In this document: positions 1 to 64,000 of the stretch, in pieces
Layout: every line of letters begins with the position of its first letter
Position numbering within the stretch: the first letter of the stretch is position 1
NCBI RefSeq assembly: GCF_039555335.1
Contig: NW_027305500.1
Coordinates: 1-64,000, forward strand
Direction of reading: 5' to 3'
Source: Amphiura filiformis
Taxonomy: Eukaryota > Echinodermata > Ophiuroidea > Amphilepidida > Amphiuridae
DNA length: 64,000 nucleotides
The notes under the pieces: model-generated
The model's input: only the letters and a program-made list of their open reading frames with translations
Told to the model about the DNA's origin: nothing
Databases searched by the model: none
Translations under genes and position numbers: made by a program

Positions 1-99
1 TAGATTTAAGTTAGAACATGTGTAAGTATTACAAATATGCCAAAAACTCGGTTTTGAAAGAAATAAAGGTAAATTCTGAAAAAAGATCGTACATGGCTT

Positions 100-290
100 T
101 AAGGTCAAAATTTGAGCTGGGATAGGTCGTTTTCAACAGATTTACCACATTCGCCTTGCTACAAACACTGAATTTCGTTATCTGTTGACCTAATGAGAAA
201 AGGTGTTTTAGGGGGAAGTGTTAGCTTTCATTCAATATAAAAAATTTCTGATTGGATGAAGGGAGCACTTAAGGTTTTGACAAAAACCAA
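100..290 (+). repeat. Partial copy of the intronic inverted-repeat family, upstream of gene A
   Basis: The run GGTCGTTTTCAACAGATT, then ATCTGTTGAC and the AATTTCTGATTGGAT tail recur at 8220-8345, at 21480-21605, and inverted at 16260-16440. It is dispersed repeat sequence and no coding is seen. The rest of 1-480 shows no feature I can support. Confidence 0.6.
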
Positions 291-483
291 TCACAGAGGC
301 ATATTTTCCATCTAGAAGATCACACAGCTCTTACGATGCTATGCACTCATGCTGTTACGATGCTACCGTGCAGTGTAATCATAAGACTGTGTAGAGACAA
401 TATTCACTGTTTGCTTATCGAGGTGCATATATGGTTTATAAGAGAATCGTTTTAGTATAGAAACCTTTATGTCCTATAATACC

Positions 484-670
484 CAAGCAAAATTCTACAG
501 GAAAGCCTAAATTGACATTGAACGGAACCAATGATAAAAATCTTTTCCTATCGCTTCCACAATCATTGCTATTGAACTTTTATTGTAAGGTCGTAGTATT
601 ACTGACTTTAGTAGCGTTTTATACGCACTATAAAAAGCCTCAACGCGACGTCTTGCACACTTTACAAATA
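484..670 (+). promoter_or_regulatory. Conserved upstream block of gene A (putative 5'UTR/promoter)
   Basis: The stretch from AGGAAAGCCTAAATTGAC to the ATG is shared by all three paralogues (B 14641-14868, C 24795-25010). In A it happens to read open in the frame of the ATG but has only TTG codons and no ATG, while the frame is broken in B and C. It is therefore read as untranslated leader or promoter. No convincing TATA box was fixed. Confidence 0.35.
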
Positions 671-3600
671 ATGTCAAACGCAGCAGAACAGCAAAAAGAA
701 GAACCCAACGAAGAATACTTCAGGATGAGAGAAGAACTACAAATGAATATGGCTCAGGCCAATACTTCTGCAAATAATAAGTTGTACCTCGTTCTAATGA
801 TGGTGACTGGTCTAGCTGCCATTGTAGCTCTTATCATATCACTGGTTGTGTTTTCAAGTCGAAGTGGGAATACTTGCGTGATAGGTGGGACAAGCAATGG
901 CATGACAGGTGAGAGATAGCAGGGTTTACGTAGATTACATAAATTAGCATATTCCGTACGTTACCGCTGCCTTAAATACAGTTTTCATTTTCACATCAAA
1001 ATTTAAGTTTCCCCGAGTTCTTCTATTGTATGGAGGTGACCACGTGTAGAAGGCAATAGCCAGAGGTAAATAGAGCTCAATGAGTTGCAGTAGGGCCTAT
1101 ACAGCTTCTATAGCTAATATATTCAGGTTTTCAATAATTGTTTTCAAATCCAATTCGATGTTGTCGTTGTTATGTCATTCCTTCTAAAATCCATTCTGGG
1201 TAACTTTTACTGTACTACAACAATCAGCATTTTTCTATTGTACGTACGGTATAATAAAGAATCATTCCGGGTAGAGATTATACCTGAATATTCCTGCTCA
1301 CCGTGATTTTCTACTGCGCTAAATATCGGGTAAATACCCGATGCCGCTGATGTCATTTGCATATGTGCCGGTTGTCACCAACCCCCCCCCCTCGCGATTA
1401 AACCTTTCAAAGCCTCAGTACTCCACTGTGGCGAACAAGGATACGGAGGCTGTGGTTTTCTATTGACGAAAACCGGCTCTTCTCACCGGAAAAAAATCCT
1501 AGTTTTAGAAGGATAAATGCCGACGAAATAGCGGAGAAACTTTAGCCGGCATTCGCGGCCAAATACCGGAGAACGTCATTTTCTACTGGTAATTTTTAAC
1601 CCCCAAACCGGATATCATTAAATAAAAGAGTACACTTATATTGGCCATATACTAGCTTCATTAGAATGAGCAATGACCAATTCTCTATAAATTGCAAAAC
1701 TTGTGCAAAATGTTAGTTTTCGCCTGTTTTGTCATACGGTTGTAAATTCAATGAACTATGACTTTGCTAAAGAGCGCTTACAAATTGGTATGACCCCTGA
1801 AAGTATCTTGGACGGATTTATTTATTATTTCTTTAACAACTTATTTTGGATATCTGCAGTATTTCACACTAGAATTCACCTTCGTGGTACGGACCTTGAT
1901 CTAACGGGAAATAGATACAGTAGACGATAGGCCCAGTTGAGTACAGCAGGTACTTTCCTTTACAGCTCTGCGCTTTGCAAATCTGAAAATAAACACTTAT
2001 TTTGTAAACAGATAATAATCTATGGTTATTTATGGATGGAAACTTGGGAAATTGCTATTAATGAAACAATTAATATATTAAACATACATTTTGTTTTATC
2101 AACGATGAAAATCCGTTCACAAATAAGGTTTTAGGAAGCATTTGACATTAAACATTTTGAACAATTGCTCTATGAAAATGATACAATTGCACCCCTGTTG
2201 ATCCAGGCTACGGATAAGCTGTCAACAAGTGAGCAACTGGACAGTTAATAGTAACAATATAATCAACACATTCAGAAAATAAAGATTGGATTAAGCCCGA
2301 GAATCCCTGGGATTGAGTAATGAGTCACAAGTATAAATTAAATGTAGACCTATTTAGCACACATTTTCAATTTAGCATTCAACATAAAAATTCTTGTAAA
2401 TTTCCTATAGTATGTCATTGGTGGTGGTAACAATATTTCCCACCCGGTTAGTTGTGCATGTGCGCATGCTACAAACAAAAAATACTACATTGTAGCATTT
2501 CAAATACTTGTCAATGTAAAATTATGAAACATGAATTTCATCCATGGCGTTGTCTTTATAAAGACGTTTCTTGTTTAAATTAAATTTAGAATGAACTGAC
2601 ACATAGGGCCTAGATTAAAAGACCAGACCCGTAACCAGGATTTATTGGGCGTGCGGGGAAGTAAAAAGTGGGACCTTTGTGAACTTAGGACTGATTTCAA
2701 CTTTTTTTCCGAAAAAAAGTGGACATTTGTGGTTTTGTATCGTTGACATTGATTGCCTTTAGAGCGTTGATGTCGGTTTACATGGGTTGGGTAGGCTGGT
2801 AGGTATTTGTATGTGGAGAGCCGTGAATCTGTCTCTGTATAAGAGCTTATAGTTTATTCCCTCTCTGTCTTCAATTTCAGGTACTGGAGCGGTTGATACT
2901 AAAATATGGAACTTGGCTATTGGTCACCTGGACAACAACGAAGCATATATGTAAATGTTAATTTGATCTCTTTACGATATGACAATTTCTTTAAGGAACA
3001 TATACCGTAATGAAAAACTGGGCTAATTATCGTAAAAATGTAAGTTATGAAATTGGGTTACAAGGGAGCACGGTGAACGAGCGGAACGGGCTCTGACTCA
3101 TAATCGGAATGTTGTAGGTTCGAGCCCCAGTTGTGCCCTTGAGTAAGGCATTTTATCTCGATTACTCCTCTCCACCCAGATGTATAAATGGGTACCGGTA
3201 TTCTTTAATGCTGGGAAGGTAACATGCTCGGTGTGGCGATCTCCCACAACAACATTTCACGGTAGAGTCTAGCCTAATCGCCAACGAAAGAGAGATGGGC
3301 ACTCCGTCCTGTAAAAATTGCAGGTTCGACTCTTTATAAAGTTGCAGTGAACCACTTATTATAGCCGATGTAATAAAAAAAAAAACCCAATATGCTGTCA
3401 TTTTTAATCACATGGTTTTAGTTGATACATGTGTCTCTCAGGGGCCGTGCAATAATTATGTAGCCGCGGGAGGAAGTAAAAAGGGTGGGACTTTCTGATA
3501 AAACAAAATGCGATGGAAGGCAATTTTTGGTGCACCGTATTAATGTTATGCAGTATACGCACTAAGGGCGTAGAAAGCACAATGAAAATGTTGAAATAAG

Positions 3601-6600
3601 TGACATGCTTATTACGCTCCTCCCATCATGAAATTGGTTCCCCGAATTTGGTACTTTGCTAATATGGGGAGTAATTTTGGCGCGAATGCCGTTCGGAATT
3701 TTTACCATTTCACGGCGCACATAAATATTGCACAGACACTTATAGGCATCACGTCTAATTGGTGCTCGGTTAGGTACCGATGACTCCTTTTATAATGCCA
3801 AAGTGACAAAGACTTTCCTGATTATTTAATTTCAGCGATGATTTAACAGGACAGGTCAAAGGATTCCACGTAGACATTGCATTTGAAGGTAAGTAGTGTA
3901 AATTCCCATGGGATTTAAATTTAAAAAACGGCAAATTCATTTTACCCAACTTTAGGAGAGCGAGTGTGACATGACCATGGTAATGAATCAAATGTGAAAA
4001 GGCTGCAAAATTTTATACTCATATTTTATCTTTACATTTCATAGTTTGCAAGCGAGCGAACAAGAATTGCCGCCTGATATGGGATTTACACAACCGCTGT
4101 TGGGATTCGCAGGCTGGAGAGGTAACAAGAGGAGGCGTGGGGTTAATGGGTGGATGGTACGATGGCTGCGTAGGTAAGTGAAAGTGAACATATAAGAACT
4201 ATTTTCATTGGTTAGATAATACTATATAATTCGTATTGAGCCAATCAGAGATATGTTAAGAATAGTCAGTAGGGGATTAGACCAGTAAATTGCTAAGAGA
4301 TCTAAAGGTTATATTTCGATTGGTTACTAAGAATATCATGTAATTAACGAATCAGGGGCACTTTAAGAGAGAGACAGTGGTACCCATGTGGTTTATATTC
4401 AACCGTACATTGATAAATAATTCTGATTAGAGAAGACAATCGGACATATTCTGTAGGTTAATTTGAACACTATCGATTTTTTCTGGAATATTCTAGTCCT
4501 GAAACAAATCCATTAGGTTTGTGTGATACAATTCTAGGAATGTTCATCTTGTCAAAACCAAATATACTGACCTAACAGTTTCGGCCATCTTATTCAAAGG
4601 CCTTCTTCGGAGTGATGGTACTTGATCCTTCCTTCTGGTAGTGATCACCAACAGAGGGCGTACTAGCGCCCAGAAGTGGATCATATAGACATATATTTGT
4701 ATATTGAGTTTTTAGAACAACAACAAATTGCTACAGCCCCGTTAGACTGTAAACTGCGGCTCTGGTATGTCGGTGGCATTTTTAGAAATTACCAATAAAC
4801 TGCGGCTCTGGTATGTCGGTGGCATTTTTAGAAATTACCAACGAAAACGAAGTTGACAATTACTTATCACTCATCTAGAAAGAGCATGATGGGTCAATGT
4901 CGTATCGATACCCTCATCATTCGCAAATCCGATGCTCTGTTAAGCTGATGGTCTACAGGAAACTCACGCACACAGACCAATACCTCACACACCGACATCG
5001 CTAATTGACCTTTTCGGTAAATCCCATAAACTCTTTGCGAGTACACCTGAGAACTCGTCATTTGACGTCACGCCGACTTGCAATGCGCAGTAACGATGTT
5101 CGATAAACGATGTGCGCATCGGCGCGGAGCGGCGTGACGCAGAATGACGAGTTCTTAGGTGTACTCGCAAAGGCTTATGGGATTTACCGAAAAGGTCAAT
5201 TACTTTCTCTGCAGAGATACTAAAATCAATACCCGGGATCGATACACGTGAATGTCCTATGCACGAGTTTGATATGAGACGAAAATCTTTGGATACCGGG
5301 GTAGAAAATGATGAATATCTCCCGTAAATGATTTCGTATAAAGAAACCAGATATGGTTCCTTGCACTTGAATATATATTTTGAACAGATATGATAGTCGT
5401 TAGCTTGCGTCTTGAGATAGAAGCTTGCGTCTTGAGTCAGACACTGACAATAATTCTGATTTATATGTGCCGAATTATATAGCGCATTGTATAGGCCAAT
5501 CGTGATAGGTAGTCTAAAAGTATATGACCATGCTCGACTCGGCGAGGTCAGTCACCGGCCTAATCGGGGCTATTGTCAGTAGCCTTAGTCAGATGTCCTT
5601 CGGCCCATTATGCGACTCAAAACTATTAAACAGGTCGATACAAATGGCCATGCGTGGCGGTGGATTCAACCTACCATGGCGATTTCTGCCATGAAGATAT
5701 CGGGGCGATGACACTGTGCCTCATCCCATTCGAGCCAAGTCCACTTTGTATCCAAGTCCCAATATAGTCCGGGTCCTTTTGTGTCCGAGTCCGGACTCGA
5801 GCCGAAGTCGAGGGTGTCGAATCCGAGTCCGACAAAACTATTGCACTCTTCCAAGATATGATCGTATAATTCAGCGTAATGACACCCAATATAATACGAA
5901 GAACGCGTCTCTGGATTCGTCCTAATTTGTTGGCATGAGCAACGTTAACCAAGCATTCCAAACAGCAACAGCATACTTTGACAAACTTTGCTACTGCAGA
6001 GGCTCAAATGAACCAAATGATCAATGTCCTTACCTTCTTCACACTCTTGTAACTTAACATTACAAATAGTGCGAACTATTCTTTTGTTATAGGATGGGCA
6101 CAAAGCTACGACAGGTCACGCACGTTCAGATTCTCTAAACCATTTACTAAGTCCGCCAGTAGCTATCTATTAGTGAAGAGTAACAATCCTAGAGGAGTTG
6201 ACCCAACTGATTTGACTGGTAAAATCATAGGTTTCATTGACGGATACGTAAGCGACGAGTTCTGTCTAAAACGCCAACAAGGTGTAACGGTGAGTATATC
6301 TGGCATAAAGCTAAATTTATACTACATTGCTGAGCAAAGAGCGATTGTATTTGACCAATGATGTAGCGCACTTTACCCAACGCAACAAAAACACACGCAA
6401 CAACATTGGCTAGAAACCAATTGTCGCTTAGCGATGGAGTATAAATTCAGCTCAACGTTGCCTCTGCCTTGTTCATTTTCACTTCATAAATGAACTCAAC
6501 CCGATGTTTTTTCACCCAGGCTTCAGCCTGGTGATATTACATTCAGTTTAGACCTTGTCCTTTGAACCCAAATTGGCTACTTTGAAACGAAGTAGCCAAA

Positions 6601-9600
6601 TGCATTTGCTTCGTCCTCATTAAAATTATTTTACAGGATAATGCAGAGTATCTAATGGATCTGCAGGCTACTAAAAAACTAACCTCACTCCCCATGACAA
6701 AATTCATAAAACTATATTCAGTAGTGCTTGACTTTACCCAGGGAATGGATGGAATATTAACCTCATTCAAGTCCCCATGACAATTATTCGTACAGCTGTT
6801 CTGTAGCCTATGAAGTTATTTTTTGACATATAGGGATGATGTTGCAATATGAAAGTTGACCGGTGAATGGCCATGGCCACTAATTCATGAACTTGGCTAG
6901 CTGGCTGGCTGGTCTGAGGTCACACTTCTTAAACATCTATGATTTGAATTGCATTGTTGTTCTCATCACAGACTGAATTAGAAGGAACCATTAAACTACT
7001 ACTATTAAAGTCTGCTATTATAATCGGACACTAAATTAATTGTAAAAAATCCTCCTGCTCCCATCATGCAAGTTATTCCACTTAGACTGTTTGATATAGG
7101 CCTACTTTTATCAAAATAATTAAGCATTGATTAAGCATTTGCCAGTGAAACATTCTCACTCACAAAAATCACAGATACTCAACATGAGAATCTGTGCAAT
7201 GTTTGACAGAGAAGGTCACTAAATCTGGCCGTCTCAAGTTCATAATTAGTTTTGATTGATCTTCATGTACCAAATCATTTACTTTAAATTGATATCCTAG
7301 CTGTGACCTCTGAGCCAAATGTTCTATAGCATAGTAACACCACATGCATTCATATACATTTATATAAAAACATATTGGCATAATGGGGATTGATGTTCTC
7401 TGACTGCAGTAGGCTAGTAGTAGCATACAGGTAGTTCATATACTTATTCAGCAATCATAGCTCAGTTGTGGAGTACTAGTTCTTTGGTTGAATCACCACC
7501 TTCTTGACTGATCAGAAGACCTGTGTTTTATATAGGCTTACTGCATACACTGCCTACCTCTTTGCAGCTATGTGGAGCCAAGGTGGGGCAGTCCGGGGGG
7601 GTTGTGCAGTCATGTGACCTCCGTACGGCCTGGGTATTCCCTTTAAAGGGATTTTTATTCCTGTGTTCTTGCGTTCTTCGCCTACGACATTTGGCTGCCA
7701 AAAACTAACGCCCTCAACTGGCCGCAATTGGTCATATTTAGTATTTCATACTTTGACTGACAACAGTTGACAAGAAGAGATGCAGCGTCTCAGATCCCAA
7801 ATTGTCTTCGCGTTATGTTTAGATATATTGTATATATCGATGGGACTGCCAAATAGACTGCTACATGTATCACTGATGAAGTCGATGCAGAAACAAGGAA
7901 CTGGATGTTCAGAAAGCATCCCGAGATCTAAATATCTCCAGGTTATTCGGTTTCACACGTATCATATCAATTTGTAAGCGCTCTTTAGCAAAGTCATAGT
8001 TCATTGAATTTACAACCGTATGACAAAACAGGCGAAATAGTAACATTTTTGCACACTAGATCTGCAATTTAAAGAGAATTGGCCATTGTTCATTGAAATG
8101 AAGCTAGTATATGGACAATATAAGTGTGCTCTTTCATTTAATGACATAAAATTTGAAAAATATTGTAAGCAACACTTGAGGTTTTGACTTTTAAAACCTA
8201 CATTTTGGTAAAAAATTGTGCTTGGGGGTCGTTTTCAACAGATTAACCACATTCGCCTTGCTATTATCTGTTGACGAAATGAAAAAAGTGGTTTTTTTGG
8301 GGGTGTTAGCTTTCGTTCGATATAAAAGAAATTTCTGATTGGATTGATTTTTTTGCATTTGCACAGGGAAACAATCTGCCTTCGACTCAAATTCGACATT
8401 TTGCCTTACTCCAGGTGTTAATAGACGCTATCGTTAATGGACAGGTAGAGTTGATTTTTTTTACTAGATCTTAAAAGAAATATATTTCTCAAGGGCCAGG
8501 TCTCGGATATAGACCTTTTTCCGTTCTTTCCACCATGCAATATTCCAGGGTCCGAGATAGACCTTTTCCCTTCTGCCCATCATGCACTATTCCAGGGGGT
8601 ATGACGTAGTATAACTACTAATGGTCCCGGTGTAAGGGTCAGGTCCGTGATATAGACCTTTTTCCTTCTTCCCATCATGCACTATTCTAGGGGGTATGAC
8701 GTAGTATAACTACTAATGGTCCTGGTGTAAGGGTCAGGTCCGTGATATAGACCCTTTTCCTTCTTCCCATCATGCACTATTCTAGGGGGTATGACGTAGT
8801 ATAGCTACTGATGGTCCCGGTGTAAGGGCCAGGTCCGTCATATAGACCCTTTCCCCTTCTCTTCTTCCCATCATGCACTATTCTAGGGGGTATGACGTAG
8901 TATATACATCAACCCCATGGACAGGCACCGGAATAATCTCGCTAAAAAGTTAGCTCGCCACTAATTGTCCCGATGTAACCTATACGAAACTCGAAAAAAT
9001 CTAACTTGCTGGAAAGGTTTATCATGTTTATATGGGTTTAGTGGGATATATGTGACCATCCAGCACAACTGAGCCCTGAAGTCGCCAATCATCATTTTTG
9101 AGATATTCAACCAAAATATTCTGCTTTAAAATGATGTATATCATGTCTGTAGTACTTGACATTTAAGTGGTGAAAAATCAATAAAACAGTCAATAAATCC
9201 TTTGTTTCCTATTGTTTATTGTTAAGTTCAATGGAGCATATCTCAATAGTGGCACTGGCGACACCCGGGCTCAGTTGTGGTGGATGGTCACATATGCGCT
9301 TCTCAGCTGCAACTCTCGAAATTGTTGTCAAAGAGTTTATGCAGTTTGTGGTAGGGCTGACCGGTCACAGAGTTCAGCGATATGGACAGAGGCCTCTTAT
9401 AGATCAGTAACTTGATTTTTAAATTGTCTTAATATCCAGGTTGATGCTGGTTTCTCGTCATTTCGTGGCGATGTACCATCGACTATTACGAAATTATTAG
9501 ACAATCCCTTTTCGTGTTATTTGCCCAATGGTGGCGTTAGCATAATGACGAGGCTGGACAATGGTCTGCCTGACTGGTGGAACCCAGCACAAGATAGCCT

Positions 9601-10278
9601 TATACAGAGTTCAACATACAGGCAGATCTGCAACGATCTCAAAGACGCACATGGTAAGTTGCATGTATCATCTCTCCGATCTCGAAATTGCGGCTGCATA
9701 AACTATTTGGCCTGGACACAAAATATCTGCGCAGCTACATGAAAGACGCCCATCAAGCATGGTGTCTTGTGTATAAGAGATTGATGTTTATGTGTCAGTA
9801 ATTGGTCCAAATCTAAAGTGCCGAAAAAGTACGAACATTTGCTGTTCCATATCTGTTATATTGTGACGTGCCAAGTACCGGCGGAGGCTTTATTACTTCA
9901 ATATGTTAGGAAAATATATATCTGATCATCCAATGTTGACATTGGCTAAATAAGCTGTATTTTCGCTCAAAAGGGTACTGATTCATGAAATTTTTTCTTG
10001 TCCGTCATTTTGACCCTTTGCTTACATAATAAATACCGCTCACTGCACCTGGTTTTTCGAACTTTTTCGATCTTGATTTGAAATGGCCTACAAGTAGGGA
10101 GAGGGAGGGGAGAAAAGGTGGGGAAGGGATAAAGGCAGGAGATTCTCATGTATTCCTACACATGCGGCACATGCTTAATGCTGACTTCTGTCGGTTTAGT
10201 GATCACATGGTTGTTATTTTTAAATCTTCAGGTGACCAACGTGGAAATGATCCATCCGATGTATGTCTTGGGATGTAG
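671..10278 (+). CDS. Gene A: single-pass membrane protein with periplasmic-binding-protein type 2 (SBP_bac_3-like) outer domain, 8 exons
   Basis: Exons are 671-908, 2881-2950, 3836-3888, 4045-4173, 6093-6289, 8367-8444, 9440-9653 and 10232-10278. All introns are GT-AG, phases 1-2-1-1-0-0-1, giving 341 codons ending in TAG. The start is the first ATG in frame; the corresponding ATG in B and C has an in-frame stop shortly upstream. Residues 1-37 are acidic and polar, 38-61 form a membrane helix, and the rest reads as a two-lobed solute-binding fold. LTGQVKGFHVDIAFE (106-120) matches the lobe-1 G-F-x-V-D-I-A motif. S168-Y-D-R171 followed by F177-S-K-P-F matches the T/S-x-x-R...F-S-x-P-Y ligand motif, where the Arg binds a carboxylate in known family members. 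GQVDAGF (254-260) is the lobe-2 strand. Type II topology and ligand sensing or capture are inferred. A candidate AATAAA lies at 10685. No permease or channel segment is present. Confidence 0.85.
1310..1620 (+). repeat. Repeat shared by intron 1 of genes A and B
   Basis: A block with repeated ACCGG and TTTTCTA words, including ATATCGGGTAAATACCCGAT, is present here and at about 15570-15830 in gene B. It is missing from the short intron 1 of gene C. The B version has an internal deletion. It is either an inserted element predating the A/B split or part of the duplicated unit. Confidence 0.5.
1621..1800 (-). repeat. Inverted-repeat family, intron 1 of gene A
   Basis: This segment is the reverse complement of 7960-8130 in intron 5 of the same gene. 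Related copies are at 16498-16690 (same orientation) and 21225-21405 (opposite). A shared shadow reading frame around FCHTVINSMNYDFAKER makes it easy to mistake for coding, but stops and the inverted placement argue against that. Confidence 0.65.
3060..3360 (+). repeat. tRNA-derived SINE in intron 2 of gene A
   Basis: CACGGTGAACGAGCGG followed by GTAGGTTCGAGCCCC resembles a tRNA A box and B box. The downstream CCTTGAGTAAGGCA core is of a kind common in marine-invertebrate SINEs. An orthologous copy is at 17364-17650 in gene B. A truncated head is at 32165-32215 in gene C. Confidence 0.6.
5003..5201. mobile_element. Foldback MITE, intron 4 of gene A
   Basis: About 65-bp terminal inverted repeats start AATTGACCTTTTCGGTAAATC and end with its complement; they contain CCCATAAxCTxTTGCGAGTAC. 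Relatives are at 25358-25523 (intron 1 of gene C), and one arm is seen near 57115-57165. It lies in a roughly 0.7-kb stretch (about 5005-5720) present in A but absent from the matching intron of B, so it arrived after duplication or was lost from B. Confidence 0.7.
6503..7660. other. About 1.15-kb insertion in intron 5 of gene A relative to gene B
   Basis: Flanking intron sequence is continuous in B (AACTCAACCCGAGGTTTTTCCTG near 20897). In A it is split by this stretch. It includes a short hairpin, CAGGCTTCAGCCTG, at 6519. No coding or clear terminal repeats were found. Confidence 0.45.
7780..8345 (+). repeat. Inverted-repeat family, intron 5 of gene A
   Basis: The stretch from GATGCAGCGTCTCAGATCCC to the AATTTCTGATTGGAT end pairs with the intron 1 copy at 1621-1800 and with the upstream fragment at 100-290. 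The homologous stretch in gene B is 21040-21605. It ends just before the exon 6 acceptor. Confidence 0.6.
8480..8905 (+). repeat. Minisatellite in intron 6 of gene A
   Basis: Roughly 115-bp units each contain TTCTTCCCATCATGCACTAT, GGGGGTATGACGTAGTAT and GGTCAGGTCCGTGATATAG. About four units are present. Gene B has about three (21755-22065); intron 6 of gene C lacks the array. Confidence 0.75.
9049..9294. mobile_element. MITE inserted in intron 6 of gene A only
   Basis: Terminal inverted repeats TGTGACCATCCAGCACAAC and GTTGTGGTGGATGGTCACA bound a 246-bp insert. Gene B holds the empty site at about 22197 (GATATGCG), so the insertion postdates the A/B duplication. The flanks are short and TA-rich. 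Confidence 0.75.
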
Positions 10279-10684
10279 TTTGCGCCTGACGTCAGGGCAA
10301 AGGCGCGTCGTGATTGGTTGCTGACCTGTGCAGTACGGCATTTTTGGTCTGGTTGACAGGACGTCATACGCAAACTAGTCTTTTTAATTCGGTCTTCAAT
10401 TATATATAAGGAGGAATTGTCAGACTTTGGTCATGTTTGATAGCCTAAAACCTAATCGTGCGCCTTGTTTTTACAATCGAAACCAGTTATAGGGAATGCT
10501 GAGACTACAATCATGATAATACTACGATATTAAATTCAATATGATGAGGTTGTTTTGTTTCTGTTTTAATTCCGAGAGAGTTTGTTGTGTAACCGCCTAT
10601 TAAAGACAATGCCTCTATGTACGATAAAATTGATATGTACATGGAAAAGGTTGTTTGCAATATCCTTGGTGTGCAGAATATTAA

Positions 10685-10690
10685 AATAAA
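10685..10690 (+). terminator. Candidate polyadenylation signal, gene A
   Basis: AATAAA in a context shared with the B flank at 24146-24151. It is chosen only because it is conserved and downstream of both stops. Confidence 0.25.
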
Positions 10691-10739
10691 TATACACATC
10701 AGTGCTGTCAACTCTTGAGTGTATTTAAAAAAAATACAA

Positions 10740-11110
10740 TGAACACTTCATACCTTGTGTGTGAGGGACATTTGGTTTAAAAAAGGGAAATATAACAAAA
10801 TACCAAATTTGCATCTATAATTGGCGACCATCTAGTTGATTCTTTTTTGTCGGGATTCAAAAGAGCGAAGGTACGCAACTGTAAATATGCATTTTCTTTA
10901 TTTTGCACTTTGTTCTCAAAGCAAGTGTCCCTCACAGCCAAATCTGGCATGTGTTCAGGGAGAAAACGGGGTTTTTTTTGGCAGACCATTTTGTAAACCC
11001 ATCCCGACAAATAATTATTGCACAGCCCTGTAAGTGTACATAAAACGTTATATGTTTACCTAATGTATACCGTCTTGTGGTTATAATTTGTATAAAATCT
11101 TATTCTTATA
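10740..11110. repeat. Duplicated 3' flank, copy after gene A
   Basis: This noncoding flank, with AAGCAAGTGTCCCTCACAGC, CCCATCCCGACAAATAATTA and TATGTTTACCTAATGTATAC, recurs after gene B (24160-24550). Pieces also recur at 37440-37500 and 38840-38975, well beyond gene C. It marks the right edge of the duplicated unit. Confidence 0.65.
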
Positions 11111-11299
11111 ATTTTTATTATTATTAAAACTCATTTATCAGACGCCCTTTCAATTAAAAGCACCATTACACAATAGATAATATAATAACAAATATAACAA
11201 GTATACATTAAACATGTTGAATGCGAAATAATAGAATACATAAAATACACCATACCGTATCTATTTCAAAAAGAGCTTAAAAATAAAAAAATAAACAAA

Positions 11300-11711
11300 T
11301 AGATATCTATGAATATTCTCAATCATCCAGGTAGTTGAATAAAGTTAGATTAGGTTATAAATCTTTGCAACTGGACTTACTGTTTTTTGTTGTTTTGTTG
11401 ACTGCAGTATCACGTCATATCTTTGATGCTTCATCAGTCCTAGTAATGTAAAATTGGCTCTGTGTTATTGACCTGTGACGTCACGGTGGTAGGAGTGACG
11501 TCACACTGGAGTCGCCGAGGAATTTTACTGAAGTTGTGGCGTAGACCCCCTCCGCGATTCAAAGTTGGTTCCTCCCTGCGAACATATATTGCTTCGTTTA
11601 CCCCTCTTTCGAACCACCTATGTTCTTTGTCGAGCACAATAACGTCTTTTATCCTCAAAAGTATACTTGGCTGCTTTGAGGTGCGTATAAACAGACGAAT
11701 CGGTTAACCCC
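11300..11711 (-). mobile_element. Inverted 3' end of Penelope-like element 1
   Basis: On the minus strand this encodes the tail of a Penelope-like RT/GIY-YIG protein (FEDKDVIVLDKEHRWFERG, then NRGGGLRH) and its 3' untranslated sequence. The part at 11640-11711 is the reverse complement of 13158-13234 inside the plus-strand body. It meets the plus-strand RT fragment head to head at about 11711. Confidence 0.7.
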
Positions 11712-13254
11712 GTTGATTCTCCAATCGTCGCAAACTTGTACATGGAACGCTTCGAACAATCTGCACTAGCCTCGTACAGTGGTACGGTACCGTCTTAATG
11801 GTTCTGTTACGTCGATGACACCCTCGTGAAGATCAAAAAGTGCGAACAAATATCAAGTTCACCCAAGAGGGCACGGACGACAACAAGTTGCCTTTTTTGG
11901 ACTGTTTGGTCAAAATTCAGGGTGACGGCACACTTTCAACATCAGTATACCGTAAAGCCACACATACACCAGTATCTACTGTTTGACTCCCATCATCCGC
12001 TTATCCATAAACTCGGTGTGATTAAAACACTCTATCATCGTGCTGAAACTATCCCTTCGACAGAGGAAACTAAATCGGTTGAACGCGAATACCTCAAGTC
12101 AGCCCTAGGTACCTGCGGATACAAGGATTGGACTTTTCAAAAAGCCTTGAAACCGCGAAAGGACCCAGCAAACACAAAACGTTTTTGACATCATTCGCAA
12201 AAGGTTGTCAGAAAACGTTTAAATGTCGGGTTATATTAAGGGTACATTAATGGTATAAAACATTTTTATAACATTAAATAACATTTGTTGGTAATTTACT
12301 GCACAGCAAACACAAATGTTTACAGAAAACATTTAAATGTCGGGTTATATAAAGGGTATAAAAACGTTTTAATAACATTTCAAAAACATTTTTAAAAACT
12401 TGGTACAAATCATTCTAAACAGAATGTTATTTTTGGGGTTGAAAAAATATTTTACAAACAATATTTGCCCAAAATATTTACAATAACGTTTTTAAAATGT
12501 TTTCACGACCTTAATATAACCCGACATTTAAATGTTATTAAAACGAATTGTATGCAACATTTTAAGAACATTTCTGTGTTTGCTGGGTGCAAATATTTTA
12601 ACATAATGTTATTTAAGTGTTGACAAAATATTTGGCCAAAAATTTTTGCAAAAATAGTTTACAATGACATTTCGAAGACATTTTAAAAATATTGTTGTAG
12701 TGTGTTTTCATACAAAACGTTTTAAAACGATTTCATGACCTTTATATAACCCGACATTTTAATGTTATGAAAACGTTTTTACCTAAACCAAAACCCAAAA
12801 TATAACTTATTTAAAACGTTTTAAAAACGTTTTTGTGTTTGCTGGGGATCCATCTCCACCAACACAAGCTTCCACTACCTCTTCGAGCACACGTAATTTT
12901 GGCATCACATTCCGTATGTCTCAGATGTCTCTGAGAAATTAAAGAGGATTTTTGGACAACATCAGATCCCTGTCTCACTAAAACCATGTAACACACTGAG
13001 ACAGAAGTTAGTCCACCCTAAGGACAAGATTCCTCAGCGCAAACAGAGTAATATCGTGTATGCCATCAATTGCCAGGATACGGACTGTGATGACTATTAA
13101 ATAGGAGATACTAAACAACCGCTCCATAAACGGATGTACCAACATCGTCGCCCCAGCTCAACGGGGTTAAACGATTCGTCTGTTTATACGCACCTCAAAG
13201 CAGCCAAGCATACTTTTGAGGATAAAGACGTTATTGTGCTCGACAAAGAACATA
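11712..13254 (+). mobile_element. Penelope-like element 1 (RT/GIY-YIG), 5'-truncated and decayed
   Basis: The plus strand reads SPIVANLYMERFEQ and then the RT catalytic YVDDT (about 11811), with a stop between them. It continues through DNKLPFLDCLVK-like and HPLIHKLGVIKTL stretches. A 683-bp MITE interrupts at 12164-12846. After it come YVSDVSEKLKRIFGQH, NTLRQKLVHPKDK, and the GIY-YIG-like IVYAINC...IGDTKQPLHKRMYQHRR with an in-frame stop. The body resumes after PLE2 at 14456 with KEHRWFE. It is pseudogenised by stops, frameshifts and insertions. Family assignment rests on RT order plus the C-terminal GIY-YIG domain. Confidence 0.72.
12164..12846. mobile_element. MITE with CCCAGCAAACAC termini, inside PLE1
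   Basis: Ends are CCCAGCAAACACAAAACGTT and its complement, with GA on both sides as a likely 2-bp target duplication. The interior is rich in AAAACGTTTT and in GTCGGGTTATAT blocks in both orientations. A relative is at 23586-24115. It carries no coding capacity. Confidence 0.8.
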
Positions 13255-13607
13255 CTAGAACTAAAATTTGCAACTCACTTTGCTACGTTGCGTCCGAAAG
13301 CATCGGACTTCGTCAGGCATCTGGTTGAAGATGTTGTCATGTTGTGGTGACATCAGATGTTGTGACGTCAGACGGCGAGGAATGTCTTGTAACGCCGGGT
13401 CCCATGCGTGTGACAACAGGAAGCGGAGTCCCCCTTTTCTGTTAATGGCGGGCTCCTCCACTCTCTCCCATATGGATTCTCTGACTCCTCGCTCAAACCA
13501 CTTCTCCCGGCTCCTTATCTAGGATAACAGCTTCCTCAGGGTTTTATTTCAGTGGTTGTAAACAGCAGAGTTTTGGGCTTCGCTGGAGCTAGGGCGCCTG
13601 TGTTGGT

Positions 13608-14357
13608 TCAGTCGCGCTCGTAGAGATTTTTTGTCTCCCCTACATAGGAGTCACCACAGTCCGGAGCAGCACAGGTAATGCCATAAACTAAATTGCACTG
13701 TTTATCTCTCGGGGGGGGGTTGTCCTTGACATGCACGAGCTTCCCCCGTATGATGTTAGTAGGTTTGAAGCACGTAGTGATGCCGAAGGACTTGAAAGAG
13801 TTCTTAAGCCTTTCAGATAATCCAGCGATGTATGGGATGGTTACCTGTGTGCGATTGTCGTAGTTTACCTCTCCTGTGGTGGATTTAGCGGAGTCTTTGG
13901 TTTTGTTCGCTTTGGTAAACGCCCAACCGGGGTATCCACAATTTCCAAGGGCTTTCTGTATGTGATCTTTTCCCTCCGGAATGTCCTCAGAATTGCTTAT
14001 GACAGTGTCCGCACGGTATTGGAGGGTTCTGATCACGCCTAATTTGTGGATCAGCGGATGGTGCGAGTCAAATTGTAAATAGTGATCGGTATGCGTCGGC
14101 TTCCTATAAACCGTTGAGTTGAGGGTACCGTCACTGTTCAAATGAACCAAGCAGTCCAGAAAAGCTAACTTATTGTCCACACATTCCTCCTGAGTGAATT
14201 TGATGTTCGGGTCATCTTGATTAATGAAATTAAAGAAGGACTCCGACTCGCTTTTGTCTATGATAATGAATTCCTCGCCGTCTGACGTCACAACATCTGA
14301 CGTCATCACAACATCTTCAATCAGATGCCTGACGAAGTCCGATGCTTTTGGACGCAA
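13608..14357 (-). pseudogene. PLE2 protein fragment: RT thumb plus GIY-YIG N-terminal half
   Basis: This is a 249-codon frame ending at a TGA caused by a frameshift. Its first 30 or so residues (RPKASDFVRHLIEDV...) are not RT; they read through the inverted 3' tail copy. The RT core upstream of the catalytic aspartates is absent, so no activity is expected. Confidence 0.7.
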
Positions 14358-14392
14358 CGTAGCAAAGTGAGTTGCAAATTTTAGTTCCAGTA
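14277..14392. repeat. Inverted repeat arm at the 5' end of PLE2
   Basis: Close reverse complement of 13261-13375, the 3' end of the same element (shared words include GCAACGTAGCAAAGTGAGTT and CAGATGCCTGACGAAGTCCG). Confidence 0.8.
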
Positions 14393-14640
14393 TTTGATTT
14401 AATTTACAAAATAATGTTTTTTGAACTACTGGATGAATAATCTACACCAAGATATAAAGAACATAGGTGGTTCGAAAATGCGAACGTAGCGAGGAGGAAA
14501 GTTTGCATAATGTGTTCTCCTAAAGCCTTTTTAGAGCATTTTATTCCAAGGTGTTCCATAAATGTGCGCGAAAGTCGCTTCGTGAAGTTCGTCTTGCTCA
14601 CAATTGCTCCCTGTTTTTGGAATTCTTTCCCCTAAATTGA

Positions 14641-14868
14641 CCGCAGTAATAACGGCAGTATAGATCCCATATATTACCAAAACAAAATATATCCGCAGGA
14701 AAGCCTAAATTGACCTTGTACTGAACCAATGGTCAAATCATTTCCTATCGTTTCCAAAATCCTTGCTATTGAACTTTTATTGTAAGGCCGTAGTATTACT
14801 GACTTTAGTAGCGTTTTATACGCACTGCAAAAAGCCTCGACACCACGTCTTGCACACTTTGCAAAAAC
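14641..14868 (+). promoter_or_regulatory. Conserved upstream block of gene B
   Basis: This block aligns to the C block at 24795 from AACGGCAGTATAGATCC onward and to A from AGGAAAGCC. It contains stops in the frame of the gene B ATG, so it is leader or promoter and not coding. Confidence 0.35.
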
Positions 14869-17800
14869 ATGTCCAACGCAGCAGAACAGCAAAAAGAAGA
14901 ACCCAACGAAGAATACTTTAGGATGAGGGAAGAACTACAAATGAATATGGCTCAGGCCAACACTTCTGTAAATAATAAGTTGTACCTCGTTCTCATGATG
15001 GTGACTGGTCTAGCTGCCATTGTAGCTCTTATCATATCACTGGTTGCGTTTTCAAGTCAAAGTGGGAATACTTGCGTGATAGGTGGGACAAGCAATGGCA
15101 TGACAGGTGAGAGATAGCAGGGCTTACGTAGATTACAAAACTGAATTAGCATATTCCGTACGTTACTGCTGCCTTAAATACAGTTCCCATTTTCACTTCA
15201 AACTTAAGTTTCCCCTGAGTTCTTCTATTGTATGAAGGCGAGCACGTGTAGCAGGCAATAGCCAGAGGTAAGTAGAGTTCAATGAGCTGATGAGTTGCAG
15301 TATACAGCCTCTCTCCCAAAAATAAGTCCAAACAAAAACGCTGATTTAAAGTTGTAATTATTTTGTCCGAATTCGTAATAATGTTACACTATAGCTAATA
15401 TATTCAGCTTTTCAATAATTGTTTTCAAATCTAATTCGATGTTGTCGTTGGTATGTCATTCCTTCTAAAATCCATTCTGGGTAACTTTTACTGTATTACA
15501 ACAATCAGCATTTTTCTATTGAACGTACGGTACAATTAAGAATCATTCCGGGTAGAGATTATACCGGAATATTCCTGCTCACCGTGATTTTCCATTGCGC
15601 TAAATATCGGGTAAATACCCGATGCCGCTGATGTCATTTGCATATTTGCCGGTTGTCATCCCCCCACTGTGGCGAACAAGAATACGGAGGCCGTGGTTTT
15701 CTATTGACGAAAACCGGCTCTTCTCACCGGCAAAAACCTAGTTTTAGAAGGATAAATGCCGACGAAATAGCGTTGAACGGCATTTTCTACTGATAATTTT
15801 TAATCCCCAAACCGGATAAAAGCCGGCTATGCACTCCACTAGAAAAACGCTGAATGTATTCCCAAGAATGTATTATTGCTATAGTGACAGATGTTGGAGC
15901 CCTAGTTGGAGCTCATAAAAAGTAATCAAATTATGCGAGGGCAAATTATTGACAACAAAAAAACCACACATTTTCATCCATTTTTTTTTATATTCTTTTC
16001 TTTTGTTGCCCAATAATCTTTATTATCTACTATTCACATTTGGTCAATATTTGAAGACATATTAAAGCCATATTGTAATATTTCCATTACATATGAAAAG
16101 GTTCGGCTAAAAAACGATTCTCTTATCTACGCACAATTTCCACATCGATACACCTGAGTACATAGATATTTCCAAGTACAGCGAGTCTAGCATCTACGCA
16201 GTCGGTGTTTATACTTCACGGTTGAGTGCATAGCATACAGAAAATAGGCGTCTGTGATTGGTTTTTGTCAAAACCTCAAGTGTTCCCTTCATGCAATCAG
16301 AATTTTTTATATCGAACGAAAGCCAACACTTCCCCCTAAAAACACTTTTTTCATTACGTCAATAGATAACGCAATAATGTTTACAGCAAGGTGAATGTGA
16401 TAAATCTGTTGAAAACGACCAATCCAAGCACAATTTTTTACCAACATGTAGGTTTTAAAAGTCAAAAAGTGTTCCTTACAATATTTTTGTAATTATATGC
16501 CATGAAAGAGCACACTTATATTGGCCATATACTAGCTTCATTTGAATTAGCAATGGCCAATTCTCTTTAAATTGCAAATCTTGTGCAAAAAGTTACTTTT
16601 TTCGCCTGTTTTGTCATACCGTTATAAATTCAATGAACTATGACTTTGCTAAAGAGCGCTTACAAATTGATATGACCCTGAAAGTATCTTGGACGGATTT
16701 ATTTATTATTTCTTTAACAACTTATTTTGGATTTTGCAGTATTTCACACTAGAATTCACCTTCGTCATTGTTCGTTGTATGGACCTTGATATAACATGTA
16801 TAACGGGAAACAGATGCAGTAGACGATAGGCCCAGTTGAGTACAGCATGTTTCCTTTACAGCTCTGCACTTTTTTTTAAATCAAATTTAGAACAAACTGG
16901 CTTGTATGGTCTAGATTAAACGACCAGACCCGTAGCCAGGATTTTTGGGCGTGCGGGGAATTAAAAAGTGGACCATTGTGAATTTTTTCTTCAAAAAGGG
17001 CTGATTTCAATTTTTTCCGAAAAAAGTGGACTTTTGTGGTTTTGTATCGTTGACATTGATTGCCTTTAGAGCGTTGATGTCGGTTTACATGGGTTGGGTA
17101 GGCTGATAGGTATTTGTATGTGGAGAGCCGTGAATCTGTCTCTGTGTAAGAGCTTATAGTTTATACTTTCCCTCTCTGTCTTCAATTTCAGGTACTGGAG
17201 CGGTTGATACTAAAATATGGAACTTGGCTATTGGTCACCTGGACAACAACGAAGCATATATGTAAATTTTAATTTTATCTCTTTGCGATATGACAATTTC
17301 TTTAAGGAACTTATATCGTCATGAAAAACTGGGCTAATTATCGTAAAAATGTAAGTTATGAAGTTGGGTTACAAGGGAGCACGGTGAACGAGCGGAACGG
17401 GCTCTGACTCATAATCGGAATGTTGCAGGTTCGAGCCCCGGCGATGCCATCGTGTTGCGCCCTTGAATAAGGCACTTTATCTCGATTACTCCACTCAACA
17501 CAGGTGTATAATTGGGTACCGATATCCTTAAATGCTGGGAAGGTAACATGCTCTGGCGATCCCCCATAGCAACATTTCACGGTGGGGTCTAGCCTAATCG
17601 CTAACAAAAAAGAGATCTTTCATGAAGTTGTAGTGAACCACTTATAGCCGATGTAATAAAAAATATAATGTGCTCATCATGCAGTTATTGTTAACTACAT
17701 GTATGCACACAACACAGGGGCACTCACAATAGGCAATTGACCCGTACTGATAGCGCTGTGTTGTAGATATAGGAGATGTAGCGGACAATTCGATCGCTCG

Positions 17801-20800
17801 TTGGATTAATATTATCACGTGGTAAGAAATTTGCATTGGACAATCGATTACTATAATGGTTTAGTACTGCATATTTCGGTTTAATCTTCACTAAGCGGGT
17901 TTATGGCTGAAAAGGTCACGGTGAATTTGCCGTGGACAAAACTGCACTATGTTCTCGCTGTTTAAAACAGCAGGGGAGTGCCATTCTGTGTCCTTGCCCC
18001 AGGTGACACATACCCCAGCTATGCGACTGTATCATACTAGAGAGTGATTCGACCACTCGCCTAGCACCATGCTAGCGAGTGATTAACCACTTTCCATTAA
18101 CCATTAAAATCTAGACGGCAAGGCCTGATACCCCAGTGGTGTTATAAATTATATGAAGAATAATGATTAACATTTGCATAGTGTTTTCGTTTGTAATTTA
18201 AATAAAAAACAAAAACAAAAAAGAAAGCACTATGCAAATGTTCAGGGTACGACAGAAAGAGCCATCGATACATTTTGGGCACCGATAGTGCTTGATTCAC
18301 AAAAAGCCAAAGTGACGAAGACTGTGTCCTGATAATTTAATTTCAGCGATGATTTAACAGGACAGGTCAAAGGATTCCACGTAGACATTGCATTTGAAGG
18401 TAAGTAGTGTAAACCCCGGGGGGGGGGGCACTTCAATTTGAAATGGTTATAGATGTAGGGCTGGCACTTTCGCACTAAGGGGTATTCGGTGAGAGCAAAA
18501 TGTAAAAAATAAGGGGTCATTGGGTGAGAGCATGATTTTTGGCATTCGGTGAGAGCAAAATGTAAAAAATATGGGGTCATTGGGTGAGAACATGACCTTT
18601 TTTTTAAATGGAATCTTTGGGTGAGAGCCGAAACAGCGCCACAGAAACCTCGAAAATCGAATTTCTAGTTCTAAATGGCATCAAATTTCTTTGTTTTTTC
18701 AAAATAAGTAACAAAATCAGTGATAAATGAAATTTGCTGTTCAAATTGAACTTGTAAGGGTCTTTGGGTGACAGATCAAATGGAAACATATGGGGTCTTC
18801 GGATGACAGAGCATGTGTTCGTAAAAAAATATGGGGTCTTTGGGTGACAGCGATGCTGAAAAAAGGGGTCTTAACAGCCCTACATACGCGTCACCTCCAA
18901 AGTCCCCCCCCCCCCGGTGTGTAATTTCCCATGGGATTTGAATTAAATAAACTGCAAATTCATTTTACCCAACTTTAAAAGCGAGTATGACCATGGTAAT
19001 GAATCAAATGTGAAAAGGCTGCACAATTTTATACTCATATTCTATCTTTACATTTCATAGTTTGCAAGCGAGCGAACAAGAATTGCCGCTTGATATGGGA
19101 TTTATACAACCGCTGTTGGGATTCGCAGGCTGGAGAGGTAACAAGAGGAGGCGAGGGGTTAATGGGTGGATGGTACGATGGCTGCGTAGGTAAGTGAAAG
19201 TGAACATAATTATAAGAACTATTTTCATTGGTTAGATTTTACTATATAATTCACATTGAGCCAATCAGAGATATGTTAAGAATAGTCAGTAGGGGATTAG
19301 ACCAGTAAATTGCTAAGAGATCTAAAGGTTATATTTCGATTGGTTACTAAGAATATCATGTAATTAACGAATCAGGGGCACTTTAAGAGAGAGACAGTGG
19401 TACCCATGTGGTTTATATTCACCCGTACATTGATAAATAATTCTGATTAGAGAAGACAATCGGACATATTCTGTAGGTTAATTTGAACACTATCGATTTT
19501 TTTCTGGAATATTCTAGTCCTGAAGAAATCCATTAGGTTTGTGTGATACAATCCTAGGAATGTTCATCTTGTCAAAACCAAATATACTGACCTAACAGTT
19601 TCAGTCATCTTGGTCAAAGGCCTTCTTCGGAGTGATGGTACTTGATCCTTCCTTCTGGTAGTGATCACCAACAGAGGGCGTACTAGCGCCCAGAAGTGGG
19701 TCATATAGTCTTATAGACATATAGTGCAAATGTGCCCCTCATCTCTAGCTATCTCTGTTCATGGTGTCCCCGTTGTGAATTTGTATATTGAGTTTTTAGA
19801 ACAACAACAAATTGCTACAGCCCCGTTAGACTGTAAACTGCGGCTCTGGTATGTCGGTGGCATTTTTAGAAATTACAAATAAACTGCGGCTCTGGTATGT
19901 CGGTGGCATTTTTAGAAATTACCAACGAAAACCAAGTTGACAATTACTTATCACTCATCTAGAAAGAGCATGATGGGTCAATGTCGTATCGATACCCTCA
20001 TCATTCGCAAATCCGATGCTCTGTTAAGCTGATGGCCTACAGGAAACTCAAGCACACAGACCAATACCTCATCCCATTCCGAGACGAGCCAAGTCCACTT
20101 TGTATCCAAGTCCCAATACAGTCCGGGTCCTTTTGTGTCCGAGTCCGGACTCGAGCCGAAGTCGAGGGTGTCGAGTCCGAGTCCGACAAAACTATTGCAC
20201 TCTTCCAAGATATGATCGTATAATTCAGCGTAATGACACCCAATATAATACGAAGAACGCGTCTCTGTATTCGTCCTAATTTGTTGGCATGAGCAACGTT
20301 AACCAAGCATTCCAAACAGCAACAGCATACTTTGACAAACTGAGACATGCGAGTATTTTTGGGGGGGGGTTTGGGGCGCTAAAAATGTGTTGCTTTTGAG
20401 GCGGTAGCGCCTGTAAATGATCAATGTCCTTACCTTCTTCACACCCATGTAACTTAACATTACAAATAGTGCGAACTATTATTTTGTTATAGGATGGGCA
20501 CAAAGCTACGACAGGTCACGCACGTTCAAATTCTCTAAACCATTTACTAAGTCCGCCAGTACCTATCTATTAGTGAAGAGTAACAATCCTAGAGGAGTTG
20601 ACCCAACTGATTTGACTGGTAAAATCATAGGTTTCATTGACGGATACGTAAGCGACGAGTTCTGTCTAAAACGCCAACAAGGTGTAACGGTGAGTATATC
20701 TGGCATAAAGCTAAATTTATACTACATTGCTGAGCAAAGAGCGATTGTATTTGACCAATGATGTAGCGCACTTTACCCAACGCAACAAAAACACACGCAA

Positions 20801-23238
20801 CAACATTGGCTATAGAAACCAATTGTCGCTTAGCGATGGAGTATAAATTCAGCTCAACGTTGCCTCTGCCTTGTTCATTTTCACTTCATAAATGAACTCA
20901 ACCCGAGGTTTTTCCTGTGTTCTTGCGTTCTTCGCCTGCGACATTTGGCTGTCAAAAACTAACGCCCTCAACTGGCCGCAATTTGTCATATTCAGTATTT
21001 CCTACTTTGACTGACAACAGTTTATTGAAAAACAAGATGAGATGCAGCATCTCAGATCCCAAATTGTCTTCGCGTTATGTTTGGATATATTGTTTATATC
21101 GATGGGACTGACAAATAGAGCAACTGTTATCACTGATGAAGTCGATGCAGAAACAAGGGACTGGATGTTCAGAAGCATCCCGAGATCTAAATATCTCCAG
21201 GTTATTCGGTTTCACACGTATCATATCAATTTGTATGCGCTCTTTAGCAAAGTCATAGTTCATTGAATTTATAACCGTATGACAAAACAGGCAAAATAGT
21301 AACTTTTTTGCACAGGATTTGCAATTTAAAGAGAATTGGCCATTGCTCATTGAAATGAAGCTAGTATATGGACAATATGAGTGTGCTCTTTCATTTAATG
21401 ACATAAAATTGAAAAAATATTGTAAGGAACACTTGAGGTTTTGACTTTTAAAACCTACATTTTGGTAAAAAATTGTGCTTGGAGGTCGTTTTCAACAGAT
21501 TAACCACATTTGCCTTGCTATAAACATTGAATTGCGTTATCTGTTGACGAAATGAAAAAAAGGACTTTTATTTAGCTTTCGATCGATATAAAAGAAATTT
21601 CTGATTGGATTGATTTTTTTGCATTTGCACAGGGAAACAATCTGCCTTCGACTCAAATTCGACATTTTGCCTCACTCCAGGTTTTAATAGACGCTATCGT
21701 TAATGGACAGGTAGAGTTGACTTTTTTTTACTAGATCTTATATTTCTCAAGGGCCAGGTCTCGGATATAGACCCTTTTCCGTTCTTTCCACCATGCACTA
21801 TTCCAGGGTCCGAGATATAGACCCTTTCCCTTCTTCCCATCATGCACTATTCCAGGGGGTATGACGTAGTATAACTACTGATGGTCCCGGTGTAAGGGTC
21901 AGGTCCGTGATATAGACCTTTTTCCTTCTTCCCATCATGCACTATTCCAGGGGGTATGACGTAGTATAGCTACTGATGGTCCCGGTGTAAGGGCCAGGTC
22001 CGTGATATAGACCTTTTTCCCTTCTTCCCATCATGCACTATTCTAGGGGGTATGACGTAGTACATCAACCCCATGGACAGGCACCGGAATAATCTCGCTA
22101 AAAAGTTAGCTCGCCACTAATAATTGTCCCGATGTAACCTATACGAAACTCGAAAAATCTGATCCTTGCTGCAAAGGTTTATCATGTTTATAGTGTGATA
22201 TGCGTTTCTCAGCTGCAACTCTCGAAATTGTTGTTAAAGGGTTTATGCAGTTTGTGGTAGGGTCGACCGGTCACAGAGTTCAGCGACACCCGGCAGCGAC
22301 ATCGACAGAGGCCTCATCGAGAGGCCTCGTAGGTTTAGCTTATGCATAATCTTATAGATCAGTAACTTGTGGATTTTTAAATTGTCTTAATATCCAGGTT
22401 GATGCTGGTTTCTCGTCATTTCGTGGCGATGTACCATCGACTATTACGAAATTATTAGACAATCCGTTTTCGTGCTATTTACCCAATGGTGGCGTTAGCA
22501 TAATGACGAGGCTGGATAATGGACTGCCTGACTGGTGGAACCCAGCACAAGATAGCCTTATACAGAGTTCAACTTACAGACAGATCTGCAACGATCTTAA
22601 AGACGCACATGGTAAGTTGCATGTATCATCTCTCCGATCTCGAAATTGCGGCTGCATAAACTATTTAGCCTGGACACAATATATCTGCGCAGCTAAATGA
22701 AAGACGATCATCAAGCATGGTGTCTTGTGTATAAGAGATTGATGTTTATTTGTCAGTAATTGGTCAAAATCTAAAGTGCCGAGAAATGACGAACATTTGC
22801 TGTTCCATATCTGTTATATTGTGAAGTGCCAAGTACCGGCCGCGGAGGCTTTATTAGTTCAATATGTTAGGAAAATATATATCTTGTCGTCCCATGTTGA
22901 CATTGTCTAAATAAGCTGCATTTTCGCTCAAAAGGGTACTGATTCATGACATTTTTGCTTGTCCGTCATTTTGACCCTTGCTTACAGAATAAATACCGCT
23001 CACTGCACCTGGTTTTTCGAACTTTTTCGATCTTGATTTGAAATGGCCTACAAGTAGGGAAAGGGAGGGGAGAAAAGGTGGGGAAGGGATAAAGGCAGGA
23101 GATTCTCATGTATTCCTACACATGCGGCACATGCTTAATGCTGACTTCTGTCGGTTTAGTGATCACATGGTTGTTATTTTTAAATCTTCAGGTGATCAAC
23201 GTGGAAATGATCCATCCGATGTATGTCTTGGAATGTAG
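14869..23238 (+). CDS. Gene B: tandem paralogue of gene A, 8 exons
   Basis: Exons are 14869-15106, 17192-17261, 18347-18399, 19061-19189, 20493-20689, 21633-21710, 22398-22611 and 23192-23238. Exon lengths and phases equal those of gene A and give 341 codons. An in-frame TAG lies upstream of the ATG. It is very close to A: sampled changes include Ala32 to Val, one His to Tyr in exon 4, Val to Glu in the RGGxGLMGG stretch, Ser187 to Thr, and Leu to Ser in exon 6. Much of introns 1, 4, 5 and 7 aligns to A, so the duplication is recent or homogenised by gene conversion. The ligand-motif Arg and the GQVDAGF strand are kept. A candidate AATAAA at 24146 lies about 0.9 kb from the stop because a MITE sits in between. 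Confidence 0.85.
16255..16690 (-). repeat. Inverted-repeat family, intron 1 of gene B
   Basis: Reverse complement of 21225-21605 in intron 5 of the same gene, over nearly 400 bases. The matching arm in gene A is shorter. Confidence 0.7.
17364..17650 (+). repeat. tRNA-derived SINE in intron 2 of gene B
   Basis: Counterpart of the SINE in gene A, with a better preserved B box (GCAGGTTCGAGCCCC) and an additional GCGATGCCATCGTGTTG stretch that A lacks. The insertion predates the A/B duplication. Confidence 0.6.
18150..18250. repeat. Short foldback in intron 2 of gene B
   Basis: AACATTTGCATAGTGTTTTC pairs with AAAGCACTATGCAAATGTTC. The same hairpin type is at 26868-26935 in gene C, flanked there by GGTACCGATGACTC and its complement. 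It is either an old MITE or a structured intron element. Confidence 0.55.
18413..18918. mobile_element. G/C-run-terminated element in intron 3 of gene B
   Basis: Inserted between two copies of GTGTAA; gene A has the uninterrupted site at about 3885-3895. The ends are CCCC plus a long G run then CACTTC, and the complement AAGT plus a C run. The interior repeats CATTCGGTGAGAGCAAAATG and GGGTCATTGGGTGAGA units four to six times. Confidence 0.7.
21040..21605 (+). repeat. Inverted-repeat family, intron 5 of gene B
   Basis: Pairs with 16255-16690 across exons 2-5 and ends immediately upstream of exon 6, as in gene A. Confidence 0.7.
21755..22065 (+). repeat. Minisatellite in intron 6 of gene B
   Basis: Same roughly 115-bp unit as in gene A, with about three copies, so the array length differs between the two young paralogues. 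Confidence 0.75.
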
Positions 23239-23585
23239 TTTGCGCCTGACGTCATGGAAAAAAGGCGCGTCGTGATTGGTTGCTGACCAGTGAAGTACGG
23301 CATTTTTGGTCTGGTTGACAGGACGTCATACGTAAACTAGTCTTTTTAACTCGGTCTTCAATTATAAGGAGGAATTATTAGACTTTGGTCATGTTTCATG
23401 TTTACTACATAGCTTAAAACACAATTTGGTTTTACAATCGATGATTGATACTACGATATTCAATTCAATATGATGAGGTTGTTTTGTTTTTGTTTTAATT
23501 CCGAGGGAGTTTGTTGTGTAACCGCCTATTAAAGACAATGCCTCTATGTACGATAAAATTGATACGTACATGGAAAAGGTTGTTT

Positions 23586-24115
23586 CCCAGCAAACACGAA
23601 ACGTTTTCGACATCATTCGCAAAAGGTTATACTATGTTGTCAGAAAACGTTTAAATGTCGGGTTATATAAGGGTATAGTAAGGGTATAAAACGTTTTCAT
23701 AACATTAAAAAACATTTTTGATAATCTACTGCCCAGCAAACAAACAATGTTTTACATCATTCGCAAAAGGTTATAATATGTTGTCAGAAAACGTTTAAAT
23801 GTCGGGTTATATAAGGGTATATTAAGGGTATAAAACGTTTTCATAACATTCCAAAAACATTTTTGAAAACCTGATACAAAACATTCTAAACAGAATGTTA
23901 TTTTTGGGTTGAAAAAATATTTTGCGAAATATATTTGCCCAAAATATTTGCAATACCGTTTTAAATACGTTTTTATGACCTTTACATAACCCGACATTTA
24001 AATGTTATTAAAACTTTTTGAAGAAAACATTTTAAAAACAAAACGTTTTTACCTAAACCAAAAGCCAAAATATAACTTATTTAAAACGTTTTAAAACGAT
24101 TTTGTGTTTGCTGGG
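23586..24115. mobile_element. MITE with CCCAGCAAACAC termini, 3' flank of gene B
   Basis: Same family as 12164-12846, flanked by TT on both sides. A second head, CCCAGCAAAC, begins at about 23732, so it is internally duplicated or nested. The A flank keeps the empty site at about 10655 (GTTGTTTGCAA), showing insertion after the A/B duplication. Confidence 0.8.
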
Positions 24116-24159
24116 TTGCACTTTCCTTGGTGTGGAGAATATTAAAATAAATATACAAT

Positions 24160-24550
24160 AAATTTATAATAAACACTTCATACCTTGTGTGTGAGGGACA
24201 TTTGGTTTAAAAAAGGGAAATATAACAAAATACCAAATTTGCATCTAAAATTGGCGGCCATCTAGCATGTCTAGTTGATTCTTTTTTGTCGGGATTCAAA
24301 AGAGCGAAGGTACGCAACCGTAAATATGCATTTGCTTTACTTTTTACTTAGTTCTCAAAGCAAGTGTCCCTCACAGCTAAATCTGGCATGTGTTAAGGGG
24401 TAAAATTGTATTTTTTGCAGACCATTTTGTAAACCCATCCCGACAAATAATTATTTCACAACCCTGCCCGAGGGGCACATAAAACGTGATATGCTTACCT
24501 AATGTATACCGTGGTTCTAATGTTGCATACAATCTTATTCTTATACATTT
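24160..24550. repeat. Duplicated 3' flank, copy after gene B
   Basis: Counterpart of 10740-11110. No reading frame is conserved between copies, so it is not a hidden gene. Confidence 0.65.
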
Positions 24551-24794
24551 TATTCAATCAAAATGTTCTTATTTCTGATCCAATAAATTACACTTACTGT
24601 GTACGTTTCGATAACTAACCCTTTTGATTTCTTGGTGATTGACTGGGTGTTGCCAGTTTTTTTCCCTGTTGGATGTTTTGATGGATTTTTTGACACAGGA
24701 AGTAGCAGTTCATCAACTTTCTCACATTTTTGAAGTGACGAAAGAATATATGTATATATACACTATTAGAAAATTATGCTTCCTTTTATCACAA

Positions 24795-25010
24795 AATAAC
24801 GGCAGTATAGATCCTATATTACCAAAACAAAATGTATCCACAGGAAAGCCTAAGTTGACCTTGTACTGAACCAATGGTCAAATCATTTCCTATTTTTTCC
24901 AAAATCCTTGATATTGAACTTTTATCGTACGGCCGTAGTGTTGCTGAGTTTAGTGGTTATATGCGCACTACAACAAACCCCATCGAAGTCCCGGCACACT
25001 TTACAAAAAG
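24795..25010 (+). promoter_or_regulatory. Conserved upstream block of gene C
   Basis: Same block as upstream of B, with scattered substitutions (for example TTATATGCGCACTACAA near 24957). An in-frame TAG at 24951 shows it is untranslated for the MSNAAEQQ start. Confidence 0.35.
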
Positions 25011-28000
25011 ATGTCAAACGCAGCAGAACAGCAAAAAGAAGAACCCAACGAAGAATACTTCAGGATGAGAGAAGAACTACAAATGAATATGGCTCAGGCC
25101 AACACTTCTGTAAATAATAAGTTGTACCTCGTTCTAATGATGGTGACTGGTCTAGCTGCGATTGTAGCTCTTATCATATCGTTGGTTGTGTTTTCAAGTC
25201 AAAGTGGGAATACTTGTGTGACAGGTGGGACAAGCGGTGGCATGACAGGTGAGAGATAGCAGGCCTACATAGATATTAGTATAAATTAGCATAAATTAGC
25301 ATATTACCTACGTTACCTCTGCCTTTAATAGAGTTTCATTTTCACTTCAAATTTGTTATTCACCTTTTCGGTAAATCCCATAAGCCTTTGTGAGTACACC
25401 TGACGTCCACGCCGACTTGCAATGTTAAGTAACGATGTTCGATAAATGCATTGTCGTGACGTCACATGACGAGTTCTCAGGTGTACTCGCAAAGGCTTAT
25501 GGGATTTACAGTAAAAGTGAATTGCATGGAGGTGACCACAGTTATTGCAGGTTGTCAGAGCCAGAGGCACGTAGGGATCAATAAGTTGCAGTATACAGCC
25601 TTCTCTCCCAAAAGAAGTGCAAACAAAAACGCTGATTCAAAGTTGTAATTATTTGACACAATTCATATTAAAACTACGCTTAAATATCAGCCTTTTCGAT
25701 ACTTGTTATTCCATCCAATTTGTATTTTTAATGGTGACAGATATCGGAGTTTTATTTTGTGTTTTCGTGTCGTTGAGATTGATTGATTTTAAAGCGTTTA
25801 TGTCGGTGAACATGCATGGGTGGGATAGGCTGGGTGGGTATGTGTGTGTAGAAAGCCTTGAATCTGTTTCTGTATAATGTTATACTTTCCCTCTTTTTTT
25901 TAATTTTAATTTTAGGTACTGGAGCGGTTGACACTAAAATATGGAACTTGGCTATTGGTCACATGGCCAACAACGAAGCATATATGTAATTATATCACTC
26001 ATACATAAATTCTAGACAGTTCATTGGTTGATTGCCATTTATTTATTTAATTTTTTTATAACATTTGGCACAAGGCCAGGCAGATCCAATATTGATTACA
26101 CAATAAATTGAAGGATTGCCCTTACATTAAAATCAGAAACATTACTAGAAAATACATATAATCAATACAGAATCAAATAAAACAAAACATAAATTATGTG
26201 AGCTGGTTAGAGGAGGTGGGATGTTGATGGTGTTACGTTGATGAAAAAATGTAGAATTTATGTATGAGTGATATAAAACAAATATTAACTGTCTTAAATT
26301 CGTGTAATGGTCGAAATATAATCATTCGGTGAAAGATGTATTGTTCCATTCCACTAGCCGTTCCGGCTCGTGGAATGGAACAATCCATCTTTCACCTCGT
26401 GATTATATTTCGACCATCACACTCATAGACAGTTAATATTTGTATACTATCAATCTGCAATTTATATACGATTTTATCTCTTTCCTATATGACAACTTTT
26501 TCGCGTCGGGCAAGACAGTTTTAGGGCTCGATCACCCGCCTTTTCACAGTATTTTTATGGGATCTGAGAGCACACCAGACACACTAAATCTTAATACGAG
26601 GAATGTCCGTCTGAATACCGCGAATTTTGAAATTCGCGATATAACAGATACAATTATTTTGGCAAATTACTAAAAATTGACATTTTTGACATTTAACAGT
26701 ACTCATTCAGCAGGAAATTTTACTCTTCCTTGACGCAAGTGCACAGACCGTTAGGCACCACGTCTGATTTGGTCCTATGGCACTATCGGTACCCGGTTAG
26801 GTACCGATGACTCTTTCTATCATACCCTGGTGTTTTAAATTGTGTCAAGCATAATAGGCCCTAATTAACATTTGCATGGTGTTATCGTTTTTCAATTGAA
26901 TAAAAAGGAAAGTACCATGCAAATGTTCAGGGTACGATAGAAGGAACCATCGGTACCTATTGGCACGTACATGGATAGCGCTTTATTCACACAAAGACAA
27001 AGTGACAAAGACTGTCCTGATTATGTAATTTCAGCGATGATTTAACAGGACAGGTCAAAGGATTCCAAGTAGACATAGCATTTGAAGGTAAGTACAGTAC
27101 ATGAGTAGTGAGCCTATTTATCCTGGGAAGAAAGATGAACAATGTCGCAGTAAAGAAAAATAAAAGGGAGCGAATAGTGTACGTGTGGTGATATATACTC
27201 ACCTCAATATACAGTGCTCAAAAGAATTAAGGTACCAGTTATGTTCACCCCTGTATGTCGTAAACACCGAGTACTTTTTAGCTCTGATTTAAAATCACAT
27301 TTGTTAAAATTGGCTAAGACAAAAGTTTTAATGTGCTAATCAATGGAAAGCACGGCGCTAGATATCTTTTTCGAGAACGCTTCAAGAAAACAATAGGGCA
27401 TGCAATGGAGCAAACTGTAACTTTTGAATTGGCATCTTCCTTGGGGTTTTGGATCATCGTGTTTTTTTTTCCTTGAACGATTTGGATAAACTCTTAATCC
27501 TAGCTAAAAGGTGCAGCTATTGGCTGCTGGTTCCAATTACGACATATATATTTGTCAAATGAACCATGATAGTGTTGCAGAGGGCATTATGTGTGTAAAT
27601 TCCCATGGGATCAACCCGAATTGCAAAAACTGCAAATTCATTTTACCCAACTTTAAAAGCGAGTATGACCATGGTAATGAATCAAATGTGAAAAGGCTGC
27701 ACAATTTTATACTAATTTTATCGTTACATTTCATAGTTTGCAAGCGAGCGAACAAGAATTGCCACCTGATATGGGATTTATACAACCGCTGTTGGGATTC
27801 GCAGGCTGGAGAGGTAACAAGAGGAGGCGAGGGGTTAATGGGTGGATGGTACGATGGATGCGTAGGTAAGTGATAGGGAACAAATAAAAAATCTCTATCG
27901 GCCGAATTATCAGTCTTAAACATGTTATCGAACTATTTTCATATATCGTCTTTGGATGCAATCGAGTGTGTCAACATAAACAAAGTTAAGGGTTGTGTAA

Positions 28001-31000
28001 AGCTATATCAGGTGGGTAGGGGTAAAAATAAGATTATTGCCATTTTGACCAAAACACGTACGCATTTATGATTTGCCAAACAGAAACTAACAGAATAACA
28101 CCTAAAAGTATCATTTTTTGATCATTTTGCATAAATACGACTTTCCACGATTTACAAAATGTTTGTACCGGGTGTGCCTGTTGTCAAGTCGATGACAGAC
28201 ACGCGTACCAACCTTGAATAATTATACTGAATTGTGATGTAACAGTCCGTACAGAGGGTATTCAATACGGCGTGACAGAGCCATTATCATTCAAATAAAA
28301 GTCTGGCCTTCCTAAGGTAACAATAAAACAGGTAATAGGTATGACTGGTCGTGGAATCGATCTAGAAACCTGTCTCGCTGTCATCTTAAGCTACAGGGTG
28401 TCACTTGCATTTATTATGAAGTGCAGAATTAACCATACATTTGTTGCCGAAATGAGTAACACGTAATTGTGGACATAGCTTGTTCTTGCTCTGAGCCCTC
28501 GTAATATTGAAAACACATGAAAAAGGTCCAATATCAAGAATTCGTCGGCTGTATTCCATAGTGGCGTATGGTGATTTTTGGTCATTTTTTAAAAAATTGG
28601 CACATATGTTTTTAATGATGTTCTCTTTCATTTTCAGTCTCATCAGTCATAATTAGCTAATTAATTAGTAATTAATTAATTAAATGTGGCGTATAGTTAC
28701 AAAGTGACATTTTTTGTATTCCATAGTGGCGTATCGACCATACGCCACTTTTTATACACATTTTATAATTATGAAATATCGGCAAATATGAAAAACATCG
28801 TATGTCATAGTGGCGTAAGCGTATCAGACCTATACGCCACTATGGAATACGAACGACGAAAAGTAACACCATAGGGATTACACGGCGACCGAGGTGGCGT
28901 AAGGTTAACGTTAGGTTAGGGTATTGCGTTTTGTTCGTTTTCCATAGTGACGTATAGTTTTATTTTCAGTTTGTCAGCAATAGTATGTATTTATTTCTTT
29001 TGAAAATATATAACAATAAAATCTATTTAGTTTACTACAGAAATTTCACATCATTTACAAAATATAATGAATGTCTGATTTACACAACTCGATTTTAAAT
29101 TGGCATTTCTTCAAACCCGATTTTCTTGAAAAGTTGTTTATTCGCGGCGCCCCACTATACGCCACTATGGAATACAGACGACGAATTATTCAGTTTTTCA
29201 AGCTCTACATCTGTGCCAAATTTGGTGTATCTCCTATGACAACTGTATGATTTCTACACATAATTGCAAAGTAGGCCTACGCGATAGTGATAAAGCAGCA
29301 ATGTCTTGTGCTTATGAAGCCTTTGCGCTGTAAGTTACACACATGCAATTTTTACACATGCAAAACATCCAGTTTTAAGAATATGCAATATCACGCCAAA
29401 ACGAATGAAGGTTTTGCAATGAAAGTAACACAATAAGTAGGTGACACTTATGCCATTGTATTTCACGTACCGTACTCAAATTAAATACAATGTTGATTAA
29501 TGGTTTTAAACACGTGTTTTAATACACGATGATACAATAAAACATGAGATCGGTTTGAATGGTTGTGGAATCAAACTAGAGACCTGTTCCTTTGTCACAT
29601 TAATAGACCTGATAAATCAAGCGGAACGATTTCATGACAAATCCTTTCACAGAATTGACCGTGTTTCCAGCGCTGCAGTGTTGGTATTAACTTTGGGCTT
29701 CTTATGAATTGATTGTCAATACATTATAGGTATATACATTAAAACTCAAACGGGAGAAAGAATCGCGCATACGCACCTTAGAACATTTTAAACACTGTTT
29801 TAAAATTGTATATTACAATTTATTTACATTAACATTGTACCCTAAATAACATGGACATTTGGGTGATATATTGATGTAGTTACGGGCCATATTTAGTGCC
29901 GATTTGTCCCAATTTGCTTTTGACTTGCCTGGCAACACTCCATAAAACATGGCTATAATTGAAGACCGAATTAAAAAGACTAGTTTGCGTCTGACGTCAG
30001 GGCAAAGGCGAGACGTGATTGGTTACTGACCTGCGCAGTACGGCATTTTTGGTCTGGTTGACAGGACGTCATACACAAACTAGTCTTTTCAATTCGGTCT
30101 TCAATTATAGTCGTGTGAAGAAGCTTGAAGACAGGGGAAGTTGGAGACCCATAAGGAATTATATTAATTTGTTCTCAAACGGAATCATGAAAATAATCGT
30201 AAGTAAAAGTAGTTAAATAACATAGCGCTATTAGCTCGCCTATGAACCTTGGTATTCGTTACTTAACCGGATAAATAACTTTGGCAAAACTGACAAATTT
30301 GTACCAAAATTGGCGTTAACTCGTTACTGTCGAAAATGTACAAAATATGGCTTCCGTGAATCTAAACACATTGATATTTAAAAATTGGTTAATTGTATTA
30401 CCATAAATCGAACATGGACATGTAGGATGGTATCTCTAGAAGTCTTTTTGCCTGAAAAATTGGAATTTTGTTGAATTTAGAGTAACAAAATAACATGCGC
30501 CAGACAGTGGTCGACGAGAGTGTAAAATCAGGTAGTATTTTGTGTATTGACGAGCTTCAAACATGCCTTCGTTGCATTCCGAAGTCGCAAATATCTATCA
30601 TAATTCTTATTTCAAGGTCCTGTAAATACCTCAGCAAAAAGATAGGGTCATCGTCCAACACGGACTGCTCGAAAAAAGTTCACCTATAAAAAACTGCGTG
30701 GGCTGTTATGCGTCGTTATATGTACAGGCATATTTGAAGAATTTCCTATCAACTAATAATATTAAGATTGCTAAAATATTAATCTAAAGACTTCATTCTT
30801 TCATGTGCACCATAAATTTTGCACCTGAGATAGATATTGCTAGGCAAAATTTCACAGCAAACATGGCAGTTTTCTCCCATTTCGGAGATATTTGAGACAA
30901 TACAGACCGACCCCTTAAACCAGCGTTCCAAACAGGAACATATAATAAACATAGTTTTAAACCTTTCTACAGAAAAGACTTAAATGTCTTATTAATGCAG

Positions 31001-34000
31001 CTTTAAAAACATTCTAAGGTCAATAGAATCAAAGGATCATTGCCCTTATCTTCAACATACCCTGGTAACTTTACATTACAAATAGTGCAAACTATTCTTT
31101 TGTTATAGGATGGGCACAAAGCTACGACAGGTCACGCACGTTCAAATTCTCCAAACCATTTTCGAAGCTCTTCAGTACATATCTTTTAGTGAAGCGCAAC
31201 AATCCTAGAAGAGTTGACCCAACGGATTTGACCGGTAAAATCATAGGTTTCATTGATGGATACGTCAGCGACGAGTTCTGTCTAAAACGCCAACAAGGTG
31301 TAACGGTGAGTCACGTTGCCTCCGCCTTGAACAAAGCGTTCATTTTTACTTCATAACTTGACTTCTCATGAGGTTTTTCCTGTGTTTTGCACCTGTGGCA
31401 TTTGGCTGTCAAAGTTTTACACCCTAAACGTGCCGTACAAGCTCTATTTATTTCACAATGACGTAAAATGGCGACGTACTAATTCGAATCTGTCACTCCG
31501 TAATCCAACATGGCGTTACTCTCAAGTTGAGACGAGACAGTATTGAAAAGCAAGTTCTGATTTTACCGTGTGTTTTACAAGAATTAATTGTGCTGCGCAC
31601 ATTTTAAGAAAGGTAATAGAGAGATTGCGATTTCCAAACGTACGTATCGAATGCCTGTGCAATCCATTCAAAATCACTCTCCTGTGACGGCATTTTGAAT
31701 AGATTGCACGGGCATTCGATACGTACGTTTGGAAATCGCAATCTCTCTATTGATCGGAGATGCTGCATCTCAGATTGTAGTTACTCCTAATTACATGAAG
31801 GATCACCAAATTGTCTTTCACGACGGTAGAACAATGTTAGAATATTGTTTTACATCGATCAGCGTGATTTTTTTTATTTTCTGGCTTATTTGCACAGGGT
31901 AACAATCTGCCTGCGAGCCAAATTCAACATTTTGCCGGACCACAAGATTTGATGGACGCTATCGTCAGTGGACAGGTAGATTTGAAGTTAAATAGATTTC
32001 TACTAGATGATGTTTTTCCTGAACGGGACATAATTCTCAAGGCCCAGGTCTGGAATATTACCCCCTCAGAACGGCCGGAGGGGTTAATAGTGGTTGCTTA
32101 TGTCTTAGTAGTATATGGGCCTTTAGAGAAAATTTGATAAGTTCTTAATCAGGGGGTTTTCAATCGGGGGCACGGTGGCGCGGCGATACGGGCTCTGTCT
32201 CACAATATTCTAACGACAGCAAAATAAATGTAAAGCATTTGATACACGTGAAAGTCTGTGTATAAATGACATGGCACATACGAAGACAACTGTCCAACAC
32301 TATTATTAAGCCCATGCAAAAAAAAATAATAATGTCGGTAATAGCTCGGTGGTAACAACAGTGTCCGCTCAATAAATGGGAGGTCCCGGGTTCAATTCCC
32401 GGTCGAGGAATGTGTAATTATGGGAGAGTTAGTTATTGCGCATCCCACTACCCAGAGTAAAAAAGAGCTTCTTTAAGTCTTAATCAAGTTAAAGCTCTCT
32501 TTTACTATTATCAAATAAAACTCATCAGTACCCATCAGTTTTGATATTGATTGAAAGGTTTGCTCTTCGAAATGTAACCATTTTGGGACTAACGTTTTTC
32601 TACAAATGAGATGGAGCTAGCTGCATTTTGATGTGGGTGGTAGTCTTCTCAATCATTTTGATACATCGTGTATTCTGGTGCGTTACGCTGCGAAAACGGT
32701 ACGAGTTTGAGCTTACGCAGTTTCTTTGCTTATTCTCGTAGTCAAGAATAAGCTTCTAATATTGTCTGCATCTGGTTAAGTCGTACTATCGCCAACTTTG
32801 GTGGAATAAGGTCAGGTCAAATGTGCGCGCGAATAATGTGAGAGTGTGCGAAAAATATTACTTCATGAGCCGCCTTCTGAAGCTGTGCAGTGTTGGTGCT
32901 GTTGTGATGTCCTCTGTCCGGTGTAAGCTATACAAAACTCGGAAAGCTGGTATTTGCTGCAAAGGTTTATACTAGGATGTGTGCTTCTTCGCTGCAAGTT
33001 TCTGAATTGTTGTTAAAGTGTTTGTTCTTTTGTGGTTCTGGCCACAGAGTTCATCGACATTGACCGAGGCCTCGTTGGGAAGCCTCGTAGGTTTAGCTTA
33101 TGCTGGTTTCATACTTTCTGCCGCTTGCCGCTGAGCGGCGTGATGCTTCATCATGTCGCTTGCACTTATCGAAGCAGCACGCCACTGAGTGGCAGCGGCA
33201 TGACTTTGAAAGCCACTGTTGCCGTTCAGTACCGCTCGAAAGTTGTATATTGTTCTCATACGTCAGAGCGGCAACGCTCTGAGTTGACTTGAATTCTCCC
33301 AGCGATGCTGCCGCTTGGGGTAAGCGGTGGAGTGATCGATATATCGGCTTGCCGTGCCGCTGGTCACCGCTAGCATTTCTGGTGCAACAAGCGACATGAA
33401 AGTATGAAACTATAGATCAGTAACTTGTGAATTTGTTTAATTTTCTTAATATCTAGGTTGATGCTGGTTTCACGTCATTTCGCGTCGATGTAGCCCCGGA
33501 TTTAGCAGATGCTATTACGAAATTGTCAGACAATCCATTTTCGTGCATTTTACCTAATGGTGGCGTGGGCATAATGACGAGGCTGGACAATGAACTGCCT
33601 GACTGGTGGAACCCAGCACAAGATAGCCTTATCCAGAGTTCAACTTACAGACAGATATGCAAAGATCTCAAAGACGCACATGGTAAGTTGTATGTATCAT
33701 CTCTCCCGGAATTAAACTTAAGGGTACGGTTGGCCTGTGTTTCAAACCACCCCCTCTCATTGTTTCGTAATTTGCGCAAAGCTGTACGCTTTGTTTAATG
33801 AAGTTGCTGTTGGTAACATAACTTTTTACTAGAAGTATATTTGGTAACTATAGTCAGACATTCAGTTTTAGTGAAAATTCAACCAACAATTTGTCTCACA
33901 GCCGCGCCTCTGATAGCTTCACTGTCCCGCATTGTACACCGAACCGAACTCCAACCCTCCTCCTAGTGCCAAAAAGAGATAAACAAGTACTTTGATATAC

Positions 34001-34765
34001 TTCAGTGTGGTCTTGTGGGTAAAAACCCTGGAAGGGGGGGGGGGGGTCCAATTATTTTACAGGCAGTGGCGTATCAGAGTCAGATGTCTGAAGTTGCAAA
34101 GAGCAAAATATTCCGATGGGCATCATGTTGGTCCTGTGTTACTGTGATAATACCCTTTTCAAATCAAAGTTTTCTGAAGACAACTGGCGTTAATTCAAGG
34201 ACGACCGAGGTTATAATTCCGGGTCATCAACGCTAACACAACTATTGGCCTGAAATCAAATCTGCTTGAAAGATACGATCAAACATAGGGTATGTCTTGT
34301 GTAAGAGACTGGTGTTTACGTTGTCAAGTGTCATTTGTCAACATTTTAAGTGCCGAAAAATGACGAACATTTGCATTTTTCTTTCCATCACTATTATATT
34401 CAATATGTTAGGAAACATTTTACCTGATCACCTCATGTTGATATTGGCTAAATTTATAACCTGTATTTTCGTGAAAAATGACATTTCTTCTCCGCTATTT
34501 TCACCCCCTAGCTTACTGAATAAATACCGCTCACTGCACCTGGTTTTCCGAACTTTTCCAATCTTTATTTGAAATGGTGAAGATGGAAGATAAAGAAAGA
34601 GAGGAGGGGAGAGAAGATGGGGGAAACGAGAAAGGACGGAGATGGAGAAAGCAAAATTTTTACACATGTGGCCGCAGATGCTAAATTTTGACTGGTCGTT
34701 ATTTTTTTTTATCTTCAGGTGATCAACGTGGAGATGATCCATCGGATGTATGTTTTGGGATGTAG
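25011..34765 (+). CDS. Gene C: diverged tandem paralogue of gene A, 8 exons
   Basis: Exons are 25011-25248, 25916-25985, 27035-27087, 27737-27865, 31109-31305, 31898-31975, 33457-33682 and 34719-34765. Phases match A and B. Exon 7 is 12 bases longer (226), adding four residues after the VDAGF strand and giving 345 codons. Substitutions are spread through exons 2, 5, 6 and 7 (for example HMANNEAY for HLDNNEAY, and SKLFSTYLL for TKSASSYLL), while the membrane helix, the S-x-x-R...F-S-K-P-F motif and the WW pair near the C-terminus stay. Most introns differ from A and B in length and inserted repeats, yet no exon carries a stop or frameshift, which suggests purifying selection. An in-frame TAG at 24951 precedes the ATG. 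Confidence 0.83.
25358..25523. mobile_element. Foldback MITE, intron 1 of gene C
   Basis: Relative of 5003-5201, with arms CACCTTTTCGGTAAATCCCA and the complement near 25495-25523. The interior has GACGTCA words. It replaces the longer intron 1 repeats of A and B. Confidence 0.65.
25991..26275. mobile_element. MITE in intron 2 of gene C
   Basis: Terminal inverted repeats of 24 bases begin TATATCACTCATACATAAAT. It starts only six bases after the exon 2 boundary, just beyond the donor GTAATT. Confidence 0.7.
26277..26444. repeat. Near-perfect foldback in intron 2 of gene C
   Basis: Arms containing GGTCGAAATATAATCA, GGTGAAAGATG and TTGTTCCATTCCA pair around a centre near AGCCGTTCCGGCTCG. It directly abuts the 25991-26275 MITE. 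Confidence 0.7.
28539..29187. mobile_element. TIR element with repeated CCATAGTGGCGTA motif, intron 4 of gene C
   Basis: Ends AATTCGTCGGCTGTATTCC and GGAATACAGACGACGAATT. The word CCATAGTGGCGTAT or its complement occurs about seven times inside, including hairpins at 28721-28755 and 28805-28855. This suggests nested copies of one MITE family. Confidence 0.7.
31614..31752. repeat. Foldback with about 60-bp arms, intron 5 of gene C
   Basis: AATAGAGAGATTGCGATTTC pairs with GAAATCGCAATCTCTCTATT. The arms continue through CGTACGTATCGAATGCC and differ at only a few positions. Confidence 0.8.
32330..32480 (+). repeat. tRNA-derived SINE, intron 6 of gene C
   Basis: GGTAATAGCTCGGTGGTAAC (A box) and CCGGGTTCAATTCCCGG (B box and T stem) are clear, followed by a non-tRNA body. 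No full cloverleaf with a paired acceptor stem is seen, so it is not called a tRNA gene. Confidence 0.6.
33103..33410. mobile_element. MITE in intron 6 of gene C
   Basis: GGTTTCATACTTTC near the left end and GAAAGTATGAAACT at the right end form terminal inverted repeats. The interior is GC-rich with GCCGCT/AGCGGC words. Confidence 0.6.
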
Positions 34766-34788
34766 CTGACTAAGGAGGAGTCACATAT

Positions 34789-35031
34789 CGTCACTGGGCG
34801 GGAAAAACCTCGTATGTACTTTTGGCCCTTGAACATGGATGAAGCAAACCATTCAATATAGAGTCTGCACCTACAAGGCTTTATTCTTGTTCAAGGGCCA
34901 AAAGTAAATATGATTTTTTACCTGCATGTACTTGGATAAAACAAACTCTTCAATATAAAGTCTACACCTACAAGGCTTTATTCATGTTCAAGGGCCAAAA
35001 GTACATACGAGGTGTTTCCCGCCCAGTGATG
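34789..35031. mobile_element. MITE just downstream of gene C
   Basis: About 50-bp inverted ends start CGTCACTGGGCGGGAAAA. ATAT flanks both sides. A direct repeat, GTCTxCACCTACAAGGCTTT, lies inside. The left end is only 24 bases past the stop codon of gene C, so it sits in the 3' untranslated region. Confidence 0.75.
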
Positions 35032-35049
35032 ATATATTTTGATCGTTTT

Positions 35050-38000
35050 GGTCATAAAGCCTAAAACCTAACCACTTGTGGGATATACTGAGAGTATCAT
35101 ATACGGTAATTGCGTAGCAGTCTCGCCTGTCGCATTTCATGGAACAATCGGCCCTCGAGTCATTATCGGGTGATGCGGAAACTTTGACTGGTGGTACGCT
35201 TTCTGTAGTACTCTGTGTATAGACTATTAAAGTGGATATTTGTCACTTACAAGATCAGAGAAGATCGGGGGGGTCATACCAAAATCAGAAAATCAGTGAA
35301 GTCCTTATCAATTCTCGGGGGAATGTTTCCACTAAAACACTTTTTTACAATAAATGTAAAAAACAAAAGTGAAAAATAAGAAAATACCAAATGTGTACTA
35401 CATAAATAAAAAGGAGGGCTCCCTCTCGCAACAAGACCATGTTATTGTTCAACTCCAAAAGTGGTACACTTGGTCATCTTAATATGACTTAAACTATATA
35501 AGCTACTTTATTTGTCATGAAATATGAGATCAGCAGAAGTTTATTTGATTTGGTCGGGGTTTTGGAATAAATTTATAGACAACACCGCCAGTCTTATTAT
35601 CACTAGAAATACACTTTGGCAGCTATTCAAAGCTTCCTGGAAGTATTAGTGATTGAACAACTACAGAACCAGTAATGTTAGTAACAGAGCATTCCTCTTT
35701 TATGTGTGATCAGCACATATCACAGCAAATATCTATATGACAACAAGTTGAAACAGTAGAGGAATTTTGTGTTAGAGCAGGGATGCAAGTCAGAGTAGTT
35801 GCCTGTACTTTTAAAAATAATCTGTCTCCATATTCAATATGTTTCGAGGTTCATAATATAAAATGAGGGGAATCATATTAACCCCAAACGCAGTGATGTA
35901 GACAGGATCATAGTGTCACGGGGGTCAAGGGGAGGGGGGTATAAAATTTGATTCAGAGGTGGCTTGTGCTGTTGAGTGAGCTGGAGTAGTCTGTATCATG
36001 ATGTGATTGTTTACTCAAGCAAACGCCTGTTCAGTAGCTTCGACATTCGGGTCATGCTGTGTATACAGCTCAACTTACCGTACTTTTCCTGACCAGACAG
36101 TCCATGCCAAAATTGTTACTACACCTTTACATTTCATCGAATCTCTTTTTTATGTCTGTCATTTTGAACATCACACTTGAAAGATGTATGCTATGTAGAA
36201 ACTTTATTTTGCAATTTCATAATTTGCATATTATTAGCATATTTGCAAGAAAAAACATGAAAATCAATAAATACCTATATTTTTCACAATTTCAATATTT
36301 TATTAGAAGCATGTAGGCCGTTTGTTATGACTTGATGAATGAAGCTGTTAAACAGATTTTGATATTTTTGCTTATTTTTCCTTTTTTGCCCCAAAATGTG
36401 TAAAAATCACAATTTTTTGGATGACCTATATTTTCTTTGAATATTTATAAAAATTTCTTAATTTAGGTATAATGCAGTGCAGAAAAAGATGTCAAAAAAA
36501 TCTGTTAAACAGATTTCCAATAAATTGTTCCATTTTCCATTTTGGGTTAAATACTCAATTTTCATGCGCGGGATATTTGAAACATAAAATGAAAACATGT
36601 CCATTGCACTTTTTCCTCGAGATATACTATAATATCAAGGTTACGGATATATTATAATCCCTTCTTATCTTCACTGATCCATCAGATACCTATTGTTATG
36701 AATGATCAATGTAAAGGTTCAGAACTGGGCTACTAATGGTCTGTCAAGTGTCTATAGTTATTTTCATGACTGTGTCAACTCAAAAATCATGAAAAGTCGA
36801 ATGTAGGAAAATTATGATCAGTTGAGCTGTAGCATATTTTGGTTAATTAAGATACAATTCGTTACAGAGATAGAAGATAAGATGTGTTTCATCAAAATCT
36901 ATGGTTTCATGCAATATGATTCATCTGTCCTTCACATGATTAGGGACGCACCATTAGACTTCAAGTGGAGAGGGCTAAGAAGTTTCGAAAAAAAAAATAC
37001 ATTGGCTAGAGTGATGTAGGCCTATATGTTGAATTGCACCACAACTAAGGGTATGCATGATTGCTATATATTGGTGATATTAACCTACTATTCCTTAGCC
37101 ATATTTCTAAAAGGGAACACTAAGTGTGTTTTGTCTATTAAACATGGCAAGACAGTCTTGATGAAAACTATGTGTCTTTCTGAATGGTTTCAAGGATCCA
37201 AGATATGACTACTATACGGTTTGACTACCAGAAAAAATCATGAAATCTTTTGTATCCAAATAAATTATAGTTAGATTGTACTGTCGTTCGATATATTGAC
37301 ATTTGATCCTGATGTGACAAAAAAAAATAGCTAAGATTGTTTAAACAAAGATTACTCTAAATTTGTTCCCCATTTAGCCAAATGATGAACTTTGTCGCTG
37401 CTCATCCCTTTTTAAGGGATTTTTTATTTAATTTTCACTTGGCTCTGAAAGCAAGTGTCCCTCACACCAAAATCTGGCATGTTAAGGGGGCATAAGGGAG
37501 GCGTCAAGCGATGTTTTTGGAGCAGCGCCCCAGGCGCGCTCCCTATTTAATTTCATCAAAGCAGCCTACAGACGAATGGTGGTTCTCCGTGACTTTCTTT
37601 GATACACCATTGAACAAACACGCGATAAATGAGCTTATAATGAAACCAAAAATGCAGTGTAGTCTCATCCCCGCTCTGTATTTGCCACTATCAGAAACAG
37701 CACGACATAAACCGACTGATAAGGAGACTGTATAATATCCGTGACAACATTTTTGCGACACCCTTTAGTGAATGTTATTAATAACGTAAGGGTGCTGTTG
37801 TGGGTCTGTATCATGATGTGATTGTTTACTCAAGCAAACTACATTTAGCTTCGACATTCGGGTCATTGGATCAATTAAGATAAAATTCGTTACAGAGAAG
37901 ATAAGATGTGTGTTTGTTTCATGCAATATGATTCATCTGTCTTTCACATGATATGGCTAGGGTGATGTAAGCCTGTATTGAATTGCACCATAACTAAGGG

Positions 38001-40139
38001 TATGCATGATTGCTATATATTAGCCTGGCCCTACTATTCCTTAGCCATATTGCTAAAAGGGAACAATAAGTGTTTTTTGTCTATTAAACATGGTAAGAGA
38101 GTCTTGGTGAAAACTATGCGTCTTTCTGAATGATTTCAAGGATCCAAGATATGACAACTATACGGTTTAACTACCAGAAAAAATCATGAAATCCTTTGTA
38201 TCCAAATAAATTATAGTTAGCTTGTACTGTCGTTCGAAATATTGACATTTGATCCTGATGTGACAAAAAATAGAAAAGATTGTTTAAACACATATAAATG
38301 AGTACAGTTCACTTGTACTTGTCATTTAAACATGACATTTGCCGTCATGATAAACTTAAGTGAAGCACAAACATAGTCATTTTCAAGACGAATAAAACAT
38401 AGGCAACCTTGGCTCATGGGGCCCAATAAAATTGGATTGGACATTTACTACTCATTAATATAGGCCTACTTCAAGTTGGAATTTTCCTACAACATAATCA
38501 CATGTAAATACATTTTGCATCTGAACAGAATTCTAAATATGTTAACCTATAACCCTTATTTTTCTTACGGTTGTGAAAAGAATAGGCCTATTAGTACGTG
38601 TAAGTCAATGTTTGTCGGTCCACACCTTTGTTGGTGGTGTGTGTGTGGATGTGGATGCGGAGTGGGGTGTGGGGGTGTGTGTTTGGTGCGAGTTGAGGGT
38701 ATTACTACGATGATGATATCACACAAAACTTCACACTTCAGTGGTTTCGTGCAACAAAGATTACTCTAAATTGTTCCCCATATAGTCAAATGATGAACTT
38801 TGTCGCTTCTCATCCCTTTTTAAGGGATTTTTTTTATTGCAGACAATTTTGAGAACTCCTCTCGACAAATAAGTATTGCACAGCCCAGTAAAAGTGGACA
38901 TATAACGTGATATGTTTACCTAATTTATACAGTCTTGTGGTTATAATGGTGTATAAAATCATTTTCTTATACCGCTAGAGGAAGTTTTTAATGAGAAAAC
39001 GGACATTTTGGTGAGAAACGGCCAAAATGGAATGAATTTAAATTTTCTCATTCTTTTGGATGAGAAACTTCGTGGTGTGTGTGTCAATCATTATTGTCTT
39101 ATTAAAACTGGTGAGATTTGGTAATCCCCGGTGAGCTCAAAACAAACATTATTATTTTCTCATCCAAAAGAATGAGAAAATTTAAATTCTTTCCATTTTC
39201 CAATTCTCATCCAAAATTTCGTCCAGACTAGTGTGTGCAACTCATTCTTTGGTGGGAGTCTTGTATTGTGACTTCCCCGAAAAAAACTCTTGCTAATCAA
39301 ATTTTCGTATCTTATACCAAATTTAATTCAAAGATAATTTTCTATGTGAAAATAGTTGAATGGGCAATTGGGTCCAAGCGAAAGAATAGATTTCCAACCT
39401 GTAATTGTGGTAACATATTCAAGCCACAATTTAAAGCAACAATTATTTTCCATCTTTCCTGAGGGCATAACTTTACAATTTGGTGCTTTTGCGGTAAAGA
39501 AAAGAAAGCCATTGATTCTGTTATCGAATCACCAGCGTTGAAGCCTTTATGACCAGCTTGTTGTGTAATTTAGTTTTCAAACCTACTTCTAATTTAATAT
39601 ACGAGCGTAGATTTGTTTGAAGCTCACCTATCACAATTTTTAATAGGTCACAAGATAACAATATTACTCCTTGTTCCAGAAAAATACAGCACTTATTTTT
39701 TGGAATTGACAAAAATAAAAAATATTATCCTAATTTGCCAAATGAAACATAGATAAATCCTAATTCTTCAGTTAGTTCTAACTGGCAATAATAGTTGTTG
39801 TTTTTTGCAATTTGAGTGAAAATTGGCCCAAAATATTGGGCTGTGAAAGTGGTCAAGGAAGCTGTTTTGTGTCAGTGCATTTTGCTGTTGTGTCAGTTGG
39901 ACAACTGTTTGGTTACTGACATGTGTTTTGAGTAGAGTATTGAAGTAATCCTGTGTGTAATAATTATTTTGATTCATATTGATAGACAGGATTTTAAGCT
40001 ATGACCGTCTTATTCACAAGTTGTGAAAAATTATAATTTCTTTTTGAGTTCAGTTTATGAGCAACTGTCGCTATAATACGGAGTTATTATCATTGTATAC
40101 AACTAAGTTAGTCGTTTAATTTTATTCGTTTTAAGAATT
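35050..40139. other. Noncoding spacer with an internal direct duplication
   Basis: No supported gene. Segments 35988-36060 plus 36846-37350 recur at 37803-38290, and 37355-37440 recurs at 38757-38840. A TG/GGTG-rich tract is at 38634-38690. Fragments of the SBP-gene 3' flank occur at 37440-37500 and 38840-38975. A foldback lies at 38990-39225 (arms with CTCATTCTTTTGGATGAGAA). Confidence 0.55.
38990..39225. repeat. Foldback element
   Basis: AATTTAAATTTTCTCATTCT pairs with AGAATGAGAAAATTTAAATT, and the outer arms contain ACATTTTGGTGAGAA and its imperfect complement. The A/T-rich arms flank a loop of about 100 bases. Confidence 0.6.
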
Positions 40140-41255
40140 TTATCTATTCTTACAAATGATATTCTTGTAGCAGTTTCTTATTTTAGTCATCGTAGCTGCA
40201 TACAACAGAGGATTGAAACATGAGTTGATGTACAAAACCGAAAGAAGCAATTCTCTTACGTAACTATCACACTGTGGACAAAACACAGCTAAACCTATAG
40301 CATAATATACATAAGGCAGCACACAAATATTGAGGGTGACGACGAGAGCTCCGAGAGTCACAGCGGCCTTCATATATCGCTTTCTTGAACCAGAAGCAGT
40401 CGTAGTGTTCCCAGTTGAAGCATCCATCTGCGTCGTATTGGTAGATATCGTCGGCACCGTAGTGGAGTTACTCTCTTCATCTGGCGTATGACCAACACGT
40501 CCTCGAAGAATACGCCGTAACTTTATGACAAAAACAACGCTAAAAATGTCTATGACGATCAGCGGAATAAAGATGACAAAAATGAATGAGATGATTGGAA
40601 ATAAAAGAATAAGCTTTGCAGGTGACCGACAGAGCAGCTGATTGTCAATTCCAGTAGATATTTTGGATTTATCAATGAAATGCCACAATATCATTTCCAC
40701 AATCGGAACAGCAGATGAATACACCCAAACGCACAAAATACATAGAAGTATTAGACGTTTAGATTGTAATTTGATGTATTTAGGATACGGTTTAGACAAA
40801 AGAAGATATCGGTCAAGGCAGATCAATGCAGTAGTGTAGTATCCCGCCATCAGAAAGACAGTTGTATAATAAACATAAAGCTGACAAACGAGCTTTCCCC
40901 ATGGCCAATACCCAAGGATTCTATAAGGAACAACTAAAATGAGTGTAAACCCAACACCAAAATCTGCAACAGACAGGTTCAGTATGAATAGGTCACTGGC
41001 TTTTTCTCGTAGAGATCGTACCTTCCAAAACGCTGCTATGGTTCCGCAGTTTCCTATTATTGTCAATATTGTTATTGGAATATGCGTAATCCCGTTAATG
41101 AGTGCTGAAGCCGAATTAAATCTCGAAGTCGTAAAGTTAATCGACTGATCAAATTCCATTTTAAATTCCGAACCGTTCTCGTATATAGGCAGTATAATGC
41201 TCTGCGTCCAACAGCGTTTAAATTTCTGCTTGAAGTGATTACAGGCCAGTGTCAA
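40140..41255 (-). CDS. Class A (rhodopsin-like) GPCR, intronless, orphan
   Basis: This 371-codon single-exon frame has seven hydrophobic segments. Family landmarks are present: GN in TM1 (IGNCGT), LSVADF with D2.50, Cys3.25 (KLVCQL), DRY at the end of TM3 (LDRYLL), Trp in TM4, Pro in TM5 (IPLIV) and NPLLY in TM7. Glycosylation sites NGS and NFT lie in the N-tail. The third loop is about 60 residues and Thr/Ser-rich. Position 3.32 is Thr, not the Asp of amine receptors, and TM6 reads CVLP, lacking the usual Trp6.48. A second Met (MEFDQS, about residue 33) could be the true start. Ligand cannot be named. A candidate AATAAA follows the stop closely (40126-40121). Confidence 0.88.
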   Translation of the reverse strand: MTLACNHFKQKFKRCWTQSIILPIYENGSEFKMEFDQSINFTTSRFNSASALINGITHIPITILTIIGNCGTIAAFWKVRSLREKASDLFILNLSVADFGVGFTLILVVPYRILGYWPWGKLVCQLYVYYTTVFLMAGYYTTALICLDRYLLLSKPYPKYIKLQSKRLILLCILCVWVYSSAVPIVEMILWHFIDKSKISTGIDNQLLCRSPAKLILLFPIISFIFVIFIPLIVIDIFSVVFVIKLRRILRGRVGHTPDEESNSTTVPTISTNTTQMDASTGNTTTASGSRKRYMKAAVTLGALVVTLNICVLPYVYYAIGLAVFCPQCDSYVRELLLSVLYINSCFNPLLYAATMTKIRNCYKNIICKNR

Positions 41256-42737
41256 GGGGGTGACACTAACTTCACGGTTGTTCTATTATCAACGCAAACC
41301 TATGACAAATCCCGCTGGTTTGCTAGTTAGAAAATGAGGCCAGTTATCGATCGGTTATGAATAATTAATTTCGATCCCTTTTAGGGTTGGCAAATAACGA
41401 CGCCGTTAGTTTTGCGAACTCTGCCTGTTCAATGCGAGTAGCAAGCTTGAAAGTGCGCCAGCTAGCAGAGCAGGGAGCAATCCGGTGATGGCGCACTAGT
41501 ATTTCCCATCAGGCACCAGTGATTTGTTTTTTACAGAAAGTCTACTAATTTGATAATGGAATAACCTTTCGCAATAGTAATGTCGAAATTAGGAATTGGT
41601 GTCAATAATACGACGGTAGTGTATCACTTGAATTTGATACGATATTCAGCCAGCGATTTAGCGATAAAAAAACCTTTGACCACTGACCTGACCTGAAGCA
41701 CGTGAGGCGCCATATTCGTTTGTTTTTATTTCCTCGTGTGATAATAAATATCATTCAAACTATTGTTGTCGGCCGTGAACGTAGTTTATTACTGGCCTAA
41801 GAAGTTTGTTTTAAAAACAAGTAAATAATCATCACTCACCGTTCTATTTGATCTTGTGGATTTCCCAACACGTAATAAATTGAAACGCCGCTACCGGATT
41901 GCTCTCAGGTAGTAAAGCGGGCGCACTTTCAACCTTCGAAGCTTGCTATTCACTACCGGTAGTAATATTAATTAAGTGATGTCACTGACGTGCAGCGTTT
42001 CTGGAATAGCACTTGCATCGTGCATGTATAATTTGAATGTAGCTTGCTGTATTCAATATGTGCATGCATATTACAGGAGTTTAGGCCCATCGAAAAAACA
42101 ATTGAATAATTTAGGAGATTATCAGGGGCTGTGAATAATTATGAGTCCTGGGGAGGGTAAAATTGGGGTGAGAGGGGTGCGATTTTGGCCTTAAAACGCT
42201 TTAAAAGGCTTAGGATAACCAGGGGGGCGGGTACTTGGATTATTTTTCGACGGAGATGTGCGGCCCGAGCTTCCAAACCCATAACCATTTCTAAGGGTCA
42301 CGATTTTACCGAAAATAGGTAGGCCTTCTACCCATATCTAAGGATTGTCAGGAAAGTAAGGACCCATATTGAGCAACATGTTTTCCGGCATGTTTTTCAC
42401 ACATAGCATGGAAAATCTAAAAGGGAGACCCATGTTTAAGGATTTTCGTGGAAAACCTTATACGTGAGTACCCCCTGGGGAGGATAATAGTAAGGTCCGG
42501 AAACGCTTATGATATGGAAATTTTATTTTGAACAAAAATTCTTTAATCACTAGCGACGGTTTCGCCTACCATGGTCAATAATGAGTAAAATATCGGTTTA
42601 GTTTAAAAAAAAAGTTTCAGTTTACTGTAGGCCTACATCTACAAATCTGATGTATTTAATCATTATTTGGGATCCCAATAATTTGAATGTCCAACAGGGG
42701 GGTAGTCACAATATTTTGGCAGGCTGAGAGGGGAAAG
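41256..42737. other. Upstream spacer of the GPCR
   Basis: It would contain the GPCR promoter and 5' leader. No conserved motif was fixed. No reading frame of interest and no clear repeat was seen apart from GGGTACTT/GAGTACCC-like words at 42228-42470. Confidence 0.4.
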
Positions 42738-42740
42738 CGA

Positions 42741-42741
42741 T

Positions 42742-42812
<71 letters not shown>

Positions 42813-42815
42813 TTA
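42741..42815 (+). repeat. (TTTA)n microsatellite
   Basis: About 18 uninterrupted TTTA units. It lies on the tail side of a minus-strand tRNA-like SINE head at 43175-43245. Confidence 0.95.
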
Positions 42816-43174
42816 TAATTATTAAGGCTTGTTCAAGTAACTCACCTCTAACATTTCACGCACTCACTTGCACCGGCTCAACAAATCAATCAATCAGTTA
42901 ATTAATCAATCAATTCACAAACAATGAATATGAATAAATTATATGATATTCAAATTCGATCAATAGACATATCATATCAAACCATCAAACAATGAATAAA
43001 TGAACTGATCGACCAAGAGCCCTTTTTTCTAAAGAGTGTGAGTGAGTGATTAAACAAAATAAATACATGCATAATTATTTACATAAATAAACAAATAAAT
43101 AAAAAATGAAATAAATAAATAAGAAAAATTTGAACAATGGTATCGTAGCATTGCATTCACAAAAACAAACATTG

Positions 43175-43245
43175 CTGACAGGAGGACTCGAACCAGCAAT
43201 CTTTGCTTCACCAGTCTGATGCTCTACCACTGTGCTACGACGTCG
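43175..43245 (-). repeat. tRNA-like SINE head (minus strand)
   Basis: Minus strand reads GTAGCACAGTGGTAGAGCAT (A box) and GGTTCGAGTCC (B box). The acceptor arms do not pair convincingly, so this is a tRNA-derived SINE or pseudogene and not a functional tRNA. Confidence 0.5.
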
Positions 43246-43553
43246 TCTAGTGGTGAGGATCTAGTTTTAGCCTATACAGTGTTCGTCTGTGACAATGCCG
43301 CCTCGTGAAATGAATTTAAAGTTATTTTGATATCTTGTTTGTTTGTTTTTTATTTGGCAAGATCATTAGAATACAAAAACAAATTATAGAGACAGAAAAA
43401 TCATTACAAAGTACAACAATGTGACAAATTATTTAAAGCTTAAATTAATCAGCCACAAAGCCATTTAGGAACAGGGCACACGGACAAAAAAAAATGACAA
43501 GCCGGGATAACCCATTAAGCCCGCAGAAAAGGCAAGCTTATTTCCGATGGGGT

Positions 43554-44349
43554 CCCAGCATACTGCAGTTACTGTCCGTTTTCCTATACACAATACACAG
43601 TGCTCTTTCCCATTGACGCGTGACCTTTACAAATAGCCCTACGTTAACAGTATGGGGATATGACTAGTTAACGTCGCTGTGTGAAAAATAACCGGCCAAT
43701 ATTAAAAGTACTCTTCTAAAGTTCTAGAAAATATAGGTTTTTAACATGTCCTAAATTTTTAGCTAATTTAGATGTTTGGAAATATTCGTACTTTGGTGTT
43801 TTAGTTAATGTTATAGGTAATAGTACATTGCCTAGTTAACGTCGCTGTGTGAAAAATAACCGGCCAATATTAAAAGTACTCTTCTAAAATTCTAGACAAT
43901 ATAGTTTTGTAACATGTCCTAAATTTTTAGCTAATTTAGGTGTTTGGAGAGGGTCGTACTTTTGTGTTTTAGGAAGGACATGTAAACGACAGATAACACC
44001 AAAAATATGAAGAAATTATTTCCAAACCGTGTTAAGTCAAAAATCATTATGTTGCTCATTTTCAAGAATGCTGGTTTACAAAAAGCACGCCATTGTCTGA
44101 TTTCGTGAACAAAGCCACACATAACATTGTTTCCTTTCGTTTCCTTTATAATCGGTTACCCATCTGAAGCTATGAATACCAGCTTTATTGCGATATCGCA
44201 CATGAAAACAGTCACTTGTGCACAACCAGAGAAGATCCGATTTAATCAGTTGAGCTGTTTCAATGAGTGTTATCTTGGTTTAATAGCTTTTAATGGGGTT
44301 AAGTCCTGCAAAGGTCGAGATGAATTCTACTGTAGACATGACTGCATCA
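43554..44349. repeat. 0.8-kb repeat block, copy 1
   Basis: Nearly identical to 54974-55763 in direct orientation. Both contain two internal units about 168 bases apart starting TAGTTAACGTCGCTGTGTG. Shadow reading frames across it are shared by both copies because the DNA is duplicated; none looks like a known protein. Confidence 0.8.
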
Positions 44350-44390
44350 TGGGAAAAGATGAGAGAACAAATGGGAAACCAAAAAAGTGC

Positions 44391-44798
44391 CTACACAGTG
44401 AAATCAGACATCTCTTGACTGGGAGAGTTGCTGGCTAGATGTTGTTTGACACTTTGTTTAAATGCAGACTTGGTAGGCAATCCCTTGATGTTTGATGGGA
44501 GATCATTCCAGTCCAAAATGGCTTTGTAGTAGAATGTGTTTGAGGCAATACCTTTTACCCTAGGAACAATGAAATTGGATTCACTTGATCTGGTTCCATA
44601 AGAGTGAGCACTTGATGTTCTAGTGAAATTCTGATTAAGATAAAGTGCACCTTGACAATGGTAGATGTTAAAGACATGGTTAAGCCTCAGCTGTCTTTTT
44701 TTTTTCAATAGAGCCGTAACATTTTGTTTAAAGATCTCAATTTTTATTTTCTTTAGAGCAGAGACAAATATTTCCCCTTTTCTACAATTTGAGCCCAA
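44391..44798 (-). mobile_element. C-terminal fragment of a LINE reverse transcriptase ORF
   Basis: A 135-codon frame ends with the tail typical of CR1/L2-group non-LTR ORF2 proteins: HSYGTRSSESNFIVPRV, then FYYKAILDWNDLPSNIK and AFKQSVKQHL. The RT core is absent, so this is a 5'-truncated copy. It directly follows the 43554 repeat block. Confidence 0.7.
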
Positions 44799-44859
44799 AA
44801 TAAGAATCTACTTCTTTTATTACTGATTTAATGTTACACGTCTCACAACAGATATTTAG

Positions 44860-44935
44860 CTGGCTTAGTGGTATTGCACTGTGCTTTTTAACCGGGAGGT
44901 ACCGAGATCGATTCCCACCTCTGCCTGTAATTTTT
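44860..44935 (+). repeat. tRNA-like SINE head
   Basis: TAGCTGGCTTAGTGGTATTG (A-box-like) and GAGATCGATTCCCACC (B-box-like) are spaced as in a tRNA and followed by a T run. Confidence 0.45.
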
Positions 44936-45216
44936 TTTCAAGCCTGGGAAATAATAAGTTTATTTGGCTTCACAACGCTAAATTATTCATGACTTGCCCA
45001 ACCTGGTGGTGTAAAGTGCTCCCCATAACATATGAATATTAAGCAATAACACAATGGCTAATTTAAATAAGAAAGCGTCACATGCAAATGAGGGATTGCC
45101 CTCTCCAGGAATTGCTTCATGCCAGTGTGCTGATACGAGATGACGTCATGACGTAAGCTAATTATGAGGTGAAATGACACTTCTTTTCTAGCGTTCTTTT
45201 CTAACTTGCCTAGGAG

Positions 45217-45663
45217 CAGTGTTGCCAAAACTTTTCAGCATCAAGGCGCGGCGCATTGACTCGCCAGGCCGCGGTAAAGGATTCTCAAGTAGCCCAATTT
45301 TTTAAGCTTCCAAAAAAGCGCCCAATACCGGATATTTGGGCGGATTTACCCGAATTTAGAACGCAAAACACCCAATTGGGCGGAAAAGCACTTGACTTTG
45401 AAACTTCCGGTACTTACTGGGAAGTTACTGACCGATCAATAAATGGTCACTAAACCCATTGTAATTTCAATTTTGAGCTTCAAAGACTCAAAACCTTAAT
45501 AAATCGGCTAAATTGAAAGGAAAATACATCAAATTAGTGCCGCGGCCTGAGACTGGCAAAAGTAGCCCAATTTTAGACAAGTAGCGGCATGCTTTTTTGA
45601 GTAGCGGCAAGTGATCGCCAAGTAGCCCAATTGTGCGCCCAAGGCGCAGCGTTGGCATCACTG
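45217..45663. mobile_element. hAT-type MITE with 8-bp target duplication
   Basis: Ends CAGTGTTGCCAA and the complement of CAGTGATGCCAACG are flanked by perfect CCTAGGAG at 45209-45216 and 45664-45671. Eight-base duplications with CAGTG-type ends fit hAT. The interior has repeated GTAGCCCAATT and GTAGCGGCAAG words and no transposase. Confidence 0.85.
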
Positions 45664-46494
45664 CCTAGGAGTAGTTGCAACAGTATATGCAATATGCATA
45701 CCAGGACGACAACACAATAGACAATATAAGGTCATGTTTTTAGCACATTTGCAACGCAAATGATGCTATAGGCATGGTCTAGATTTCTGTATGTTTTTTT
45801 CTTTCTCTTGCTACATCGTTTGAGCAATGGATCTGGTAATTTGAGGCGGCGATCTTTGCATGATCGTTCATGATTGTTACTTATTTAGCTAGGAAAATTC
45901 GGACGGAAAGTGTCATTTTTGGAGCATTTTGTTACGAACATTTTTACCAAATTTCATGGAATAGTCTCCTATGCAGACTGTTTGTGGTGCTTTTCATATT
46001 ACAAACACTGTACAAACTCCTTAATCTGGCGATTTTGTAAAAGAGATGTTGAACTTTACTGCTTTTCAGTGCTGCTTTGCCTTACATTCGGCAAGTCAAT
46101 AGATAAAGCACCAATTGGGCTCGTGCTGTCTATACGCCCCTACTTCTGTGCACGAGCCATGAGCAAGTAGTGTCTCAAATTCTCCAAATTAGTGCACATT
46201 CAGAACTATAATAGCAAAACTTTGTTTATATCATAGGCACTGACACATTTAATGCTAGTCCAGACTTTGTGTCTTTGTAACATATTAACACCTTTCTAGT
46301 TTTTCAATTAACACATTTAATGCTACAACATTTAATGGTTTGTTGGTCTTGCACAGATCCTGTACACTGTAAATATAAACTTAGAAATGTGAGGAAAAGT
46401 GATTGACTATAGCAAGGAAGAAATTAATGTCCAGACTTGATGTCTTTTTAACATATTAACACCTACTTGTTAGGTCATTGTTAAGGTGGTGTTA

Positions 46495-47105
46495 AAGGCA
46501 AGGTTTAGGGAAATCATGAATTCCAACATTTTTGCAAATATCTCCAAAACCTTTCATGATACAATCTCAAGTGAGTTTGTACTTATGTAGGGATATGTTG
46601 GCCATGTTATGAAGGTAATAAAACCGTTGCCATGGTAACCAAACAGTTGCTATTGGCTTCTGACCAATCACATTGAAAGTTTTTTCGCAAATCACTTCAT
46701 TTGTCCCAATAAAAGTATACTCACATGTTGAGTCATGTTCCTGCGCACCTCCACTGATTTTCCCGTAAAAAAATCCCAGTGGAATTCCCCCTGGGGGTCA
46801 AAGTGAAATTTTTGTTTTTTGGCCACAGATTCCACATTACTTACAAACTTTTTACGGAAAAATCAGCAGAGGTCATTTGTGATGTTCTTGAACGATTTGA
46901 CACCATTTCCGAATTTATTTGGACATGTGCAATTTCAACCATATGAGAGCAGTATCCAGGTCTGAAATTTCTCGATCCCTGGAGAGCAATAATCAGAGGA
47001 GGTAGGGTGCTGAAAACACTGCCTAAAATTTTTAAAAATAATTATCTTCTTCTGTGCCAAAGATGAAAACGATCCATAGATCTTTAATTTGCATTTTAAA
47101 CCACC
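46495..47105. mobile_element. TTAA-flanked MITE
   Basis: Bounded by TTAA, with inverted ends GGTGGTGTTAAAGGC and GCATTTTAAACCACC. TTAA targets are used by piggyBac and Kolobok groups; no transposase is present to decide. Confidence 0.65.
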
Positions 47106-47410
47106 TTAAGTTGTAAATTTCTCAGTATCAATAAAATTACTGAGCAAACATAGATAATGGAATTATCTGTGGAGCAAATTAATACGCTTAATTCTAATCA
47201 GTTAATTCCAATCATTTACAATCTGATTATACTATCTTCTGTGCCAAAGATGAAAACGATCCATAGATCTTTAATTTACATTTAAAACCACCTTAAGTTG
47301 TTGTAAATTTCTCAGTATCAATAAAATGACTGAGCAAACACAGATAATGGAATTATCTGTGGAGCAAATTAATACCCTTAATTCCAATCATTTACAATGT
47401 GATTAAAAAA
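47040..47410 (+). repeat. Tandem duplication of about 185 bp
   Basis: Two adjacent copies each contain GTGCCAAAGATGAAAACGAT, CCACCTTAAGTTG and GATAATGGAATTATCTGTGG. The duplication includes the right end of the TTAA MITE. Confidence 0.8.
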
Positions 47411-47719
47411 ACTAAACTCATGTATAAAGGGCTGTAACTACAGATCTATAATACACTGTAAATGAAAATATCATTGGAAAGAGCAAATTCTACATGTTTC
47501 AATAAAAAAAATTGATGTAACTGCTCACAGCAAACCCAAGAATAAAACCACCCATATTTAGCGGCACACAAAGTACACAGGTTCACTTCCCAAATACCTA
47601 GTTTATGCATATTTTTAACATAATGTGACATAAAAATGAACAAATATGCTACAATTTTTATTGAACCTTACCTCTGGCAAAACTACATTTTCCCAGCATG
47701 CCCAGATTATTGTGCAATA

Positions 47720-49393
47720 CAGGGTGTCCCAGAAAAATTACCGAGTGAATAGAATTGAACGCAAGTCGAGAACTAGACATCAAAATTCAAATATTTAAAA
47801 TGTAGCGCATAGCCTATTTCATTGTGCATCAAATATGAAAATTTTATTTGATTAGGTCGAATGGTTGCGAAGAAATTATGCATGCATCTATGCAGTTCAT
47901 TCCAAGTTTGATCAACTGGCGCTTTTTTCATACTCGCTCACCGCTTCCTAAAGTTTGTGTATCTCATTAAATTTAGTCCACATTATCTATTGTATAATCC
48001 GACAGTGTTATATTATTCATGCTTTAACTGAAGATGAATAACAGTTTGTCCGAGATAACGTTGATTTCTGTAATTGGAAGCTTTCCAACTTTAATTCTTT
48101 ATGTTGTGCAAATATGTTATATTTTAACTTTCCAAAGAATATTTGAGCCAAAAATGACAATGAACAAGTGCTTACAGCTTCACGTGCGATTTTTGATACC
48201 ATGCAACATTAATGTTGAAGTTTTAAAAGATTAAAACTTTGCATTACAATTTCTTGGAAATATTCCAAAAACAATAATGTGTGTGAGAATTTTTTAAAGC
48301 CAGATGGAATTCTGTATGCAACACTTATATCAACATTAACGAAAAAAGATATTTACAAGTACCGAGCATCATATCTTACATGCAAGCTATCATTTTCAAT
48401 ATCGTGCAGGTTTTCAAAGTTGAACAAAATCTAATTAAATTATTTTGCAAGAAACAGATTATTAAAAATAGCGAAAAGGATTTTACGGTACAAAATATTT
48501 ATTTTATTTTATTTTACAAATTCGGCTAAAAATACATCAAAAAGCAAAGTAAAATTACGCAATACATACAAAAGTAAAAATAGACCCAATGGGCTAGCCC
48601 GGAAGAGTCAGAAGCATCAAGACACTGTCACCAAAAGGTGAGACTCCTCCAACCCATTGGAGCAATTACATAAAAAGATATACTATTGCACTGTTTAAAC
48701 ACATTGTGTGTACATCCACATCACAAGGATGCACCCGCCAGCCACCACACGTGTCTCCCCCACCCACCAGCCAGGAACAACAACCAGACCCATGCCACGT
48801 GGAGGCCACTCCAAATCATCCCCAAGCCACATTGCCTACATGAAGGAATACAGAAAACATTCCCAAACCAGGCAACCCGGGGACAACCCCAGGCGACCGG
48901 GACCCAGGACGAGTCCGGCATCCACCCAAGGCTAACAAATGAAAAGAGACACATGCAGCAGCCGACAATCCCACCCTCCCGATATGGATGTACACATTAA
49001 TACATTATTACAAATGGAAATCTGCTCAGTGACCCCTACCTATCAGACACATGGATTTACCCCCCCCCCTCCTCCCCGGCCCACCTGAACCCAACCAACC
49101 CACCCAGCAACACCCCACTCCCACTCACCAGACGAACACAGGCCATGAAGTTAACCACTAGTGCGCATTGTGTTGAATGATCTTTCTTTCAAACTTGGAA
49201 TGAAGTGAATTGACGCATGCATTATGTAATCGCTCATTTCTTCGCAATCAGTCAACCGATTCAAGTAAAATTAACGTATAAGATGCAGAATAAGATGGGC
49301 TACACGCTGATTCTTAGAGTTTTGGATTTTGATGTCTATTTCTCGACTTACGTCCAAATTCATTCGCCCGGTATTTTTTTCTGGGACACCTTG
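47720..49393. mobile_element. Mariner/Tc1-like non-autonomous element with long TIRs
   Basis: Ends CAGGGTGTCCCAGAAAAA and the near-complement TTTTTTTCTGGGACACC are flanked by TA. The inverted arms are about 200 bases (TTCAAACTTGGAATGAAGT versus its complement near 47905-47930). A C-rich stretch at 48500-49150 looks like a separate insert. No DD(D/E) transposase frame is recognisable. Confidence 0.75.
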
Positions 49394-49450
49394 TATATTA
49401 TATATTTATTTGTATGGCGCAGTTGTATACAGGTTACTGTATATTGGTTA

Positions 49451-51890
49451 CTATATGGTCGAATCCAACCAAAAGTGTCCACGGGCCAAAAATAAAACTC
49501 CGAAATAGAAATGTCTCCACAATTTTTTCCTTTTGCCCATTGATTGATGACATATTGGCCTTATAGGAACCAAAAGTGCCATTACTAATCTTGAAAAATA
49601 AATCCAGGACGTGTGATAGTAAATGTGATATCAAAGCCCAATGTTACCTACGAATACCACTAGGATGCTTTCACTATCGCAATACTAATCAACCTAAAAC
49701 AAACGGAATATTCCCATTAACGCTTTTTTCGTGTAATGTAGACCACAGGGTGTCAGGAAAATGCTAACTCAACCAGAAAATATTTGTTTTTATTTTTATA
49801 ACGCGATCAATATGATCTTAGTCAATTTATGCTAGTCTATTTTTGAAAATGAAGTTTAGGTCAGTTTCTGTATTTTATTTATCAAATAAGTATGAATCAA
49901 TTTACACATTGTTTAATAACGAGTATGATATATGTTTTCAAGAATATTAGGAATTATACGCATACACCTAACGCTTTATACAATGAAAAGGTGAAGAAAC
50001 CCGGGTATTCGTAGGTAACATGAGCGATTTAACAATATCTATATTGAGTTTATAGGTTTAAATTTTGCTATTATGGTAATGAATTAATAAAATGGTAGTT
50101 TTAGATCCCTTTCAGATGGTACGTCCAAATGAATAAATGCTATTACCTTAGATCAAAAATTTTTTGATGCTTTTAGCAAGATTTTGACCACTTCATTTTG
50201 ATATACAAGTAGTTAATCAGCAATTTTACATAATAAATAATTATTGAATGAATCCGTATATGGGTAATAATAGTGTCCTGGGGTACCGCTTAAAGTTTTT
50301 GACAATTAATTTCCATTGGTAGGGACACTTCATTACACATGTCATGTATTATGCTGTATTCGTAAGTAACATTTCAGTATTTGTAGGTAAGAATTAGACA
50401 TTTGGTGGATATCGCAATCAAAACTTCATTTTATAAAGCACTTTGAATGTATTATTTTTTTTATGTGCGTTTATTGATACTTTAGACTCTATCATGTATT
50501 AATAATGTCGGTTCACAACGGTTGAAAGAGGATTGTAGTTAGAAACAAAGGCACTAAAGTGACTTTAATTTGCTTAATTGCACACACATCGCTTAAAACC
50601 GTTATTGCAGACTTTTGAAGTCCATCTTGGAGTCAGTTACGTCTTGAGGCCTTTCGTTTGAGGGCAACTACAATTAGCTTTATACCAGGGTCCATCAATG
50701 TGTTGTCTAGATCATGAGACAATGAGAACAGTCGTTTTTTCCATGGTATTCGTAGGTAACCTTAGCGAAAACGTCAAAAGTTACCTTCGAATAAATCAAT
50801 TTGGACACAAATTACTAAGAAACCAGAAGGTCGGTAAACATTTAAAATGAAGCACACATGACAGTTGACAAATCCAAGTATTTATCCCTTCTAATCTTCT
50901 TTGAATCAGATTTTTCTTTCAAATGAGCAGACCATCGTCTATTTCAGTACATATTTTTCACCAATTAAGCCGTATTCAGTTTTGCATGGTGGGCATGTAT
51001 GTGAATTCGCAACTTTTATTGACATATGATTTGATAGCAAACATACAGGCCTTCGTTATGTACCAATATGGGCATTGGCATGAATGGCGGTGTTTCACAA
51101 TACTGTCATGATGTCAAAGTTTATTCGTAGGTAACATTCGGTTACCGAAATTTACCTACGAATACTTGCTTTTATTGTTGACATCTCAGAAATATTTAAA
51201 CGCTGGTTATTGAAACTTGGTAGAAATAAAGAGTGTATTATTCTGCACCTATTGCTTAACTATTGTTTACTATTCTCTCACTTTGTGGAAATGGCACAGC
51301 TTTTAACATGTATTCGGAGGTAATGCATATTTTTTACCAAACCTACCTTTGTGCCATTTAGAATTTCTGGCAGCTAAACACAATAATAAAGATGTCCGAA
51401 TGCAATGCAGTTCAGTAATGAAAATATCAAAGCTTGTATCAAATGCGCATTTAGTAGTGATTTCCATTATTTAAAGATATATCTAGTGCTATGAAAAATT
51501 GTATTCGTAGGTAATGTAAAAAAATACCACTCAAAAAATGATCACAAAAAATTCATAATTATGTACAAATATGTGAAAAATTGAACAGGCAATCTTTGAA
51601 TACACGTCTTTCAGGAAATCAATTTAGATTCAATCCAATGACTTCTTTTCATAACTGATTTAGATGTTTTTAAAAATACTTTAAGAAATAATTTGAAAAA
51701 ATGGGTAAAAATAGCATGTTTTGGGGTCTCTGTGTCTAAGTTTTTCACAGAAGGGGGTCTTATTATATATGGCGCGAAGCGTTTGATCAAGGCGTATAAT
51801 CACAATATAAAAATGAATGCCAATTAATCAATACTTTTAAGTTATGGCCCTGAACATGTCGTGTACACTTTTCATTGGATTCGACCATAT
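49451..51890. mobile_element. 2.4-kb element with TIRs and ten scattered GTATTCGTAGGTAAC-like motifs
   Basis: Inverted ends ATATGGTCGAATCCAACCAA and the complement near 51870-51890 lie inside a direct repeat containing ATTGGTTA on both sides. Ten copies of a roughly 15-base motif occur on both strands (49643, 50005, 50356, 50378, 50746, 50780, 51121, 51151, 51310, 51501). The interior has no convincing protein. The motif array could be transposase-binding sites. Confidence 0.65.
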
Positions 51891-52313
51891 ATTGGTTATA
51901 GATGGTACAACTCCACAACTTCAAAAATACGCACTCACACAACAAAAATCCTAACATTCCCAGCAACCAACTCCACACAACTCAACCCTATAAAATACCT
52001 TCAACTATAAACTACAAACCAGCAAACATGAAACAATCCGACAAGGCTACGAAATACACGATATCGTGGTACCGGCATTCCCAGAAAAAAAATCAGAGTC
52101 GCAGAAAAAAATCAAGACGGGAAAAATATTTTAAAACATCCTAAATCTTTAATACCATTTTCCTGCAGCTCTGAAAATATTCTGTGAACACTACCACTCG
52201 TAAAATATTTTTGAGACGAACGTTATGTAAGCCAAGCCTTTGCATCGGTGCTTGAGATTGGAATTTCAATTTCCTTTCTCACGAAGTAAGGGCTTAAGCA
52301 GTATTCAGACTTT

Positions 52314-52566
52314 TTATTGTACATACAATATTGTATGCAACATATCTACGTTGTTTAATCTATTGCCATTCTATTTCCAGTAATGTTTAAGTTCTAACGA
52401 ATATTTGATGACGTAAAATCGATAATATATTTCTACTAGATATTACATGTAACATATTATCGATTTTTCGTCATCAAACATTCGTTAGAACTTAAACATT
52501 ACTGGAAATAGAATAAATAATTAAATAACGTAGATATGTTGCATACAATATTGTACGTACAATACT
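52314..52566. repeat. Long near-perfect foldback
   Basis: Arms of about 110 bases (for example CAACATATCTACGTT, TTCCAGTAATGTTTAAGTTC and their complements) surround a short A/T-rich loop at about 52430-52455. There are few mismatches. The outer word ACAATATTGTATGCAACATA is itself partly palindromic. Confidence 0.85.
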
Positions 52567-52569
52567 CGG

Positions 52570-54205
52570 AGTCTGTGGAGCGCTTTAGAGTAAAATTTGG
52601 GAGTGGTCTTCTCCTCTTCCTCCTTTTCCTTGCTATTTTCTTCCATTTCTTGCTTTGTTTTTCAAAGCTATCTGGGCCAGCATGTATCTTTATTAGCCTG
52701 TATTGGCTATCCAGGCTTGTGCATTTATTGTATGAGCCTGGAACGGTCCATGGATTTCCCATGGCTTAGAATGTGTCCCTCACGGACCAACATCTGTAAA
52801 CAAACAAAACAAATAAACAAATAAACAGATGCCGTGTGTTGATTTTAATTTTGTATGACTCGATCCCCTGTAGTCTCTAACGCTGCTGCGTCAACATTAG
52901 ACTGGCCCCCAGTCTCGGTTCGGTTCCATCTCTGGATAATGTAACAATAAATAATTACGTAATGCCCTATGAAAAAAATGCCAACTCCCCCCTTATTTTC
53001 TTCAATGCCAAAAACCCATTCCTCTTCATCCACAAATCGACGCCACTAATTACACCCACCACAGTCAACCATGCAGCAATATAGAAATATACTCGTATTA
53101 TAAGTGAACGCGAAAGTCCATTGAGCGCTGATTCCGAGACTGGTCCAATCTGTTAGAGATCTCACTTCCAAATATTCGTTCAACGAAGCACGGTGATTCC
53201 GATGTCAATTACGAAAGCCCCGCCCCAGTTTCAATTCAAATATGGTAGCACAAAGCTATGCCGCGGGATGTGACGCAAGATCGGATAGGACACTTGTCAA
53301 CAACTGAGAGGTATTGAGCTCAAGTGGCACGCGTCTGATAGACCCATGGTACGCGCAATAATAAAAGGCAACCACTCGACTCGGACTTAGGCCTATTGTC
53401 CATATTGCGTATATTATCGCGTGCGGTTTGCAAATGTTTGCACATTATTTAGCTAGGGAAGCCTTTTCAAATATCCCCGCGCTGCCAAGCTGCGTTGATT
53501 GGTCGGATACAATATCGTTGTTTAGTCGCTTACACAAACGTTAATGTAGTGAAAACATGGACGTGGTATATAGAAAGATTGCGTGACTCCAAATCCGTAA
53601 AAGTGAACTCCCAGCATTTTGTGGGAACTGGAAGTCAAATTGCTTACAGACTGGGAGGGTCCATGTATTGGGTTGATTTTTAATGCTATGTAATCTACAT
53701 TACCAGTCGTTCTCCATGGACCCGAGGGAGGGTCTACGTCAACATGAACTCCAGACCAGACGATCATACACACCGCTGCTGGGATCCCAGAAAGTAACAT
53801 GCGTTAGAGCCTAACTGTTGTACCTGAGTATGTGCGTGCGAGTCTACGGGCAGGCTGCTGGGATTCCCCAGAAAAGCAGGTTTTCATTGGCTGTCGGGGG
53901 TATTCCCTGTGGTAGAAATAGTAGTCTTTCATCGAATTTTCTCAATACGTCACTTCGTTCCATTCATATTCTATCGATTTCATCACCGAATGTCACCCAG
54001 TTTTAGCACTAAAATATTCGTCGTAGATATAAAATCATGTTAAAGCCGTATTATTTAAATGTCCATTAAAATGTTGATTTTTGAACGCATATAAAATCAG
54101 CAGAAATTACTTAATACAGCGAGCCACAGGGCAAGCAGAGATAGTATTTTCAACAGATTTTTACCCCGGACCTTTACACGATCGCTTAGAGGAGATTTGA
54201 GGAGA
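52570..54205. other. Spacer without a supported gene
   Basis: Reading frames here are short and resemble nothing known. A polypyrimidine stretch is at 52610-52660. No splice-linked exons could be assembled. Confidence 0.4.
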
Positions 54206-54211
54206 TTTTAA

Positions 54212-54546
54212 AGGGCATTTCGTGATCCACAGCCTCATCCCCCACTTTTCCCAAAAAAGTTGAGATTTTTACACCACTGGATACCTCTGGCTACATAATG
54301 TTTATGTACTAAATATTTCTTGCAGATTAATTCGTTTAGCAAAAATATCGCCAAATTTGAATTTCGTTCTGGTGCACCAGAACGAAATTACAACACATTT
54401 TCTATGGAGCGGTGTAATACTCATAATCATGCATAACTCGCAAACGCAAAATCAGAATCAACTGAAATTTTGGAAATAAGCTTTTTTCGTGGATATCTAC
54501 TGAAAAATGTCATAAAAAGAGGATGCTAGGATCACGAAATCCTCCT
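54212..54546. mobile_element. TTAA-flanked MITE
   Basis: Ends AGGGCATTTCGTGATCC and GGATCACGAAATCCTCCT are bounded by TTAA at 54208-54211 and 54547-54550. The interior has an ATTTCGTTCTGGTGCACCAGAACGAAAT palindrome at about 54362-54389. Confidence 0.75.
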
Positions 54547-54973
54547 TTAAGTTATAAAAGGTGTAATTGTTCAGGGTTGTATTACTTTTCATAAAACATC
54601 GCAATGAAAATATTGCTTTAAGAAGTTTTTTCTTGTTGAATGTTGATATAAATGCAGGCCTAACATAAACAAATATCATTAATGAGTTAAAAACTGGTGT
54701 TGAATGATTAACAGCTCTCATGCGGGCAATCCCAGAAATTGATGACGGAGGGGACGAGATCCCGAGAGTCAAGAACAAAAAATAATAAATGACTGTATGT
54801 GGTCTTAGATCACAGTTCTTCTAAAAAATACCCACAAATCTGACAAATAAGGTCTTGTACTCCCGTTTTTTTAAATATTGTTTTTCATATTTTAATTTTC
54901 ATGTTGGTATAAAATTTGTAAAATTTTTTACCTGATTGTAATTCGTACAGCACAGCTTTGATATATTTAAAAC

Positions 54974-55763
54974 ATACTGCAGTTACTGTCCGTTTTCCTA
55001 TACACAATACACAGTGCTCTTTCTCATTGACGCGTGACCTCTACAAATAGCCCTACGTTAAAAGTATGGGGGTATGACTAGTTAACGTCGCTGTGTGAAA
55101 AATAACCGGCCAATATTAAAAGTACACTTCTAAAGTTCTAGCAAATATAGTTTTTAACATGTCCTAAATTTTTAGCTAATTTAGATGTTTGGAAATATTC
55201 GTACTTTGGTGTTTTAGTTAATGTTATAGGTAATAGTACATTGCCTAGTTAACGTCGCTGTGTGAAAAATAACCGGCCAATATTAAAAGTACTCTTCTAA
55301 AATTCTAGACAATATAGTTTTGTAACATGTCCTAAATTTTTAGCTAATTTAGGTGTTTGGAGAGGGTCGCACTTTTGTGCTTTAGGAAGGATATGTAAAC
55401 GACAGATAACACCAAAAATATGAAGAAATTATTTCCAAACCGTGTTAAGTCAACAATCATTATGTTGCTCATTTTCAAGAATGCTGGTTTACAAAAAGCA
55501 GGCCATTGTCTCATTTCGTGAACAAAGGTACACATACCATTGTTTCCTTTCGTTTCCTTTATAATCGGTTACCCAACTGAAGCTATAATACCAGCTTTAT
55601 TGCGATATCGCACATGAAAACAGACACATGTGCACAACCAGAGAAGATCCGATTTAATCAGTTGAGCTGTTTCAATGAGTGTTATCTTGGTTTAATAGCT
55701 TTTAATGGGGTTTAAGTCCTGCAAAGGTCGAGATGAATTCTACTGTAGACATGACTGCATCAT
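54974..55763. repeat. 0.8-kb repeat block, copy 2
   Basis: Direct repeat of 43554-44349, about 11.4 kb away. Similarity stops near the GACTGCATCATG word in both. Termini are not obviously inverted and no target duplication was found. Confidence 0.8.
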
Positions 55764-55769
55764 GACAAG

Positions 55770-57730
55770 CCTCACAAATCATATAACTTGTATGTTTTCC
55801 GAAAGAATCGACCAATTCTACAATCCATGGTATGGCATCACGAGTCGTGCGTCAGTATTAAGTGTGTGTGACGTGCCTGGACCCCCGCTGCAGCGCGCTG
55901 AAGGCTTCGCTCCTGGACACCACCTGTAGTCATACGCTCGCAGAAAATATTCCAAACAGCAGTTTACGTTCCCAGAAAGGAAAATATTTTTAGCTACCCT
56001 GGGCGGGGGCACTCCAATAGTTAAGTGACATGCACATGATTTGCGGTCGCAACTTTTAACATGAGGGTCTGGGGGAATTGGGGGAATATCCTGCAAATAA
56101 GTTCTTCGGGGGAAGATTCTCAATTTTAAAAATTTCCAGGTAACATAATTACTATGGATGAACAATATATTACGAGACACAATTAATAATATATAGAACG
56201 ACGTGAACGCAATTAGGCTCAGCACCTACGCTTGTTCTCCCTTGCGTATTTGCGACTGGCGCGTGTTTATGTGAATTTACTCGGGCGTAGTTTAGTTGGG
56301 ACTTTATTGACATGCGCAGTAACAAAAGCCAAATAATTTTCGCCTATTATAAGCCGAATGAACTTAAGCACCGTACTCTTTTCAAAGCCGATGCTAGTCA
56401 CATGTTCAGGTATGGTTCTCATGTTCACGGAGCAGCGGCTTAACGGTCCTCTCTCATGGTTCATTGACCATGGTAGACCTGAGATGTCGTCACGCCCATA
56501 GACTTTTGTGTCTGGTTTCACGCCGATGCCCACATCGCGTTACTGCGCATTTCACTGCTTTCTTGTGCGCAGTAAGGCGAACCACCAAATTACTCCACGT
56601 TTTATGCACCAGCGAAATGCGTTTAAGTTAGTCCAACGCTTATTTGAGCTTGTTGCTGCTTTATTTTATGTTAACGTATTGTCAGAAATCGCACGCTTGC
56701 AGCTCGTAGCTCGTTTGCTTCCAACAAGTGTCTACATAGAGAAATCTGAAAAATGTCCCAAATGTTTTATTTCAGAGATGAAGTTTTGGCGCGAATTTGA
56801 ACAACGTCCGGTTTCGAAAATTAACTTATTTTTAGGGTTAAATTTGCACTTTTTTCTTTGCGCCAAATAGCAAAAAAATAAAAAAATAAAAAAATAAAAT
56901 AGCGAGTCATCAATATTTGACATATAATATATAATATAATTATGATCAGCTTTAATTTGATACCAAGTTTTATATCTGAAGTACGTTTTATTTCAATGAT
57001 AAAACGCCATCGAAAATTGCGTATTTTTCTGTGTATTTCAACGGTGCGTTTAACGGTGGTGCACTCTCGTATGTTTGCTAAACGATGTTGCACATCTGGG
57101 TGACGTCAAATGACCATATCTCAGGTCTATCTACAAAGGCTTATGGGATTTACCGACAAGTGGAATTGATATATATCATGGGGAGAGCGGGAGTTTTAAT
57201 TTAACGCATAGATGCTTCCAATTTGATTCAGGCTTTTTTTCTTGAAGTCGCCAACGCTGGTATTAGAGTCCAACAAATCCCTACCATAAAAACATCTTTG
57301 AGTATTCAATAAGTGACATCTGTGATTCTTGTTATTCATTAGTCTGAGAGCACTGAAAACAATAATCATAGGTTAAATCACATAATTTATAGGGATGGAT
57401 TCGAAACTCATTCGCCCGGTTCTACCCGGTTAGACACGGTTTGTAATGTTCTAAATAATATGGAACGCGGTTCAACCGCCACTAACTGCCGGTCAACCGG
57501 CGGTTGAGTTTTGAAGCCACCCATAAACTTTAACCAGCTAACATGTTAGCCTAACAACACTATATACATTACAATGCACTAAAATGGGCAAAAAACGGGA
57601 AACCTTAAGAAGCCATGTCCACTGGGTAAAATGCCGAAATTAAACGAAATAAAGGCCATTTCCCCCACTCACACAAAATCACTACAATGATTTCCACAAA
57701 TATTTTAAAACTTTGGTTCGAGATCACCCC
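55770..57730. other. Spacer without a supported gene
   Basis: No homologous protein was recognised. A single arm of the GGTAAATCCCATAAGCCTTTG MITE family lies at 57115-57165. Minus-strand frames at 55818-56225 and plus-strand frames at 56508-56870 are open but show no conserved features. Confidence 0.4.
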
Positions 57731-57732
57731 CT

Positions 57733-59013
57733 ACTCATGTGTTTAATCCTGTCAGTGGACGAATTGCATCTACTGATGTGAATGTAGCAGATTCTCTCAC
57801 AATTGGAGAACAGATGGAAGCGGAATTCATTGCTAGTGAGTCTTCCAGGTGGATTCTACAATGCTATCGGGTGCCCGATCAAAACTATGTGCAAACTCAA
57901 AAAGAAAGCAAGAGCAAACAAGATCAAGCCCATGAGGTTAGAGACAATTTTCCTCCGGTTGATAATGGTTAGTCAACGGCGTCAGGTGGATCTTAGGTCT
58001 ATGTTCAACTATGAGCTCTGTGCTGTGCCTACATCCCCAATTGATGAATTCGGTTGCCTTCGCAAAAAACCCAAGTCAGATATTGTCAAACGTCTTGGTG
58101 TGATCGAGATCTCGCCCAAAAGTGATTTCGACACTGTCATCGTGGATGTATCACAGCTGTTGTACCATGTTGTGTGGCCTTATGGTGGAAGTACCTCAGA
58201 TTTGATTGCCTCCATGCAAGCTCGCATAGATCGCTATCCAGACAGAGCAAAGAAAACCCTTGTCTTCGACAAATACCAGGGCATCTCTGCCAAAGATCAT
58301 GAGAGGTTGCGTAGGGCTGGCGAGGCTGTCGTAGAGTATGAAATCGCTATTACTAGTAATCTACCAAAGAGAGAAGCTGTAATGAAGAGCACAAACAACA
58401 AGAATAAGTTGGGAGAGAATGTGATAATGGAGAGTCACAATGATGGAGAATATGAGCATGACGAGGCAGACATTACCATTGTGTCCTGTGTTCTTGATGC
58501 TGCCAACTCTGGACAGAACACAATAAGGATCCTCTGCGATGATACAGATGTATTGTCCTACTGGTCTACTGGATTTATTGGGCAAAGCTACAATGCAAGG
58601 TGCAAATGGAACGATGGGATGGAACAATCCTGAATATCAATGCCACATGTGCCACTCTGGGACCCAAGTCTCTCCAGCTGCTTGGAATGCATGCTCTTAG
58701 TGGTTGTGACACAACTTCATACCCATTCTGCAAAGGCAAGACAAGTGCGCTGAATACTTTACTTGCCGGGGATTCTGAGCTGATGGACGTTATCCGGTGT
58801 CACTGTAATGCACGAGAGAGAAAGTGCGGGGCCGAGGCGTGCAGCTGTCATAAGTAGCATCTCACATGTACCTTATTTTGCAACTATGATGAAGACGTGT
58901 GCTGCAATCCTTACACCAAAAGAATGACTGAAGACGCTACAAATGATGGAAATGATGAGGACGAGACTGAAGAAGAGAATGATGAGGACGAGGTATACAT
59001 GTATAACACCTAA
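57733..59013 (+). pseudogene. Broken copy of a repeat-associated PIN/FEN-like gene
   Basis: The reading runs FNPVSGRIASTDVNVAD, then after a frameshift near 57839 SLPGGFYNAIGCP, CKLKKKARAN, MFNYELCAVP, DTVIVDVSQLLYHVVWP, LVFDKYQGISAKDHER, DEADITIVSCVLDAANSG and ILCDDTDVLSYW. A second frameshift near 58590 leads to ERWDGTILNINATC, LLGMHALSGCDTTSY and a Cys-rich tail (RCHCNARERKCGAEACSC). That tail is cut by a TAG at 58855 and continues CTLFCNYDEDVCCNPYTKR to an acidic end. The acidic positions (IVDVSQ, FDKYQ, DEAD, DDTD) and the GCDT loop suggest a PIN/FEN-type nuclease fold; this is inference. From family memory a segment between LLAGD and the Cys tail is deleted. I recognise this type as multicopy in marine invertebrates. 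Confidence 0.65.
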
Positions 59014-59379
59014 TATATATCAAGTTACGGGGTAAGGGTTTTATTACACTATATAACAAATAGACAACTTCAATTTATGTGTTATGGACTATGGATTATT
59101 CTTAAAGCTGACAAATATTTAGGGAATTGATAGGATATTATTATGACTTTCTTTGTAATTTGGCCCGAAATTATGAAATAAAAGGGTAATGATAAGAGTT
59201 AGTCTAGAACGGATGCAGCTATTGAATTAAAGTGACGTTATACATGAAATAAGAGCAGAAGTCTGGTGGTTAACTAGATGTTACCCCACCAGGCGAAGTA
59301 TATGGAATAAATATTATTGAAAACAAAAATGGAAAATGTATTTCATGCTTTGGTTATTTACGAGAAATTTTGAATGCAA

Positions 59380-59730
59380 TCTGGCAGCCATCTTGGATTT
59401 GAGCTGATCTCGTCATCTTGGATTTGAGCTAATCCCATCCTTTGATGAAATTATTAACTCCAGAAATAGATTGCTCATATTAGAAAACCCACTAAATGGT
59501 GTATTGCACATTACTTTTGACCAAGGGGTTCAAAAGTTATATTTCCAAGCTGGAGGATGGCGGACATCTTAGATTTGCGCTGATCCCGACCTTTTAAGAG
59601 AATAGCATCTCCAAAAATGGATTCCTCGCACCAAAAAACCCTTGAAATTATATATTGCATTTTGGGCAAGGGGGCAAAGTTGTATTTTTCAAGATGGCCG
59701 ATGGCGGCCATATTTGATTTATGCAAATTA
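59380..59730 (+). repeat. Imperfect repeat with AAGATGGCxGCCAT words
   Basis: Successive units of about 170 bases carry CATCTTGGATTTGAGCTGATC-like, ATTGCATxTTGGxCAAGGGG and AAGATGGCCGATGGCGGCC words. Noncoding. Confidence 0.45.
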
Positions 59731-59819
59731 CGAGAGTTGCCCAAAGTTGCCAATTTGGCAACTAAGCTAAATTTGCTCAGGGACCCCTTGAGACCACAAA
59801 TCAAGAAAAAAACTTCATA

Positions 59820-61240
59820 GTAACAACTATTGCAAGATTGGTGTACAGAGTCTATGGGGTGTCAGCTGGACTACTTCACTTTACCCATCTTGTATAACAA
59901 TTGCTCAAAATGACATTTAGTTGTTTTTACCTGAATTAACCAGTTTGTTAAAGCCGGTGTTATTATTTATTGATGATATTATTTAATGATTGTGATACTC
60001 ATGTTGTCATGATAACTTATTACTAAGGATTTCTTAATACTTTTAAAAGTGATACCTATATGATTTTTATAAAATCATTATTGTAATAATTTAAGCATTA
60101 TTATTGATATTAATTTAAGCATTATTATTATTGGTATTTACTACCATTATCATTCCTACTGGAACAGGTGCTGGGTAATTAGAGATAGGCCTATCTTGAG
60201 AACCGCCCAACCCGAGAACCGCGAAATCTAGTTACTAATATTATTACAACATTTTGAATAAAGAATAACAAAATAAAAATTTCACTGAAATCGTACATTA
60301 TGGCTTTAAAGTAAATTAAAATGAAAATCCTGACGGTAACGCATAAGGTAAACATGGTAGTCGAACAATAGTTGTCGTTGGTAACGCATAACTTAAGATA
60401 AAAATAAAAAATGTAAACAATAGTCAAAAACCACTTTGAAGCGTAGAAGCATCTTAACTTGTCGATCTTTTGGTTGCCTTGGATAATGGGCTATTCTATT
60501 TGAAATCCTTACACCCCAATGGAAGACATGACTTTAATCTCCCACACAAGGGGTGTAGATTTCAAATGGAGTCACCCATTCAGGTAACCAAGTTTGAAAT
60601 TCACACTCCCTGTGTAGAAGATTAAGGTTAGCAACTATTTTAAACTGTTGCGAATGGTAGTGAGCTTTGGCAAAAACTGCATTGATCATTTCATAGCGAG
60701 TGTGTACATGTAGAAGAATTCAAATATCACAGATAGACTTTTGTAGGTCTTGTGGTTCTTGAGTTATGTTGTAAAGAGGGCTGAAACAACAACACTTTGT
60801 AAAACGTACATAATTCATTCACAACAAGAAATCAATCAAGTTTTCAAAGTATATGATTTGTGGAATGAACTTTTGCAAAACAAAGGTGTTATTTTTCAGT
60901 AATATATTGATTTAGATAATGAAAATCGATTTTTTGGCAGCTTCGACCAACAATACCTCGTCTCCCATTAAGATGATGTCAAATGGAATAGCACAACGGG
61001 TTCGCGGTTGCTTCTGTTTATTGCTTTATACCAATGTGTAGTACATCGTTCAGTGGGACTATCAGGAAAGGCCTTCTGGTTAATGTTCTTTGTATCTGTA
61101 TACATCCCTTTTGGGGGTATAAGGAAACTGGAATACAAATCGGGTTGTTAAGATAGTGTGACGATTCTAATCCTGCCTCCGATACAGATGGGTTCTACGT
61201 GTAATACATATTATAATGAAATTATCGTGTACATCATTAC
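59820..61240. other. Spacer upstream of the SRCR gene
   Basis: A small foldback lies at about 60487-60582 (GGGCTATTCTATTTGAAATC versus GATTTCAAATGGAGTCACCC). No first exon or signal-peptide exon of the SRCR gene could be fixed here. Confidence 0.4.
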
Positions 61241-61242
61241 AG

Positions 61243-61284
61243 GTGTAGTTATACCTGTTCTGAGTTTTAACAACATTGCAAATG
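61243..61284 (+). CDS. Possible small exon of the SRCR gene
   Basis: A 42-base stretch lies between TCATTACAG and GTAAGTAG. Its only open frame (VVIPVLSFNNIAN) has incoming and outgoing phase 1, which joins in frame to the SRCR exon at 62812 and would give ...N-A-A-Q-V-R-L-V-D. Support is only splice sites plus phase, so this is tentative. Confidence 0.3.
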
Positions 61285-61984
61285 GTAAGTAGTCACCATT
61301 AATTGTGACGTATCATGTCAAAAGGAGACAATTTGGGCAGGATCGTTAATGGAGACTTAGCATCTGCCGGGGGGTAATTTTTGTTTACAATTTAGGTTTG
61401 TTGCAAATTTGTGATGTTCTTAATGTTTAAAATATTGTCTGATAGTTTCAGACCGGAATATAACTGGCATCTTGCATTTTTGAGACGTTTTTCAAGAGTA
61501 ATTCCTATTCTCAACATAGTCAATAATATTTTTAAAGACCGATATCTCAATTTCCAATTTTATAATACCACAACTTATTAACTCAATATCTTGGCTTAGG
61601 AATGTCCGATTTCATTGGGGAAAACGGCGTTGTGGAGCAAAATATCTCTATTTTTAAGATATGTAAAAACCTTAAAATTGATAACCTGCCCAAAATTGTC
61701 TCTTTTTAACATGGCACGTCCCAATTATGTAATTTTGTTTCATACAATGTTTAAAACCATTATGTGCGGTCTTTTTAGATGGATATAGTTTTTTTAATCC
61801 GATTTGTTTTGGCCTATTTTTATTGTACCAACTTACACCATAATGTACGATTACATCAAATTTTAATTTTGTAATTCTTTACTCAAAAATGCTGTCAGGA
61901 ATTGTTTCTTTTTGGTCCATTTTAACCAGAAATAACATGGTAAAGTTAAGATACCCCACTGGCTATTTTGCTTGTTTAAGGGGA

Positions 61985-62012
61985 TTTATTATTATTATTA
62001 TTATTATTGTTA

Positions 62013-62089
<77 letters not shown>
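61985..62089 (+). repeat. (ATT)n microsatellite
   Basis: About 34 ATT units with two GTT variants near the left end. Confidence 0.95.
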
Positions 62090-62294
62090 TGCATTTTGTA
62101 AAAAATGAGAAAAAAAATTGGACAAAGTGGTATGCAAAATGAAGGGGCAAATATTCTCGTTCTATTGGTGGCATTGGTATCAATGTAGCTTACACGCTTT
62201 TAAAGGTAGAAGCTAAAAAGTGGTACATGTCTGAAAGGCAAAAGTTCATCAAATTAAAATTCCATTTTATTATAATAAAAATTAATGTCGTTAA

Positions 62295-62646
62295 GGGGGT
62301 ACTACACCCCTGGCAAATTTTGTGCCTATTTTTGCATTATTCTCAAAAATTATAGCGCGTTGGTGACAAGTAAGATATGTATATTATAGGGACAAGGACT
62401 ACACCTACTGCACTGAAAAATCAGCAACTCAAGGCAAGTAGTTATTGATTTATTGATCAAATATTGGTTTTCCCTCATTTTTGACTGTAACTCCACAACT
62501 GTTGTCTATGCTAAAATAAAATTTACAGTGCAGTAGTTGTAGTCCTTGCCCCTATAATATACATATCTTACTTGTCCCCAAAGCGCTATAATTTTTAAGA
62601 AAAATGCAAAAATAGGCACACATTTGGGCAGGGGTGTAGTACCCCC
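62295..62646. mobile_element. TTAA-flanked foldback MITE
   Basis: Ends GGGGGTACTACACCCCTG and CAGGGGTGTAGTACCCCC are flanked by TTAA at 62291-62294 and 62647-62650. Arms extend over 130 bases (ATATGTATATTATAGGG, GACTACACCTACTGCACTG and complements). It lies immediately upstream of the SRCR exon. Confidence 0.85.
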
Positions 62647-62811
62647 TTAATGCATGCTTGATTGTGCAAAGGCAAGCGAATATATCAGAAGGCAGCAGTT
62701 TACATCAACATTATTGTTTCGATTGGTAGTAAAAGTTATTATTTCATCAATATTATCTTTAAAACTTTACCTTGATCGGTTTCTGTTCTTGATCAATGTT
62801 TGTGCACCACA

Positions 62812-62946
62812 GCTGCTCAGGTCCGTTTAGTTGATGGTATTGACCCCAGCGAGGGCCGAGTCGAGATATTACATAATGGCGAATGGGGTACAGTTTGTGA
62901 TGATGATTGGTCTAAGCAAGATGCGATCGTAGTATGTCGACAAGTA
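62812..62946 (+). CDS. SRCR-domain exon (N-terminal half), gene continues right
   Basis: After acceptor CACCACAG the exon reads [20 protein letters not shown], then [12 protein letters not shown] and AIVVCRQV, up to donor GTAAGT at 62947. This is the N-terminal part of a scavenger receptor cysteine-rich domain: the VRLVxG start, the GRVE strand, WGTVCDDxW and the VVCRQ Cys are all present. Splitting the domain across exons fits group A SRCR genes. The next exon is not seen; a foldback and a LINE follow in the intron. SRCR genes are strongly expanded in echinoderms and amphioxus and linked to immunity, but the role of this gene is unknown. Confidence 0.8.
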
Positions 62947-62993
62947 GTAAGTACACACCCACATCCCCACGCCGATACATACCGTAAAAACTT

Positions 62994-63236
62994 GATAGTT
63001 AGCATATGTGCATACTACCGAGCGCTTTTGAAAACATGAAATTGTACGCAAAGTCCGGTGCTTTACCAACTGATCTAATGGGGTTGAGACAAAATTTTGC
63101 AGGTTTACTTGTTCGTATATAACTATGTGTATCGGTGATTTGCTCAAAACTCTTTACACTTTTGTGGATGGGGCTCTTCATGTTTGCATGTTTCAAAAGC
63201 GCTCGATAGTAAGCACATATGCTAACTATCTCGATC
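62994..63236. mobile_element. MITE with about 42-bp inverted ends, downstream of the SRCR exon
   Basis: ATAGTTAGCATATGTGCATA through GAGCGCTTTTGAAA pairs with TTTCAAAAGCGCTCGATAGT through CATATGCTAACTAT. Confidence 0.7.
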
Positions 63237-63261
63237 AAAACAAAGTTGTTCTTATGACCAT

Positions 63262-63840
63262 GTTAGATCATACGGCCGCCCGGGCGGCCGCCTTTGACAC
63301 CATCAACCATGTTACTCTCTTCGGTCGCCTCAGTAAAACCTTTGGCGTGTCTGGTCCACCACTTGATTGGTTTAAATCCTACATGCAATATCGCAACAGT
63401 CGTGTTAGCATTAATGAAACTTTATCTGAAGAAATCAAACGTGAATATGGAACACCTCAAGATTACATCATGGGGCATATCTTCAATTGACTACGTATAT
63501 CCAATTGGTAACATCATAACGCAAGTGCAATCTACTTTTTCACATTTATGCCGACGACATTTTTTTGCTATTCTGCTATTCATCGTCTTCAAGTTTGCAT
63601 ACAGGAAATTACAGTTGCTGGATGAAATTAAACAAATTAAAGTTATATGTGTAAAAAACTGAATTCATTTTATTTGGTTCACCACATAATACCAGAACAC
63701 ACTCTACCGATCATCTGACAGTTAGAAATTCTATTGTGATGCCATCTACATCCGTTCGCAATCTAAAGTCTGCACAAAAAGTAACTCAGCTGTTCGCCTA
63801 TAGATTCAAACCAAATAATTGTTTTCACAATATTTCAACA
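63262..63840 (+). mobile_element. Decayed LINE (CR1/L2-group) reverse transcriptase fragment
   Basis: RT motifs appear in order across frames: AAFDTINHVTLFGRLSKTFG, then GPPLDWFKSYMQYRNSRVSI, YGTPQDYIMG (normally GVPQGS), IYADDIF after a frameshift near 63540, and KTEFILFGSP with SSVRNL-like VRNLKSAQKVTQL. Frameshifts, stops and loss of the GVPQGS motif make it inactive. It probably lies inside an intron of the SRCR gene. Confidence 0.75.
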
Positions 63841-64000
63841 TAGAGAGGGATGATTTATTTACACGCATTTTGATACCCCATTCGTCAAATGTCGTTCAAT
63901 ATTAACAACACAGTAGTGCTTTTACAGAAAAATACCCGAATTTAAAAGTTGCAGTTTACAGCCACCAATGGTTATAATGCCAGCACTGTAAACACGTAAA

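Follow-up and report, generated by a model that had tools for sequence, protein, structure and literature searches.

What would a bacterial-type solute-binding domain, held to a membrane by a single hydrophobic segment, be doing in an echinoderm? The question arises from three gene models (A, B and C) in the ophiuroid Amphiura filiformis (assembly GCF_039555335.1), which lie within the first 64,000 nucleotides of contig NW_027305500.1, the whole stretch of DNA analysed here and referred to below as the window.

Gene structure, copy number and selection

Genes A, B and C comprise 24 exons (eight per gene), all on the forward (+) strand and all inside 671..34765. Gene A (671..10278, +; 341 aa) consists of exon 1 (671..908), encoding the N-tail, the hydrophobic segment and the start of the stalk; exon 2 (2881..2950); exon 3 (3836..3888), which carries the TGQVKGFHVDIAFE motif; exon 4 (4045..4173), with the Cys122-x6-Cys129 pair; exon 5 (6093..6289), with Arg171 and the FSKPF motif; exon 6 (8367..8444); exon 7 (9440..9653), encoding VDAGFSS, where Ser replaces the ammonium-binding Asp; and exon 8 with the stop codon (10232..10278). 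Gene B (14869..23238, +; 341 aa) is built from exons at 14869..15106, 17192..17261, 18347..18399, 19061..19189, 20493..20689, 21633..21710, 22398..22611 and, with the stop codon, 23192..23238. Gene C (25011..34765, +; 345 aa) has exons at 25011..25248, 25916..25985, 27035..27087, 27737..27865, 31109..31305, 31898..31975 (exon 6, in which 8 of 26 codons differ nonsynonymously from A), 33457..33682 (exon 7, longer by 12 bases, in frame) and, with the stop codon, 34719..34765. All 21 introns have GT-AG borders, the intron phases (1,2,1,1,0,0,1) are common to the three genes and the spliced products contain no internal stops, bearing out an earlier sequence-only reading of this DNA as three intact eight-exon genes with shared phases.

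Elsewhere in the window, a Pfam scan found a rhodopsin-type 7tm frame and a partial SRCR domain, from which the content of the 64 kb looks animal-like; scans for tRNAs and Rfam families gave no hit anywhere in the window.

Estimates of dN/dS (NG86) were 0.125 for A-B (with dS 0.080), 0.308 for A-C and 0.249 for B-C, none of them near 1 in a comparison proposed alongside the sequence-only reading. Synonymous changes made up 17/25 (A-B), 31/68 (A-C) and 34/66 (B-C) of codon changes, in excess of the synonymous-site fraction of 0.228 (P 1.9e-6, 2.8e-5 and 3.5e-7, respectively). Over residues 1–33 the N-tail does not vary among the three proteins, although codons 2, 17, 20 and 31 show synonymous differences. 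Exons 6–8 have evolved faster than exons 1–5 (A-C dN 0.100 vs 0.039), and dN is below dS in both gene halves for all three pairs. On these codon comparisons, A, B and C are under purifying selection; the introns and the synonymous excess support the earlier view of a selected host gene family. A pseudogene reading was rejected because the three frames are intact and synonymous changes are in excess.

The number of loci is a separate matter. A and B have a segment of about 14 kb in common, in which long pieces are 79–99% identical with gaps, and aligned pieces of more than 290 bases differ by about 1–9% substitutions plus large indels, so that the ‘trio’ could be two loci plus a second haplotype. 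That the assembly has placed two haplotypes of a single locus one after the other as A and B, leaving two genes only, nevertheless strikes us as unlikely: dS between them (0.064–0.080) is high for alleles, the gene order is A-B-C rather than A-C-A-C, and C is clearly a separate copy from both. The earlier description of a tandem trio thus stands for the gene models seen and is less secure for loci, given that A and B are possibly haplotypes.

The anchored domain and its relatives

Each protein has one hydrophobic segment, spanned in A by windows above 1.6 at residues 36–66; the best window scores 2.78, against best values of 1.21 (A), 0.96 (B) and 0.79 (C) for windows starting after residue 70. 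Net charge is +1 over the 15 residues before the segment and +1, 0 and 0 after it (A, B and C). These features agree with the single N-terminal membrane helix proposed earlier, and the protein is probably single-pass, with a cytosolic N-terminus and a C-terminal domain that would lie outside the cell or in a lumen. The only N-glycosylation sequon sits in the N-tail and none occurs in the predicted ectodomain, an absence somewhat atypical of surface domains in animals.

All three proteins exceed the curated Pfam cut-off of 26.4 bits for SBP_bac_3 (PF00497), with scores of 28.7 (A), 28.6 (B) and 29.6 (C), so the profile check upholds the domain assignment of the sequence-only reading. A profile built from 54 bacterial domains gave the three ectodomains 44.0–47.6 bits, against 2.2 for the best of 1000 shuffles, and the domain aligns end to end with those of bacterial relatives. 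Six single exons taken alone (exon 5 of A, B and C; exons 4 and 7 of A; exon 7 of C) yielded no Pfam match at E ≤1, so that the domain call depends on the spliced model; the N-terminal 73 residues had no match at E 1e-5. Judged from these alignments, the ectodomain consists of an SBP_bac_3 (type-2 periplasmic-binding-protein) domain of bacterial type, present in full, and would be expected to adopt the PBP2 fold. The top solved-structure match was an arginine-binding protein (E 1.7e-5 and, in a profile search, 1.3e-4); matches after it were weak (E 0.005 or more), with nopaline-binding proteins next in the profile search (E 0.005) and the major cell-binding factor and glutamine-type proteins among the weaker matches in one search.

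The nearest bacterial types appear to be those of HisJ, ArgT and ArtJ. Like them, the animal domains align from end to end, keep a carboxylate-binding Arg and have a Cys-x6-Cys pair: Cys122-x6-Cys129, present in all three copies, aligns with the Cys38-Cys45 pair of HisJ, ArgT, ArtJ and ArtI, a pair found in 14 of 44 panel domains and absent from GlnH, GltI, TcyJ and GluA2. They differ from that type in having eukaryotic introns, a hydrophobic anchor retained in the model, Ser in place of Asp161 and no ABC partner in the frames scanned. In the best tree, the animal copies grouped with the rows bearing the Cys pair, those without it lying on one side of a branch (72/89); an AU test rejected neither a grouping with SBPs lacking the pair (p 0.13) nor one with GluA2 (p 0.149). 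The subfamily initially led by 49–53 vs 15–23 bits with a panel that included rows chosen because they resembled the animal protein, and by 31–35 vs 15–23 bits once those rows were removed; masking the two Cys of B abolished the advantage (19.6 vs 18.4 and 21.8 bits). TIGR01096 was the best NCBIfam match (29.3 bits for A, 30.2 for C), below its cut-off of 256.35. Taken together, these comparisons only suggest that the domain was probably acquired long ago from bacteria, as a protein of the HisJ/ArgT/ArtJ type.

Searches of bacterial and viral sequences gave matches at E 1e-5 in 4 of 398 Pseudomonadota genomes (26–27% identity), in 55 of 72,556 plasmid records at E 0.01 (each below 60% identity among the matches listed, with an octopine-binding annotation on a record among the 15 of 55 listed) and in two records of a phage collection at E 0.1; exact-peptide scans of genome contigs and viral contigs found no relative. 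Recent bacterial transfer or contamination was rejected on the basis of the introns, the low best Pseudomonadota identities and the sparse plasmid and phage matches.

Kept and changed residues of the ligand pocket

In the cleft of this family, an Arg and an Asp hold the alpha-amino acid. The carboxylate-binding Arg (Arg171) is kept in all three copies, while the ammonium-binding Asp (Asp161) is replaced by Ser in all three, leaving incomplete the pair expected of an ABC importer binding protein. The places of Tyr14, Asp11, Ser72 and Thr121 are also changed in every copy, an aromatic is present at the residue-52 place in each, and the alignment can be read as having some seven additional residues ahead of the Arg-bearing part. 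The retention of all motifs claimed earlier hence holds between A, B and C, but fails against bacterial relatives, from which several ligand contacts have changed.

Within the bacterial panel, all 26 domains from frames of less than 600 aa retain the Asp, and 16 of the 18 from longer frames, which are mostly sensors, have lost it; PAS or histidine-kinase parts were present in seven of the nine long-frame loci scanned. As 15 of the 17 sensor-type rows form one clade, these losses of Asp amount to few independent events. A stand-alone SBP from Raoultella, outside the 44-row count, also lacks the Asp and has Asn there. Loss of the ammonium-binding Asp would narrow the list of functions towards a sensor-like role, although the several lost contacts could equally signal loss of ligand binding.

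Candidate functions and their meaning

Our preferred explanation, held with middling confidence, is that these host genes encode a single-pass protein which, as a tethered Venus flytrap, serves as a receptor or co-receptor. It would not feed an ABC importer, nor is it likely to be a remnant of an ionotropic glutamate receptor (iGluR). With part of the usual amino-acid pocket changed and no channel, a role as a sensor of small molecules is conceivable. A small ligand bearing a carboxylate or a comparable anion would sit on Arg171, the two lobes would close around it, and this closure could be sensed by another membrane protein acting as partner or signalled via the conserved N-tail. Among 15 further window frames scanned with Pfam (of 88 listed), no ABC permease or ATPase partner was found.

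The ligand-binding domains of iGluRs belong to the same broad fold class as SBP_bac_3 and are likewise animal and membrane-bound. An origin by loss of the channel from an iGluR has some appeal, since GluA2 also has FSKPF and the AU test does not reject grouping with GluA2. However, the domain is unsplit by a channel, PF10613 and PF00060 were unmatched (to E 10 for B and C, to E 1 for A) while a GluA2 control scored 158 bits to PF10613, GluA2 lacks the Cys pair and ranked only 29th, 34th and 29th of 55 phmmer rows (A, B and C), and no iGluR occurred among the 19 and 16 solved-structure matches to E 10. We disfavour this derivation as very improbable on these comparisons; the single hydrophobic segment and the missing channel profiles also agree with the earlier statement that no channel is attached.

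Other roles would keep the domain closer to its ancestry or its setting. A tethered domain that gathers amino acids or related solutes at the cell surface and passes them to a solute carrier would suit the family's past in amino-acid import and the kept cleft Arg, and a sequestering role has been floated for gut-fungal membrane SBPs (PMC5168858); such nutrient capture is unlikely given that the Asp of all 26 short-frame panel domains is Ser here and that the other four contact places have changed too. Should the domain bind no small ligand and act in adhesion or as a scaffold, the altered cleft places and the stretch before the Arg part would be explained, whereas Arg171 and the residue-52 aromatic in all three copies would not be, making this quite unlikely. 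A decoy or immune protein that sequesters microbial small molecules would fit a bacterial-type domain in an animal, local growth in copy number and the faster exons 6–8; overall purifying selection, with dN lower than dS in each half, leaves it decidedly unlikely. On a more speculative and improbable version of the receptor reading, an animal lineage took in a bacterial cationic-amino-acid or opine-type binding protein and anchored it in the membrane as a receptor that arose separately from iGluRs and whose ligand, such as an opine, has a carboxylate but no free alpha-ammonium. Hints in this direction are the nopaline-binding solved relatives, the octopine-annotated plasmid record and the Raoultella SBP; many marine invertebrates make opines themselves.

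Returning to the tethered receptor, parallels have been described in bacteria and fungi. BvgS is presented as a bacterial sensor with SBP_bac_3 Venus-flytrap domains (PMC5829827) and is likened to A, B and C by description, the panel rows being other sensors. Bacterial sensors of this sort share a tethered SBP_bac_3 and, in the panel's sensor rows, the frequent loss of Asp; unlike the animal proteins, their chains also contain kinase or PAS parts, and those panel rows lack the Cys pair. Membrane SBPs of anaerobic gut fungi (PMC5168858) are also eukaryotic, bear membrane helices at a terminus, had no ABC partner that could be found and are given no known function, but they are fungal and resemble sugar-binding proteins; SBP_bac_3 genes reported as transferred to Neocallimastix and Anaeromyces (PMC11291939) are assigned to named donor families, unlike A, B and C. 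Titles and abstract openings in the open PMC literature gave, among the matches listed, no stand-alone animal protein of this kind.

If expressed and ligand-binding, these proteins would represent a second animal use of the type-2 flytrap besides iGluRs, in a single-domain, single-helix build that would be directly assayable, and would offer a test of how a part of a bacterial transporter turns into an animal receptor.

Three eight-exon genes with a bacterial-type domain

Exons were located by searching provisional exon peptides against the whole window with tblastn, bases 1–12000 being read directly, and splice borders were set by GT-AG and frame. Three neighbouring eight-exon genes lie on the forward strand: A (671–10278, 341 aa), B (14869–23238, 341 aa) and C (25011–34765, 345 aa). 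All 21 introns are GT-AG and intron phases (1,2,1,1,0,0,1) are identical across the three; exon 7 of C holds 12 extra bases, with the frame kept. The exon peptides revealed no fourth copy in the 64 kb window.

All three proteins exceeded the Pfam cut-off for the solute-binding protein (SBP) domain SBP_bac_3 (28.6–29.6 bits; cut-off 26.4) and a profile of 54 bacterial domains gave 44.0–47.6 bits for their ectodomains, the highest of 1,000 shuffles reaching 4.8 bits with all profiles tried. Six single-exon pieces searched alone against Pfam gave no match. The top NCBIfam match was TIGR01096 (lysine/arginine/ornithine), at 29.3 bits for A and 30.2 for C, with the cut-off far above at 256. Up to E 10, the ectodomains of B and C matched no Pfam family of the ionotropic glutamate receptor (iGluR) type; the control GluA2 ligand-binding domain scored 158 bits with PF10613 and 72 bits with SBP_bac_3. 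Against solved structures, arginine-binding protein 3tql ranked first for A (E 1.7e-5), followed by weak matches (E at least 0.009) that included ‘major cell-binding factor’ and glutamine-type, nopaline- and histidine-binding proteins. A profile of the three sequences again placed 3tql at the top (1.3e-4), followed by nopaline-binding chains and STM4351 (E 0.005–0.006), and iGluRs were absent from the 19 matches for A alone and the 16 for the profile. The sequence-only reading, which had described a selected tandem trio with one membrane helix and this domain, was correct in the main: A, B and C are very probably real host genes encoding a bacterial-type SBP_bac_3 domain.

Duplication, divergence and selection

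A and B are carried by a duplicated segment of ~14 kb, in which pieces longer than 290 bases share 79–99% identity with gaps, separated by large indels; likeness of C to A and B is mostly confined to exons and short flanks, and ~200 bases upstream of the start codon are similar in all three. A and B may be two haplotypes placed in tandem, but their dS of 0.064–0.080 and the order A-B-C speak against this. Selection on the family, as proposed earlier, is borne out by NG86 dN/dS (A-B 0.125, A-C 0.308, B-C 0.249) and by an excess of synonymous changes among changed codons: 17/25 for A-B, 31/68 for A-C and 34/66 for B-C, against an expected synonymous-site fraction of 0.228 (P 1.9e-6, 2.8e-5 and 3.5e-7, respectively). 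Residues 1–33 are the same in all three, although four synonymous sites differ. Between A and C, dN and dS are 0.039 and 0.121 in exons 1–5 and 0.100 and 0.348 in exons 6–8; A-B dS is 0.042 versus 0.162. This contrast is a possible trace of gene conversion, and the uneven divergence may reflect either conversion of the 5′ half or quicker change in the 3′ half.

A MITE-like repeat of ~130 bases (10276–10404, 23236–23366, 29981–30109) starts at the stop codons of both A and B, its left end absent in each case; in intron 4 of C both inverted ends are present, as judged by eye. Intron 6 of A and B holds a 95-base tandem repeat (8557–8904 and 21807–22062) that was not found in C. Elsewhere, a rhodopsin-type GPCR, which matches 7tm_1 over the full length of the profile at 120 bits and points to an animal window, occupies one open frame at 40140–41282 on the reverse strand, and part of an SRCR domain lies at 62776–62958 on the forward strand (52 bits). 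Long open frames at 13608–14441 (reverse) and 57788–58633 (forward), with no Pfam match at E 1, are possibly mobile-element remnants.

The cysteine pair and origin of the domain

Cys122 and Cys129 of the three proteins align with Cys38 and Cys45 (mature numbering) of HisJ, ArgT, ArtJ and ArtI, a pair absent from GlnH, GltI, TcyJ and GluA2 and present in 14 of the 44 bacterial panel domains. In a maximum-likelihood tree computed without the two Cys columns, the animal proteins grouped with Cys-pair SBPs in a weakly supported region, rows lacking the pair forming one side of a branch (support 72/89). AU tests did not reject grouping the animal proteins with GluA2 (p 0.149) or with the no-pair rows (p 0.13). 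Subfamily profiles rebuilt without rows that had been fetched by likeness to the animal protein favoured the Cys-pair group (31–35 bits versus 15–18 and 22–23). Masking both cysteines of B removed this preference (19.6, 18.4 and 21.8 bits), so assignment to the HisJ/ArgT/ArtJ branch depends on the pair and is only suggestive.

Four of 398 Pseudomonadota genomes gave a match at E 1e-5 (identity 26–27%); among the 15 plasmid matches listed, none scored above 58 bits (24.8% identity). Neither search revealed a close bacterial relative; the results are suggestive of an old transfer, or of very rapid change following one, and do not fit a recent one.

Ligand cleft, topology and parallels

Cleft places were read from the alignment in HisJ numbering, with ligand roles that we take from HisJ/ArgT structures. 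All three copies keep Arg at the carboxylate-binding Arg77 place (residue 171) and Gly at 119, and have Trp at 52 (Leu in HisJ, Phe in ArgT), Gly for Ser70, Ala for Ser72, Val for Thr121, Asn for Tyr14, Leu or Met for Asp11 and Ser for the ammonium-binding Asp161. Arg77 is Arg in 44/44 panel domains; two Shinella plasmid SBPs (L001, L003), which carry the Cys pair, have Leu, and the annotated neighbours of L003 are hypothetical proteins, with no ABC partners. All 26 panel domains whose frames are shorter than 600 aa retain Asp161, and 16 of the 18 from longer frames have lost it, counted in a non-random panel after removing two duplicate rows; outside this count, Asp occurs in all nine SBPs from E. 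coli (seven) and Shinella (two), and Asn in a Raoultella SBP. Nine of ten long-frame loci were scanned; PAS or histidine-kinase parts occur in seven of the nine, the other two reaching the locus edge. Since 15 of 17 sensor-type rows fall in a single clade, Asp161 loss in sensors is a pattern rather than many independent events. For the function of the A, B and C proteins, we infer from the alignment that Asp161 loss would fit a tethered sensor that has lost the classic mode of recognising free alpha-amino acids.

In line with the single membrane helix of the sequence-only reading, each protein has one hydrophobic segment (windows >1.6 cover residues 34–67) and no second was found. Flanking charges (+1 before and 0 after in B and C; even in A) slightly favour a predicted N-in topology for B and C. 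Nine cysteines, an odd number, follow the segment, Cys69 adjoining it. The predicted outer part lacks any N-glycosylation sequon, which somewhat disfavours a surface location.

Gut fungi are described as having SBPs of unknown function that carry terminal membrane helices and lack an ABC partner, and SBP domains bound to eukaryotic membranes are stated to be type I as a rule, ligand-gated channels excepted (PMC5168858); SBP_bac_3 genes are reported as transferred into gut fungi (PMC11291939) and BvgS flytrap sensors are described (PMC5829827). A beetle gene-family table lists PF00497 (PMC8805230), perhaps, at a guess, its ionotropic receptors. The passages noting IPR001638 in the delta-1 receptor (PMC2950845) and treating animal iGluR classes (PMC6307864) describe no stand-alone animal SBP. 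Similar proteins may already be annotated in eukaryotes, as the sequence-only reading noted. The architecture of A, B and C is unusual for an animal and, with fungal and bacterial parallels already published, of moderate interest.
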